From Lepidurus packardi (lineage: Eukaryota; Arthropoda; Branchiopoda; Notostraca; Triopsidae), in the NCBI GenBank assembly GCA_023053545.1, contig JAKZAN010000219.1, forward strand, positions 1 through 64,000: DNA of 64,000 nucleotides. The letters run 5' to 3'. The position numbers and the translations under genes were made by a program. Positions within the stretch are counted from its first letter, which is position 1; each line of letters begins with the position of its first letter. Under the pieces are notes generated by a model, which searched no databases, was not told the origin of the DNA, and saw only the letters and a list, made by a program, of their open reading frames with translations. This document shows positions 1 to 64,000 of the stretch, one piece after another.

Positions 1-1
1 G

Positions 2-540
2 CATCTAGGGGGATGGATATAGGCAGGACAATAAGCATTCAGAACCATCACACGCGCCTACTACAAAAACACCATTGGAGTCATCCTTGTATTCGACATC
101 AATGTCAGGAATACCTTTGAAAGTCTGGTGTCCTGGCTGGCAGAAATCAGAGAGCATTCGAACCCTGGGGTGCACATTGTAATAGTCGCTAACAAGACAG
201 ATATGGGTGCTCCTGTCGTCGATGAGGAAGAGCTGAAACAGCTCAAACTACCCTACTATTTTACCTCAGCGAGGACAGGCGACAACATCAATGACCCCTT
301 CATGGATCTCAGCGAGTCCATTCTAAAAAAAGCAGAGACTGGTGAGATCGACATATCCGACCCCGTAATATTACTACGCGAAACACAACCAACCCATTAA
401 AATCAAATTTGTAGAAATCTGGAGTGCGCAAAGGGTCAGTGAAAAATGGCACAGCCGGATCGAACCCAGACCGAAGTCAGATCAAGTTGACCGACCATAA
501 AAAAGACAAAGAACCAAAAAAGGGCAACTGCTCCTGTTGA
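2..540 (+). CDS. Rab-family small GTPase, 5' end cut by window
   Basis: Rab-type GTPase for vesicle traffic; only the C-terminal two thirds lies in the window. Visible are the G3 region (WIEAGQE at 14-34, normally WDTAGQE), the following FRTITRAYYK stretch typical of Rab2/4/14-like proteins, the G4 motif NKTD and the G5 motif TSARTG. A 50-nt intron (365-414, GTAATA...TTGTAG) joins the core to a basic tail ending NCSC, a CxC geranylgeranylation motif; without the splice the frame ends at 442 with no prenylation cysteines, so I prefer the spliced model. The Glu of GQE is a TAA codon (32-34), good evidence for UAR=Glu. Odd: the G3 Asp that helps hold Mg2+ is Ile here, so GTP hydrolysis may be altered. 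The catalytic Gln is kept. Family certain, subfamily not. Confidence 0.88.
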
Positions 541-637
541 GTAAAATCCGGAATACTACTTTTGATAGTCAAAGTTGTAACGTAACAGATAAGGCGCCAA
601 TGCTGGTGTCATCATGTTCAGTCCTATTGTGTTAGTT

Positions 638-1378
638 TCAATTAAAGTAAGGCGACATATCCAATTCAGAGGAGCGACTTTCGTTTCCCGAGATGTTGAC
701 ATGGTCTTTTGTGAGACTGATTAGCATGCTTTCCTCCTTTAGACTACCGATTGAACACATTGTCTAGGGTTTAGTCACAATTATCTTTAAGTCGTTGCTT
801 AACGAATTTTGAGACCGGGTACTCTAGGGCCTAGCACTTCCCACAGAGCTGAATGAGCTAAAATTATTCATTAAGTCAACTTGTTTGCTGGGTCGATAAT
901 TCGTGGGTTTTTCTTCTTGTTTGAGGAGTTGAGTAAACATCATGTTGCTCGAGGGTTTGTTCTTGGTAAACATCCTAGCACTCAGGGGAGCTTCATGGTT
1001 GGTAGTTGACCTTGGGAAGTTCAAAAGATTAGGCCTGTTTTCCTTATCACTATGCAGCTCGATTTGTTCGGTTTGTATTAGAGAGGAAAATTGAGCTTTC
1101 TCCAACTATATTTGGAAGAGTCCCTTTTTGGGAGGATTTTTAAGGGAGATGTTGGGGCTGAGGTTGGCACACTTGGTAGGAGTAGTCGTGTTGGGGGTAC
1201 GAGAAGTAAAACTCGTCGTATTCTTCTGGTATTGGCACTCCACGGGTTTGATGAGGATCGAGCGAGGACTGACAGGATTTCTAGCAAGTAGAGAACGAGG
1301 TTGTTCGGAAGCCGAGGGGATCGGGGACATAGGCCGTGTGAACCCATTTTGGTGTCTGATGTTGATTTTCGGGATCAT
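638..1378 (-). CDS. Hypothetical Ser/Pro/Asn-rich protein
   Basis: A single open frame of 246 codons on the minus strand, opened from two shorter pieces by reading the TAGs at 1106-1108 and 824-826 as sense, and closed by TGA at 638-640. The start is the ATG at 1376-1378. The product is low-complexity and probably disordered, rich in Ser, Pro, Asn, Thr and basic residues, with no membrane segment or recognisable domain. It converges with the Rab gene, about 100 nt from the Rab stop. I do not recognise it. Coding is supported by the long UGA-free frame and a natural terminator; the exact start is less sure. Confidence 0.5.
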
Positions 1379-1587
1379 TATGGGAGAGTGTATTGGCTGT
1401 TAAGGGCGGACAGACAGGCTTAATAATATAGCTGTTAAGACTAATGATAAAGTATTTCTATGTGACACAACAATATAGCGTAATCAGTCTTTTTACTGGC
1501 TAGTTGGGTCTGTGCCTTGTGTGCTAATCTGTCCTACGGAATGCTTGTTAAATGAATGAGGATGGAATAGCTATCGAAAATAACTCA

Positions 1588-3667
1588 TCAACGGTTGTTT
1601 TCTGCCTCATCCTTCATCTCATTTGCTGTCTCCACTTCTGAGAAGGCCAGCGGATGGCTTTCGAATACAATCTTCTCGAGCTCCTCCCTTCTGCGTTCTC
1701 CGAACAAACACGACTCAGGATTCGCTATGTGTTCCGCAGTCAGCAGGAACGGCGTGATGTCGAACTTATAGTTGTACTGGTAGCAGAAATCAATCCATAA
1801 CTCGTGCACAATTGGCACAACTGTCTACGACTGCTTCTTATTCAATTCCAAGTAAGTCTCTAAAATATCCTTCTCCCGCTCACTCAGCCTGTGCGGGGCT
1901 GACCGATGCTTGGGAGGAGGCGGTCCGGGTGCTACCCCCGTCTACTTCACACTGTCTCCAGTGTTAACTCTATCGCCTGTGTTCTGTATTTCGTTCGTCT
2001 CTATTACTTGCTCCTTGCTTACCTCAACAACCGGTAGAGGTACTGATGGCTCCTTGATTTACTACGGCGGCGTCGAAATCGTCGGAGGAAACCCAGCCAC
2101 GATGATAATCGGAGGGATGACTTCCTTGCTGATCTTGGGGTCCCATCGTTGGACGCCCATCTTGATGGTGCGATTGAAGGCCGACTTGCTGGCACTCATG
2201 AGGAGGAGGGCCTTGGTGCCTGCCAGTCTCTCATTTATAAGCGTGCGATTGACATTCCTCACATCGATCTGATTTAACTAGAATGTACTTCTGAGTTCTG
2301 CTTGCGCAGGGAGAAGAAACGCTCGTGTAGTTTCTGTAGATAGGCGGTGGTGTATCGCAGGTACTCGTCCTGTACCTGGGGTGTCTGGATGTGTCCGTAT
2401 CGTGTGCTGAAGAACTCGAAGTATTTCGTGTGCACCAGTCCGTCAGAAGCGTTCCATACCTTAGAATTTACCAGTTAAAAATTTATTAAAAAAATAGGCT
2501 TACATCTTTGCGATCGTCAAGGATGACCACGAAGTCTTCTCTGGTGGGCAAGATGTTCTTGAGGTTCTTCTTCATGAGGTCGCGGTCCTCATCCCGGGAG
2601 ATGATCCTCTTGGGAGTGAAGTACTGGTCGAACTCGGTCTTTGCATCAAAGATGTCTTTGTATGCCTGGCGAATATAGATGCAGATCTGTTCGGCATAGA
2701 TTCGGGTGCCTTTGGTGTAGATATAGATGTCGAAGAGGGGCATAACTCTGCGTAGGAATTACTTCAAGTAGGGTCTCATCTTGATGACTAGCTTTTCGAC
2801 TGCGAGGTCCACCACGAAATAATCCTCCAACTTGCTGACATCGAAATTTTCACTGGTCTGGGTGCAGTGCAGGATAGTGTTATCCAGGTCCAGGATGAGA
2901 ATTAGCTTGTTGCTTCCAAGCAGCTTCTGCGTGAATTATTGTTATACGAGCTCCATTGCACGCCCGCTGGTGACTATGTCCTTATTCTGCATGGTCAGTG
3001 GCACCATTCTATGCACTACTTCAGCGGGTTCAACATGTGCGAAACAGAAACAGCACACGTTCTGCTACACTTTCTCATGCTTGCACAGGGTCTTGCGGAC
3101 CTTGATGACGGGCTAGTCGCGTCCCTGGCATTGGAACAGTCCCGTTATTCTTCCCCGAAAATCGAAGGTTATTTCAGACTCTCCAATTCTACCCACTGTC
3201 TCTCCTTTCCCGAAATATTGATTCAGAGTCAGATTCCATTCAATGCCTGCCGACTCATTTGACACGCGGAAGTCTTTGCGAGCATAAGATATCCCCACTG
3301 GATCCTCGTACGTCCAAAGCTCCTGTCCACAGTATTGGCAGTAATCTATGCTGTTGGGTACACTATTGGGCTTAGGCAGATGGTCGCACTTTTCAAAGAT
3401 GAAGAGGTCACGTTGGAGCTTGGAAGTGCAGTCTTCAGGAGGTGGAGGAAAGACTTCAATGATTCTGCCAGCATAGGGGAGTAGGAGGGGGACGATCTCT
3501 GTCTCTTCTGTGTAGTGACCCACGGAGTCGTTGGGCCTATGGGTAGTGTGCTAGGATATTCGGAGAGAGAGTTGCAGTTCTGAGGACCAGTTGGCGAAGT
3601 AGAACTTGTAGTGGAAATGGTTGTCGGGCTGCTGGCGACAGAACATGCCTTTTCTGCGGGATCGCAT
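1588..3667 (-). CDS. FCP1: FCP1-like RNA polymerase II CTD phosphatase
   Basis: HAD-type serine phosphatase that dephosphorylates the RNA polymerase II C-terminal domain, nuclear. Three exons: 3667-2504, 2459-2289 and 2268-1588, giving 671 aa, near the usual FCP1 size. The N-terminal part has a CxxCG cysteine pair. The catalytic motif DLDNT lies at about 2876-2890, followed by MRPYLKEFL and IYTKGTRIYAE. The motif ILDDRKD continues across intron 1 (2460-2503, 44 nt) into VWNASDGL, then a helical region leads to a C-terminal BRCT domain (ending near WIDFCYQYN). The frame also needs a 20-nt GT-AG intron (2269-2288), after which IDVRNV matches the FCP1 core. The Glu of LKEF is TAA. The stop is TGA at 1588-1590. 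It is divergent from UBE4 over a 759-bp gap. Confidence 0.95.
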
Positions 3668-4426
3668 ATGGTGTTGTTCGTGTGTTTTATTATTTTGTTA
3701 GTTATTATAGGTGTTGGTAGAAGAGTGTGTAGGTTGGCATGTGTTGGTAAATAGAGTAGGCGAGTGAATAGAGAAAAATAGTTGAACCTTCGTTCAAATT
3801 TAAACTCAGCAACAGGGAAAAATCAACAACTTCTCAACATTCTTTTTGTTTGTTTAATTATTTGTTTTTTTCTCATTATTGTGTAGGATCCCACAAAAAT
3901 ATTTTATCAGTTTTTTTGTTAGCTCTCCGAGGTTCTACTCACTCTTTTTCACTACATTAAATCACACTATATCTCGGAATATGGGGTATCAACTCACACA
4001 TAACAGCATACATTTCCTACATTCTGCAGACTTCACGATGCAAAAACCTAAATCAGTCCTCGAAAAGACAGTTTACTGTGTGCTACTAAAGGGTAGCTTA
4101 TCCGCTAGAGAGTGCTGTTCGCATGCTATTCAGACAACAGTATTACTATTGCCAGACCGATTGGTGCAATTAGTAAAATTCGATCGAATCTGAAGAGTTA
4201 GCAGGGTTAATCGAAAATAGGAGCCTGTTATATTGACTGGTTTTACTTAAAAATAGTATAAAATATGATACTTTTGGCATACGGGATAGCTCTCGCCTAA
4301 AACCCAATTAAAGAGTACTAGCTGCGATCAAGATAGACATTGCCAGATTCCTCAGCATCAGCATTATAATTTCAAAGCAAACACAAAACTATAAATACTC
4401 ATAAATCATTCTCTTACAAAACTATC
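3668..4426. other. Intergenic region between divergent FCP1 and UBE4
   Basis: AT-rich spacer that must hold both promoters. I see poly-T/poly-A tracts and no recognisable gene. The longest ATG-led frame (3981-4193) has no homology I recognise and no UAR codons. Confidence 0.5.
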
Positions 4427-7400
4427 ATGAACCTCCTCGAAGAAGAACAGCTCCTCATCAAGGATATCTTCCTTGTCAGGGTCAACCCTACTCACACGGG
4501 CGACTCTCTCGTCACCCTCCCTCAGTTCCCCAAAGAAGTCGCCGTTCTCGGACGTACTCCTCTCTCTAAGACTAATCTATTTTAGCTAATGGTTCCCTCG
4601 TCGCCCACCCCACCTACTTCGACTCGCTCCTCATGGACCGCCTCCAAATCCCGTAACCACATAATCACTGACATCTGCATCTACGAGTATAGTAAGACGG
4701 ACATCTTGGTGTACCTGAGCGAGTGCATGGCACGCTGCAACTACCAGATCGAGAAGCCTTGGAACCAGACTCCCGCAGTCCAGAACTTCATCAAATACTC
4801 AATAGATGTACTACCTTACCCTCTGTTTACCATTTAACATTCCAGATCATCCGAAACTTTGTCTACATGGCTCTACTCGAAACTGATATTTTCCCCGATC
4901 AGGTCATCGATCTGGAAGCTGAAAAGTGTCCTGACCGTATTCTCGCAGTAACCATGCGTCTCATGACCTTCTTCGAGCTCAAAGGTTTCGACTTCGACAT
5001 CTTCAATTGTATCTACCCACGCATCGAGGAGGAGGATAAAGGGAATATGTTCTTAGAAAACGTCATTGAAGTCATGCTGGCTCGCCAGCGTTTCCAGACC
5101 ATTCTGGACAGCAAGTGCTTCTTCTACATAACAACCCTGGAGTCTCTGCTCTCAATTGAGGCCTTCAAAAAGAAATTCGTGAGCCTCCCTCGCACCCCTT
5201 TCTTCCCGGAAAACAAAGGACTGAAAGCACTCACAGGCAATATGATTGATATGGTGTCGCCCTTAGGACTGTTCGCCAGACCCTCAATAATGGGTTCACT
5301 CGCTTCATATAACCAATAAATGAAAGCAAACATGAATTTGGAAAGCCGAATCAACGAGGATTTCTAAAAGATCCACTTTAAGAAGGAGTTCGAAGCAAAG
5401 CTCAAGCACTATCACCAGGTAGAGGCCGAGTTTCTGGGCAGACTCAAAGAGATCTTCAAGGTGATGTTCAGAAAAGACACCCAAAGAATCATGTTCGAAT
5501 GGCTCTACGGAGTAGTAGTGGGAAACGTCACGCGTACAAAACTAGGCACGAGACTCAGCGGCGTAGTGACTACCAATATTTCCCACGATGGACTTATGCT
5601 GAACATCTACGAATGCATGCTGGAAATCAGTAAGATCATCCTAGACAAATCGCAGAACAAGTATGAGTCTATCGACCCGAACTACTTGCGGGTGAGTGAG
5701 AGGTTCAAGCTTACCCAATACGAACCCATCAATAACAAGAAGATCGAAGGGAATATACCCGCAAATGAGAAAACAGAATTCGGAACCATTACCGAGTTCT
5801 TCTTCCTGACCGTGGAGTTGCTGCATGTGGGGGTTATCCCTACCATGCACAACTTCTTTGAGGTCAACGAGACCAAAGATAGAATTGAGAACGAGATGAA
5901 GAAACTGGACAAGAAACACCCCCTCTATCAGAAGTACGAGTACGAATTGCGAAGATTCAAGATCAAGTACTTCCAATTCTATCTGGCACTCATGAACGAA
6001 ACAAAGATCAAAGCCTCCATGAAATTACTCGACATGGAGCTTACACTTATCCCAAGGTGGCTGGGCATCGATCCGACCAGACTCCGCAATAACCGCATCG
6101 AGGGCTACCAGAAGTCAATGCTGTTGAACTTTTTGCCCGAACATATGCTGAACAACATCTACGAGTTCCACCAGTTCTACATTCGGACGAAGGAGAACTA
6201 CATGGAAAACATGGGCGATGACCATATCCACTCAATTCTCAACATGACCTGTTTGCTGCTCAGCGAGAACGAGATCAGCTCCAACCCTTACGTCTGTGCC
6301 AACTTTATCGAGCTGCTCTTCTACTTCCTCATGGTGCCTAAGACCAACATGCCGCAGATCCTGGCGAACAATGAAGTGGCTCTCGAAAACATCACGATTG
6401 GACTGGTGCGATTCTATAGCGACATCGCCTTCACGGGCAGCAGCCACCAGTTCTACTCCAAATACAAATATAGGTACTACTGTAACAAGATATTCACAAC
6501 TCTCTGGAAACATGAATCCTATCGGCTGAAACTCAAGGAGATCCGCAAGACCGAGCACTTCGAGAGATTCATCAACATGGTCATGACTGACACTACTTAC
6601 TGCTTCGATGAGACAGCCGAGAAGTACGATAAGATCAAAGAGTATGAGTTCAAGAAGCAGAATAATTCCATGACTCAATAGGACATACGCAGCGAGGAAA
6701 TGATATCGGGTGCTATGCAGGCTAACCTCCAGCAGTCCACTAGCAACCTCAAGTTGCTACGCGATCTGTCCAGTTGGAGCCCCGAGACATTCCACTCATA
6801 AGCGTTCATCACTCTGGTAGTGCCTCTGATTAACAATATCCTGCGAACCCTCGTTGACCCGACTTCATTCGTGGCTAACCGACAAGTCACCAACAAGTAT
6901 AAGTTCGACAAAGCATTTGTATTGTCTGACACCCTGACGACCTACACCAACCTGAACATCGGAGAAGGGTTCGTCAGTGAGATCATCCGCGATGAGAGAT
7001 ACTATAAGAAGGAGTATTTCATCACAGCCCTTCAACGTGCAGGCAACGAGAACTGTACTGAGGAGAACGTGCTGGAGAAGTTCGAACAGCTGATCAACCA
7101 GTTGTCCAACGCTAAGAAGGAGGAGGAAGACGAGGAAATTTATGGTGAGATTCCCGACAAGTACCTGTGCAGCCTGATGACCTGCGTAAGAAATCATTAT
7201 TAATTGTGTAATGTAATGGTTCGTAGTTGATGAAAGACCCGGTGCTGCTACCGACATCTAACCACGTGGTTGAGCGTATGTACATCCACCGACACTTGCT
7301 GAACGACGAGCGAGACCCATTCAACCGCAAACCTTTACGTATTGCGGAGGTAGTGGAACAGTTGATACTGAAGAAAGAGATCGAAGAGTGGAAGAAGAAG

Positions 7401-7517
7401 CGACTTTAGGAGCTAAAATCGAGCAAGTCGAACAAATACGGGAAGAAGGGCGAGAAGAAGAAGGAATCAGAGACCGAAGAAGTATTCCGGGACAATTTCA
7501 TGAAGTACGAGGAGTGA
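4427..7517 (+). CDS. UBE4: U-box ubiquitin chain elongation factor E4 (UFD2/UBE4)
   Basis: E4/E3 ubiquitin ligase that extends ubiquitin chains on substrates handled with CDC48/p97. Five exons: 4427-4553, 4586-4652, 4693-4807, 4846-7185 and 7227-7517. Introns are 32, 40, 38 and 41 nt, and the exons sum to exactly 980 codons (979 aa), the normal family length. The N-terminal helical repeat includes FDSLLMDRLQIPK across intron 2. The long UFD2 core contains SHDGLMLNIYECML. The C-terminal U-box spans the last intron: EIPDKYLCSLMTC joins LMKDPVLLPTS, then RHLLNDERDPFNRKPL. A basic, Glu-rich tail ends at TGA 7515-7517. TAG at 6679-6681 and TAA at 6799-6801 are read as sense inside the core. Confidence 0.96.
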
Positions 7518-7996
7518 TAATATAGACTTGAGGAGAGTGTATGAGAGTATGCAAACAAGGTCTAAGCAATGTCCACACTTAATCATGAATAGGCATCATA
7601 GGGTGTATAGGTTGTTGACGGTTAAAGATAAAAAATATGGAGAATGGTTGGCTATATCTAGGAATAGACATATTTTATCTATTCTATCGTAAGAATAGCG
7701 ACATGCATTTTGAACTGTTGGGACTCGTCTGAAAAAAAACTATAGATAACTTCCGATCCGCCCTTAGCAAATACTACTTTTCACAGTTTGTACTGCAATC
7801 CTCTCACCCTCGCCTAACCCCCACAATTTGGACCTGTGGACATGGGGAAGTCGTTGTGGGCTGCTACCCAGCCGTACTCAGAGACAACTTCATATTTCAA
7901 ATTATTTGGCACCATCGAGGTTCTAATAGAACACGACCTAACAGCAATGAAAAAGTGTAGACATACAAAAAATAGAATCAGCTGCCCGCGGTAGGC
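7518..7996. other. Intergenic, nothing recognised
   Basis: Convergent spacer downstream of UBE4 and of the minus-strand gene that ends at 7997. No ORF with family resemblance, tRNA or repeat seen. Confidence 0.45.
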
Positions 7997-8377
7997 TCAC
8001 ACAGAAGGGAAGCCCAGCACCGGCCAAGGCACCACCTTCGGCATCAGATGGCTATACTCCTGTGCCAGCACCTATTGCCGGTGCGCCTGAGCCTGTTCTA
8101 GTGCCCTGGTGACGCACTTGTCGTTGCTCTCCCGGGAGAGCCGTTTGCTTGATATTTTGGTGTGGGGGATGATTTTATAGCCGTTGGGGGTGTTGATGCA
8201 CATGACCATGGTGTGCATTATTTTGACCTTCTGGGACTTTATTTTCTTGGACTTCCGTTCTACGGTCTGGGCCGGGATCTGTGAATCAGGAAGGGTTTTT
8301 TTGGCAAGAGTCAAAGGGACTGGGAGAGAGTTAAGGGTGGGGTGCTGGGGGTTGGGCGAAAGGGGAGTTTGTCGCAT
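7997..8377 (-). CDS. Small hypothetical protein (126 aa)
   Basis: The frame runs from ATG at 8375-8377 to TGA at 7997-7999 with one in-frame TAG near the end read as Glu. The N-terminus is Pro-rich, the middle is strongly basic (KSKKIKSQKVK), and the C-terminal third has a more ordered look (MCINTPNGYKIIPHTKI, then a short amphipathic helix). No signal peptide, membrane span or known domain. It lies convergent with UBE4. Function not recognised; coding status moderately supported only by frame length and a natural stop. Confidence 0.4.
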
Positions 8378-9119
8378 AGGGATTGTTCTAGGTTGGGGAA
8401 TAATTTATTGTAATTATTGGGTGCGAGGGATGTGTTTTAAATAGTTGAGGAGGTGCGAGACGTCCTTAATTTTATTGGCTACCAACTATGATCGATAGAC
8501 TTCATTTAACTCGGACACTTATTTTATTTCTGCATGTGGAACTCCATAGAACTCTGCAGATACTCCCCTTTAAATCAAAATATCCACCTCCTCCCTTTTT
8601 GTTTTGCCGTACTTACCCGCACAAACGGTGTTCGGAGACAAGTGAGGCTCCCCTTGGGCCTGTCGTGACATTTAACGTCGGAATCAAAATCGAATACGCA
8701 TGGGTCAGGATATTAATTTGATAGAGTAGGGTGAGGTGTTTGATGTATACTCGGGAGGGAGGGAGTAGTTGACGGGGGGAGGAGAGTGATAGGCTATTTT
8801 TTATAAAGCAGGGTGAATAGATGGGGGGTGGAGGTATAGAGAGAAATATGTATGAAAGACATTGTAAAAACTTCAGATATACATTGATGAGAGATGAGAA
8901 CTATTGGAGTGAAGTATTAAATTGATAAGGATTCAAGTAGGAAAAATAACACTTCTACAATATCTAAAATAAATATTCCACAAAAAAGGGGGGGGCAGCC
9001 AGTCCTATCAAAAAATAGAATGATCCTCTGCTTCTATTTAATCAAGAATGTCATAATCCACTAATTAATATAGACATATCATTTTATATGCCGTTATCAG
9101 GAGGTACCTCATAGGGTCC
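8378..9119. other. Intergenic, AT-rich with G-runs
   Basis: Spacer between two minus-strand genes: upstream of the small gene and downstream of the long coiled-coil gene. It contains G-rich purine stretches around 8720-8850, an A6/G8 run near 8982-8995 and otherwise AT-rich sequence. A plus-strand frame at 8488-8721 does not resemble a protein. No RNA gene seen. Confidence 0.4.
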
Positions 9120-12100
9120 TCAACCTTAGACCACGAACTCGCTCAGTAACACGCTCTTCACGTCCTGGTCCGCCTACAGACATTTCCTGATTGTTTCTCG
9201 GAACTCCGACGCCCCGTCGTTCAGACGGCGGATCTACTCCCTTATTTCCTCGATCTTCAGGTCCTGACTCATATCCTCCTGTACACTTGTCTGCATGCCG
9301 TGCGAGTATCGCTCTAGTCTCACCGCACCTTGGAATCTGCCACTTTCGTAGGACTACCGCAAGAATGCGTCTTTCCTGGTTGACACCTCCCTGGCTTCCA
9401 TTTCGGAGGCCAGGAAAATCAGTCTCATTTTTTCGAGATGCTCCTGGATTGTTTCGTCCTTGGCAACTTCTTGTTCTTGGGACGATTGCTCGATCTCCCA
9501 AATGTTATCGAGCATTACTTCCAGCTTTTCAAAGAGTTCCGCATGGTTGGGGTAGCTGTTCAGTTAGAGCACGAATTGTTGAACTTGGAACACCAGGTCA
9601 CTCTGTTTGTTAAAGTATTTCCTGAACGCCTCCTCCACTCGGAACCCGAAATCGTTGTCGTTCTTCTAGGCTAGGTTGCGGGTGCTCATTGAGCCCGAGT
9701 TCCATCGTTTTTCTTAATCTATTTGCACAGTTCCTTCTGGGCTCCTCCTCGTTAGATTCAACATGAGATCTCTACTGTTCACACACTCTCCTACTCCATT
9801 ATTCATAGCTTCCTGTCCTCGTAGCGTCCTCGAAGTTCGTGATGATTCATATTGGCGACTATTACGCGAGCTAGCAGACTACAAAGGAGTCTCGTTGACT
9901 CGATTAAGTCTTCTCACGACTTCTTCATAATCCTCCTTTAGTTGCTATGTATACTTCTTCATTCTCAACAACTCTTCTGAAAGTATTAATTTTTCCTTCA
10001 CCAGTTGTTCCAGCTTCGATTGGGGGCTCGGTGCATTACTTATCTTAAGCTGCTGTAGCGGAGACTGACAAGGTAGAGAGATGTCCACGGAATATCTGAT
10101 AAGTGGTGATCCGTCGTGGGACTGTGGGGCCAGTGATTGCCGAATAGAGCTGTGTTCCGGATCTTCTAAGAGCATTTCTAGCCTTCGATTGATTTTCTGA
10201 GTCTCTCGATTGATTGCCTTTGTGAGGTCTCTTTCCTCCTATAGCTTCCTACACTTGAGCTCTAATGCTTTAGCCTTTGCTAAAAGACTCATGACTTCGG
10301 AGCTCTTTTAGTGTCCAACCGGCTCCTACTCTAGTAGCTTAGTAATGTTCTTCATTTCCAGCAGTTCCTCTTCTTTGCTGCATACTAGCTTCTCTAGCTT
10401 CTGGATGACTGCTGTTTTCTCTGCTATTACCAGCAATAAGTTCCTGATCGAAGTATCTTCCCGACGACTATCAACTAAAGTCATCAACATGCTATCATCC
10501 GCCATGGATCCACGTTGTCGACGACTTCCCTCATGTGATTGACCTCCCGATTTCTTATCCCTGAGGTCCTTTACACTGTCACTAATCACAAGACTCCCTT
10601 GGCTATATCCGAAGCCTTCACTGTGTCTAAGAGTCTTACTGTTTTTTAGAAGCATAGACTCTTCAAACTCTTCGTGCCCATGATAAGATGCTGCACTGCC
10701 ATCTTTGATCGGAATTCTGAGTCGCAGTTTCAAAAGCTGTTCCTTGAGGCTACTGATCTCTGCTTCTTGTTCTTCCTGGACTTGTTGTATATTTTATGCT
10801 TCGGCTTTTTTCAGTTCCAGTTCAATAAGTCGACTGAGTAATGCCCCATTCTCGGATTTAAGTTGACATATTTACTTGCTTTAAATTTAGGTTTTAGCTT
10901 GGAGTTACCCAACAGCTCTGTATCGAGACTTAGCGATCTAGCGTTCCTTCGCTTTTACCTCCTACAGTTCTTTTTCTAACTGTCTAGTTCTGCACTCTCC
11001 TGACTTAATCAGTTTCTGACTATCCTCAAGGCTCTTAATGTATTCGCGGTTGAGTTTATCCTTGTGCACCTTTGCCTCCTTAATGCTTTCAGTCAGCTTT
11101 AAGATTTGCTGCTGAAGTTCGACATTGTTCTGCTGCAACTGTTCCTTGGCTACCCTTTAGTTTTCCAGTTCGTAAGATGTCTGTGCAAACTTTCCCTCCA
11201 GACTGAAGAATTCTTTCTGGAGCTCCCAGCATTGACTTTCTAATCTCTAGATGGCTCCTTGGAACTCTTGACTTTTCTCGATCGTGTATAGACTACTTGA
11301 AGATTGTTATTCAATTATCCTCTTCGACCTTTCGACTTCTCCCTCTGTCAAGTCAAGCCTATGCTTTAAATCCATATTTTCCTCCGAGACTTCCCTCAGT
11401 CTTCTTGATATAGATTCTTGCTCGCGCTATAAGCACCTTCTTTGTTAGTTTAGTGTCTCTTCTGCCTTCACTGCTCTCATCTCGCTATTTTGAAGCATCT
11501 GAGTCAGTCTATTTAATCCTTCTTCCGAACATACCACAGCTTGATCCCCAGGATTGATCAACCCTTTCTAAAATTTCAAAGCCTGGAGTTTTCTTTCTAG
11601 TTCTACTATGTATTCCTCTTGGCTGCGCAGTCGACTGATCAACGAGTTTGCATACTCAACCTCTTTCTCAAAAAGATTGACCCTAACGCCCTCGGTAGGA
11701 GTTTCTTCAGATACCCGAGGAGTGCGTGTGGGTGATTTGATTTTATGATCTTGTCTGGCGAGTGCCTGGAGGACGAGATTAGATTCGTCTCGCTCCTTCT
11801 GTAGTATCTACTTCAGATGATTTATCTAAGTCTCTGAAGTAATTCTGAGCTCTCTAATGTAGGAATCTGCTTTGATCAAGTCCTTCACCAAGTTAAGCTT
11901 CTCATTAACTTCTCGACTAACGATGTCTTTGACCTCGTTGATTTCTGAGTTCAGGGTGCTTTATAGCTCCTTGTTCTGTTTTTCAACTTTCATCAACTTG
12001 TCTGCGAGTGCCTTCTTCTGTTCCCTCTCCTGTTCCAGCATAATGACTGCAGACTCCAGAGTGAGTGCTTTGGTGTCGATCACCAGCCCGTATGATTGGT

Positions 12101-13278
12101 TCCGCAGCAACATATTATTCTTCTCGTTGTTGAGCTGGCTGAGCCTTCGGTCGAGATCTAGATTTTTGGCATTGAGTTGGTTGATGAGACAGGACAACTC
12201 GTTATTCTGGGTATGCAGAGGGTCAAACTTATTTCTGAGTTGTGCGAGTTCCTGTTGGGTCCTCATGTTCTCCTTCCTGAGCTCTTCACATGCTTCAGCG
12301 AGATTCACCTTTTATTTGCGCAGTCGTGATAGCTATTGATTTAGGCCTTCCACTGTTTTGTTATATCTGTTCATATTTTCGACTTCCTGGCGTTTCAGAC
12401 ATTCATTCATCCTCATCAGCTCGCGACTGCAGGCGTTGATCTGTTCCTTGGAGTTCTGGCTGATGAGCTCATTTATTTGCTGCAGCATACACTCATCAGT
12501 CAGTGTGCCCGACACATTCATACTTTGGGCCACCTTGCTCTTGATATTGCCTACAAGCTAGTTCTTGCTTTTGAAGCATTCAACACTTTATAGGATAGCT
12601 TTGGCCTCCTGTTCGGAGGGGCTTCCGATTAAGGGCTTATCGTATATTCTCTAGTAAATATCAGCGATAATCTTCTGTAAAAAAGGGGAGTTATTGTCCA
12701 TCACGCAACTCTGATTCAAGATACGACTCACGCCCAATTTAAGAGGCACGTTGTTGTTGGAAATACGAGTAGTGCTCTGTGTCAGGTACTGGCTCTTGGA
12801 CATCGGTAGAGAAGAGTAGCTGTTCAGGCTGGGTATCGTTAGGGCTGTCGAGGGTTTAGCATAGATATTTTCCTTGTCATATAATAGTGGCTGGGTTTGA
12901 CGTTCTGTAATATCTGCATTGTACCAGTGCGCTTTCAAAGGAGAGGAGTTGATATGAACAGGAGAGTGGGTGTTCTAAGTGAAAATTTATTCTGGAGGAT
13001 TGAGAAGCAAAAGGATCAAATGATTGGGTACGGTGTGGAGGGGGCGATACAGCGATAGACAAATGCTTATGGCTCTGTGGTAGCTAGCGGAGGTGGATGT
13101 TGCCTAAGATAGAGAGAAAGTACGTAATTTGGTGTTGAGGCTTACGGTTAGCGAAGAGTCCAGAGTTAGTGATGAGGACGTTGGAAGAGCTGAAGTACTG
13201 GGAGACCTTAAGGCTTTGGCTGGTAGACCTGGATAGTTCGAAGGAGTCATTGGATTGGGAAGCGATTGAAGTGTTCAT
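9120..13278 (-). CDS. Long coiled-coil protein (1358 aa)
   Basis: Three exons: 13278-13146, 13103-13032 and 12991-9120, with introns of 42 nt (13104-13145) and 40 nt (12992-13031); together 1359 codons including the stop. I checked 10735-11960 codon by codon for TGA and found none. The first ~150 residues are Ser/Pro/Asn-rich and probably disordered. From about 12650 downward the protein is almost continuous heptad-like coiled coil rich in Glu, Lys, Gln and Leu, and many of the Glu are TAG or TAA. A Ser/Pro-rich break sits near 10020-10150. Such proteins are commonly structural parts of basal bodies, cilia or the cortex; that role is inference. No catalytic domain seen. Confidence 0.85.
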
Positions 13279-13749
13279 TTGGGTATTGGAGTAAAAAATT
13301 TAGGATCGATGTGACAGTTTAATAATCGATTGGACTTGCTTTTTCAAATTAAAAAAGCCGATACTACTTCTTTTAGGAATTTAATCACAGGGAACCTGCA
13401 CAAAAGACATTGAACTCACTGGACTTTGATAGATGGACGTGTAGAAAATGATAGATAACGCTTTGGAGATACTCCGGTCAGTTGGCAAAACTGGCAGATA
13501 CGAACGTGATCTTGCATTTGGCTTCGCCTCCTATATTTGTCCGAACACAGACTGAAAAGCTCTCTAACGTTTGTGTCTTGTCATATCCATAGCATCAATT
13601 TGGATCTAGAAGTTAAGATTGCGGAGTGAAATATTTTGACATTCTGTTATAGATAAAATAGTAGAAAATGAACGATATCCCAACACTGAGCAGGAGGACG
13701 AATTTAAAGAGGTACATTAGTAGGCGAACGGCATATGAGCCAATGACAC
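13279..13749. other. Intergenic, upstream of tRNA
   Basis: Holds the promoter side of the coiled-coil gene and the 5' flank of the tRNA-Pro gene. No supported protein gene; an apparent minus-strand ORF that crosses the tRNA is rejected. Confidence 0.5.
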
Positions 13750-13821
13750 GGGCGATTGGTCTAGTGGTATGATTCTTGTTTAGGGTACAAGAGGTCCCGG
13801 GTTCAATTCCCGGATCGCCCC
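13750..13821 (+). tRNA. tRNA-Pro (anticodon AGG)
   Basis: Cloverleaf read directly. The acceptor stem GGGCGAT pairs with ATCGCCC (13814-13820). The anticodon stem CTTGT/ACAAG (13775-13779/13787-13791) encloses the loop TTAGGGT with anticodon AGG at 13782-13784. The T stem ccggg/cccgg encloses TTCAATT. The internal A box is GGTCTAGTGGT and the B box is GGTTCAATTCC. A run of six T (13823-13828) follows as RNA polymerase III terminator. No intron. It is the only tRNA found; no tRNA-Glu with anticodon UUA or CUA, which would decode UAA/UAG, is in the window. Confidence 0.96.
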
Positions 13822-13916
13822 CTTTTTTACAATGTGCTACGTGTATACCATGTTTCGATAACAAAAAATTGGGTTTCCAAACCATATATACGTGTTCATA
13901 AGTGGGTAGGTTTTTG

Positions 13917-14462
13917 TCAGATACTAAGTTCCCGCAGCTCGTAGCTGTCCTCTACTTTGTGGAGTACATGCAGTTTGCTATCGTTGTCCAGCTGGTTCAG
14001 TTTGTGTCTTTCGCTCTGGTCCATCTTGTACACCCTCATCTCGATATTTTGGATTACTTGTGCACTCGCGTAGACAACTATAATTTCCCACTCTGCAGCT
14101 TACACGATTTGTCTATAGATGTTCTCGGCCCAGAGCTCACTAATCTAAGGGTTGCTACTTTGATGGGCAATGTAGTCCAACACTCTAATGGTCTACTATT
14201 GTGGAATGCCCAGTTTCTCATGTAGTTTTGCAACGGGGACTCTGCTGGTTGACAGTACAATCATCGGCGATCTGTAGTACTTCTTGAGTGAGGAGTACGC
14301 TTTAGAGATTCTTCGGATGAGGGGCTGCATGACCCAGAGGAATGATTATGGGTATACAGCGAAAGTGACAGCGGCTCCCAGTGCAAGGTAATGCTTCCAG
14401 GTGAGATCGGAAGTGCTGATTGGGGTGGTATTGCAGAGGGTGCTTTCTACGGAACTGGCCAT
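13917..14462 (-). CDS. Single-span membrane protein (181 aa), unknown
   Basis: A single exon from ATG at 14460-14462 to TGA at 13917-13919. Several in-frame TAG/TAA codons are read as Glu. After a short Ser/Thr-rich N-terminus there is a hydrophobic stretch (HYLALGAAVTFAVYP) likely to cross a membrane. A soluble helical domain of about 130 residues follows, with VLDYIAHQSSNP, a hydrophobic strand EIIVVYAS and a charged C-terminal helix. I do not recognise the family. Translation with UAR as sense gives a continuous, compositionally ordinary protein, which supports coding. It sits tail-to-tail with the tRNA gene. Confidence 0.55.
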
Positions 14463-14684
14463 GTCAGTACAAAGAGGTAGGCCTAAGTATCAGTTCAGTA
14501 CAGTGAGAATTGGCTAGATTATAATAAAGTATTAGCGAGATCTACACGAATGACTCGACGAAAACATCAATGTCCTATATTTCACTAAGCCTTCCCGTCC
14601 GCGTTCTATTCGGGATGCACGGCACTCTGTCTTCTTCGAATGATGTCTTGGTATTTGCGGCGTTGTCTCTCGATCTAAAAGGTA

Positions 14685-15008
14685 TCAATGCAGTGTTGAG
14701 CTAGTGGAGGTTGTTACGTATTCAGGCTGCAGTTAGTCAGGTAGTATCTGCTGGCGCTTACGTGGTTCATTATTCTTCATGTAGTCCTCTGCTCGTTGCC
14801 TGCCTGCTTCCTCCTGGGAGTACCAAAAGTAGATCAGTCCGATGTTGACGGCAAGGACAGTCGCAATGCCGAGGCGCTTGCCCCACTTGATGAGGGCGTC
14901 GAGGGAGTCATACTGGTTCTTGGGGTTGTTATTGTTGCTCTTGCCGTTGCTGCAAAACTGCTGGACTATCTTCCTGTGTATCAGTCTCTGTGTTATTTTT
15001 GCTAACAT
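14685..15008 (-). CDS. Small single-span protein, possibly mitochondrial
   Basis: ORF ending at TGA 14685-14687. I chose the ATG at 15006-15008 because the product then begins with a basic amphipathic leader (MLAKITQRLIHRKIVQQF) like a mitochondrial targeting peptide; an ATG at 15066-15068 in the same frame would add 20 residues from an AT-rich stretch that looks like 5' leader. After an Asn-rich segment there is one membrane span (LGIATVLAVNIGLIYFWY) and a charged tail. At about 107 aa it could be a small inner-membrane subunit or assembly factor; that is inference. Family not recognised. Confidence 0.5.
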
Positions 15009-15087
15009 GTATATCCTCAATTCATTAAAATGTATATGATTTAATCGCGCTTGTTTATATATATTCATTCAATGGAAATACTTGGGC

Positions 15088-17463
15088 TCAGAAATGGTAA
15101 CTCTGGCCCCCAAAGAAGCTGAACAGGGTATGCCAGACTTGGGCACGCACCAGCAGGAAGCAGAACAGCAGGATGTTGAGTAACGACAGCATCATTCTGA
15201 CCAGAATGCTGTATTTGTTGTCTCTGGGAAACACGAAAAACCACCGGACCATCAGAATCGACATGATCTGCACCATAATCAGATATCTTTATTATCTTCT
15301 GAAGTAGCCGATCAATATGATGTGGAACACCAGGGTCAGAATAGTCAAGGTTTTGCGGATCCAGCAACTCGTTCTGATCAGAACAAACACTGAGCTGATC
15401 GACAGGAATACCTTCCAAATAAGAACACAGTGTTGTTCTACTAGCAATAGGAGCTCTTTCCAATTATTGACCAGATAAAACCACACTCTTCTAGCCTCCA
15501 ACACCAAAATATCGACTATACGCAGCAGGAATTCCACGGTCCTCAGCCAGTAGGTTCTCAAAACTGGGTTGTATAATACGCCTAGCCCCACCCAGATCAG
15601 CAGGATACCGATGACCCCACGTAAAAACAGAGGATGAAGGTATCTACAAGCCCTAGTTATCCTGCGAACGACGAACATGAAAGCAGGCACAGCCATGTAG
15701 CTCACGAACATGTAGACGCTCAGCAAGCAGAATGAGCTGAAGGAAATAAAGCCAATCGTACTTTCTTCGTACAACTCGCTAAACATTTTGGCAGTCCTTA
15801 GAACAAGATGAGTGTCTTCTCTTGTCCTAATTAGCTATTTCACTGTATTTTTATCCAGGAGCACATACTAGTACTCAGTGGCCTTCGAGGTGACGATTGA
15901 TAGATGCACTTTCTTTGAGGCGAAAAGCGCAGGCGGAACCACCACAGTCACAATGGTTTTCTCTCCTGTATGGTTTAGGTAGACTTGCGTCTTGCTGCCG
16001 GTCAGGACATTCGGATTGGGAAACAGTTCCGAGTAAAACACGGTGATATCATCAGCTCCGATGATTTGATCGAACTCTATGTCCATCATAGAGATGAGTT
16101 CATGGTTCCGGCGGAAAGTCAAGTAATTCGGACTACCTCCTTACACCACGACCTTTTTAACGACATTCTCCTCCAAGATAGTTTCTCTGGTGCAGATATG
16201 ATTAGAAATTACAGTCTGCAGTTTGGCCAAGGCACTATAGCTATCGAACCTGAGCTTATTCTCAGGGCTTCCTGCGATCGCATTGATCTAGACATCTCTG
16301 ATATTGGCCTCAGTTCCAATAGCAATACAGATAGTCACTATTCCAGCAGAACGCATCTGGTCCGCAGTGTTCATCACTACTTGAGGATCATGCGAATCTC
16401 CATCCGTTAACACTACAAATACAACTAGTACCTATTCTGGCAGTTTCTGAGACTTGATGCGTTGAAAATGCTCCTTCATTCCTAAGCCTGTGTACGTATT
16501 GCCCGCTGTATGGGGTTTTTGTGAAATCCTGTCGAGGAAGTGTTGTCGAGAGTTGCCAAATTATATACAGGGCTCAAAGCCAGAGCTGTAGAAATGCAGA
16601 GAAGACAGCCCCACATTGGCAGTGGTGTCGCGATAGAATCCGCTTAGGAAGTTCTTAGCCTCTTCGAAAGGCCTCTGACCGATACTGGAAGATGCATCCA
16701 CCAAGAAGTTGATAGAGTAGAGTCTATCGCAGCTAACTTTTTCTACAGCAGAGATCATCACAATATCGATACTTCTTTCGATGCGTTGTGACTCCCAGAG
16801 GTACCGAGACATGACATCCTTCATTCCTACGACATCATCTACAAGGGCATAGGCCCAGAATGACTCCCAGAATGACAAGTCTTAGCGAAACATTTTGTCT
16901 TCGAAACAGGAGTAAATAACGGTGCGGACATTGATGTGTAGCTGATACCAGGGGGTTTTTGGTTTGGCGTGCTCGTACATCTTGATGAGCTTCTTGATCA
17001 AGAAAGCCCTGTACGATGTAGTCATCAGTCGCAGTTCTTATTGTTTGAATCTTGCTCTAAGAGGTAGGTCCCGAAGGATTTCGGCGGCTTCTAGGCTACT
17101 CTTCTGGAGATAGGGTTCGAGTCTGTTGATGAGATGTTCTGAGATGCCTGCAGTTTTGAGTTCAGAGGAGGTGAGATTGAGGGAGAGGTGATCAGCGATG
17201 TAGATATAAGAGTAGGAGTCCTGCACGAAGCCAAAGAATCTAGAATTATTCTTTTGTTCGAAATACTTGTAGTTAATGTCTTCCTTGGTGAGTGGCTCAG
17301 GACCTCCATTGAGAATATGATACCTCTCTTCTTCAGAGGAGTTAGTAAACCTCTGGACGAGTTCGGAGGCGGAGGAAGAGGAAGGGAAGTAGATAGGGAT
17401 GAAGATAGTGAGGACTGAGACGGTTAGGCACCAGACGGTGGATCGTGTTAGTATGAATTCCAT
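15088..17463 (-). CDS. vWA-domain protein with multispan membrane C-terminus (791 aa)
   Basis: One uninterrupted frame of 792 codons; I checked the connecting stretches 16123-16560 and 16879-17040 codon by codon for TGA. It starts at ATG 17461-17463 with a hydrophobic signal sequence, then an extracellular-type region. A von Willebrand A domain follows, with the MIDAS signature DASSS (about 16683-16698) and TDGDSHD further on, so metal-dependent ligand binding is plausible. After a beta-rich stretch, the C-terminal third (from about 15786) has about five hydrophobic segments and ends in a membrane. The order signal-vWA-membrane recalls calcium-channel alpha2/delta proteins, but those have a single C-terminal span. 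Exact function unknown. Confidence 0.8.
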
Positions 17464-17787
17464 AATTCTAATGTTCGACTCACTTTTAAGTATGATTAAT
17501 TGGTTTTTGGGAGAAGGGATATACTAGACCCTCTCTACGATCAACTAATATCACAAGAGCAAGAGAGTTAAGATATTTTCGTCAACTCTGTAATATCAGA
17601 ATTAGTTATCCCTCGAACTTAATTCTTATTGGATTTTGTGAGCTCACCCATTTTAAATCTAGGACTTCATGGCTTCGAATACAGTTATTTAAAACTCCTT
17701 AGGATCATATTCTTCGAGTTGATCAAATTAAAAATGGCATAACCCAACTATTAGCACTTAAAGTAAATAACACGACTCTTGCTCGAT
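17464..17787. other. Intergenic, nothing recognised
   Basis: AT-rich spacer of 324 nt between the start of the vWA gene and the stop of the next minus-strand gene; no ORF or RNA gene seen. Confidence 0.5.
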
Positions 17788-20700
17788 TCATAAGTATTTG
17801 CTCGATAGCTTCTGGTACTCTCTAACGAATCTCTCTTTATCCTTGACCTTGCTGTCGTCGAACTTCATGGTGTATATCTCCTTTTTGTTGGTTCCCACCG
17901 CGAAGCCTGTCGTGATGTTTGGGCTTTCGCATAGCATCTTAAAATTGATCTTCGCGTGAATGACATCAAGCAGCCGCTATTTATCGGTTACATTGCACAG
18001 CAGCTGGCCTGTCACTAGTGAGAACACCAGCACTCGTCCTGTATTTATTAGCAGGATTCCGGGTACTGGCACGCCCTCCAGCAATTAGTCCACAATCAGG
18101 AAGTCCGAGATGGCCTCATTCAAGTAGATGTCAATCTCACAAGCTATTGTTCGCAAACTGGCTGTCTTGATGTTCCATCCCACAATCCTTAGACTTAGCA
18201 ATTCCTTCTTGAGGACGTGTTCGCGCTGAGTCAAGATAAATAAATTGCCATTCCAGTGCCTGGCACTTTTAGCTATAGCCTTACGCTCTTCTTTAGAGTA
18301 GAGGTGGTATTCTATACTTTCTACCTTCTTCAATCCAGCGTCGAAGATGACTCTATCCAGCTTCACCATATTGGGCTGAGCTCCCCCTGTCTGGTCGTCA
18401 TCATTTCGATAGAAGGCTTAAGACTTCTTGGGATTGATATAGACTTATTTGTTGTAGCTCTGGACAAAATACTTGTCGAAAACAGGCCTGGCTTGGTCTT
18501 CAGGAACGTCTTCGTATGTGATGGTGAACTGGTCACTCTCACGGTATCCAGGGACATGCAACTTGATGTTGAACTTGTAGTAGGGTTCCTGTTTGTAGTG
18601 CTAACTGTATTCCCAGAGGGCGCAACTCATGTCCTCGCAGACGGTAGCGAACTTGAACGCCTAAAAAAATACGATAGCGATCACCGGCGACGAATGATAG
18701 GTGAAAACTTCTCTGAATTAGTGGATCCTCTCTTCGCCTGTCACTTTCTAGGCTTTGAATTCGATAAGTTTTTTATGCTATTGAGGCAAGTTAGGCTCTT
18801 CGCCTAAGGGAGGTCTAGAGTAGAGAGGTTCGAAGAATGAAATGTTTGTCTGTTCAAACGTGACCGGATCGCGGTTCAAATTGTACTTCAGGAACACTCC
18901 AGACTTGAACCCGATTAGAACTGAGCAGACACTTCCGAGGAGGGTGGTAACAGGATAGAAACAAGCAGTAGTGATAACTCCCGAAGGACTCCCAACTCGA
19001 TCACCAATGTGCTAAGTGAAGCTCTAGTATTCCCAGCCGTTCCACACAACAAGTAGGTTTGGGTTATAGATGAGCCAGTTTTGGCTGAACTTGTCGCATC
19101 GGAAGTTGGCGCTACTCCACTTATCAGAAAGAGTGAATATCGCGTTGTTTTCGATGTCTTTGATTTTATTGCCTGCGAGTGCAAAGAGTTAGTCACCATC
19201 AGAGAAGATGGCCTGGTGCTCTCCTCCTTCCCAGATGTCAATTTTGTTGATCTGGGTCTTGAGCTGCGAAAAGAAGCGTTCTTCTTGCTCTAAGATCTCG
19301 AGGTCGTCCAGGAGTTATCGAGTGAACTCATAGGCGTCGAACTAGTTTTCGAGTTTGTCGTCTTGACCCTTAAGAATAGCTGCAGGATTCCGGTACTTGA
19401 GCTTTCCAGGCTTGTTTGTGTAGTTGAGATCCAAGTCAAATTTCTCAGTGATCTGAATAATCTCAGAAGAATTCTTTTCGAAAAGCGACCCACGAAAGAT
19501 CGACAAGGTTTTATCGACAGCTAATTTCTCCAGAGCGATCATTTCGGTAGCGGCATCCTGAATCAGTTTGTTGCTGAGATCCGAGTACATCTTGTCCAGG
19601 ATTAGTTAACAGGCTGCCATGTCGATCTGCCTGCTCTCCTTCTATTTGAATCTCTGCGCAATGTTTTCGAACCCCTCTCTCTTCTAGCTAACGTCACTGA
19701 TTTCCTGCATGAGTGATTCGAAGTAGTCTACTGATCCGCCAATCAGGTCCCCAATTATCAGTCTGGCTATCTGCACATGTTCCGAGTTCAGTTTACCGAT
19801 ATATGGTTTCAACTGTCCTTTGTACTCCTGATTCTCTTGTGCTTTCCTAGCATTCTCCTGTTCCTCTTTGAGCTGAACAACCCGCCTTCATCGTAAAAAC
19901 TCATAAGGGTGTTGTGAATTAGATAAGTACTTTTATGTTTGGAGCCTGATTTGGTCGAGTTGCGACAGCACCATGTCGCTGGGAACTGGCTGCCTATAAT
20001 CCTAAATATCATACCCCAGCTGGTCCAACATCTCCTACAGCTCTTCCGGCGTCAGCTCTGCCGCCTTTTCCAGGTACTCGTCGCCATGCATCTCCATTTC
20101 TTTCAGGACTAGTTTTTTGCGCAGCAGTTGTTCTTGTTTCTGGTAAATTTCGAACCTCTTGTTGTTGAGAGAACGCATATCAACAGGAGCTTTTCGGCCT
20201 TGATCCCGCATGCTGTTCATCTCCTACACTATTTTCTCATAGGTCTTTTTGTTCTGTAACTTCTCGACTAGTTAGTAGCGCAAGTCAGCTTTCGAGGCAT
20301 TCGGGACTTCCCTCATCATCTTATCGACTAGGATGTCACGCTGCAGTGCCTGATTGAGCAATGCCTCACTGTCTATGTCTTTAGTGTAGTCCTCCATGAG
20401 TTCTACTACTGCCTTCTTTTTGGCAATCTCCAGGTCGATTTCCTTTTTCTGCCTTTTGATTCGCTCCACTTCTGCTTCTTTTGCCTGCTTCTTCTTCATG
20501 AATGCTTAGCGTTATAGCTCCAGCAGTTATGTTAGCTGCTTCTGTCGATTCTGCTCTTCCTACTACATCTTCCGCTTCTTCTCCAAGAGTTTGTCGACGT
20601 TTACTTCGCTTCCACTCCTATTGACAACCGCCTGGCTACCACTGACAGGAGACAGGTTGGACTTGATTTGTTCTAGCTTTTGCTTTAGCTTCTACTTTTA

Positions 20701-20907
20701 CTACTGTATCTGTTTGAGTTTGTGATTAGGCAGGCTGCTACTGGCGGCTCTCTAAGGTTCATTATTGTCATAAGGGCGTTTGGAGGCGTAGAGGGACTGG
20801 TCATCGCCCTTGTAAGTGAGGCTTTCCTGAAGAGAACCAGCTTTCTTTTGGAAGGAGCCTTTTTGTTTTGAGTACTAGACAAACTCATCGTAACCCGGAT
20901 TCTGCAT
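17788..20907 (-). CDS. Coiled-coil and WD-repeat-like protein (1024 aa)
   Basis: Starts at ATG 20905-20907 and ends at TGA 17788-17790. The frame is open except for a TGA at 19888-19890, which a 45-nt GT-AG intron (19886-19930, GTACTT...TGAAG) removes without changing frame, leaving 1025 codons. The N-terminal ~350 residues are Lys/Glu-rich coiled coil with repeated basic helices. A middle alpha-helical region follows (from RVVQLKEEQEN to about 19290). The C-terminal half is beta-rich with WD-like blades, for example HSSPVIAIVFF followed by CEDMSCALWEYS. The architecture is that of axonemal or trafficking scaffold proteins. I cannot assign the family; cilium association is inference only. Confidence 0.75.
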
Positions 20908-21188
20908 TGCTCTTCTTAATATGAGTGCAGAGTTTATAAGTGCAATTTTAAAGACAACGGTGGGAATCTATCAGGACTCCAGATCGTCCGAGACTGCACT
21001 TTCCAAAACACTGTCAATAATTCCAAAAGTCATCGGCCCTGGACAAAATAACACCAACCAAGATTAATGAAAGTTACTGTTTTTCGTGTACTCTTTAGCC
21101 AGAAATACTGGTTGGCCCAGCTCCATTCGATGGGGGTACGGTTACTGAATACTAGATACTCGAGAATTATAATTTATTAAAGAACTCC

Positions 21189-22818
21189 ATGAACAAACCT
21201 TCTGAACACAAACAAAAGGACAAGCAGCAGTCTGGACATGCAAAACTACGTGGCTCTATGGTCTACAAGACTATAGGACTTACCAAGATCAAAGACTCTG
21301 GCGTCCTCACTCCTGGCAGTGCCTCGGGCCACATCACCCAGAGCCATAGTAATATCAACCCCAAAGATGCAGTCAGCAGACCACGCACCTCCAAGCCCGA
21401 CACAGCTCAGCCCGTGCCCCGCCGAGAAGCGCTTTCAGGCGGCGTGAGCTCTAGTCAGTCCAGCAAAAACTTTCTGCAATCACAGCGACTGTCACCAAAA
21501 TTGCGGGTGAATGAGTTAAAATAATAAATAGTGGTTGATCCAAAAAAGAAGGCTCCCCTTATCCTTGCAGGCAATGGAGGAGTCAGCCCCAAGACTGTCC
21601 CCCGCAGGAAAGACGATGGGTCCTCTCTGCACAACCAAAGCACCAATAAGCGGGAAGACAAGTTCAAGGAAGAGATAAAGAAGAGTCTGGCACACGTAAT
21701 TAACGTCTACTACATGGAGAGAAAGCACTCGCCTATGGATGCGTCCTTTTCTAACCCTACCGACCTGGAGACTGCCAGCACAGACAACTTAGTATCGAAG
21801 CCTGATTTCAACTTCATTGAAGTGATAGGGCGTGGAGGATATGGAAAGGTATGGAAAGTTGAACACAAAAAGAGCCATAAACATTACGCTATGAAGGAAA
21901 TGTCAAAAGCAGCGATTATCATGAAGAAGAGCGCAGAAGGAGTTCAAAACTAAAAGCGACTGTTGGGACGCCTGAGTCATCCTTTCATCGCCAACATGGT
22001 GGCAGCATTCCACGACAGAGAAACTCTCTACCTAGTGATGGATCTGATGCCAGGTGGAGACTTAAGATACCACATTGGCGAGAACCAAACCTTCAATTAA
22101 GAGCAGACTCGTTTTTTCGTTGCGTGTATCGTGACTGCTCTCGAATATCTGCATCAGAAAAAGATAATACACAGGGATATCAAGCCGGAAAACCTTGTTC
22201 TGGACAGCAAAGGATACGTGCATGTGACTGACTTCGGGATCGCCAAAGTAGAACGGGACAATTCGGAACGGGATACCAGCGGCACTCCTGGCTACATGGG
22301 TAACCTCCATTCATCTAATTTACTCTCTGTGTTTTCTAGCACCCTAAGTTTTATGCAAGCAGCCCCATTCCTACTCTGCAGACTATTTTGCAGTGGGCGT
22401 CATCGCCTATGAGTTCATGATCGGCAGAAGGCCATACCTGGGCAAATCTAGGCATGAGATTAGGGAGGCTGTCCTCGCAAAACAGGTCCAGATCAAGAAA
22501 AGCGAGATCCCTCCGGGTTGGTCCATGGAAGCAGCAGACTTCGTCAACAAACTACTGCAGAGGCAGCCCAAAAGCAGATTGGGCAACAAGGGAGGCGTGA
22601 CTGAGCTGAAGGAGCACCCGTGGCTCAAAAAATATTCCTGGAAGAAACTTCTCAACAAGGAATTGATAGCCCCATTTATTCCGGAACAGGTGCAGTACGT
22701 GTAGATGTCGGACTACGAGTAGTACGACGAAGGACTGATGCAGTACAAAGTGCTGGAGAGACTAGAGGACCAGCGTGACCTGTTCGGAGACTATCACCAC
22801 AAGTTCAGTGGGTCGTGA
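21189..22818 (+). CDS. AGC-family protein kinase, STK32/YANK-like
   Basis: Ser/Thr kinase of 529 aa in two exons (21189-22299, 22340-22818) with a 40-nt intron. A disordered Ser/Pro-rich N-terminus of about 200 residues precedes a full kinase domain: glycine loop GRGGYGKV, catalytic Lys in YAMKE, hinge-side motif MPGGDLRYH (typical of STK32/YANK kinases), catalytic loop [11 protein letters not shown] in VTDFGIAK, then GTPGYM joined across the intron to the P+1/APE segment. The Glu of APE is a TAA codon (22345-22347), one of the strongest sites for UAR=Glu, as is TAA at 21951-21953 in VQNEKRLL. The C-lobe has [13 protein letters not shown]. All catalytic residues are present, so it is probably active. 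The start is the first ATG after an AT-rich leader. Confidence 0.93.
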
Positions 22819-22997
22819 GGGGTGGGTGCATTGGAGAACAAGAGAGTCTGGAGTTCTAATTAATTCATTGTGAGTATTTATTTAATCTTGGTACCTCATC
22901 ATGCTGTTGTTTTCTCAGAGATTTTGTATTTTTTGAATCGTCTGAGCATATCTTTATAATAGATTTTAACACACATATTTTAGAGTTACCTGCTGCC

Positions 22998-23731
22998 ATG
23001 AGTCTCTTCATCGGCAACATCTCCAAAAAGGTCACTGCCAAGCAATTCGAGCAGGCCTTCCGGAGCCACGGACGCTGCAAAGTCGACCTCAGAGTATCAC
23101 TATACCTATCCTCATCGCTCCTAGAAAAAATTCGCATTCGTCCAATTCGACAGCGATAAGGACGCTGAAAAGGCCAAAAACGAGCTCCATAACAAAGATC
23201 TATGTGGACTTAGACTCAACATCGAATGGTCTAAAAACTCAGGACGTTTCCAATAAAATAATAACAGAGGAGGAGGAGGAGGCGGAGGCGGTCGCAAGGA
23301 AAGACGCAGAAGCACCTCACGCAGCTGGGACCGCCACAAACGCTATAGATCATATAGTCGCGAACGCAGGAGAGATAGTCCTGACTACGAACAGGAGACA
23401 GATGTGCCACCCATGTGCCGCAGAGACTACATGTATGCATCCCATATCATAACAATAACGAGATTGCGTGTAACATAGTCTGCTGGAAAAGTTGGAATAA
23501 CGGCAGGAAAAACAAAGGGTTAAGAAGGAAGCACAGCAGCAGCAGCTACTGTTACAGAAGCAAGTGCAGGAGCAGAAGGAGCAGAAAGAACAGAAGGAAC
23601 AGAGGGAACAGAGGGAGCAGAGGGAACAGAGGGAACAGAAAGAACAACCGCAAAAACCCGAAGTGGCAGCCCCAAAAGAAGACACGGAAAGGGAGGCAGG
23701 ACAGATGGATGTAGAGCCCAACAACCAGTGA
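22998..23731 (+). CDS. RRM RNA-binding protein with RS and EQK/EQR-repeat tail
   Basis: Three exons (22998-23093, 23125-23432, 23479-23731) with introns of 31 and 46 nt; 218 aa. A single RNA-recognition motif has RNP2 LFIGNI near the start and RNP1 KKFAFVQF immediately after intron 1. Then come a run of eight Gly, an Arg/Ser-rich stretch (RRRSTSRS, RSYSRERRRDS) and a highly charged tail of about 25 residues in Glu-Gln-Lys/Arg repeats. The second intron is placed to join the RS region to the frame LLEKLEERQEKQRV, which alone leads to a natural TGA. It resembles SR splicing factors, so a role in pre-mRNA splicing is likely; this genome has many tiny introns. Confidence 0.88.
23570..23647 (+). 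repeat. Degenerate 9-nt tandem repeat coding Glu-Gln-Lys/Arg
   Basis: About eight and a half copies of a gag-cag-aag/agg unit in the last exon of the RRM gene. The copies differ at third positions and at Lys/Arg, so the repeat is diverged rather than freshly expanded. Confidence 0.85.
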
Positions 23732-23909
23732 GCAGATACTGTATTAACTTTCATAGTTTTATATTTTGGTACAGAGGGTTTGTCAGGGTCACATATCACT
23801 GAAGCCACACTAATGAGTACTTTGAATCGAACTCTTGTCATACATTTAAACATGAGTTATCGGTACTACATATTTTTAGCCTCAAAGCAATATCTGTCCA
23901 TCATCATTA

Positions 23910-26783
23910 ATGCTCCCCAAATAGGAAACGACCTAACGCAGGAGCGAGGACCTCCGATAGGCAGTTAGAACTAGCAACCGCCAAAAGAGGGTCAACCACA
24001 TAGCCGACTTCTTACTGACTCAACAAAGATTCCCTAAGACCTAGTTCTAGCTCAACAGAATGACAGTCGATTTGGTCCTTATCATGGACCTTCCTGAGGT
24101 GTCAGACCCACCGACTCGTGATCGGAACGTCGTGCCTCTCCTGAACTAAATGCAGAAGTCCCCAGATCCAGAGTTTCTGTAGGCTTACACGCAGGCATTC
24201 TAAGAAATCTATCGACAATTGAAACAGTCCAAAGACCAGACCGAAATCAGGATGAAGTAAGGAATCAAGCTGATAAAATAGAGAGATTCCAGGCAGAAGT
24301 ACTACGCAGAGAGGGAACAAAGTCTCTTCACGCTCAGTTACAACACCCTGATCTACACCTTGGAAGTACTTTGCGGATTCGTGACAGAAAAGCTTATTTT
24401 TGAAGGCAAGATATTCATTTTCATATGCTGCCCTCCTGAAGAGCTGCTGCTTGCCGCACAGCGGTATCACATCAGGAAAGAAGTTCTGTACTCAGAAATC
24501 GATGTGATGCTAAACCTCCCTACCGACTCCAAACAGAGACCCCTGCTATTTCGCAACGTGAACTTTCCGGATGATCGGTAGATCAAGGGTTCCATATTAG
24601 ATACTGAAAAATATAAAACCCAGTTTCGTAAATTGGGTTCAGTCCCGGCTAAGAAATAGATATTGGAGTTATCGTAACTAACTCCGTAATAAATTAAAAA
24701 GTACGAAGACTTCCTGCTGGAGTACTATGAAATGCTGGGGAGGTTCGAATCCCTACACTCGCCTAAGCTTAACGATACCCAGTACCTGAGTTCCCTCATG
24801 AAGAACAAAGAGCTGCACGAGGGCCATTTCCATATCTACAGGCAAGTCAGGAACAGGGAAGAGTACTTCGCCAAGGTCAAGTAGATAATGTAAAAACACG
24901 GCTACCAAACCTATCAGGCAGAAGCGACATTCACCGATTTCTTCATCCTTCACAAAAAAAGAACTATGAAAGAACGACTCCGAGCTCTGCTCCTTTTCAA
25001 ACCATACACTGTAGGACCCGAAGGCGAAATACAACTCTTCCTCAAAATGGAGAGAACCATGTTGGCTTATCTAATTCTGTAGTAACATCTGAGGGTGGAG
25101 AATCTGTCACGCTTTAAAATTGAGATGATGGCTCTGCATGACAATTTCGACAAGTCAGGCGAATGCGACATTCCTGGACCTGTAAGTGGAGGACTCGATG
25201 GACACAACCTTGAGGAAGGGTGGTCTGTATGGACTCCCTGGAAAGTAGATGTGAAGCTCCTCAGAGATTACCTTGGAGAGAAAGTTGCTTTCTATGCTCT
25301 TCTGAAGACCTAGATGATAAAGTCCTTCCTTATGCAGACCCCCTTGGCACTGCTAACCTACCTTCTCTTAATGTTGTACCTCCCAACGTTATCTTCTCAG
25401 CCACACATTTATTACTCGGTGGAGTTTGCAATCTACATAACGTACAGTGTAGTCGTTGTCATATTCTTTGCGATTTTCGCTTCCTCCTGGGCAATCAAGT
25501 AGGAAAATCTCATACAAACCTATGGTCCCCGAATCGCCCATAAGACAATTAAGCAGAACTATAGGGCTCCCTACATTCGCAACCCTATCAATGACTACGC
25601 TAATGACTTCCAAGAAACCCGATCCTTGAAGAGCAGAGCTATAGAGTCCCTGGCCCTACTCATCATGCTGATGATCCTGGCTTGTGAGTCTGTTGTGTTT
25701 TACGGCATTAGAGAACTAGTCAGATATTGGATCGGAGCCTTTCCTTCATTCTTCATCGTACATGGGGAAGAGCTGATTCCTTACCTCATTTTCTATTTGG
25801 GAAACTGGATCATATATCGGTTTCTTCTGAGTCCCTTTTTCAACTTCCTGACGAAAAAATAGAACCACGCCGACATGGACTCTTTCGATAAAAGCAGGGC
25901 CTCCAAACACACCGTGTTCTTGGTGTCCCTGTAGCTCATTCCTGCCATTTACCTGCTCCTGGTCGAGTATCTGCGAGGGAACAGCTGCGACAACTATGCA
26001 TGCTTTGCCACCTTCGACAGTTTCGTCCAATGCAGATACATCATCATCTTCATTTCTCTGCTGTTCAAGTTCGTGTCTCTCATCGGAGGAATCATTGCGA
26101 CATCGGTTCAGAAAAAAATGGCCCTCGATCATATGAATAGAATCAGCTTCTAAGAAATCGAGAAGGATTAGATAAAGGTTTGGTGGCTCAAGAAGTTTCT
26201 GAAGAAAGTCTACAAGGAGTATAAGATGGAAGAACTTGAGTCGACAGCCTACGAATAACTTGTCATCCTCATCCAGTTTGCTCTGTTCTCAGTGACCCAG
26301 CCCTTGTCAGTCGTTATCAATCTCGCCTACGTCCTCCTCGAGTACTATTTGTAACGCTTGCAGATCCTCCAGAACTTAAGAAAACCCATCAACAAACAGG
26401 CTCCCCTATACTCAATTTCGCTCTTGGTGGTTGCGCCGCTGTATATCTACTGTGTCTCGACAAGTTGGATGATATTCGTCACATTCGAATAGCTCGAGCT
26501 CATGGGCGGCAACTTGCTCCTGTAGATGACATTCTTCTAACCGAACCTGTAGAATGTGTTCACGATCAAGTGTGTGTGCGTGCTGTTCTGGTTCTTGTTT
26601 CTGTTTATGATCCACTCCGCAGTGCAGGAGTTGTACAAGGTGCTATATGAGCGCAACTTCATGATGTCTCGCAAAGAGAAGAAGCTGAAGAACTATTTGT
26701 ACAAGTTCCAGATGTAGCCGATCGGAGTAGCGCCGCCGGACGTGCTGCCCTCTCGTTACCTGGGTCGTGTGTTCCAGTAATGA
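23910..26783 (+). CDS. Anoctamin/TMEM16 family membrane protein (957 aa)
   Basis: A single exon of 958 codons with many TAA/TAG read as Glu. Anoctamins are Ca2+-activated chloride channels or lipid scramblases. The cytosolic N-terminus (about 430 residues) ends at the family hallmark WTPWKVDVKLLRDYLGEKVA, followed by about ten hydrophobic segments. Among them are KHTVFLVSLQLIPAIYLLL and the conserved block QPLSVVINLAYVLLEYY followed by RLQILQNLRKPI. The stop is TGA 26781-26783. I chose ATG 23910 over ATG 24060 because the 150 nt between are open and read as conserved-looking sequence (NHIADFLLTQQRFPKTEF). Channel versus scramblase activity cannot be told from the sequence. Confidence 0.93.
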
Positions 26784-27016
26784 GGCTCATACCTCCCCAT
26801 GAATCACTCCTCCCCTGCCACATTTCAAAGACAATCCGATACAAAATCAAATATCAATTCGCAACGATTTTTTGCAAGAATGCTCTTTTGATAAATTATC
26901 GAATAATGACACATGTATAACTCTATTTTCTGATATCAATATATTATGTGTAACTCTGGCAAACTCTGACAGACGATGAGTTTGTTATCGTTACATCCAG
27001 TATCTGTGTTCTGCTC

Positions 27017-28411
27017 TCAGTCTGTCAGCATACTCTCTCTGCAGACTCCGAACAGTTTCTAGATGTAATCGTTTCTCAGTCTTCCCGCAGGGTCTTCCTC
27101 CAACATCAGCTATCTGAATTCCGACCACTTGCTAAGCACACGATCGAAGTCATACAGCTCCTTCGTGAAGTGCTTTCCCAAGTGTGGTCTTCCTCCGTAT
27201 TTCGCTAGAATAGATTAGATTTAGTAGAGTAGCTCTAGAGAACCCTTCACAAAACTACCATCTTCAGCGAGGTACACGAGGAATCCTATTTGGAAACTTT
27301 GCTGTTGATGGGTGCTGGACAGCCAGGCCTCGGAGGCGCCAGTGAATCGCAGGATAAATGGATAATGCATGGCAGTCTTATGTTTAGAGTGCCACTCTCT
27401 GAGATCGTGCATGACATCCCTGTAGTATTTGACGTCGATAGCGATTTAGCAGTTGATCTGGGGAGCGGGAATGCCCTTGTTCATGATTTGGTAGACGTTG
27501 CCCACAACATCGGATACTACTTTGAAGCGCTGAAGGGTCTAGAGACACGAGTTCTTCTTCTCGCGATCTTTTGTGTCATGAGCGAGCTTATCCTCTAATT
27601 TGTTGATTGTCTGTTACATCTTGTTATTGCCTTAGGTAAGACTCAGCAACTCGGAACTATTGTTTTCGTACATCACCAGCTCATTTGATGAGCACTGGTC
27701 AATGTGCCAGATCTGGACCTCGTCAGTCCAAGGGAACCACCATGCCTTGGCTTGTTCCTTCTCGTAGTTTAGATTTACGAAGTTATCCAAAAGGTCATCG
27801 TACGAAGTAGTATACTTCATACATCGATAGATTTTATTGTCGATTAGTCTGAGAGTCACACGCGTGATAATACCCAGGCAACCTAAACTAGTAAGATAGG
27901 CTCCGAAATGAGGATGGCTGCGGTCTAAGGTCTTGAATGTCCCGGCAAGTGTCAGAACTTTCAGCTACGTAACCGCATCAGCGATTGTTGCTTGCCCCAT
28001 GCCCTGACCATGGGTACCTGTTGAAATGGCACCCGCGATGGTCTGGATAGCAATGACTCCAGGAGCAGCAGGCAACATCTTGTTCTGGGAAAGAATGAAC
28101 TGGAAAATAGTTTGGAGAGGGGTGCCACCATATACCTCGATGTGGTCACTAGTAAAATTGATGATTCCAGATAGGGCAGACATGTCAAGGAGTATTGCTT
28201 ATTGACTGACAGAGCATATGGGTCCGTAGGTGAGTTTAGTGCCGATGGGCTTGATTTGGGCGTGGGGATTGTTCTGTAGTATTTACGCGAGGCATTATTC
28301 GGAAGTAGGAGCAAGGACTTGTTTTTGTGAGCCAATGACGTTGGTCTTGGACCAGTTGTAGACTAGGGATGCTGATTCCTGGATTTGGAGGTGTTCAAAT
28401 GTCTAAGCCAT
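27017..28411 (-). CDS. FAD-linked aldonolactone oxidase (gulono/arabinonolactone oxidase-like)
   Basis: 464-aa flavoenzyme of the vanillyl-alcohol-oxidase fold, single exon, ATG 28409-28411 to TGA 27017-27019. The N-terminal FAD-binding domain begins NWSKTNVIGSQKQVLAPTSE and contains DHIEVYGGTPL and the pyrophosphate-binding TIAGAISTGTHGQGMG. The C-terminal ALO domain has the family motif KYGGRPHLGKHF followed by DPAGRLRNDYIEKLFG. Members oxidise L-gulono-, L-galactono- or D-arabinono-1,4-lactone to ascorbate or erythroascorbate. No signal peptide is obvious. The substrate cannot be chosen from sequence alone. Confidence 0.92.
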
Positions 28412-28924
28412 GCTTCTATCTGGTGTTGCTGACCTTGGGGAATGGGTTGGTACTTTTATATTTATTGCCTGAGTTTTGTGTTTAAATTAACTTAATGGGT
28501 ACGCATCGCCAGGTTTTTAAGAGTTCCCCCCTTTAATTATGTATATAGGATTTCATGAGGTTCGTTACCTTTTCTGACGATCCCGCAAAATGTCAACTTT
28601 TTCTCTAATCAACATCCTATTAATTCAATGCAGTCATTGTCTGATTAGACCTCCCACTATTTGATTTTTTCAGAATATTTCTGACAGACTCCATAATCTC
28701 AACTCCGGCCTACTTTACCTTTTCTTGAGTTCTCTGTCTCAGAAAATTTGACTTCGTTTCCAATCTCCGTTATTTCAGCTTTTTCTGATAACCCCAGCCT
28801 CATTCAACATCCAAAAACATATACGTGTTGCCTTTAACCGACATTCAAAACCTGTGAAGTATGACGCAGAAGTGCGTACGACTGCTTAGAAGAAATAGAA
28901 AGGATATATTCGGTTCTTTTCAAA
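28412..28924. other. Intergenic between divergent genes
   Basis: 512-nt spacer between the oxidase start and the next plus-strand start. T-rich stretches; no ORF with support and no RNA gene seen. Confidence 0.45.
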
Positions 28925-30596
28925 ATGAGAATCCTGTGTTGTGCTGTCTTGCTGTTCAGCTTTTCTTGCTGTTCAGCTTTCCTTGAGAATGGGCTTCCTG
29001 AGAGCGGGGGTTAAATTATAATTGTGGATACTGGGAACTGCTAGAGTCAAAATATGTCAGTCAAAACGTATCTAGTTCGGCAACAACCCACTAAATTGGC
29101 AATCAAGGAGCCCTCCCTTGCCGGCGCTATTCTCTTCTTTGCTAAAAACCATATCTACTAATATCTTCCGGCCTGGCATCCTCCGTCATGGGTGTTGCCT
29201 AATACCTTTTCTTTACCTCTATCTGGGACCATAGATAACAAGACACCTGTGTCATTGACTCTATCAGAGCCCTCGAGGCTAAACGCGTGAGCATGATCTA
29301 TGATCTGTAAATAAAAGAAATACTAATATCTTTTCTAGCAATGTCCGACCCAACTAACAACTTCATTCTGTTCGATATAGTTTTTCTCATTACTCTTTTT
29401 CCATCACTCTATTATCATCGCCATGATTCTTGACTTTGAAGGCCAATAATACTTCGTTGAGGTCCTTCCGGTGCCTGAGTTTAGCCAAAAACTCAGTAAG
29501 TACACGGTCTTCATTCCTGATGTTATACCGATGGAATCGCTCAACTCCGCTCCTCTCCCAACCGGCAATCTCCTCGACACTCCCGATACTGATGTCAAAA
29601 AGTGGACCAGAAATACGCTCATCAAGAAGATTGATAACGTACTTGACATGGTACTCTAAGGGAAACTCAATTCCGATCACTAAGATATCCTAAGGAGGCT
29701 GAGGGAAGTCGATGCCACGAGCATCAAGGAAGACATGCCATAAATCCAGAAAGTCACTGCATTTTCGGTATGCAAGCAAAGACTCGAGAGCCTCGATGAC
29801 GACATTAACCTTCTGACCTACGTACTACCCTCTCCTTGATCAATTAATTACTGCTTGGTCGTCCAGACCTGGTAGCTCGTTGTAGAAAAAAAGAAGAATA
29901 GAAAACCCATTCAGAAATAGTAAGATCGAAGGCACAGACTATCGTGTGCTCTAAGATCAAATGCTAGTCCGCAACACTCTCCTCGTCTATCCCTACAGCT
30001 GGGGAAAAGGCTTCAAACCCTACCCATGGGGCAACGGCTTCAACGAGGAAGACCCCAACGATAATCGCTTCATCCCTAAATCCCGATAAATCTATAACTC
30101 CACATTCACGTACATCGACTACCGCGAAATGGTGCATCGCGTCAACTAGATATTCTTCAAGGAGATAGCAGATGAAATGGCATTTAGCAGCGAGGAGTTG
30201 AGGTCCAGCTACTTCCGTATCCTGGAGTCGATCGGCCTGCTGATCTTCGTAGTGATAGCAATGATATTAGCCAAGGACATCAACACAAATGTGTAAGATC
30301 CCGACACGAATGATTTCCCGTTGAGACTCACATTGTTCATTGTGATTTTCCTGCTGTTCGTGTTGCTAGCAGCATCGCAACTGCTGCTGAGTATCTGGCG
30401 ATTCAAGGAGAAACCCAGCAGGCTCAACTAAATCTAGAAGATCGCCGAGGACATCGAGGAGTATTTCTCGAAGGTCAACGAATAGATCCGAGAAGACGAG
30501 AAGAAACTATATAAGTACGAATGGCACTGTCCGCAGCACTGCCTATTCTTGTAGATCAGGTTCAAGGACAGGATACCCACTGGGGCGATGTTGTGA
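28925..30596 (+). CDS. Secretory-pathway membrane protein, two C-terminal spans, unknown family
   Basis: Proposed five-exon gene: 28925-29009, 29045-29306, 29339-29379, 29442-29821, 29886-30596 (introns 35, 32, 62 and 64 nt). The exons sum to 493 codons, a whole number. The product starts with a clear signal peptide (MRILCCAVLLFSFSCCSA), then a luminal-type region with several Cys, then an acidic/basic middle with YTVFIPDVIPME. Near the C-terminus are two hydrophobic segments (GLLIFVVIAMIL and LTLFIVIFLLFVLLAAS) and a charged cytosolic tail. The last two exons are well supported as coding. The donor/acceptor choices for introns 3 and 4 are less certain; an alternative 45-nt version of intron 4 keeps another frame open for about 18 codons. 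Family not recognised. Confidence 0.5.
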
Positions 30597-30813
30597 GTAC
30601 AGGTCACGACGAGTAAGATAATTGTGGCGGTGGCTCTGTGAAGAACAACAGATAGAACACAAGAGTCCCTAGGAAATCTGATCTATCTCTCTCTTTTTCT
30701 CTTTTTTATTAATATCTGGTATTCATTTATGATATCAAATAACAATTAACTATCCTTTACCGAAAAAATATATATATATAATCTTTACTGTATATCGTTC
30801 CCCTCGAAACATC

Positions 30814-31856
30814 ATGGAAAGTCAACAACCTGCTTACCATAAAGCTGTTTTCCTTAGGGCCCGCAGACCCAGGGGCAACTTTGAGTCTAACAAAGTCTCC
30901 ATGCAGTACGACGAAACCTCTAAAACCATCACTGTACCTGGCGCCAAGCTCGTCTGCCACCATGCCTCCATCGACACCGAGTAGAATCTCGAAGCCAGCC
31001 AGGACCAGTGGTGCCAGGCCATCTCCTAGTCTATCCTGGGCTCCCTCCAACAGGGCAACAACGTGCTGGTGTCTTCCTACGGCCCAACAGCTACAGGCAA
31101 GACTTACACGATCTTTGGGAACAAATAGCGAGAAGTAACTCTACCTCATCCAAATCTGACCATTTGAAGTCTTAACCGTCTGCTAGGGCCTGATCGCGAA
31201 ATTTCTGAAAATAATTTTCGATATGAAGGACAAGATGGCGGTATCTTCAGTTTCGATCGAGGGGTTGGAAGGATATAGGAAAGATATCATCGACTTGTCT
31301 GTCAGCAAGAAGGATCAGGTTCCCCTCAAGATCTTCGAACAGGCAGCCAATATCCGAGTTGAGGGTCTGAGGACCAACCCAGTCGCTGGCTATGAAGACG
31401 CTATCAAACTTGTCCAAAACTTTTACGAGTAACCTTTTCGACTTTCCCTCATACTTTTTTAATCTTCTCAGTAACCGTACTTACTCCTCTAACAAAATGA
31501 ACAATCTTGCAGGATACTCCTTCTTGCAGATCAACCTTAAACTCAAACTGACTACTGGCAAGGAGTCGGAAGTCAGCTTTCTGGATTTGCCAGGCATGAC
31601 TAGACTGGGTCACGGCGCAGACCCAGAGACCACCAAAGACGTATCCGAAATGAACGCAGCCATTACTACATTCGCAGAATGTCTGTAAGAGCTGCGCGCG
31701 AAGAAGGCTTTTATCCCTTTCCGAAACAGCAAGCTAACCCTGCTGAACCTGCAGAGACTGTCGATGTACGATAAGGTGTTCGTGATAACCTGTTCATCGT
31801 CGGATTCAGCCCTGAACGAAAACAAAACTCTGTTCAACCTGGTGAACAGATGGTGA
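30814..31856 (+). CDS. Kinesin-like motor-domain-only protein, degenerate
   Basis: 315 aa in three exons (30814-31134, 31187-31428, 31472-31856; introns 52 and 43 nt). The P-loop SSYGPTATGKTYTIFG fits kinesin. The segment IEGLEGYRKDIIDLS corresponds to the kinesin LEIYNE..DLL region. IPFRNSKLT matches IPYRDSKLT, and the protein ends at KTLFNLVNRW where kinesins have the LRYANRA block. The two nucleotide-sensing switches are altered: switch I (normally NxxSSRSH) reads NNLAGYS, and switch II (normally DLAGSE) reads DLPGMT at 31584-31601. There is no neck, stalk or cargo domain: the protein is just the motor core. Expect nucleotide binding but doubtful motility. Confidence 0.85.
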
Positions 31857-32277
31857 TAATAGACATATATATCAATAGAATCGAATATAGAGTAAATGTG
31901 GTATTAAAAAAGAATGTGAATTACTATTACTGAACCTCATGTAGGCGAATGTAGTATGGGGGGATGGGTGGAGTATATACGATAATTACCGAAAAGTCTA
32001 AACAGAGCAGCGAGGCGTCCTGCTCATAAAGTTAATATAAATACACACTCCGACTCCCGGGGATGCGATTAACTGGATGGCCACCCTTGGATTGGGACAA
32101 CCCATATATAATCAATTATTGGTGACTCCCAAAAAACACAAACCCCACATTTTCATTCGTTCTCCGTACGCTTTCCACACTATTTTGTCTTAAACTATTA
32201 CTCTCTCTTTTTCGCTTATACAATTTTCCCTAATCCCCCTCTCTTTTCTCTCCCCCCTAATACTCCTCCCAAAACCC
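31857..32277. other. Intergenic, nothing recognised
   Basis: AT-rich spacer with a long pyrimidine tract (about 32160-32275) just upstream of the kinase start, probably 5' leader or promoter. No gene seen. Confidence 0.45.
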
Positions 32278-34008
32278 ATGGAAGTCAGAGACCACAGCAT
32301 CCCCAAACGATAGTCCCCCCTCTCCAAAACCAAAATACGCAAAATAGGACCGTATCTCCTTATGAAGGTTATCGGCAAGGGCTCCTACGCTACTGTCTAT
32401 GAGGGAAAGCTCGAAACCACCCACCGTCGCGTGGCTGTCAAACAGATCGACCTCACCAAGGTCAAGAAAAAGGATCTAGAGCGCATCCAGCTCGAGATTC
32501 GCATCCTGAGCAACATCAAACACGAGAACATCGTCGAACTCATCGACTATAAAAAGTCAGCCAGGCATCTCTACCTGATTTTTTAGCACTGCGAAAACAC
32601 TGACCTTGAAAAACACATCCGTAAATACTACGGTGGGCCCATGCCTGAGCAGGATGCCCACAACTTCTTCCTGCAAATCAAGCAAGGCTTCCAAGTTCTG
32701 CGAAGTCATCGGGTCGTTCACAGGGATCTGAAACTGGCCAATCTACTCGTCACCAAAGACTTTATCGTTAAGATCGGCGATTTCGGGTTCGCGAAACCCC
32801 TGGAAGACGATGAACTGTTCAAGAGCTGGGTGGGCACGCCCCTAACGATGGCACCCGAAGTTTTGTCAAAGAAAGACTACAATGAGAAGTGCGATATATG
32901 GTCTTTGGGGATCATTTTGTACCAGATGCTCTACGCCCAGAATCCCTTCGTTTCACCCGATAAAATGACAATGTAGGGTCTGAGGGAAGGTCTGCTGCAC
33001 AAAAAACTGGAATTCGACGCCTCCATTAATATCTCTGATAGCGCCAAGGATCTGCTGCGGCGCATGCTGGACAAGAACCCAGGCACTCGCATGTCATTCT
33101 AAGATTTCTTTGAGCACGCGTGGCTGAAACACAACTGCGATCTGGTGTCATCATCTGATAACAACTCTTAGAAATCCATTCGAAACACAGTTCTAGCGAA
33201 GGAGGTGAAGAGCTACATCGTCCATAAATCAGATGATGAGATTAAGGAGACCGTAAAATATCTGGATCGGATCCTCGTTTATAAGACTGCCCTGTTCCTC
33301 AGAACCACCATCGAAAACAGACTATTTACCTATGCCACCCTTGCCAGGAAGCTGATTTCCGCCAAGGAAACCATGAAGTCGGAACCTGCCAAAAAGCTAC
33401 TATTTGTTGCTTTAGCGTTATTAGGCTCTAATCTCAATAAGGTTCAAAACATCTAAAATCTGTGTTACATCAACAATGTGCAGACCAAACTACCCAGCTA
33501 TAACGTCCTCAAGACCCTCGATGTACTCCCCACCCAAAACGAGTTCTCCCGCAACCTCCCTCCAATTATTACAAAGAGTCTTAATTCTATTTCGGTCGAG
33601 CTAAAAACTATGTTGTCCAATAATCCCTGCTGTGCCAAGCTTAAAGACCCTAACGACAAAAAAGGGATCAGTGAGGTTTATTTGGGGCTTCTGCTAAAAT
33701 ACCTCGAAGAAACTGTAGACAAGAGTGTGGTTGAGGTGTTGATCAAGACAAGGTAGTATAATATTGGTAGATTTGACCATATTTCTCTGAGTTCGCGGGT
33801 GCTGAGCAAGTAAGTGCTGGATATTCTGAACAGCTAAAGCATCTGGCGGAAGGCATAGAACATGGGCCGTTGGTGCAACGATGGGCAGTTGCTGAAGCAG
33901 TACAACCTGAACCACACCCTTTTTCAGGTGTAGAGTAAGGTGGTGGCAGAGTAATCTAATAGGCACCCTTTGGACAGATTCTACAACGGTCTCAGAGATA
34001 TCATATGA
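32278..34008 (+). CDS. ULK/ATG1-like protein kinase
   Basis: Intronless Ser/Thr kinase of 576 aa. The kinase domain is N-terminal: glycine loop IGKGSYATVYEG, catalytic Lys in RVAVKQIDL, LIFEHCENTDLEKHI, catalytic loop HRDLKLANLL, DFG in KIGDFGFAK, and GTPLTMAPEVL, the GTPxxMAPEVL pattern of ULK/ATG1/fused kinases. Two Glu encoded by UAR (TAG 32584-32586, TAA 33100-33102) fall where relatives have Glu. The C-terminal ~300 residues are helical, without an obvious known domain, and may be the regulatory region. ULK kinases start autophagy or regulate ciliary signalling; which applies here is not decided by the sequence. The start ATG at 32278 precedes a basic leader in frame with the domain. Confidence 0.92.
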
Positions 34009-34141
34009 TGCAACATGCCTTCCCTTTTTTCTGATTATTTCCATTCGTGTCATCATGTTTCCATCCTATATAACCCCATACCTTTCTATTTACTTCATTT
34101 GGTATTCTATTTTTCAATCGTATTCTATAACTCCCTTAATA

Positions 34142-36522
34142 TCAAATCTATTAATACAAATCAGCATCAGGTGCCTTTAGCTTATGGGGGACCACGTACC
34201 GCGACTAATCGAACATCAGACTAAACTTGTTCTCTTCGTACAGGTTTCCATACTCGTAGCTGTACTTATGCGGGAACTCGGGTGGGAAGATTGGGTCGAG
34301 AGCTAATCTGAAAGTCTGTTCCAGCAGCTGCGGAATCAGATTTGATAGAATAGCTCCAGGCATTTACAGACATGGGTTCGAGTTCGCCTCTATCAGATAA
34401 GCCTAGAAATCCTCACGGATCATAAAGTCTAGCCCGAATAGTTCGAAGGCATGGTCTACTTGATTTTGATGATCATCCTTAGCGAACTGGGAGTAGGTTG
34501 CCTCGACGAGGTGGGTTGCGATTTTCCTCATCTTGGCGAGAACAGTGTCGAAATTCCTTTCAGGATGAGACCCTCTCAAGTACTCTCTAAAGGTATCATA
34601 GCTTATCTAGACCATAAAATTAGGTTATGGGTAAGTTGTTTTACTTTGTTGCTGGACTCGAACTTGCCATAGTTGTTGTGCTTCTTCTGGATAGCATCAT
34701 TAGTGAGATGGATGTATTGGGACTTCAGGGAACTGTCGAATGCGAAAGAAGATGTTCGGATATACCCATCGCTATACCAGAAAGCCTTGGTCCGTCCATC
34801 CACAATCGTCACCAGTATATATGCCCGAATATCGAATTTCCTGCCATAGTACAAAAAGGGCCTCACATACTCCTGGATGATAATTGACTTGTCCTTTTTG
34901 CAGGATTTGAGAGAGCTCGTGATTTATTCCTTGGAGTCTAAGATGTTTATCCCCTTGCCTCTGTTACTATCTTCACCAGGTTTGACAATCCACATGCCTG
35001 CGTTGGAGTTCCTCAGCATGTTTTAGACTTCGCCCAGAGAAATGGTTTCCTCGTACAAATAAGTCTGAGGGAGATAGTCGGTGAGAGTCAAGCCCAAGTC
35101 CTGATAGTAGCGTTTGAGGTTGATATAGAGCCCTTTCTTTGAGGATAGTCCTGTCGCATTGGGGAGGTGATTATGTATGGTAGTGAACTAGGCCGAATGC
35201 TGATGCAGTTTTTCAGCCCAGTATATCCTTTTCCTAAAACAATTACCCTACTTAGTGGCTTGTTTGCCCTGGTTCTTAATGTTTTCGGAAGATAGATTTC
35301 TTTGGCTTGACTTAATGGCTTTCTATGAAGTAGACTGTGGCTGGTCTGAGTTGGCTAGGAAAAGCTTCGCTAGTTGAGAACCTTTGTATGAACACAGGTT
35401 CTATAGCTCCTCGCGGCTGAAAATCTTGGCCAGACCGTGTTTCTCCGCATATGTTAGATTCTTGGACGGTTTTTGTGTCCACGCCAGATTGGATGGCCCC
35501 TGGTCTTTAACGACCCACCACTTCCTCCTTTTGAGGACCTCCTTTACAATATAACCGTTGTTGCCCTTACTGATGACTGCCTTGGGCGCATTTACCTTGG
35601 GGTATAGCACCCCGTTGAGGACAGAGATACTGAACAGGAAATCTGCGAAGTGATTTTGATCTTCTTCCTCCAGCTTCATCAGCAGATTGATATTGTTGTT
35701 ATTATTTATCTTTCGAACTTTAGCAGTACTCTAAGTTGCAGGGTTGGGGTTCCTTTTTTCTAATGATTCATCGTTAGCTAGCTGATTCTTTCCTTTAATG
35801 ATGCACTCTCTGTCTTCCAAGCCATAACAAACGGGTCCAAGCTAAAGCGACTCTTGAGGCTGGCCTTGGTGGGGCATAAACCCCATAACTTTCTTTGCTC
35901 CCAACTTGGAAGATCGCGTCAAGTATGGGATATAGTTGTGTTTGATTGGTTGCGCGATATCTTCTTCCACTCCTTCGGTTTCCATCCCGTTACTCATTGT
36001 TTGAATGAAGGCTTTCTGTGTCATTTTAAACTTTCCTTTGAAGTTTAGAGACGTATTCCTTAAGAGAGTTTGATGGATTTAATTTTTAGCTGACCCTTTC
36101 TTAGAAGTGTTTTAGAGCGTAGGCATCCGATCGCCAAGCAAGTCGTCCTGGTGGCTCTCCCCTTGGACTCTGAAGTTGTTTATATTGGCAGTCCTGCTCC
36201 GGGGTACGTCTGGAGACCCCATCGATACCCTTAGGTGTTTGCTCGGAGATAGCATTTGAGTTAAGTTGTCACTGCGGGGCCGATTGTGGTGATGTGGAGC
36301 TGTGGTTAGGGCAGTTCTGGGATAGCCGAAGTTGGATAAGGAGTATTGCTGCATTTTAGAAGGCTTCGAGGAGAAATAATCAGGGAAGATGATCTCGGCC
36401 TCATCTTCAGGCGAGGCTATCTCTTTTTTAGAGAGATTTCTATGGAGATCGAGGCGTGACTGCGGGGTTTTCTGCCAAGTCCTGGGATCGAAATTCTAGT
36501 TGAAGAGTCTGAAGTTGTTCAT
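34142..36522 (-). CDS. Tubulin tyrosine ligase-like (TTLL) amino-acid ligase
   Basis: 780 aa in two exons (36522-34645, 34606-34142) with a 38-nt intron. TTLL enzymes add Glu or Gly chains to tubulin tails in cilia and cortical microtubules. The first ~330 residues are Ser/Pro-rich and probably disordered. The ATP-grasp core follows, with MWIVKPGEDSNRGKGI, PFLYYGRKFDIRAYILV and YIRTSSFAFD. After the intron come NQVDHAFELFGLDFMI and the active-site strand LIEANSNPCLQM. ATP-binding Lys, Arg and the acidic/Asn Mg2+ ligands are present, so it should be active. I scanned the whole of exon 1 codon by codon: no TGA. Initiating versus elongating, glutamylase versus glycylase, cannot be settled. Confidence 0.94.
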
Positions 36523-36683
36523 GTTGGGCGAGTGAAGCTGCTCAGAGTAGGAATAGAAGCCAAGTAAATACCCGAATAAATAGATAACAGGATTTCCGAA
36601 AAGGGATAATAATCGAAAAGACATATATGTTATAGAATAGAATGGGGGCAAAATATAGATATACATTTGAAAACATCGAATCC

Positions 36684-39600
36684 TCAGTACTGTTGGTTGT
36701 GGGAACTAGAGAAATCGTAGTTGTTCTTGCTCGAACCGTATTCGTAGTTCGGAGCACTGTAACTGTACTGGTTAGCATCCACTCCGCCGTAAGAGTAGGA
36801 GTAGTTCGTGCTTCCTATCTTTGCCTCTCCTGCCTTGCTGACCAATTCGTTCAGCATGGTCTGCTGCCGATCGATTTCAACTTTCAGAGATTTGTTCTAC
36901 AACAGGTTCCACCCATTAAGAATGATATGCTTACCTTGTAAAGAGATTACTCGTTCTTCATCATAAGATCATAATTTTAGCTTTGAAGCGCACGCACTTG
37001 CCTGTCTTTTTCACTCAGTTAGTTCTGTTGCCTCGAATTCCTAAACACCAGAAGATACGGTTTGTAAATAAATGGGTTTTACGTTGCTTCAAGCTGTCCG
37101 ATGAGTGCCCTGCTTCTTGTAGCCTCCTGCAGACCTGACTCCATCTTGAAACGCTGGCCGTCTAGCTCCACAATCAAATCAGCCACCTTCCTTTATAGCT
37201 AGATCACTCTGGAATTCGATTGTTCTCGCGCACTTCCAACCTCACCCATCACTCTCTGCAACTCTGTCTATATGTTTGTCTTCTATTGCTCAGCCCGAGT
37301 TGCCCTTGTTGCACTAACTTCTGCCACCCTTTTAATGGCTTCGATCTCTTCCGCATGGTGCCTGGCCTGATCTGCTAACTTGCGCCCATCGACTATTGCG
37401 TGCTGTTTGAAGTCTCCCACAACCTTGATGTACTGCTGAATAGCGACTTCTTGTTCCTTCAGTTTGCTTTCGAGTCTTTTCCTTTCAGCGTCGAAGCCCA
37501 GTTTCGACATCTCATGCCCACCTTTTAGTTCACTATGTTTGGCGGTAGTCTCACGCAGAGCTCTTTCGACTTCCCTGAGCTTCTTGCATTCTGCTTCGAG
37601 CGTATTATGCTTTTAAACGAGCTGGTCATGCTATTTCTTGAGTTCGCGGAACTTGGAGTCGAGGGCAGCATTTTGGTCGACAGCACTCCTGTTCGACTGG
37701 AGATCCTTTTTGAGTTTCTCGATCTGGAGAGTGAGGGACTGTGTGGTTTTTGAAAGCAGTTCTTGTGTGGAGTAGTTCTCCTTGACAGCTTAGCTTTTGG
37801 CACTTTCAGCCACTCTCAAGATATTGTTTAATCGCTCAATTTCCCTGTTCTTTGAAGCGATCTCATCTTTAAACTCTTAGATCTGCCTGTTAAGGTGCAA
37901 GAGACTAAACTACTTCTCCTTCACCGAGTAGTCCAGCTTTAACACTGTTTCTTCCCGATTCGCCAGCTTGTCGTACAATGATTTGAGTTGATTCTAGTCC
38001 TGGATGACTGTGATCCGGGAACCGTCGTGCTGGGAGATTCGAGAACTCTCAGGTCCGAGGCTCACTCTGCTTCCTTCGAGTCTGTTCAACTTTATGCGGT
38101 AGTCAGTGTTTTGAATCTCCAGGTTCAATACCTTCTGTGATAGTTCTTGAATCCTGGAAGTATAGATATGAATGCTCTTCAGTTCCTCCTCATTTCTCTT
38201 AATTCGATTTTGAAGGGTCACGATCCTGGCTTCATACTCTATCTTCTTTGACTAAAGTTCTTGTTTGGAGGATCTGTCCTGGATCTGGAGTCGTTCCTTC
38301 AAGTCTTCGATGGTGAGTTCCGAGTCTAGGCTGACTTGATTAAACTGTATTTCTAGGCTTCTCAATCTCGCATACAGCTGTTCCCTTTAATTGTAAAGAG
38401 TTTTGAGTTCAATGTGCATTTGTCCGAGACTGACTTCAAGTTATCTTGCTATGTTTTCTGCCCTTCTTCGGTCTGACTCCAGATGTGAGATCTCCGTTTT
38501 GCCTTCAGTATATTTCTCCTTATAGACCTTTAGTTGTTTCTTGAAGTACATCGCTTCAGTGGTCAGCAGGTTCACACGCTCCTCGATTTCGAATGACTTT
38601 GTTCTGAGATCGAGCAATGTTTCAGAAGGTATAGTAGGATTCTTTGCCTCAGAAGATGCCGATATCGGGATATTTTGTTGACTATTCAACATATTTTCAA
38701 GGATCAATCTCATGTCACGGATTCGGTTGGTTAGAGGGAAAGGCGTTTATAATCCATTAATCGGGATACGGGAGGGAGTCATAGGCAGAAAGGTGTTTGG
38801 AGTGATACTCTGGGACTGGTTGTGAGTCGTGTAGTCATGGATGATGTCATTGCTGGCGACTTCCGGCTGGTGTCTCTTCTTCAGCACCTCATTACACTCG
38901 TTAAGACGGAGGTTCAGCGTCATGATTTAGTTGTTCTGGAGTGCCACCAAACTCTCCAACTCAGATATTTTCTAATTGGAGGTTTCATTTTGTTTCTTCA
39001 GACTAGAGATTATTTCATTGAGGCTATTGGCCTAAATACTGAGGTTTCTGAGTTCGATCTGAGCATTGTTGTTGGATTGAGCCAGGAGCGTACGGGCAGA
39101 TATGGCCTACTTCATGCGGTTGGTATCTGATTTTAGTTCTTTGACGAAGCTTCGCAACTCACTCACTGCCGATTCCTCCTACTTCAGCTCTTTGATGGAG
39201 ACCACTTGGAGTTGTTGAACTAGAGCCTCGTTATTCTTCTCAAAGGTCTTGGCAGATTCTCTCAGATGAGCAATCTCAGTACGCGCAGAACTGAGTTGGT
39301 CCTGCATCTCCCGCGTTAGTTTCAGGAGCTGGTCTTGACTTTCTTGTCTAAGTCGTTGCTTATCCATCTACGCCATTCGCATAGCCTGTTGGAGATCAGA
39401 CTCATGACTTAGGACCTTATGCTTAAGACGCTTGATTTCCGAGTTGAGGTTTTCTTCGACTTGACGGTAGTGTTCGGTGAGGTCGGAGTTGTTAGGGTTA
39501 GAGTTGTTCAGTTGGATAAGGGTTAGCTGTTCACGATAGTCTTGTTCGATCTGTTGGAACCGTGTTTCGTAATTGGATTGCATGTGTTCCATTTGGGCAT

Positions 39601-40048
39601 TGCAGCTTTGGAGCTGACGCTATAACTATTGGTTGACACCCTGTTGATGTTCGAGGGCTAACTGCAGATCTTGCTTTTGGGCAGAGATTGTTTCGAGGGT
39701 GCGACGGTGTTGGTCGGTGATGGCACCTCCGGAGTTTTCCCGAAGATAATCTACCTGCACTTTCAATTGCTTGTTGCTGTTAAGTAGGGTGCTGATTTAT
39801 TTGAGTGCCTTCTGATATTTGACTTGGATCTGCCCGAGCTCATCGAAACCCCTACTGCGACTCAGCTGTTCATGGAGGTTGGAGTTTTCAGCCTGGAGCA
39901 TGTGCAGTTGATGAAGGAGTTGTTCTTGAGTGAGGGGGTCGTCCTGCTCTTCATCCTGGCCGTAGAGAAAGTGTCGGATTTAATTCTATCGTGCAGCAGC
40001 AGAGTTGGAAGAAGGAAAGGATTGGTGGTAATTGTCTTGATTGTGCAT
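36684..40048 (-). CDS. Long coiled-coil protein (1094 aa)
   Basis: Three exons: 40048-37083, 37040-36935, 36896-36684 (introns 42 and 38 nt), 1095 codons in total. The large exon has no in-frame TGA in the stretches I checked. The protein starts with an Asn/Ser/Ala-rich leader, then runs as coiled coil for about 950 residues, very rich in Gln, Glu, Leu and Lys, with a short Ser-rich break around 38000-38050. It ends in a Tyr/Ser/Asn-rich tail (YSYSYGGVD ... NQQY). Likely cytoskeletal (basal body, cortex or cilium), by composition only. The second intron is well supported because only its removal gives the Tyr-rich tail with a TGA. Confidence 0.85.
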
Positions 40049-40430
40049 GGGCAGTCGATGGGGGTTGTTTGGGAGAATGTGGTTAAGTGTTTTTATAAAT
40101 ATATATGTATATAGTATGCAGGCGTCAGTTAAAGGGTTATTTTTCCTTATCGGATTGGTAATATGGGGGTGTCAATCTGGGTAGATTCAAGGTTTTAATA
40201 TGGAAACCCATGATCTAAGAATTTCGGCCAACTGTCAGTACTGTGTTCTGATGGCCCACAGCTTCACTCCTATTCCAGTGAGGAATGCCAGCAGTGTCCA
40301 AACTACCTAGTTATAGTTAATCCTTTATTTTTTAGATTGGATGACTGTGTCAGTCCTTTTCCTTGAGCTTCTTTCATCGGCCTTTAAAAATATAATTTAT
40401 TAAGTTTTTTACAGACTCTCTCCTCTTACC
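40049..40430. other. Intergenic between divergent genes
   Basis: 382-nt spacer containing promoters for the coiled-coil and calpain-like genes; AT-rich, no gene or repeat recognised. Confidence 0.5.
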
Positions 40431-42236
40431 ATGGGCAACATCAAAGACACGTGCGCCACCAGGAACACACTCATGACATAGTCACACACCAAAGTCATCG
40501 GTCGATTTGAAATCCCTACCCTCGCCCTTCTCAATAAATATCCCATAAACACCAATGCAGCCGAAACGCAGCCCCATCTCCTTCGTGTTTCCCAAGAATA
40601 ACAGAACACATTTGCCTCCATCATCAATGCTAACCGAGACACAGAGTTCAAGGACCAGAATTTCCCGCCGCAGCCTGGCTGGGTTCGTCTTTCGCGACTT
40701 TATAACTACAGCAAAGGAGCCCCTCTCATGTATTATGAAAAAGGCCTTGAAACTTTGGTCCAACACGAACCCGAACTGTGTTACTTCTCAGCAGTAATGT
40801 GCTACCTCGCCCAACGCTTCCAAAATCTCCCCAAGACCGTTGGCACGAACATCTCGAAAAATGGGGTATTCGGTATAGTCATGCACCCTTTTGGAGTCCG
40901 TACTCTTGTTATCGTTGACGACTCTGTCCCCAGCCAGAAAGACAAGATTCTCTATGCAGGGTCTCGCAGAGTGGAACTATGGTCTTACCTTTTCGAAAAG
41001 GCTTGGGCTAAACTCCTCGGAGGATACAGAAATGCCCTAGGCTGGTCCCCAGAGGATGCCATCGAATAAACCCTAGGAGTGCCAGGATACTCGTACGCTA
41101 TCGATGAAAGGAGTTTCGACGATTTGAACAAGATGGCCTTCGATTTCAGGAGCCAGAACATGTGCGTAACGATAACCGCAAAGTCTGATGAGCAACTACC
41201 GGCGGGATAGCTTTTTGGAAGGCAAGTGTTTTTCCTGTAAAAAGTCATAGATCAAGAGACACTAAAACTGAGGTGCCCCTATTAGAATTTCAAATTCAAC
41301 GGGAGGATGGTGAGAGACAACAGCCAGGATTACGCAGTGTACCGCAAGGAAATGCTTGAAAACCCCAGCATCATTTATGTCAACATCGAGGATATCAAGA
41401 ACTACTTCGAATTCTGGACTGTAGGTTTCGTGAAGGAGATGTATGAGCAAAGATGGCAGATGTTCAATTGCGGTAGTGAGCCAGCCTATTTCGAGTTCCA
41501 TGTCAGCCGGAACGAATCTATAAATCTGCGTGTGGTCCAGATGTTCGAGGGGTACGTCCGCAACAACTCTAACTACCGGTACAGCTCAGTGTATATCCGT
41601 CTGTTCAGCTGTGAGACTGGCGAGCTGATTAGCGAGGGTTGCAGGAGGGCCCTCTACTTCGTCAAAGCAGCAAGTAAATACCCTGATCTTTGATGATTTT
41701 TAGATGTGTTCGAGAACATTTTCACGACTCTGCCACCGGGGAACTATTTCATGCGTGTGGAAATAGACTGGCTGTTCCCCGACAAGATCCACTAGGCTTG
41801 TCTGACCAGCTACAGTAACTCTGCACACGACCTTCGTCTGTACAATCTGAAAGACCATCCTGAATAAGGTAACTCCCCCACCTTCACACTATAAACTGAT
41901 ATCTGTACAGCTAAGAGAAAATATATGGGTTACCTCTAAAATATGTTTGTCGACAATCCTGAAGTCAAAGAATTGGAATCTCTACGCTACTGCACAAAGT
42001 GGCTCAAGAATGCAGTGCTTATCTATTTGGATAATCCCACTCCCAGCCTCATGAAGGTTATAGTAAACTTAAAGAACAGCGTCAATCTGGTACCCGTGCC
42101 TGTGGGGGAGTACGACTTCAGCAAGAAGACTCTGCACGTGGAAATAGCAGGCCTGTCAAAGAAGGTGATCGAACTGAGGAAGGAGAACGTGTTCGGTTAA
42201 GGGCAGATCGGGAGCTACAGCCTGTAACTTTTGTGA
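40431..42236 (+). CDS. Calpain-like cysteine protease homologue, catalytic triad incomplete
   Basis: 577 aa in three exons (40431-41673, 41704-41868, 41911-42236; introns 30 and 42 nt). The papain-like calpain core is recognisable: PPQPGWVRLSR, the Cys motif PELCYFSAVM (Cys codon 40779-40781), TLVIVDDSVPSQKDKILYAG, and the ELWSYLFEKAWAKLLGGY block. The second half has LKLRCPYENFKFNG where active calpains have LRNPWG.FEW.G. The catalytic His position (GHAYS region) reads GRQVFF with Gln at 41223-41225, and the catalytic Asn is Cys (41274-41276). The C-terminus has calpain-type beta-sandwich sequence with TLPPGNYFMRVEIDW. Probably a pseudoprotease. No Ca2+ EF-hands are seen. Confidence 0.88.
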
Positions 42237-42537
42237 AGATAATGTCCATTTTTCAAAGGCATGTATTTATACTCGCTTAGTCATCAATATTTTTTAACAC
42301 TCGTACATTATTAGGGTAAGGTATTTGAAAATTAAGGAGGGGTAAGGGGTGTTTGTTTGATTATTGTTGAAAGGGCATCGTCTTCTAAGGCTAGCTAAAC
42401 TGTGCCTGTCCTCTGTATAATTAATTAAATCATCAAAAAGTATTTATAACAAACAAAAACATAGGAGAAGGGTACAGTTGTTGAACGCACACACTCTCAC
42501 GTTCTCGCTCCCCCCTTCCCGACAACACAAAACCGTG
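42237..42537. other. Intergenic, nothing recognised
   Basis: Short AT-rich spacer of 301 nt between the calpain-like gene and the small membrane-protein gene. Confidence 0.5.
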
Positions 42538-42921
42538 ATGACAACTATCGAGAATGCGACACTGTTTTTAGACATGGGCGCTGTCATAGTTACTCTGACT
42601 CTTTTTCTATACTCTATCCCCATTTCATCATCGATATCCATATTGCTGCATGTCACGAACGTGCTGGCTACGAGTATTCATTCATGGATTGTGTAGACTC
42701 AGTTTTTGGAGGTGGTAGAACACCGTGTCGGGAATACTGTAAAGAGTATGCAGCAGAAAGCAGCAGGAAGGGTTTATGCTCAAGTCCTCGTGATATAAAA
42801 GAATAAAATACTGTGCCGGTTTCCCTGGCACGAAATATCCAAGTTGCGAGACTTGCCATTTGACACTTTTAATATCCCATCGGACTGTATAATAACTATA
42901 CAAACCCAAAACAAGTGTTGA
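42538..42921 (+). CDS. Small membrane protein (127 aa), unknown
   Basis: The frame runs from ATG 42538 through TAG (42694-42696) and TAA (42799-42801), both read as Glu, to TGA 42919-42921, only 39 nt before the valyl-tRNA synthetase start. An N-terminal hydrophobic stretch ([20 protein letters not shown] and following) probably makes one or two membrane spans. The C-terminal ~70 residues look like a soluble mixed domain with [18 protein letters not shown]. No family recognised. A longer minus-strand ORF over the same DNA overlaps the synthetase gene and is less credible. Confidence 0.45.
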
Positions 42922-42960
42922 CACTCCCTCTGACCGATCTAGATGTAAACTCACGACTAA

Positions 42961-45900
42961 ATGTCCAGACTCTTCGCCGCTCGATACTTCGTCCAGACGG
43001 TGGCCAAAAAAAAGAAAGTCGCCTCCTACCTCCTCGAACAGCACGTGGAGGAAGCTGAGCTCCCACTTGCCGAAGCTATCGCTCTCAAGCGTGATGCCTC
43101 CAAGATTGAGGCTTCCTACAAACCCAAGAAGGTCGAGAAGTACTGGAGCGAGTTCTGGGAAACCAAGTAAGCCGTCCTTTTCTTCATATCGCCACCATCA
43201 AACTGTTTACAGTAAATTCTTCCACGCCGACAACCAAACAACCAATCCCAAAAAATTCGTGATCTGCTTGCCTCCTCCCAACGTCACAGGCTATCTTCAC
43301 ATTGGTCACTCCCTGACCACTGCGATCGAAGACTCCCTTTCCAGATGGAAGAGAATGTCTGGCTTCGAGACTCTCTACGTACCTGGCACTGATCACGCAG
43401 GTATCGCAACTCAAAGCGTCGTCGAGAAGCAGCTCATGAAGCTAGAGAATAAGACAAGACATGACTACACCAGAGAAGAATTTATGTCTAAGATTTGGGA
43501 ATGGAAATAGAAGCATGGTAATGGTATCCTTAATCAATTACGCAGAACCGGTTCCAGTCTGGACTGGGAAAGGACAGTATTCACTATGGATGATAAACTC
43601 TCCCGTGCCGTCAAAGAAGCGTTCGTCCGCCTCTACGACCGCGGACTCATTTACAGAGCCAACAGGCTCGTCAACTGGAGCTCTATCCTTAAGACTGCCA
43701 TTTCGGATATTTAAGTCGATTACGAAGAGCTCAAGGGAAGAACTATGATGGCAGTTCCTGGCTACGAACACAAGGTCGAGTTCGGAGTCATCATCTATTT
43801 CGCCTACAAACTCAAGGAAGATCCTAGCAAATAAATCGTTGTGGCTACCACCCGTATCGAAACCATGCTTGGTGATACTGCCGTGGCTGTCCATCCTGAA
43901 GACCCAAGATATAAGGACTTTGTTGGGAAGGAACTCGTGCATCCATTCATCCCCGACAGGAAGATGGTTGTGATTACTGACACTATGGTTGAGAAGGACT
44001 ACGGAAGTGGTGCCGTGAAGATTACCCCAGCCCATGACCCTAACGATTACGAATGTGGAAAGAGACACAAGCTTGAGTTCATCAATATCTTAACTGATGA
44101 TGGTATGATTAACCAGAATGGTGGAAAGTACCAGGGATTGAAAAGATTTGCCTGCAGAAAAATAATCGAAGAAGATCTCAAAAAAATTGGACTTTGGAAG
44201 GAGAAAAAGGATAACCCTATGAGACTCGCTTTCTGCCAAAGATCGAAGGATGTGGTCGAACCTATTATCAGACCTCAATGGTGGGTCAACTGCTCCGAGA
44301 TCTCAAAGCCCATGATCGAAGCAGTCAAGACAAAGGAGCTTGAAATCTTGCCCTCAGAGTATGAACATACTTGGTACAGATGGATTGAGGGCCTCAGAGA
44401 CTGGTGCATTAGCAGACAGCTCTGGTGGGGACACAGAATTCCTGCCTATCAAGTGTCTGATGCTTCCAAGCCTGATGTTGCCTCTGATAACTGGGTTGTG
44501 GGCAGAACCGAGGCTGAAGCCAGAGAAAGAGGAGCTAAATTGCTCAACATTCCTCTTGAACAAGTGAAGCTCGAACAAGATCCTGATGTGCTTGATACCT
44601 GGTTTAGTTCCGGACTGTTCCCCTTCTCTGTGCTGAGCTGGCCTGATGAAGAACATCCCGACTTCAAGCAGTTCTTCCCCAATAGTATTTTGGAGACTGG
44701 CCACGATATCCTGTTCTTCTGGGTAGCCCGTATGGTTATGATGAGTCTTTGGTTGACCGACAAACTTCCATTCAAGACAGTTTTCTTGCACCCAATTGTG
44801 TGTGATAGTGAGGGCAATAAGATGTCTAAATCGAGAGGTAACGTTATCGACCCTCTTGAAGTCATCGAGGGTACTAACCTTGACCACCTGATCAGTAAAA
44901 TTAGAAGCGGCAACCTTCCTAAAGGTGAACAAGAAGTCTCTATTAGAAAAGCCCAGCACGAGTTCCCTGATGGTATTCCTGAATGCGGCTCTGACGCTCT
45001 CAGATTCTGTCTGCTTGCCTATATGAAGCAGTCAAGAAGCATCAATCTGGACATTAAGGTCATTGAGTCTTACAGACAATTCTGCAACAAGATATGGAAC
45101 AGCTTTAAGTTTGCTCTTCCTCACTTGCAGGATGTCAAGGACTACAGCATAACCTCTGTGGACCCTGCTAACTGCACCTTCCTCAACGCTTGGATCCTCG
45201 CAAAGCTTAACAAAGCCATCAAGGGAGTCAATCAGAGCATGGAAAAGTATGTCTTCGGTGACGCTACTACCTACTTCTATAACTTCTGGCTCTATGAACT
45301 CTGTGATGTGTATCTCGAAGCCACCAAGGCCGTATACACAGGCAAGGACCAGAAAGCTATTGAAGAAACTAACCATGCTCTTTTCACCTGTATCGAAAGT
45401 GGTCTGAGATTGGTGCACCCCATGATGCCCTTCTTATCTGAAGAGCTCTACCAAAAGCTTCCTCAATACCCCAGCAAGAAGGAGTCAGTTTCTGTTCATC
45501 CCTATCCTAATTCCCTCGAAGAAATCTTCCCGCTGAGCGAGACTATGCTGCACAGATTTGATCTGGTCGAGAAGGAATTCGAATCCGTCAACAAGGTACT
45601 ACTCATTCATTAATTCCAAATTATCTCATTTTTAGACTGCTGCTGCCATCCGTAAAATGTGCTCTAATGTCAACCTCCCTTCACACATCAGACCCAAAGT
45701 TTACCTCATCTCCGAAGACTCTGTCCTCATCAGAGAGACTGCCCTACTAGCTACCCTGTCTAAGTGTTCCGATGTGACCTTGATAGGTTCTGAGGCTGAA
45801 GTACCCAAAGGCTGCAGCACTACTAACCAGTCTACTACCCGTATCTTCGTGGCTTTGAAGGAGTACATTGACTTCGATAAGGAAACAAAGAGACTGGAAA

Positions 45901-46079
45901 AGAAGCTGGATGAAATGAAAAAGCTAATTGAAGGTGTGGACAAGAAGATGTCGGTGAAGGACTACGCGACAAAGGTTCCTGAAAACGTAAGAAACGAACA
46001 GAAGGAGACCAAGGAGAAGTACATGAAGGAAGAACAGTTGACTCGGGACTCGTTGACACTGCTGAACCAGTTGAAATGA
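42961..46079 (+). CDS. VARS1: Valyl-tRNA synthetase
   Basis: Class I aminoacyl-tRNA synthetase that charges tRNA-Val, 1010 aa. Exons 42961-43166, 43213-45595 and 45636-46079 with introns of 46 and 40 nt. The HIGH motif lies in [15 protein letters not shown] is at 44819-44833, and the editing domain contains [20 protein letters not shown] and [12 protein letters not shown]-terminal coiled-coil arm ([17 protein letters not shown]) is typical of ValRS. Three UAR codons sit where human and bacterial ValRS have Glu: TAG 43508-43510 (WKEKHG), TAA 43712-43714 (ISDIEVD) and TAA 43832-43834 (before IVVATTRIE). The start ATG begins a basic leader of about 40 residues. Either the cytosolic enzyme or dual-targeted. 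Confidence 0.98.
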
Positions 46080-46256
46080 TAAGAATGCATTACAGAGTAG
46101 GATTGATTTGGTTTTTTCTAGATATACAAAAGGTAGGCAACAAGAAAATATTGAGGGAATCTAAAAAGAACTTTCGGGCTTAGAATTTCTGAGAAAGATT
46201 ACATATCGAGTGTCAACCATTATTTTATCTGCAGATATTATTTAGAATCCTCTTCC

Positions 46257-47205
46257 ATGTTTAGTCAGACATCGATCGATCTCGTGGGCTGGATCTACTT
46301 CTTCGCGTGGAGTCTCAGCTTCTACGGACAGCTCTTCCTCAACTACAAGCTCAAGAAGTACACCAAATCATCCTAACCCAATTCGTAGTGTCGAGGGAAT
46401 GAATCTGGACTTCCTGGCCATGAACGTCACGGGATTCTCCTTCTACTCCATCTATTGCTCTTATGGCTACTTTTTCCCAGGAGCCGAGGCCTCGACTGGC
46501 AAGGTTGACCTCAACGACCTCTTCTTCGCCTATCACGCCATTTTCGTCACTCTACTCACAGTGGGTCAGACCTTTATATACCCGCGCGGCAAGAACAAGA
46601 TAATGAAGGCTACTATAATCTATCTCAGCTTCCTTTGGGCTTTCGTACTCGTCTACGGCTTCCTGACCTTGGTAATTCATTCTTTCTGACTGGTGTTTGT
46701 GAGTTCTCAGGGTATCAATGTCATGGACGTTTCTCCCCGACTGTCAGTGCTCAGCTTCATGGGCTATTTCAAACTATCCATCTCTTTCCTGAAGTATCTG
46801 CCGCAGATGTACTGGAACTTCGTACGTAAGTCTACATCTGGTTGGAGTATTGTCAATATTCTGCTGGACTTCACAGGTGGAGCCTTTTCTTTCTTGCAAA
46901 TGGGAATGGAGTACAGCAATGGAAAGGATCTCAACATAAACCCTGTCAAGCTCGCCCTTTCTATCATTTGCATGGTGTACGATATGATATTCATGGTGCA
47001 GCACTACTTGTTGTACCCCGAGAAAGCGGAGGCTGAATCCCCGAAAGGTAGCGAAATCGGTTAACATTATGGTGACCTAATAGAACAAGATCCTGTGCCC
47101 TCGGACCGGGTGAAACTGGGCGACTACGAGAACAAGGAGAACCCTCGTCTGACATCAGAACGCGACACAGCCCAGCCGCACAAGCCGATGCTGTAAAATG
47201 TCTGA
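46257..47205 (+). CDS. CTNS: Cystinosin-like lysosomal cystine transporter (PQ-loop)
   Basis: 292 aa, three exons (46257-46357, 46389-46671, 46711-47205; introns 31 and 39 nt). Cystinosin exports cystine from lysosomes with protons. The first PQ-loop repeat reads DLVGWIYFFAWSLSFYGQ and joins across intron 1 to NVEGMNLDFLAMNVTGFSFY. The second repeat has KYLPQMYWNFVRKSTSGWSI and then NILLDFTGGAFSFLQM, with the conserved LDFTGG. Seven hydrophobic segments are visible. VYDMIFMVQHYLLYP near the end matches the family. It lacks the long glycosylated N-terminal luminal domain of animal cystinosin, and the C-terminal tail of about 55 residues is charged. Confidence 0.96.
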
Positions 47206-47437
47206 ACCCACCCAATTCACGCTGCTTGATCCAAAATACTAGATTCCATAGAAAAACACACCATACACCTGATTTCTAGACAGTAGATCTTTTGTTATCA
47301 AGAATATACACATACATATTTTTTAATATTCTTCTGCATTACGATTTTGGCTGAATCGACTATCGAGTTCATAAAATTATCAATACAGAATTAAACACTC
47401 TACAGCATATTAAGTTAAGTCAATTTAGATAGCCACC

Positions 47438-48221
47438 ATGATTCAGGTTCCCCTCAAGCCACCTTTTGTTGGTTCCAACTTCCCTGATGATAACACCAGT
47501 TCCAAGACCAGCTACTTCCATGTGATCATGCGCCAGATCAGTCCCCACTTCAAATTCAACTCCATAACGTTCGTCTGCATCTGCATCATCTGGGCTCTCC
47601 TCATCATCCCCCATTTCTTTGCTAGCACTTCGGACTATAGCCACTTCCTAACCTTACCAGACATCAAGCATGTTGCCCTGGACGTAAGCTAAATCAAGAC
47701 CAACAGAAAATACCTTTACGAGTGCCTGACTTCCGTTTTTCTCCACTCCTCCTATCTGCATTGCCTCTTCAATACTTTTTCTGCCCTGCTTATAATGGCA
47801 ACGATGGAACATAGCTGGGTCTATAATGCTTGGATCTCGCTTTTTTCTGGGATTCTTGCTCAAATGTACGTGATTGGAACTTTGAGTGGGATCTTCGTAG
47901 GCTTCAGCGGAGTAGTGGCAGCAAGTATGGGTATCTTCATGGCCTATCTGGCTAGCAACTTTACCTATCTCCAGGAAAACTATAGTGCTGCTATGACTTC
48001 CTGGATGTTCTTTGCACTTATGTCTTTTCATCTTTCTGATCGTGGAAAACTAGAAATCCACCCTCGTGCACATCTACGGGATGGTCATCGGATTCGTGAT
48101 CTACATGGGCTTTGGCGCCAGACATACTTCTACCGCTTCTCCTCATTGGAGCCAGACCCTTTTCAAAGTGATTTCTCTACTGATCGTGGCTGGAGGGTTG
48201 GTGCTTGCCTTCATCGGCTGA
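47438..48221 (+). CDS. Rhomboid-family intramembrane protease, apparent +1 frameshift
   Basis: Six- to seven-span membrane protein of about 260 aa. The region after the first span carries FLHSSYLHCLFNTFSA (rhomboid TM2 pattern). The catalytic Ser is in GFSG (47900-47911). The catalytic His fits STLVHIYGMVIGFVIYMGF in the sixth span. The frame from ATG 47438 is correct to about 48025; past that only the +1 frame gives TM5/TM6, ending at TGA 48219-48221. No GT-AG intron of suitable length can make the switch. Removing one T from the run at 48025-48028 restores a continuous protein (FALMSFIFLIV). The likely cause is a base-calling error in the run; +1 frameshifting or a pseudogene are alternatives. 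Confidence 0.85.
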
Positions 48222-48343
48222 GAGCTGCCCAGTGTTATTTTTGTGTATGTTTACAGTAGGTAGATCAGCTGGTTTTCTCATATAGGATTTCGGGTCTATA
48301 GGACTTAATCTGAGATATTAAATATTGCCCTTAAGTTTTATTG

Positions 48344-51300
48344 ATGCTGCCCCAGCTGGTATCGCGGCCCGAGCCTCGACAGATCAGTCTCAGCAATCGG
48401 CTGCTGAGACATGAGAAGTAGATGATGGACTTTCTGTTCTACAGCGAGTACGACATCATCTACCTAGTATTTGAAGACAAGTATTCCTCCTCTTGACGCT
48501 CAAAAAGTATCTTAGCTCAGACACGCAGTCCATCTCTAGATCAAAGAAGGCAAGGATATTCGAACGCAGAGGATCTAATAAATGCGCAGACACCTGGGCG
48601 TAGCCACCGAGAAACTGCATATCCGTTTCCTACGTGAAGGCATCGACCTCGACCGTCAGCTGTATAGGTTATAGTAATTCTGGGAGGCTAAAGATGTGGC
48701 CCTGTTTCATCGATACTACTTCGCCAAATTCATCAACACGACCTACCTGAAGCATGTTCCTACTCTCATCGAAAACGAGATGAAACTCCTACGATCATAG
48801 GGCCATATCCTCTGGGCCCTCAGCAAGGCCGTGCATGCCCGGGAAAGCTGTCTTACAAAATTCAAAACCCAACTCATAAGGGAACTAAGTGCAACTGACG
48901 TCTACGAATACCTATATGTAATGAAGCAAAAGAGCGCATTCCACGAACGCAAGAGCGACGTGCAGAAATACTCAGCACAAGGGTACAAACTGGACTAAAA
49001 CATCATCACTGACAAACAGACGAACATTTGGAAGACCAAACTCGAAGTTTTCTTTGACACTTTCTCGCATTTGAAGCGATTGACATTCTACCTGATTGAT
49101 TTGGTGCTGACCTGGAAACAGTACATCTACTCTCTGACCAGCGACCAGAAGAAGCAGCGAGAACACATCACTTTCTACTGTTTCGAGGAGAACTATCTTC
49201 TCAAGATCCTTAACGACCTGTCTTTCCTGAAAATGTCGTTCCTGTCCAACTTCTTCCACTTTGCCATCAGGAACGATCCTTTCCTGCTCTGCCCTATAAT
49301 ACACTTCTAGAACAAGGACAATATCACTCCCGACGACTTGCTACTCAAACAACTCATTTTCCCGGACGACCAGGAATACTACGAAATCGTCAAGAAGCTC
49401 CAAGTGCTCTCCTCAGAGTATCTCAACAACATCTAGAAAAGACGAACCTACGACTTGAACAGACGGAGACAGCGTAGCCACATGTCGAACTCACAGCCTA
49501 AGCTCACTGGACCTTCAAAGAACATTTCCAGTCCACGTAAACCAAGTGGATCCTTTAAAGTACTCAAAGAAAAAGACTCAAGTTCTATTAAGTTTATTAG
49601 TCTCAAAGATCCAACTAAAATAAATGTATTCTCAGCCCAGACGAAAGGCAGGGACGTTGCTATTTTACCAGAGCTGGAACAGAATTCACAAATAAGCTAA
49701 ACGAGTTCCCCGACCAAAACTCTACGAGGATCAAGAGTACTCACAAAAGTAGATATGTAGAGTCCAGCATTTGAGAATCTCAAGGCATAAATAGTTAAAA
49801 AACTTAAGGTGGATTTTCTGGCCTCACAAAAACTGAGTACACTCTCAAAAATCTACAGTCCAGGAACTGCTGACCAGGAACTCAAGGCACTCATCGATGA
49901 ATCAATTAAAGAAGCTGTGAAAACTGTGCTCCCCTACGAGCATATACCATCTAAGAACACACAATAAATCCGCTTGATCAGCAAATCCATCAAGGAGGAC
50001 GCTCTCAAAACAGAGCTTGCCAAGATATTTAAACGCTATCCTCCTCAGTTTCTCGACATGCAGATTCCCTTATCGCAGCTCTAGGATATCCTACATCATT
50101 CTCTTTATTGCATCATTCTGCAGGCTCTCATGGACAATGAGCCGTTGGGTTATATATTCTGCGGTCTTCCTCTGGAGTAGTTCAGTTCCTTTGCTGGCAT
50201 CAAAGTCATTGAAGTCTATCACATCCTAACTCTCAATGTGCAGAACCTCAAAGATGTAATTGTCAAGACAACAGAGTTTCTCTGGAAGTACGAGGATTGT
50301 TTCTAAATCGTGTATAATCTGATGGCTCCAGCCACTGCCCCCCATATTATCGAGTTTGTGAAGACTATCAGCTAGCAATTGAAAGATCAGTGTCTGGTCA
50401 TCGCTAAACAGGCCTATTCTCATACGGAGGAAACACGGCTAATATTCAAACGCAAGAATGCCAATACCAACTATATCCCAAACCCCACCCCTGAGAGTCT
50501 AACAGTGAACCTCAGACTGCTACACAGTTGTGAGAAGCTAATCAACTCATCCTAGCAGGAAAACAAAACCAGGAGAAACCCAGATCAAGAGTCAATGTGT
50601 TAATATATGTTTTGTGAAGCATTAAAGCGCTTCACATCGCCCGAGGATATCCTCACAATGAAGGAGAAATCATAGAATAAAATCAAACTCAGGCAAGTCC
50701 TCGACCTTGTCCTCAAAACAGAAAAACCAGAACAAGCGAATCCTGATGTTCAGTTGATCGTGAAGCCTACGATCACCTAATTGAACCTTTCCTTAAAGGA
50801 AGCCAGATCAAAGCTTATTGAGTTGGGCGATGCGAAGAAGGCCAACAATGTGAGCCTACTGTAAATGAAACTTAAACTAGACTTTAAACATAAAATACAG
50901 TTGGCTATGCATCAGGATAACCAGTACTACAAGCTAGGCATCGACAGTCAGATCGAAGTGGTAATAGGCGAGGGTGCCAAGGGATACCTTATCAGAGCAT
51001 CAAACTGTCCCTTAAAGATGTTGGTGCTGCCTCTAAACAGACTTACAGAAGAGCCAGTTCTAATGCAGATGAACAACATCGCCACGGACTATATTATAAG
51101 AACATAAGCAGCGAAGGGAATCTGGATACCAATGGTGAGATATCCCAAATAATTCAGTGATCGTGATGCAGTCTACAGCAAGATACGGGAGACCGAAGAT
51201 ATGAAAAATCTAAGAAGACACTTCCTCTACTTATCATAATAGGTGGAGTGGTGGACTCACGTGCAACTGCAGAACGGGGTCACAGTCTAACTAGTATAGA

Positions 51301-51389
51301 GTGACATTATGATCAAAAAACCATTCCTGCTGGGCATCTATACTCTAGACATGGTGCCGGTGTACGGACGCATCTAGTCCGACAATTGA
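48344..51389 (+). CDS. Large unknown protein (1001 aa)
   Basis: Two exons (48344-48480 and 48521-51389, 40-nt intron starting exactly at 48481) totalling 1002 codons, ending at TGA 51387-51389. I read exon 2 through and found no other TGA. It is a soluble, mostly helical protein: a charged N-terminal helical half (to about 49450), a Ser/Pro/Lys-rich linker with short basic repeats (49455-49760), then a second helical/beta domain with LGYIFCGLPLEEF and, near the end, EWWTHVQLQNGVTVELVES. No membrane spans, no motif I can name. It lies 111 nt upstream of XPF on the same strand and does not look like part of it. Confidence 0.7.
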
Positions 51390-51500
51390 TGGTATTATGC
51401 TTATGTCAATACGTATTGTATGTAATAATCATCCGAAAGATGTCTAATTGATTAATAATTTTCGCCATCCCTAAAAATTTATATTACTTAGATTTCGTAA

Positions 51501-54284
51501 ATGATCAATTCTGTGAGCCGATCCGCCGGAATCCCCCAGCTTATCTTCCAGTCCATTCCTCAGCAGGAGAACACTTTCCTTATAATTACCCAGGGATCCA
51601 TCAGTCTCAGCCATGTCTTAGCTTATACTTTACTCAATATGCGTCCCCAGGAACTCTATCTTTTTGTGGACTGGCCTGACAATTAGATGTACTTCTGCAA
51701 CTCTAACTTGAAGCAACTAAGGACTCAACTGTTGCTCTCAGGAAACCATGATGTGGGTACTCTAGCGGATCTGACAAAGATCAACACTCTGACTAAATAA
51801 AAAAGGAAGTAATGCTATATTAGGGGAGGGGCCTATTCTGTATCGTCGACAGTGATGCTGCTAGATCTTGTGGGGCAGAGTGAACTGAGTCCTCATCTAG
51901 TGTCTAAGATCTTCTTTAGAGATGCATAGTTTGTCTAAAGCTACAAAGAAGACCTGCCTTGGATTCAGGAGCTACTTGTAAAACGCAATCCCGACATCCA
52001 AACAGTGCTAATATGCAACAACGCCCACTACTTAACAGTCTAAAGCTTTGAAAAACTATACCGGATGTTTCTCATCAAGAAAGTTGTAATATGGCCTTAC
52101 GGGAGGAAAGAGATTCTTGACACTATTGAACGATACCGCCAGGAAAAACGAGATTTCTAGGAGACATAGTACAGTGTGCAGTATACGAAATCCGAAGCAA
52201 GGATGCAGGAGTTACTCTAAATCCTCTTGAAGTCTTTGGAGTCTGCTTCCAGGAACAGCAAGAAAGGTCCCTCTTAAAACGCCAAGACTTATTATGAAAT
52301 CTTTATGAAGTAGAAGCAAGACTTTATAAAAAATGCAGTTGGCTATGGCAACAATCAGCAGATGACTGCACTCAATCAAGTCCGGAGTCTCATGTTCAGA
52401 CTACCCAATGCGAGTCCTCTGGATTTGTATCAACAGGTACTCGCAAAACTGTGCTCCAAGGAAGAAATGAGTATCTGGTCAGGGTGCGCCAATACAGTTG
52501 ATGAGAGCATTGACGAACTAACTAAGTTGTGCTTCAGCAAACTGTTTGATGTTAAAGTGACCCAGATTCAGCCTAACCTTGTTAAGGTGAAGGCAGGAGA
52601 AAAGGAACATACGATTAACTGTCTTTACGAATTCGAGTTCACCTATCCAAGTCCTAAGAAAATGAATGTCCTTGTTTCAATCCTTGACAAGATATCAGAA
52701 CAATATGAGCAGGAGTGGATGAGTAATGGCCGGACACCTATGACTGTATGGGTGCACACTGCAGATCAGAATATAAGCAGTACTCTCCATGAAGAACTCA
52801 GAGGAAGGGTATATGGGTGCTCACAGTTTCTGAAGTTGAGAAGCATTTTCCAGTTGTTGATTAGGCAGTCGGAGTAAAGGGCAGGAAAAATAAATGCAAT
52901 CGTGAATAGGAAATACTATGGAAGTAAGAAGTAGGGAGGGCCAGTGACCGACTTGGAGGAAAATAGGAACTTGTTTATGTAAGCACTATTCGACGAGCTC
53001 AAGTAGTTTTTCCAAGAAGTAGACTTCTTCGAAGAAAAGAACATGATTACCCAGCCAGAGTAAACTGCACAAAAGTTCCGTCTTAGCCAGACCTTGCATG
53101 ACAATTCTAGACCATCACTTGGAGGTGTAGCTCAGCAGGAGCTGGAGAAAAGAGCTCTGAACCTGGTAGCCCTCAAGGAGACCCTAATCAACAAGAAATT
53201 CAAATACATCAACATAGAGACTTTGGATTTCAGCTGTATGGAGAAAGGAATCTTGAATGATTCTTTGGAAATCATTTGGAAGCAAAAACTACTGGTCATC
53301 GTCAACTATTCTTCCGATATTGGGATGGTTGCAGGGTTTATCAATCAATATCAGCCCACCCAAGCCATACTCTACAATCCCAAGGTTTCCGTCCTCAGGT
53401 ACCTATACCTTTCCAAAGATCAAGGCGTGAACACCGAATCTTTGAAGAAGCTACATGTCATCAATGTCAAGAAATCCATTTAGGAATCCATCTACATCCA
53501 CTCGGTAGTCAAGGAAGATCAGATGTTCTGGGAGATATCCAAGCGACGGGTGAACATGCCTGTCTACAACGAAGACATCAATGGTCGGGTAGAAATAATT
53601 CAGGAAGACAGGAAGTACAGGGATACTCGGGTTGCTTTGAATAAAATGGAGAACACTGAAAATCTTGCGCTCTTCAATATGGGCCAACGGTTGGCACCGA
53701 AAAGGCACTATTATGTGATTGTCGACAAAAGATAGTTCAAGTCAGGATTGCCTTCAGCCCTATACCACAAAGGGTTTGAAGTTGTACCGATCTTTCTGAA
53801 AGTAGGAGATTACATCCTGGCGAACGACGTGGCTATTTAGAGGAAAGCCGTAGAGACTAAGGATATCCATGAGTCTCTACGTTCAGGAAGACTCGAAGAC
53901 CAAGTCTCAAAGATGCACAAGAAATTTAGCCACTCCTACATACTTATCTAGTTCACTGACAAAAGCAACTTCAAACTGGAGAGACTAAGCCAATTTCAAG
54001 CCTACAATAAGACTGAAACCTATAACTACAATGTCAGACGAGGACTGATGGGTATTCTAAAGAAATATCCACGAGTCAAAGTGATATGGAGCAGGAGTTG
54101 CGAAGAGACAGCCTAGTACTTCAAATTTTTGAAGCAAGGAAAGATTGAACCCGACATAAGCCTGTTCCAGAAGGAGGAATAAAGCATTTAGTAGCCCGAA
54201 GTGAGAATTGAAGAGACTAAGAAACAAGAAAAACTTGATCCAGTACTAAACTAGCTTCCCCAGGAGGATCGGGTATCACTATGA
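51501..54284 (+). CDS. ERCC4: XPF/Rad1-type structure-specific endonuclease subunit
   Basis: 927 aa, one exon. XPF with ERCC1 cuts 5' of bulky DNA lesions and at branched DNA. The N-terminal half matches the inactive SF2 helicase-like region: GGAYSVSSTVMLLDLVGQSEL, then SFEKLYRMFLIKKVVIWPYG. The C-terminal ERCC4 nuclease domain reads YYVIVDKRQFKSGLPSAL, EVVPIFLKVGDYIL, then AIERK with the Glu encoded by TAG (53838-53840), and YILIEFTD with Glu from TAG (53949-53951); both are invariant-type Glu. Odd: the acidic residue after ERK comes two positions later than in ERKx3D, and the protein stops soon after the nuclease domain, so the C-terminal (HhH)2 dimerisation domain is absent. The start is the first ATG after the upstream TGA. 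Confidence 0.92.
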
Positions 54285-54383
54285 TACATATAATACCTTA
54301 ATTTATTCAGAGTAAATACTAAAAAACTTAGAAAAAAATAAAGTCTGCAGAGATAAAGGATGGCTGTTTATAGTGTCAAAAAA

Positions 54384-56213
54384 TCAGATAAGCTTTTGCA
54401 AAGCCAGTTTTTATCTTTTGTACTCCAAGAACCTCTTCAGGTCGGTAGTCACTGCTTTGAAGAACTTCGACTTGTTGTTCATGTTCTGCATCACACTAAG
54501 GCCGCCTTCTAGCAGGGGTAGCCACCCTAGTCCCACGAAGATCTTGTCGAAGTCTTAGTTAGAGTACACGTCGAATAGCACGTCCAGACACTCGCATTGC
54601 AGTGTTATGTCCTGGTTGGCTATCATGAATCCTTTCATGTAGGTGCCGATAGCCTCGTTTTAGGCAGCAGTCACCTGCTTTTTCTCAGGGTTGAATTATA
54701 GCTCTATGAGTTCCAAAAGCTGCATCAATGTTTTGTTAAGTAACTTTAGATACTCCTGGTTGGATATCGTGAGAAGTTTGCTGCTCCATTGGATAATGTG
54801 AGGCTTCAAACTACCTGCTGGCAATTCCTTCGCCAACTTCCGTACGCATTCCAATATCAGCTCCAGAATAGATACGCTAATCTACACGCCGAACACAGGA
54901 GGAACCTGAGTCACTGTGCTGAAAATCTTCACACAAGCTTCAGCAACTGCAGATCGGTTATGCACGGTCAGAGTGTTACGGATAACTCTCCATGACAATT
55001 CAACAAGGACTTCTCCTTCAAGGAAACTGAGCTGTGCGTTTCTGACGACACCTTCTAACGAATTGAGTTTAGATTTTATGCTGGTTTTTAAGAAATCGCT
55101 GTAGCTGGAAGGGACCTCAGGCTCCTTCAGAGATGACTTGGGATCATCCTCACCCTAATCGTCATTCGAGTCATCCTATTCCTCAGTTTCTACGAGGGTG
55201 AGTAGCAGCCCAGTCATACACTCTGCCATTTCGACACCTTCCAAAAAGATAGTACTGAGTACGACTTCCTTTTTGTTTTTGCACTCTTTTTAAACCTCTT
55301 CCTCGATTTCATTATCATCTTCCTCCACGTCTTCCTCTAACATTTCCTGTTCTGTGGCTTCTTTCTCGTGGACGGGTATCTCGAAATGTTTCATATATTC
55401 TTCTTCCAGATTCATCCCATTGATCACGTGGTTGATGATATCCACGATTTCCTTGGCACTTTTCTCGTCTCCCACTCCGATCACCACGAGAAGATACCCG
55501 CAAAGACACTTGAGTTTGTTGGTGCCCTCTCGCAGCATACTCTGCAATACTGGCTGTTCCCTTTCCATCTGTCTGATTGTTTCGGACAACTTGGTGTACT
55601 CTCCCACGATGCTCAGGAACTCTACTAATATCTCCGAATCGCGCATCAGCTCTGACTTCTGGAGAGCCGCCATTCCACATACCACTGCGAACTGCAGCTC
55701 AGGAGTCTGTTACAATTGACGGAGTTCAGCATAGTTTTGGGACTCGATAATGGTTATCAACAACAAATATACTCCGTTTGCTACTTTCTTAACGAGACTC
55801 TCATTTTCCTCAGTGGCAAGTCGCTTTAGCAGGTTGTTAATGAACTTCATCAGCCCCAGTTCCATGACCTTTACTGCCAATGTACTGTCCAAGTTCATGA
55901 TGTTTTTGACTGCATAGAGAGCGACGTATGTCACACTCAGCTTATCGTCAGCCAGCCTCAGGAGCAGCTGTTTGAGGGTTTACACATCGCGCAGTTCATC
56001 GGGAATTGTAGAAATATTGACCAGTAGAGTAGCGACCTCTTCGCGGACAGAATCAGAGAGGCTTTTCAGCTTGTCAAGAAGGTCAGGAGTGGACTGGGGA
56101 TCTTCTTCGTCGATGAAATCTTGTTCTTCTTCATCGGAAGAAGTTGCTTTGTTGTGGATGGGATCGTACTTGTACTTGGATCCTCTGTTCTTTTTGAAGT
56201 TGGGCTTGATCAT
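54384..56213 (-). CDS. HEATR3: HEATR3/SYO1-like ribosomal-protein chaperone
   Basis: 609 aa HEAT/ARM-repeat protein, single exon from ATG 56211-56213 to TGA 54384-54386. HEATR3/Syo1 carries ribosomal proteins uL18 and uL5 into the nucleus for 5S RNP assembly. The N-terminus begins MIKPNFKKNRGSKY followed by an acidic stretch, as in the family. Then come repeated armadillo-type helices (LLRLADDKLSVTYVALYAVKN). A central very acidic insertion lies at 55300-55380 and a second one near 55160. The C-terminal signature LQCECLDVLFDVYSNEDFD, with DLKRFLEYKREKL at the end, matches HEATR3. It converges with XPF, 99 nt apart. The start was chosen over an upstream in-frame TTG because it is the first ATG. 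Confidence 0.88.
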
Positions 56214-56579
56214 CAGGGTTTTCAACAATACCTCAAATTACGTAATAATAGCTGAATTATAATGATAGAGAGGGGGGGTTTTGTACTTTCCAAGGCTGAC
56301 CAAATTCGATTATTTGCCTGACCTTATAGGATGATTAAATAGACCCAATTGAATAGATACTAGTGTTATCAGAATCAAGTTTAAGATGACCTTTAAGGAA
56401 GCAGAGCTCAAGTTTATCGCTTTAATTTTGCAGGAATCAGACCCCAACAGGATATGCTTTGCTCAGGAAAATAAGGAGTCTGATAATAAATTCTACAATC
56501 TGAGCCTTACACCTTGAGGTGCATTATTGAATTTTATATAAGCTTTATCTTGCTCATATAAAGAGCACACCTCAATCAT
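56214..56579. other. Intergenic between divergent genes
   Basis: Promoter region for HEATR3 and the next plus gene. It contains a G7 run near 56272-56278 and a short ATG frame of 44 codons at 56386-56517 that I do not count as a gene. Confidence 0.4.
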
Positions 56580-57584
56580 ATGGAACAAAAATAAATGGTG
56601 GTCCTCCCCCTTCTTCCCAGACTCAATAATCCATCCCCTGAATCTCCGATCCGCACTAACAAGTCGCCTGTCCTCTCTGCCCTTCCTCTCTCGCCCAACC
56701 ATCACTAAAACTCCCGATCTCCACCCAGGAACGATATTGCCTTTCTGAGCCGCAATAAGGGAAGTCCTACTCCTAATAGCAATAAGGATCAGTGGTACTT
56801 GGATACCCGATTTAACAGTCCGTACATGGTAGAAGTCCAGAGATATGGCCAGTACAGCCGTCTCAAAAGGAACTCGGGCAAATCGCAGAAGCTTTAGAGG
56901 ACACCCAAAAGCAATAAAAAAAATCGGAAAACTCCTGTAGCCGCGGTTATTCAATCATAATAAGACCACAACAAACTCATCATTGAAGATATCGGCTCCC
57001 AAATTGACAGGCTTAACAACGCCGCTAAAGCTATCCTTAGAAAGCCTAAACCCTTGGACACGCCTCAAGAAGTGACTCGCAATTAAAGCTACCGAATGTT
57101 CAGGCCCCACAACTACTCTGTCCATACGAGTTGCTTTCTTAATAACCTAAGTCTCCAAAATGCTTCAGGTCTGGGCTCTAACCGACACCAGCGCAATCTT
57201 GTGGGTTACACTGAATCTCTGGTGACACCTATCGAAAACTCTCTGAATGCATTTACCATCAAACCCTACTACTAGCGTTAATTCCAGCAACTCACTGATA
57301 TCAGGCTCAACGATCCGCCTAGAATCGTTCGTAAGCGCCTCATTACATAAAACGCACTTGAGAAACTCCCCCATTATAATGAGTTAAGGAGGGGGTCTTC
57401 TCCAATTGGCCACCCAATAAGGTTACCTACTGTGTTGCAGCGAGGTAGCGGATTACCAAGCAGGAGATACCGGACAGAAGCAACGGCCCCAGAGAAGCAC
57501 AAAAAACAAGTGAGCGACTGTCTGGAGGGCTGGCGAATCCACGGCAACGAAGACTATACCGAAATAGCAGGAGTGGAGTGCTGA
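56580..57584 (+). CDS. Basic, disordered hypothetical protein (334 aa)
   Basis: A continuous frame from ATG 56580 (alternative ATG 56595) to TGA 57582-57584, with about nine UAR codons read as Glu. The composition is Asn/Ser/Pro/Arg-rich and strongly basic, with short motifs SPNHH, RTPKSNKKNRKTP, and SPIGHPIRLPT. A possible short helix lies around QIDRLNNAAKAILRK. No catalytic domain or membrane span. It reads like a cytoskeleton-associated or nuclear linker protein; I cannot assign it. The longest minus-strand ORF here is its antisense shadow. Confidence 0.55.
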
Positions 57585-57760
57585 CGAAAAAGCAAAAACA
57601 AATGTTTGTTTACTCTTTGTTCTTATACGTGCGTCATATTGTTAAAAAAAAATAATCATTACAAAGGCTAAACATTTAAACTTTGGTTTAGATTCTCGAG
57701 TGGAGGCTCATAATCAATATATTATACTCAATCGGACTGCATCCTAATTATATCTCACTC

Positions 57761-59085
57761 ATGCAGAACTCTGATAAGCAGGATCAGCTCTCCATGGAAG
57801 ACCAGAGTTCCAATCCTGAAGAAGCAAATAGCCCCGATCTGGCAGAAGACCAAGATTTAGAGCCTGAGCTTGGCAAAAAAAGACCACATGAAATCCGCCA
57901 TAATAAACTCCATATGCGCAAACTGGTTCACCAAGCAGCCAAAAAGCAAAACCAGGTCGCAGAGCAGCAAGTCACGCCTATAGTTAATCCCGTGGAGTAC
58001 GCACAACTCGATGCCAACTCGGAAGGGATCTTCCTGTATAAACCCGGAGTCGAGCTGCCTAACCTCTATCCGTTCATGTCCCAAACCGTAAGCATCCTGC
58101 TACTTTGTGACCATTGCCTACTCCATTCTGTGCCGTCTGAACACTTTACATCGCAGACTGCAATATTTTCAATTCTAACCAAACCTTCTAGTGCTAATCT
58201 AACCCTAACATATTGACAATCGATTTAGATTACGATCATCATCGCTTCCGAATACATCAATAAGAACAATCCTGAGTACATTAAGCGCAGACTCTACGGC
58301 ACTGACGCCTATACTTCCAACTCTGACGCTGTCTGCATCGCAGTCCACTGTGGCTTCATAAATGTCAATACTTTCAATCACAAGAAGCATGAAGGCATCG
58401 AACTCTACTGCAAGGTCGCTAAACCCAAGAAAACTTACGCAAGTGCTAATAAAAATGGACTTGTCTCCAAACTCGTCAAGGGCTACAACGGCAACGCTAT
58501 CAAACCATAGGGTTTCAAGCCTCTTCAATATTTGCCGCCACTAGAACTACTCGAGAAGTATGCGGAGAACATGCACGTGCCTATCGGGACCAAGCGTATC
58601 AGGCCTAAGCCAAAGAACATCAGCTCAGTGATTCCGATCCCAGAAACGCATATCCTGTTCAATATGAATAATGAGCCAGCCTACAAATACTCTATCTTCA
58701 ACATTGCGGACAAAGGTTTCGACAAAAGTTAGTGGGTGATCAAGAAACTAGACCACAGCGTACTATACCTGGAAGGCGAAGACGTCAAGTACTAGATCGT
58801 AAAAGGTACGCAATCCATATCGAATCATTGTATTTGTTGTTTGCGTGTGTAGATACTGTGAAGGAGTTCTTCGATGCTTTCAAATTCTCGATCGTGAAAA
58901 ACCCTGAGAAGGCTGATAACGATTACTTCGCCAAGCACCCTCCTCCCCTAGCAGATGACCTGGTTGATGTCGTGCAAAAAGACTTGGAATGGGAAGAAAT
59001 CCTGTGGGGCAATAAGTCCATCAAGGTCAAAGACAAAGAGTTCACCGGACTGCGCAGTTTCAAGTACTACAGAATGGCCAAATGA
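57761..59085 (+). CDS. Rxt3-like protein (HDAC complex subunit family)
   Basis: 378 aa in three exons (57761-58087, 58229-58805, 58853-59085; introns 141 and 47 nt, sum 379 codons). After an acidic/Gln-rich N-terminus comes a conserved-looking domain: ITIIIASEYINKNNPEYIKR, then RLYGTDAYTSNSDAVCIAVHCGF. This resembles the Rxt3 domain, where a WG/YG-T-..-YT-DSD pattern precedes a hydrophobic strand ending in HCG. Rxt3 belongs to the Rpd3L/Sin3 histone deacetylase complex. The C-terminal third has PPPLADDLVDVVQKDLEWEE and ends MAK before TGA 59083-59085. The first intron is unusually long for this window but holds an in-frame TGA, so it must be removed. The family call is from motif resemblance only. 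Confidence 0.7.
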
Positions 59086-59194
59086 TCTCGAAAAACTAAG
59101 TCAGAATCTTGGAAACGCGTTGATAGAAATATATGGGTCGGTAGATCGTAAACAATTACAGTCGATATATACGTAATATTAGGCATCTAGACTT

Positions 59195-60018
<824 letters not shown>

Positions 60019-60282
60019 GGGTGTGTATATCGATCTATATGGAGAAAGTACTGATTAAATTGATACTGCAAATTAAAATAAAATTGTAAGGGGTAGACTC
60101 AAATAGTATTATTTTATTTGTTGGGTGCCAAATATAGAGGAGTCTTGGGGGGTTTATGCAAGGATTGGACCATTAAACAAGTACTCACGGGATATATCGT
60201 GTTACTTACCCGATGAAACATAGAGCCTGAAAATAAATACAAAAATGGAGCAAGTAGAAAAGCAATGGGAAGATAAGTGCAA

Positions 60283-61578
60283 TCAAGACGACACTTTATT
60301 CCAGTAGAATTTGTGCAGCTGTGGTCGAGAATCGTGTATCGAAGAGTTGGTTCTGCCAGTGCTCTTCGCACTCTCCTCCAGGACTGAAGCCACTTCTGCG
60401 ATTTTCTAGATCTGGGATTTGTTAACATTGGGAGAGCTTAACCCCTTTGGTGATAATATCTGTTTTTGTGTGATCCTCTCTTCGGCAAAGTCCGAATCCT
60501 TAGGTGATTGCAGCTCGACTTCAGAAACTGTCAGAACGTCCTATTTGGGCAACTAGAGTGGGGACTTACAATTTTATCGACAAACTACGTATCTGTAGTT
60601 TACTTCGGACTTATACATATCGATATTCTATTTGTAGCAGTCAGAGTTTAGTCTAGTAGACGCATTCTGAGTTGAAGGCATCGAGTCGTTGGCTTTGGCA
60701 ATGATTACATAAGGATTTCTGGAGGACGCTTGCATAGTGGTTTGGGGTATCTTTTCGTTGTTATTTCTCGTGGCATTAAACTGATTGAACGTGTTGAGGC
60801 TGTTATTCGTGATGTTAGAGAGGTGGCGATTGTAGTGTGTAGTCACAGGAGCGTTGTTTTTTGTAATGATCTGTTCGAGTCTGTTGGCTGGCTTAAAAGC
60901 ATCCTGCGTGCGATTTGTTGTTTTGCTAGTATTCAGAGTCTATTTTTTGGAAGGCTTGGTCATATGATGTTTGGAGAACTGTAACTCAGAAGCTGGCTAA
61001 GGATAATAGTGCACGGGTGCAGAAACTCTCGGCCCCGACTGCTGGTGTGAGTTGTATTTGCTGCTTGACCTATTTAAGATATTATTTGAAGAACCAGTAG
61101 CATTTTGGTAGATCGAATGTGATGGCGGACAAACAACAGATGTTAAAGGCCTACCAGCATAGATTATGCAGTGTTGTGAGCTAGCTGTTTGGCTAGGGAC
61201 GAACACAACTGGAGAAGCAGCCCTCCTCTCGACTGAGCTGCTTAAATTTCGATGGATTGTGTGGTTAGAGCCTTGCCGCGGGACTAAATGTCGGGTGTCT
61301 GGCTGCGGTTCGTAAGTGATAGACATACTTTGACTGCGATATACAGGCAGACTATTTTGAGATTGTGCTGGACAGAGATTGATTGGATTGCGAGAAGACT
61401 GGATTGGTAGTTGTTTGTGCTGTGTATCTGTGGCTGATGTGTTGGGCTTCTTATTCTCCTTTTTATCTTTGCTGGTGACTCGGATGTACTGGCGGTTGCG
61501 GGAGTAGCGTCCAGGAGATGCTGGGGGAGTATCAGAAGGGACAAGGAGTACGGGATGCTGCCGATCTCTGGAGAACAT
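60283..61578 (-). CDS. Ser/Asn/Pro/Gln-rich disordered protein (431 aa)
   Basis: A single frame from ATG 61576-61578 to TGA 60283-60285; I scanned it codon by codon and saw no other TGA, with about ten UAR codons read as Glu. The product is low-complexity: rich in Ser, Asn, Thr, Gln, Pro and Arg, with SDTPPASPGRYSRNRQYIRV near the start and no predicted ordered domain or membrane span. A slightly more acidic, possibly helical C-terminus (EVELQSPKDSDFAEER) follows. Function not recognised. Convergent with the neighbouring Rab? No: both are on the minus strand, the Rab starting 265 nt downstream. Confidence 0.55.
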
Positions 61579-61843
61579 AAGTACTTCGGGATATTTATTT
61601 TTGGTAGTGGGTCGTAGCAGCGTTTCTCTGACTTGAGTTTAGTATTAAAACAAATAACAGCAACTAATTTACAATAAAAGTTTGATAAAATATTCATGAC
61701 CAATATAAACATGTATAAATAATTTATAATTGATAAAAAAGAGGGAGTTTAGAAATCATTATTCCGATCAAATCGCACAACCTTATATTTCTTTAATCTT
61801 AGCACAACTCCTCTCTCTCTGCAGTTTTGAGATACTTCTCAAC

Positions 61844-63665
61844 ATGGGCAACGCCTGCAAATCTCTAGAACCCTTTTCCTAAACTCTTAACAATTGTTCA
61901 TAGTGTAGGGAGCCTCTTGCTAAATCCCACTTCCTTACTTTCTCCAAATGTACCCACGTACTCTGTAAACTTTGTTGTTCCCGGCTCAAAAGCTAGTCAA
62001 CCTGTCCCCTCAGCCACGATGCCTCCAACACACACAGCCCTACACACTGGTTCTCTAGAGCCTATCCACAACTACAGACAGTTCTGCAAAAAGAAGCACC
62101 AAATGACCTGGTCTGCCTAAACCAACACCTGTCGAAAATGTCTCCTGTAACTGCCTTCTTTCCAATGCAAAGTGTGTAATGAATATCTCTGTACGTATTG
62201 CTCCAAAAAATATTCAGAACTGCGCAAGGATAAAAACAGGAACATATGTCCCAACCTCCACTTGATGAACTGGATTCCAGCTGCGTATAAGGAGACCTGT
62301 CAACTGTGTGGCCAGAAAGATTCTGGTTGGAGGTGTGCTGACTGCTAGTACTTCTCCTGCTCGAGTTGTTCAAATACTTTATGGGAATCTACAAAGTGCC
62401 CTAACAGACACGCAACCAAGTGGAGAGAGTACCAAATTGTCATGCGAGAAGTGTAAAACCTCATCACACGGCTGGTATTGCAGGGAATGCGAGTACATGT
62501 ACTGTTCAACTTGCTCACACACAACCCTATAACAAATCAAATGTCCGAACCAGCACAAAACAGTCTTCAAACAGTCAGCACAATGTATCAGATGCAGCCT
62601 ATAAACTCAAGTAATGGTGTGCCAGGAATGCGACTACAACTTCTGCACCAAATGCTAACTAATGAAAGTTTACTACCGATAGGTCAGGGGGTGGGCAGAA
62701 GGAATACTGATAGGGATTATGTGACTCGCCGACATCGTTAGAACCAGGACTTGACGATCGGGAAAATGGGTTGTCTACAAAAAAGCATAATAGAATTATA
62801 TTCAAGCACAGTGTTACTCGTCCGATGCAGATGATGATCCCTTTATGGAGGACGGTAATGGGAACTCTGAATAGCTAAAATTAGAAAAACTCGTCAAAGA
62901 ACTGATCTACGAAGGCAGGCAATACACCAGAAAAAACTGTCATGCAGAAGCCATCGCCAATTATCGACAAGTCCTCTAAATCGATCAGAAAAACACTGAA
63001 GTGCTCCTTGAGCTGGGTGCTTCGTTGGAGCTCAATAACGATCATGTTGAAGCACTCGATGTCTATAAAAGGATACATCATATATAGAGCAACAATACAC
63101 AAGGCCTCAAAAAAGCCATCCTCCTGATGCTCAGAACTTCTAATCTCTAACAAGCAGAACTCTCTTAGGTGGGACACTCTCACTCCCGAGATGGCACAAA
63201 GTATGTATCTACTCTGTACCAAACTATTACTACGCAGAGCCAGAAGAGACCAGGACAAGATACTTGATGGCTCAGCTTCTGCTCCAACAAAAGAAGTATA
63301 GTGACTCTCTTAAGCAGCTGAACAAAGCAGCTGCGGAAGAAGAAAAGAGAGTTTTAGAGACCCGCGACTATACATTGCTCATCCATATTTTGGACAAAAT
63401 AAAGACAAACATGAACGAACTGGGAACCTATGAATCTGGACTCGGGGTTGTTGATCGGATTATCGCTCTGTACTCTGATCCCCAATAAATGATTAGTGGT
63501 TTCTCGATCGAGCATTGGCTACTCGTCAAGGGGAACCAGTTTGAGCTCATGAACCAACCAACCAAAGCCGTGGAAACCTACTACTTAATTTCATCTGAAA
63601 AGGATATCAAACTCTATAAAAAAGCCCAGGAAAGGATCAATAGAATAGAAGGATTGAACTTATGA
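61844..63665 (+). CDS. RING / tandem Cys-rich repeat / TPR protein, with frame breaks
   Basis: Probably one gene. It starts MGNACKS with a RING-like finger (CSECREPL, then KCTHVLCKLCC and CPL). Next come four tandem modules of pattern C-x2-C ... C-x2-C-x-[YF]-x2-C-x2-C, most followed by C-P-N-x-H. The C-terminal third is TPR-like helices (YLMAQLLLQQKKYSDSLKQL) ending at TGA 63663-63665. A 46-nt (62668-62713) and a 20-nt (62811-62830) intron join modules to TPR. Two further switches, near 62010 and 62430, each need +1 nt and have no credible intron. A third join between 63169 and 63239 is unresolved. It could be a ubiquitin ligase. Sequence errors, frameshifting or gene decay are all possible. 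Confidence 0.55.
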
Positions 63666-63753
63666 AGAAAAGAAATCTATAATAAATCGAGGGTGTTTTA
63701 TATGGAACACTAACAGCAATTTGGAGCAGTTATTAATGTGTATGTTCTCACCA

Positions 63754-64000
63754 TCAGCCAGTGAGGAAGAGAGTGTTGACTAGGACCAATTCAGGCTTGG
63801 AGGTTTCAGGAGTGCCGTCAGCCTGCCAGTTCGAAAATAGGCGTTGGTGCTCTTGCCAATCCACCATTATTTTGCCCTTGACTGCTTCTTTGATGAGCGT
63901 ATTCATCTTCTTTTCGATCTTGAATGTTCTCTTGAGGGTGTTTTTGAACTGCTGCAAAGTGTTGAGATCGCCTCCGATCATAGGGAGGATCTACTGCTCT
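63754..64000 (-). CDS. Protein of unknown function, 5' end beyond window
   Basis: The C-terminal 81 residues of a minus-strand gene; the stop is TGA 63754-63756 and the frame is still open at the window edge, with a TAG at 63991-63993 read as Glu. The visible part is helical and basic (KNTLKRTFKIEKKMNTL), then KIMVDWQEHQRLFSNW, and a hydrophobic end LVLVNTLFLTG. An ATG at 63979-63981 is probably internal. No family can be named from this fragment. Convergent with the RING/TPR gene. Confidence 0.5.

Follow-up and report, generated by a model that had tools for sequence, protein, structure and literature searches.

The window, i.e., the whole stretch of 64,000 nucleotides that was analysed, belongs to contig C208 of a mixed assembly (108,557,554 bases, 344 contigs), and numerous long frames in it stay open only when read-through of UAA and UAG (UAR) is allowed. 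The longest frame per piece, over six 10-kb pieces and one 4-kb piece of the window, spans 129-592 codons under the standard code and 490-1091 codons when UGA is the sole stop. The following features were located:

2..200, plus strand: start of a Rab-like GTPase, with UAA 32-34 on the Glu of GQE and UAG 20-22 on the Thr of WDTAGQE
2231..3793, minus strand: FCP1-like phosphatase frame, the family being that named in the preliminary description, with UAA 2759-2761 in LK-UAA-F
4672..7230, plus strand: UFD2-type ubiquitin elongation factor (Pfam PF10408, 314.9 bits; 9kht)
13750..13822, plus strand: tRNA-Pro (AGG), the sole tRNA found in the window
20925..22299, plus strand: protein kinase, first exon part of the frame 20925-22412 (PF00069, 155.6 bits; 4fr4)
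22300..22339, plus strand: 40-nt intron (GT...AG) in the kinase gene, joining GTPGYM to APEVL
22340..22818, plus strand: next exon of the kinase (PF00069, 59.9 bits for the frame 22228-22818), with UAA 22345-22347 as the Glu of APE
27017..28552, minus strand: FAD-linked lactone oxidase, ALO (PF04030 and PF01565; 2vfr)
31846..34008, plus strand: protein kinase, ULK3/PLK4-like by best chains (PF00069, 232.9 bits; 6fdy), with UAG 32584-32586 in FEHC
34576..36876, minus strand: tubulin-tyrosine ligase family protein (PF03133, 116 bits)
40041..41693, plus strand: calpain-family protease (PF00648, 72.8 bits), with tandem UGA UGA at its end
42794..45793, plus strand: valyl-tRNA synthetase, ValRS (PF00133, 457.3 bits; 1gax)
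51390..54284, plus strand: XPF/ERCC4 endonuclease (PF02732, 82.8 bits with UAR as Glu vs 73.3 as Gln; human XPF, 6sxa)

The two codons of the Rab-like fragment were placed by the Rab motif WDTAGQE. UAG 20-22, on the Thr of this motif, is a counter-example passed over in the preliminary description, in its first gene. The Glu of APE emerges, by eye, as GTPGYM-APEVL once the intron 22300-22339 is spliced out.

To count UAR codons column by column, the frames were translated with UAA and UAG as X, i.e., blind to their meaning, and aligned to Protein Data Bank chains. Seven proteins were aligned in this way: valyl-tRNA synthetase, the two kinases, XPF, the lactone oxidase, UFD2, and a phosphoglucomutase encoded on contig C176. 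The count was taken from the best chain per protein; further chains were left out, as was a 9-bit N-terminal XPF segment with six UAR columns, two of them Glu by eye. Among the 28 UAR columns with a partner residue, 14 were Glu, Ala, Arg and Pro occurred twice each, and Phe, Asp, Gly, Thr, Gln, Leu, Lys and Ser once each. Taken separately, UAA met Glu at 5 of 13 columns, Gln at one and Lys at none, and UAG met Glu at 9 of 15 and Gln at none. The Glu columns filled by UAR include the XPF ERK motif and the kinase alpha-C Glu; in XPF, five UAG codons occupy five Glu columns, one of them within ERK, and in the kinase at 20925..22299, UAA fills the alpha-C Glu column as well as a position in TFNxEQ.

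Codons of settled meaning in the same alignments served as controls. GAR codons met Glu at 55/160 columns, CAR codons met Gln at 17/75 and Glu at 5/75, and AAR codons met Lys at 50/187. Half of the UAR columns (14/28) are not Glu, which is consistent with the GAR control. The Glu fraction at UAR columns has a binomial P of ~4e-10 against an assumed background of 6.5%; it is distinct from the CAR value (P 3e-6) but not from the GAR value (P 0.14). For UAA alone, the comparison yields P 0.005 vs CAR and P 0.011 vs AAR. BLOSUM62 ranking places Glu first for both UAA (21, with Gln next at 8) and UAG (41, with Gln next at 16). The check proposed in the preliminary description, i.e., counting the residue at UAR columns, thus returns Glu at 14 and Gln at one of 28, and Gln does not dominate. 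Its statement that Gln is written CAA/CAG in these proteins agrees with the control, CAR meeting Gln at 17/75 columns and UAR at 1/28.

Nine sites had been put forward as near-invariant Glu positions occupied by UAR. The eight given with coordinates all carry such codons, i.e., TAA at 32-34, 22345-22347, 43712-43714 and 43832-43834, and TAG at 32584-32586, 43508-43510, 53838-53840 and 53949-53951; the ninth, the LKEF site of the FCP1-like frame, is present too, as TAA at complement(2759-2761) in the context MRPYLK-UAA-FLRRVMPLFDIYIYTKG. Six of the nine were aligned blind to a solved homologue, and five of these meet Glu (ValRS WKEK and ISDIE, kinase FEHC, XPF ERK and LIEF). The sixth does not: in ValRS, UAG 43508-43510 and UAA 43712-43714 lie on Glu columns, whereas UAA 43832-43834, which precedes IVVATTRIE, pairs in the 1gax alignment with a Phe next to a gap and was rejected as a near-invariant Glu. 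The remaining three of the nine (Rab GQE, kinase APE and FCP1) were judged solely by eye, against the known motifs.

Pfam scores provided a second comparison. Over 29 hits, reading UAR as Glu gained 41.8 bits relative to Gln, with 19 hits up, 8 down and 2 equal; the biggest gains were those of ERCC4 (+9.5) and a kinase (+6.7), and the biggest loss was 1.3 bits. For these 29 hits, we picked a single family in each stretch and dropped those that overlapped it; among the dropped families, ResIII, DEAD and the PK_Tyr_Ser-Thr hits of the window kinases favour Glu, and VWA_2, two PK_Tyr_Ser-Thr hits and Kinase-like favour Gln. The Gln scoring left out the Surp, PWI and SHIPPO proteins and TPR_SYO1. 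In 20 Pfam-supported stretches comprising 5,700 codons, there were 38 UAA, 32 UAG, 193 GAA, 177 GAG, 76 CAA and 121 CAG; UAR thus accounts for 70 of 440 presumed Glu codons, approximately one in six. In the lactone oxidase, UAR makes up 12 of 422 domain codons.

These data bear on the common ciliate code (table 6), under which UAR would be Gln and the Glu sites fortuitous. Gln is the usual outcome of UAR reassignment in ciliates according to the available portion of PMC10553269, 8 of the 29 Pfam hits and some of the dropped ones (VWA_2 and the two PK_Tyr_Ser-Thr) score slightly higher as Gln, and one UAR column, in ULK3, is Gln. Against this stand the column count, 1 Gln vs 14 Glu, the deficit of 41.8 bits, and the log-likelihood summed over UAA and UAG, which is -79.1 with the CAR column profile vs -60.8 with the GAR profile. 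The Gln reading was rejected on the aligned columns and Pfam scores, and we consider it very improbable.

Oligohymenophorea sp. PL0344 has a split code, in which UAA is Lys and UAG is Glu, as described in the part of PMC10553269 available to us; this ciliate would be of the same class as that in the window, and its UAG agrees with ours. With UAA as Lys and UAG as Glu, 3 of 16 Pfam hits gain slightly, 7 lose and 6 are unchanged, the sum being 24.8 bits below that of Glu for both codons; this scoring covered 10 of the 20 scored proteins. The split code is unfit because of this deficit. Moreover, the UAA columns include 5 Glu and no Lys among 13, and UAA stands at the kinase alpha-C Glu and at the Glu of APE. 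A split code was therefore rejected as well (0/13 Lys columns, -24.8 bits) and is highly unlikely. The proposal that UAA and UAG both mean Glu is well supported for each codon separately, by the aligned columns and by the Pfam scores; both act as Glu codons in conserved proteins.

The assignment of UGA as a stop also fits. Conserved domains are whole in frames ended by UGA (tRNA-synt_1 to position 414 of 414; ALO 1-257 of 258), and the alignment between the phosphoglucomutase on C176 and 1kfi extends to the final residue of the latter, with UGA directly after; because of these two observations, UGA as a stop is supported. It should be noted that UGA occurs 0 times in the 5,700 domain codons by construction, since UGA-free frames were chosen, so this count is no independent proof. 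The alternative is a code resembling that of Blastocrithidia, with UGA as Trp and no dedicated stop, or UAR codons serving as both sense and stop. UAR is Glu in Blastocrithidia too, in the available part of PMC12153298, and UAR may have a dual role in some genes. UGA as a common sense codon was rejected, considering the whole UGA-free domains and the phosphoglucomutase that stops at UGA where its homologue stops; the Blastocrithidia-like alternative is the least probable of the readings considered here.

The phosphoglucomutase also bears on the lineage. It scores 760.5 bits to 1kfi, which we take to be the Paramecium enzyme, vs 517.4 bits for the next chain, so that this one gene, on a contig resembling that of the window, supports a ciliate as the probable source. 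Contigs C87, C121, C176, C207 and C209 have 4-mer profiles like that of the window (r 0.87-0.92; 5 of 20 stretches sampled) and likewise contain frames open with UGA as the only stop. Stretch L049 (r 0.69) was kept out of the ciliate set, and L016 and L020 (r 0.83 and 0.82 on 3 kb) were included. By contrast, the 4-mer profile of the window differs from those of the six chromosome-scale contigs C1-C6 (10.7-14.0 Mb each; r 0.49-0.67, one 10-kb stretch per contig), which look like the genome of an organism other than the ciliate. Two of the six stretches sampled from C1-C6 (L031 and L032) encode retroelement domains in standard-code frames; we read these proteins as BEL/Pao and Ty3. PF01484 had no match in the assembly and none in control genomes either, which is weak evidence that the C1-C6 organism is not a nematode. 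Contig C42 looks bacterial because it encodes a subunit A of gyrase/topoisomerase IV and has three clustered tRNA genes. Since C1-C6 differ in profile, C42 looks bacterial and five contigs resemble the window, the ciliate is thus a co-sequenced guest in a mixed sample.

The tRNAs expected to decode UAR were searched for with several patterns. A Glu/Gln-type tRNA pattern with a YUA anticodon had one match, in C2, and none in the ciliate-like contigs, in a search that had no power: the control with ordinary Glu anticodons had 24 matches, of which 22 were in C1-C6 and 2 in C55 (taken as bacterial), and none in the ciliate-like contigs. The missing YUA-type tRNA is uninformative because the ordinary tRNA-Glu was likewise missed there. 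When, as a further control, the D-arm was made stricter and the anticodon was set to Gln or Glu, 12 matches resulted, including Gln anticodons in C218 and C225, which were taken as ciliate by their small size only. Patterns combining anticodon and T-loop performed no better than the reversed control (67 vs 68 for UUA; 19 vs 29 for CUA); outside C1-C6 they had 8 matches for UUA and 6 for CUA, those in C80 and C173 being tRNA-Arg. Seven further places in small contigs that fit this looser kind of pattern are candidates. UUA and CUA suppressor tRNA genes may be absent from the assembly. For PL0344, the available text of PMC10553269 counts 320 tRNA genes, of which 12 are UUA suppressors and 10 are CUA suppressors.

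Taken together, these results make it quite probable that the window derives from the nuclear genome of a ciliate that uses the table 30 code and was co-sequenced with other organisms; this ciliate is most likely either a peritrich or closely related to one. Under this reading, (i) UAA and UAG would be translated as glutamate and UGA would be the stop; (ii) the DNA would have been sequenced alongside another eukaryote and bacteria; (iii) decoding would involve tRNA-Glu with UUA and CUA anticodons; and (iv) the release factor eRF1 would be narrowed to UGA, the last two by analogy with known ciliates. That it is a peritrich is likely, though unproved; this label is drawn from the code only, and it fits the published record. 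A peritrich lineage is inferred because, in the available portion of PMC10553269, UAR as Glu among ciliates is reported for Peritrichia only. The same portion of PMC10553269 gives at least three codes in the oligohymenophorean class, so the code could also have arisen independently in a non-peritrich oligohymenophorean; this is unlikely, given the single reported origin and parsimony. Its more specific form, a lineage near PL0344 that reached UAR as Glu independently, is slightly less likely again; if true, it would illustrate the stepwise capture of two stop codons.

For the preferred reading, that of a co-sequenced, probably peritrich, ciliate, the contigs with UAR as Glu (genomic, including a short intron and neighbouring genes) are a possible resource for the study of the release factor, tRNAs and codon capture. 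They also call for caution with mixed assemblies: the window contig and the five others sampled would need translation by table 30, and at least these six ciliate-like contigs would have to be excluded from the gene set of the other organism. Peritrich DNA as a co-sequenced guest was found in none of the matches listed in a narrow search of the open-licence literature, as far as the partial texts show.

UAA as glutamate was reportedly described by Sanchez-Silva in 2003, to judge from the title. The codes of Campanella umbellaria and Carchesium polypinum were predicted from transcriptomes (PMC4967479, available part); in both, UAR is Glu, with a single origin in Peritrichia (PMC10553269, available part). 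The code of the window is NCBI table 30, already published for peritrichs, and the case is a further record that is not new in kind. Like the peritrich table 30, it has UAA and UAG as Glu and UGA as stop, and no difference in the code was found; unlike the peritrich table 30 transcriptomes, the window comes from a mixed assembly of genomic DNA, and its peritrich lineage is putative. The window shares UAG as Glu and UGA as stop with PL0344, whereas UAA is Lys there and Glu here. It has sense UAR and a UGA stop in common with table 6 (Tetrahymena, Paramecium), where UAR is Gln. The Blastocrithidia nonstop code (PMC12153298, available part) likewise has UAR as Glu; there, however, UGA is Trp and UAA is also a stop.

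One frame of the ciliate window carries two domains recognized in a Pfam search:

window 15088-17550, minus strand: frame with a Pesticin-type lysozyme domain and a von Willebrand A domain (Pfam domain matches)

The lysozyme domain (PF16754) scored 39.5 bits and the von Willebrand A domain, in the same frame, 69.1 bits; the product may be a bacteria-digesting enzyme, perhaps bacterial in origin. At the Rab-like GTPase gene start, a UAG codon (window 20-22) occupies the Thr position of WDTAGQE, a Rab motif, where Glu would not be expected.

Six chromosome-scale contigs of the same mixed assembly (G000:C1-C6), 10.7-14.0 Mb long, have the appearance of chromosomes from a eukaryote with a small genome, which either carries the ciliate or was co-sampled with it. 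Clustered tRNA-Glu-like pattern matches and clustered tRNA-Lys genes lie in this other organism at G000:C2 5,429,872-5,432,253 and G000:C4 4,462,647-4,463,155. A pattern search also returned recurring matches of the type TTTAAACCGG...GTTCAAACC at G000:C4 ~405,000-447,000, which suggests a satellite array there.

Among the ciliate frames looked at, two are closed by tandem in-frame UGA UGA:

window 40041-41693, plus strand: frame with terminal UGA UGA
L046 (another sampled stretch) 5381-8194, minus strand: frame with terminal UGA UGA

Enrichment of tandem in-frame UGA UGA at gene ends is reported for the ciliate Oligohymenophorea sp. PL0344 (PMC10553269), and the ends of these two frames resemble it.
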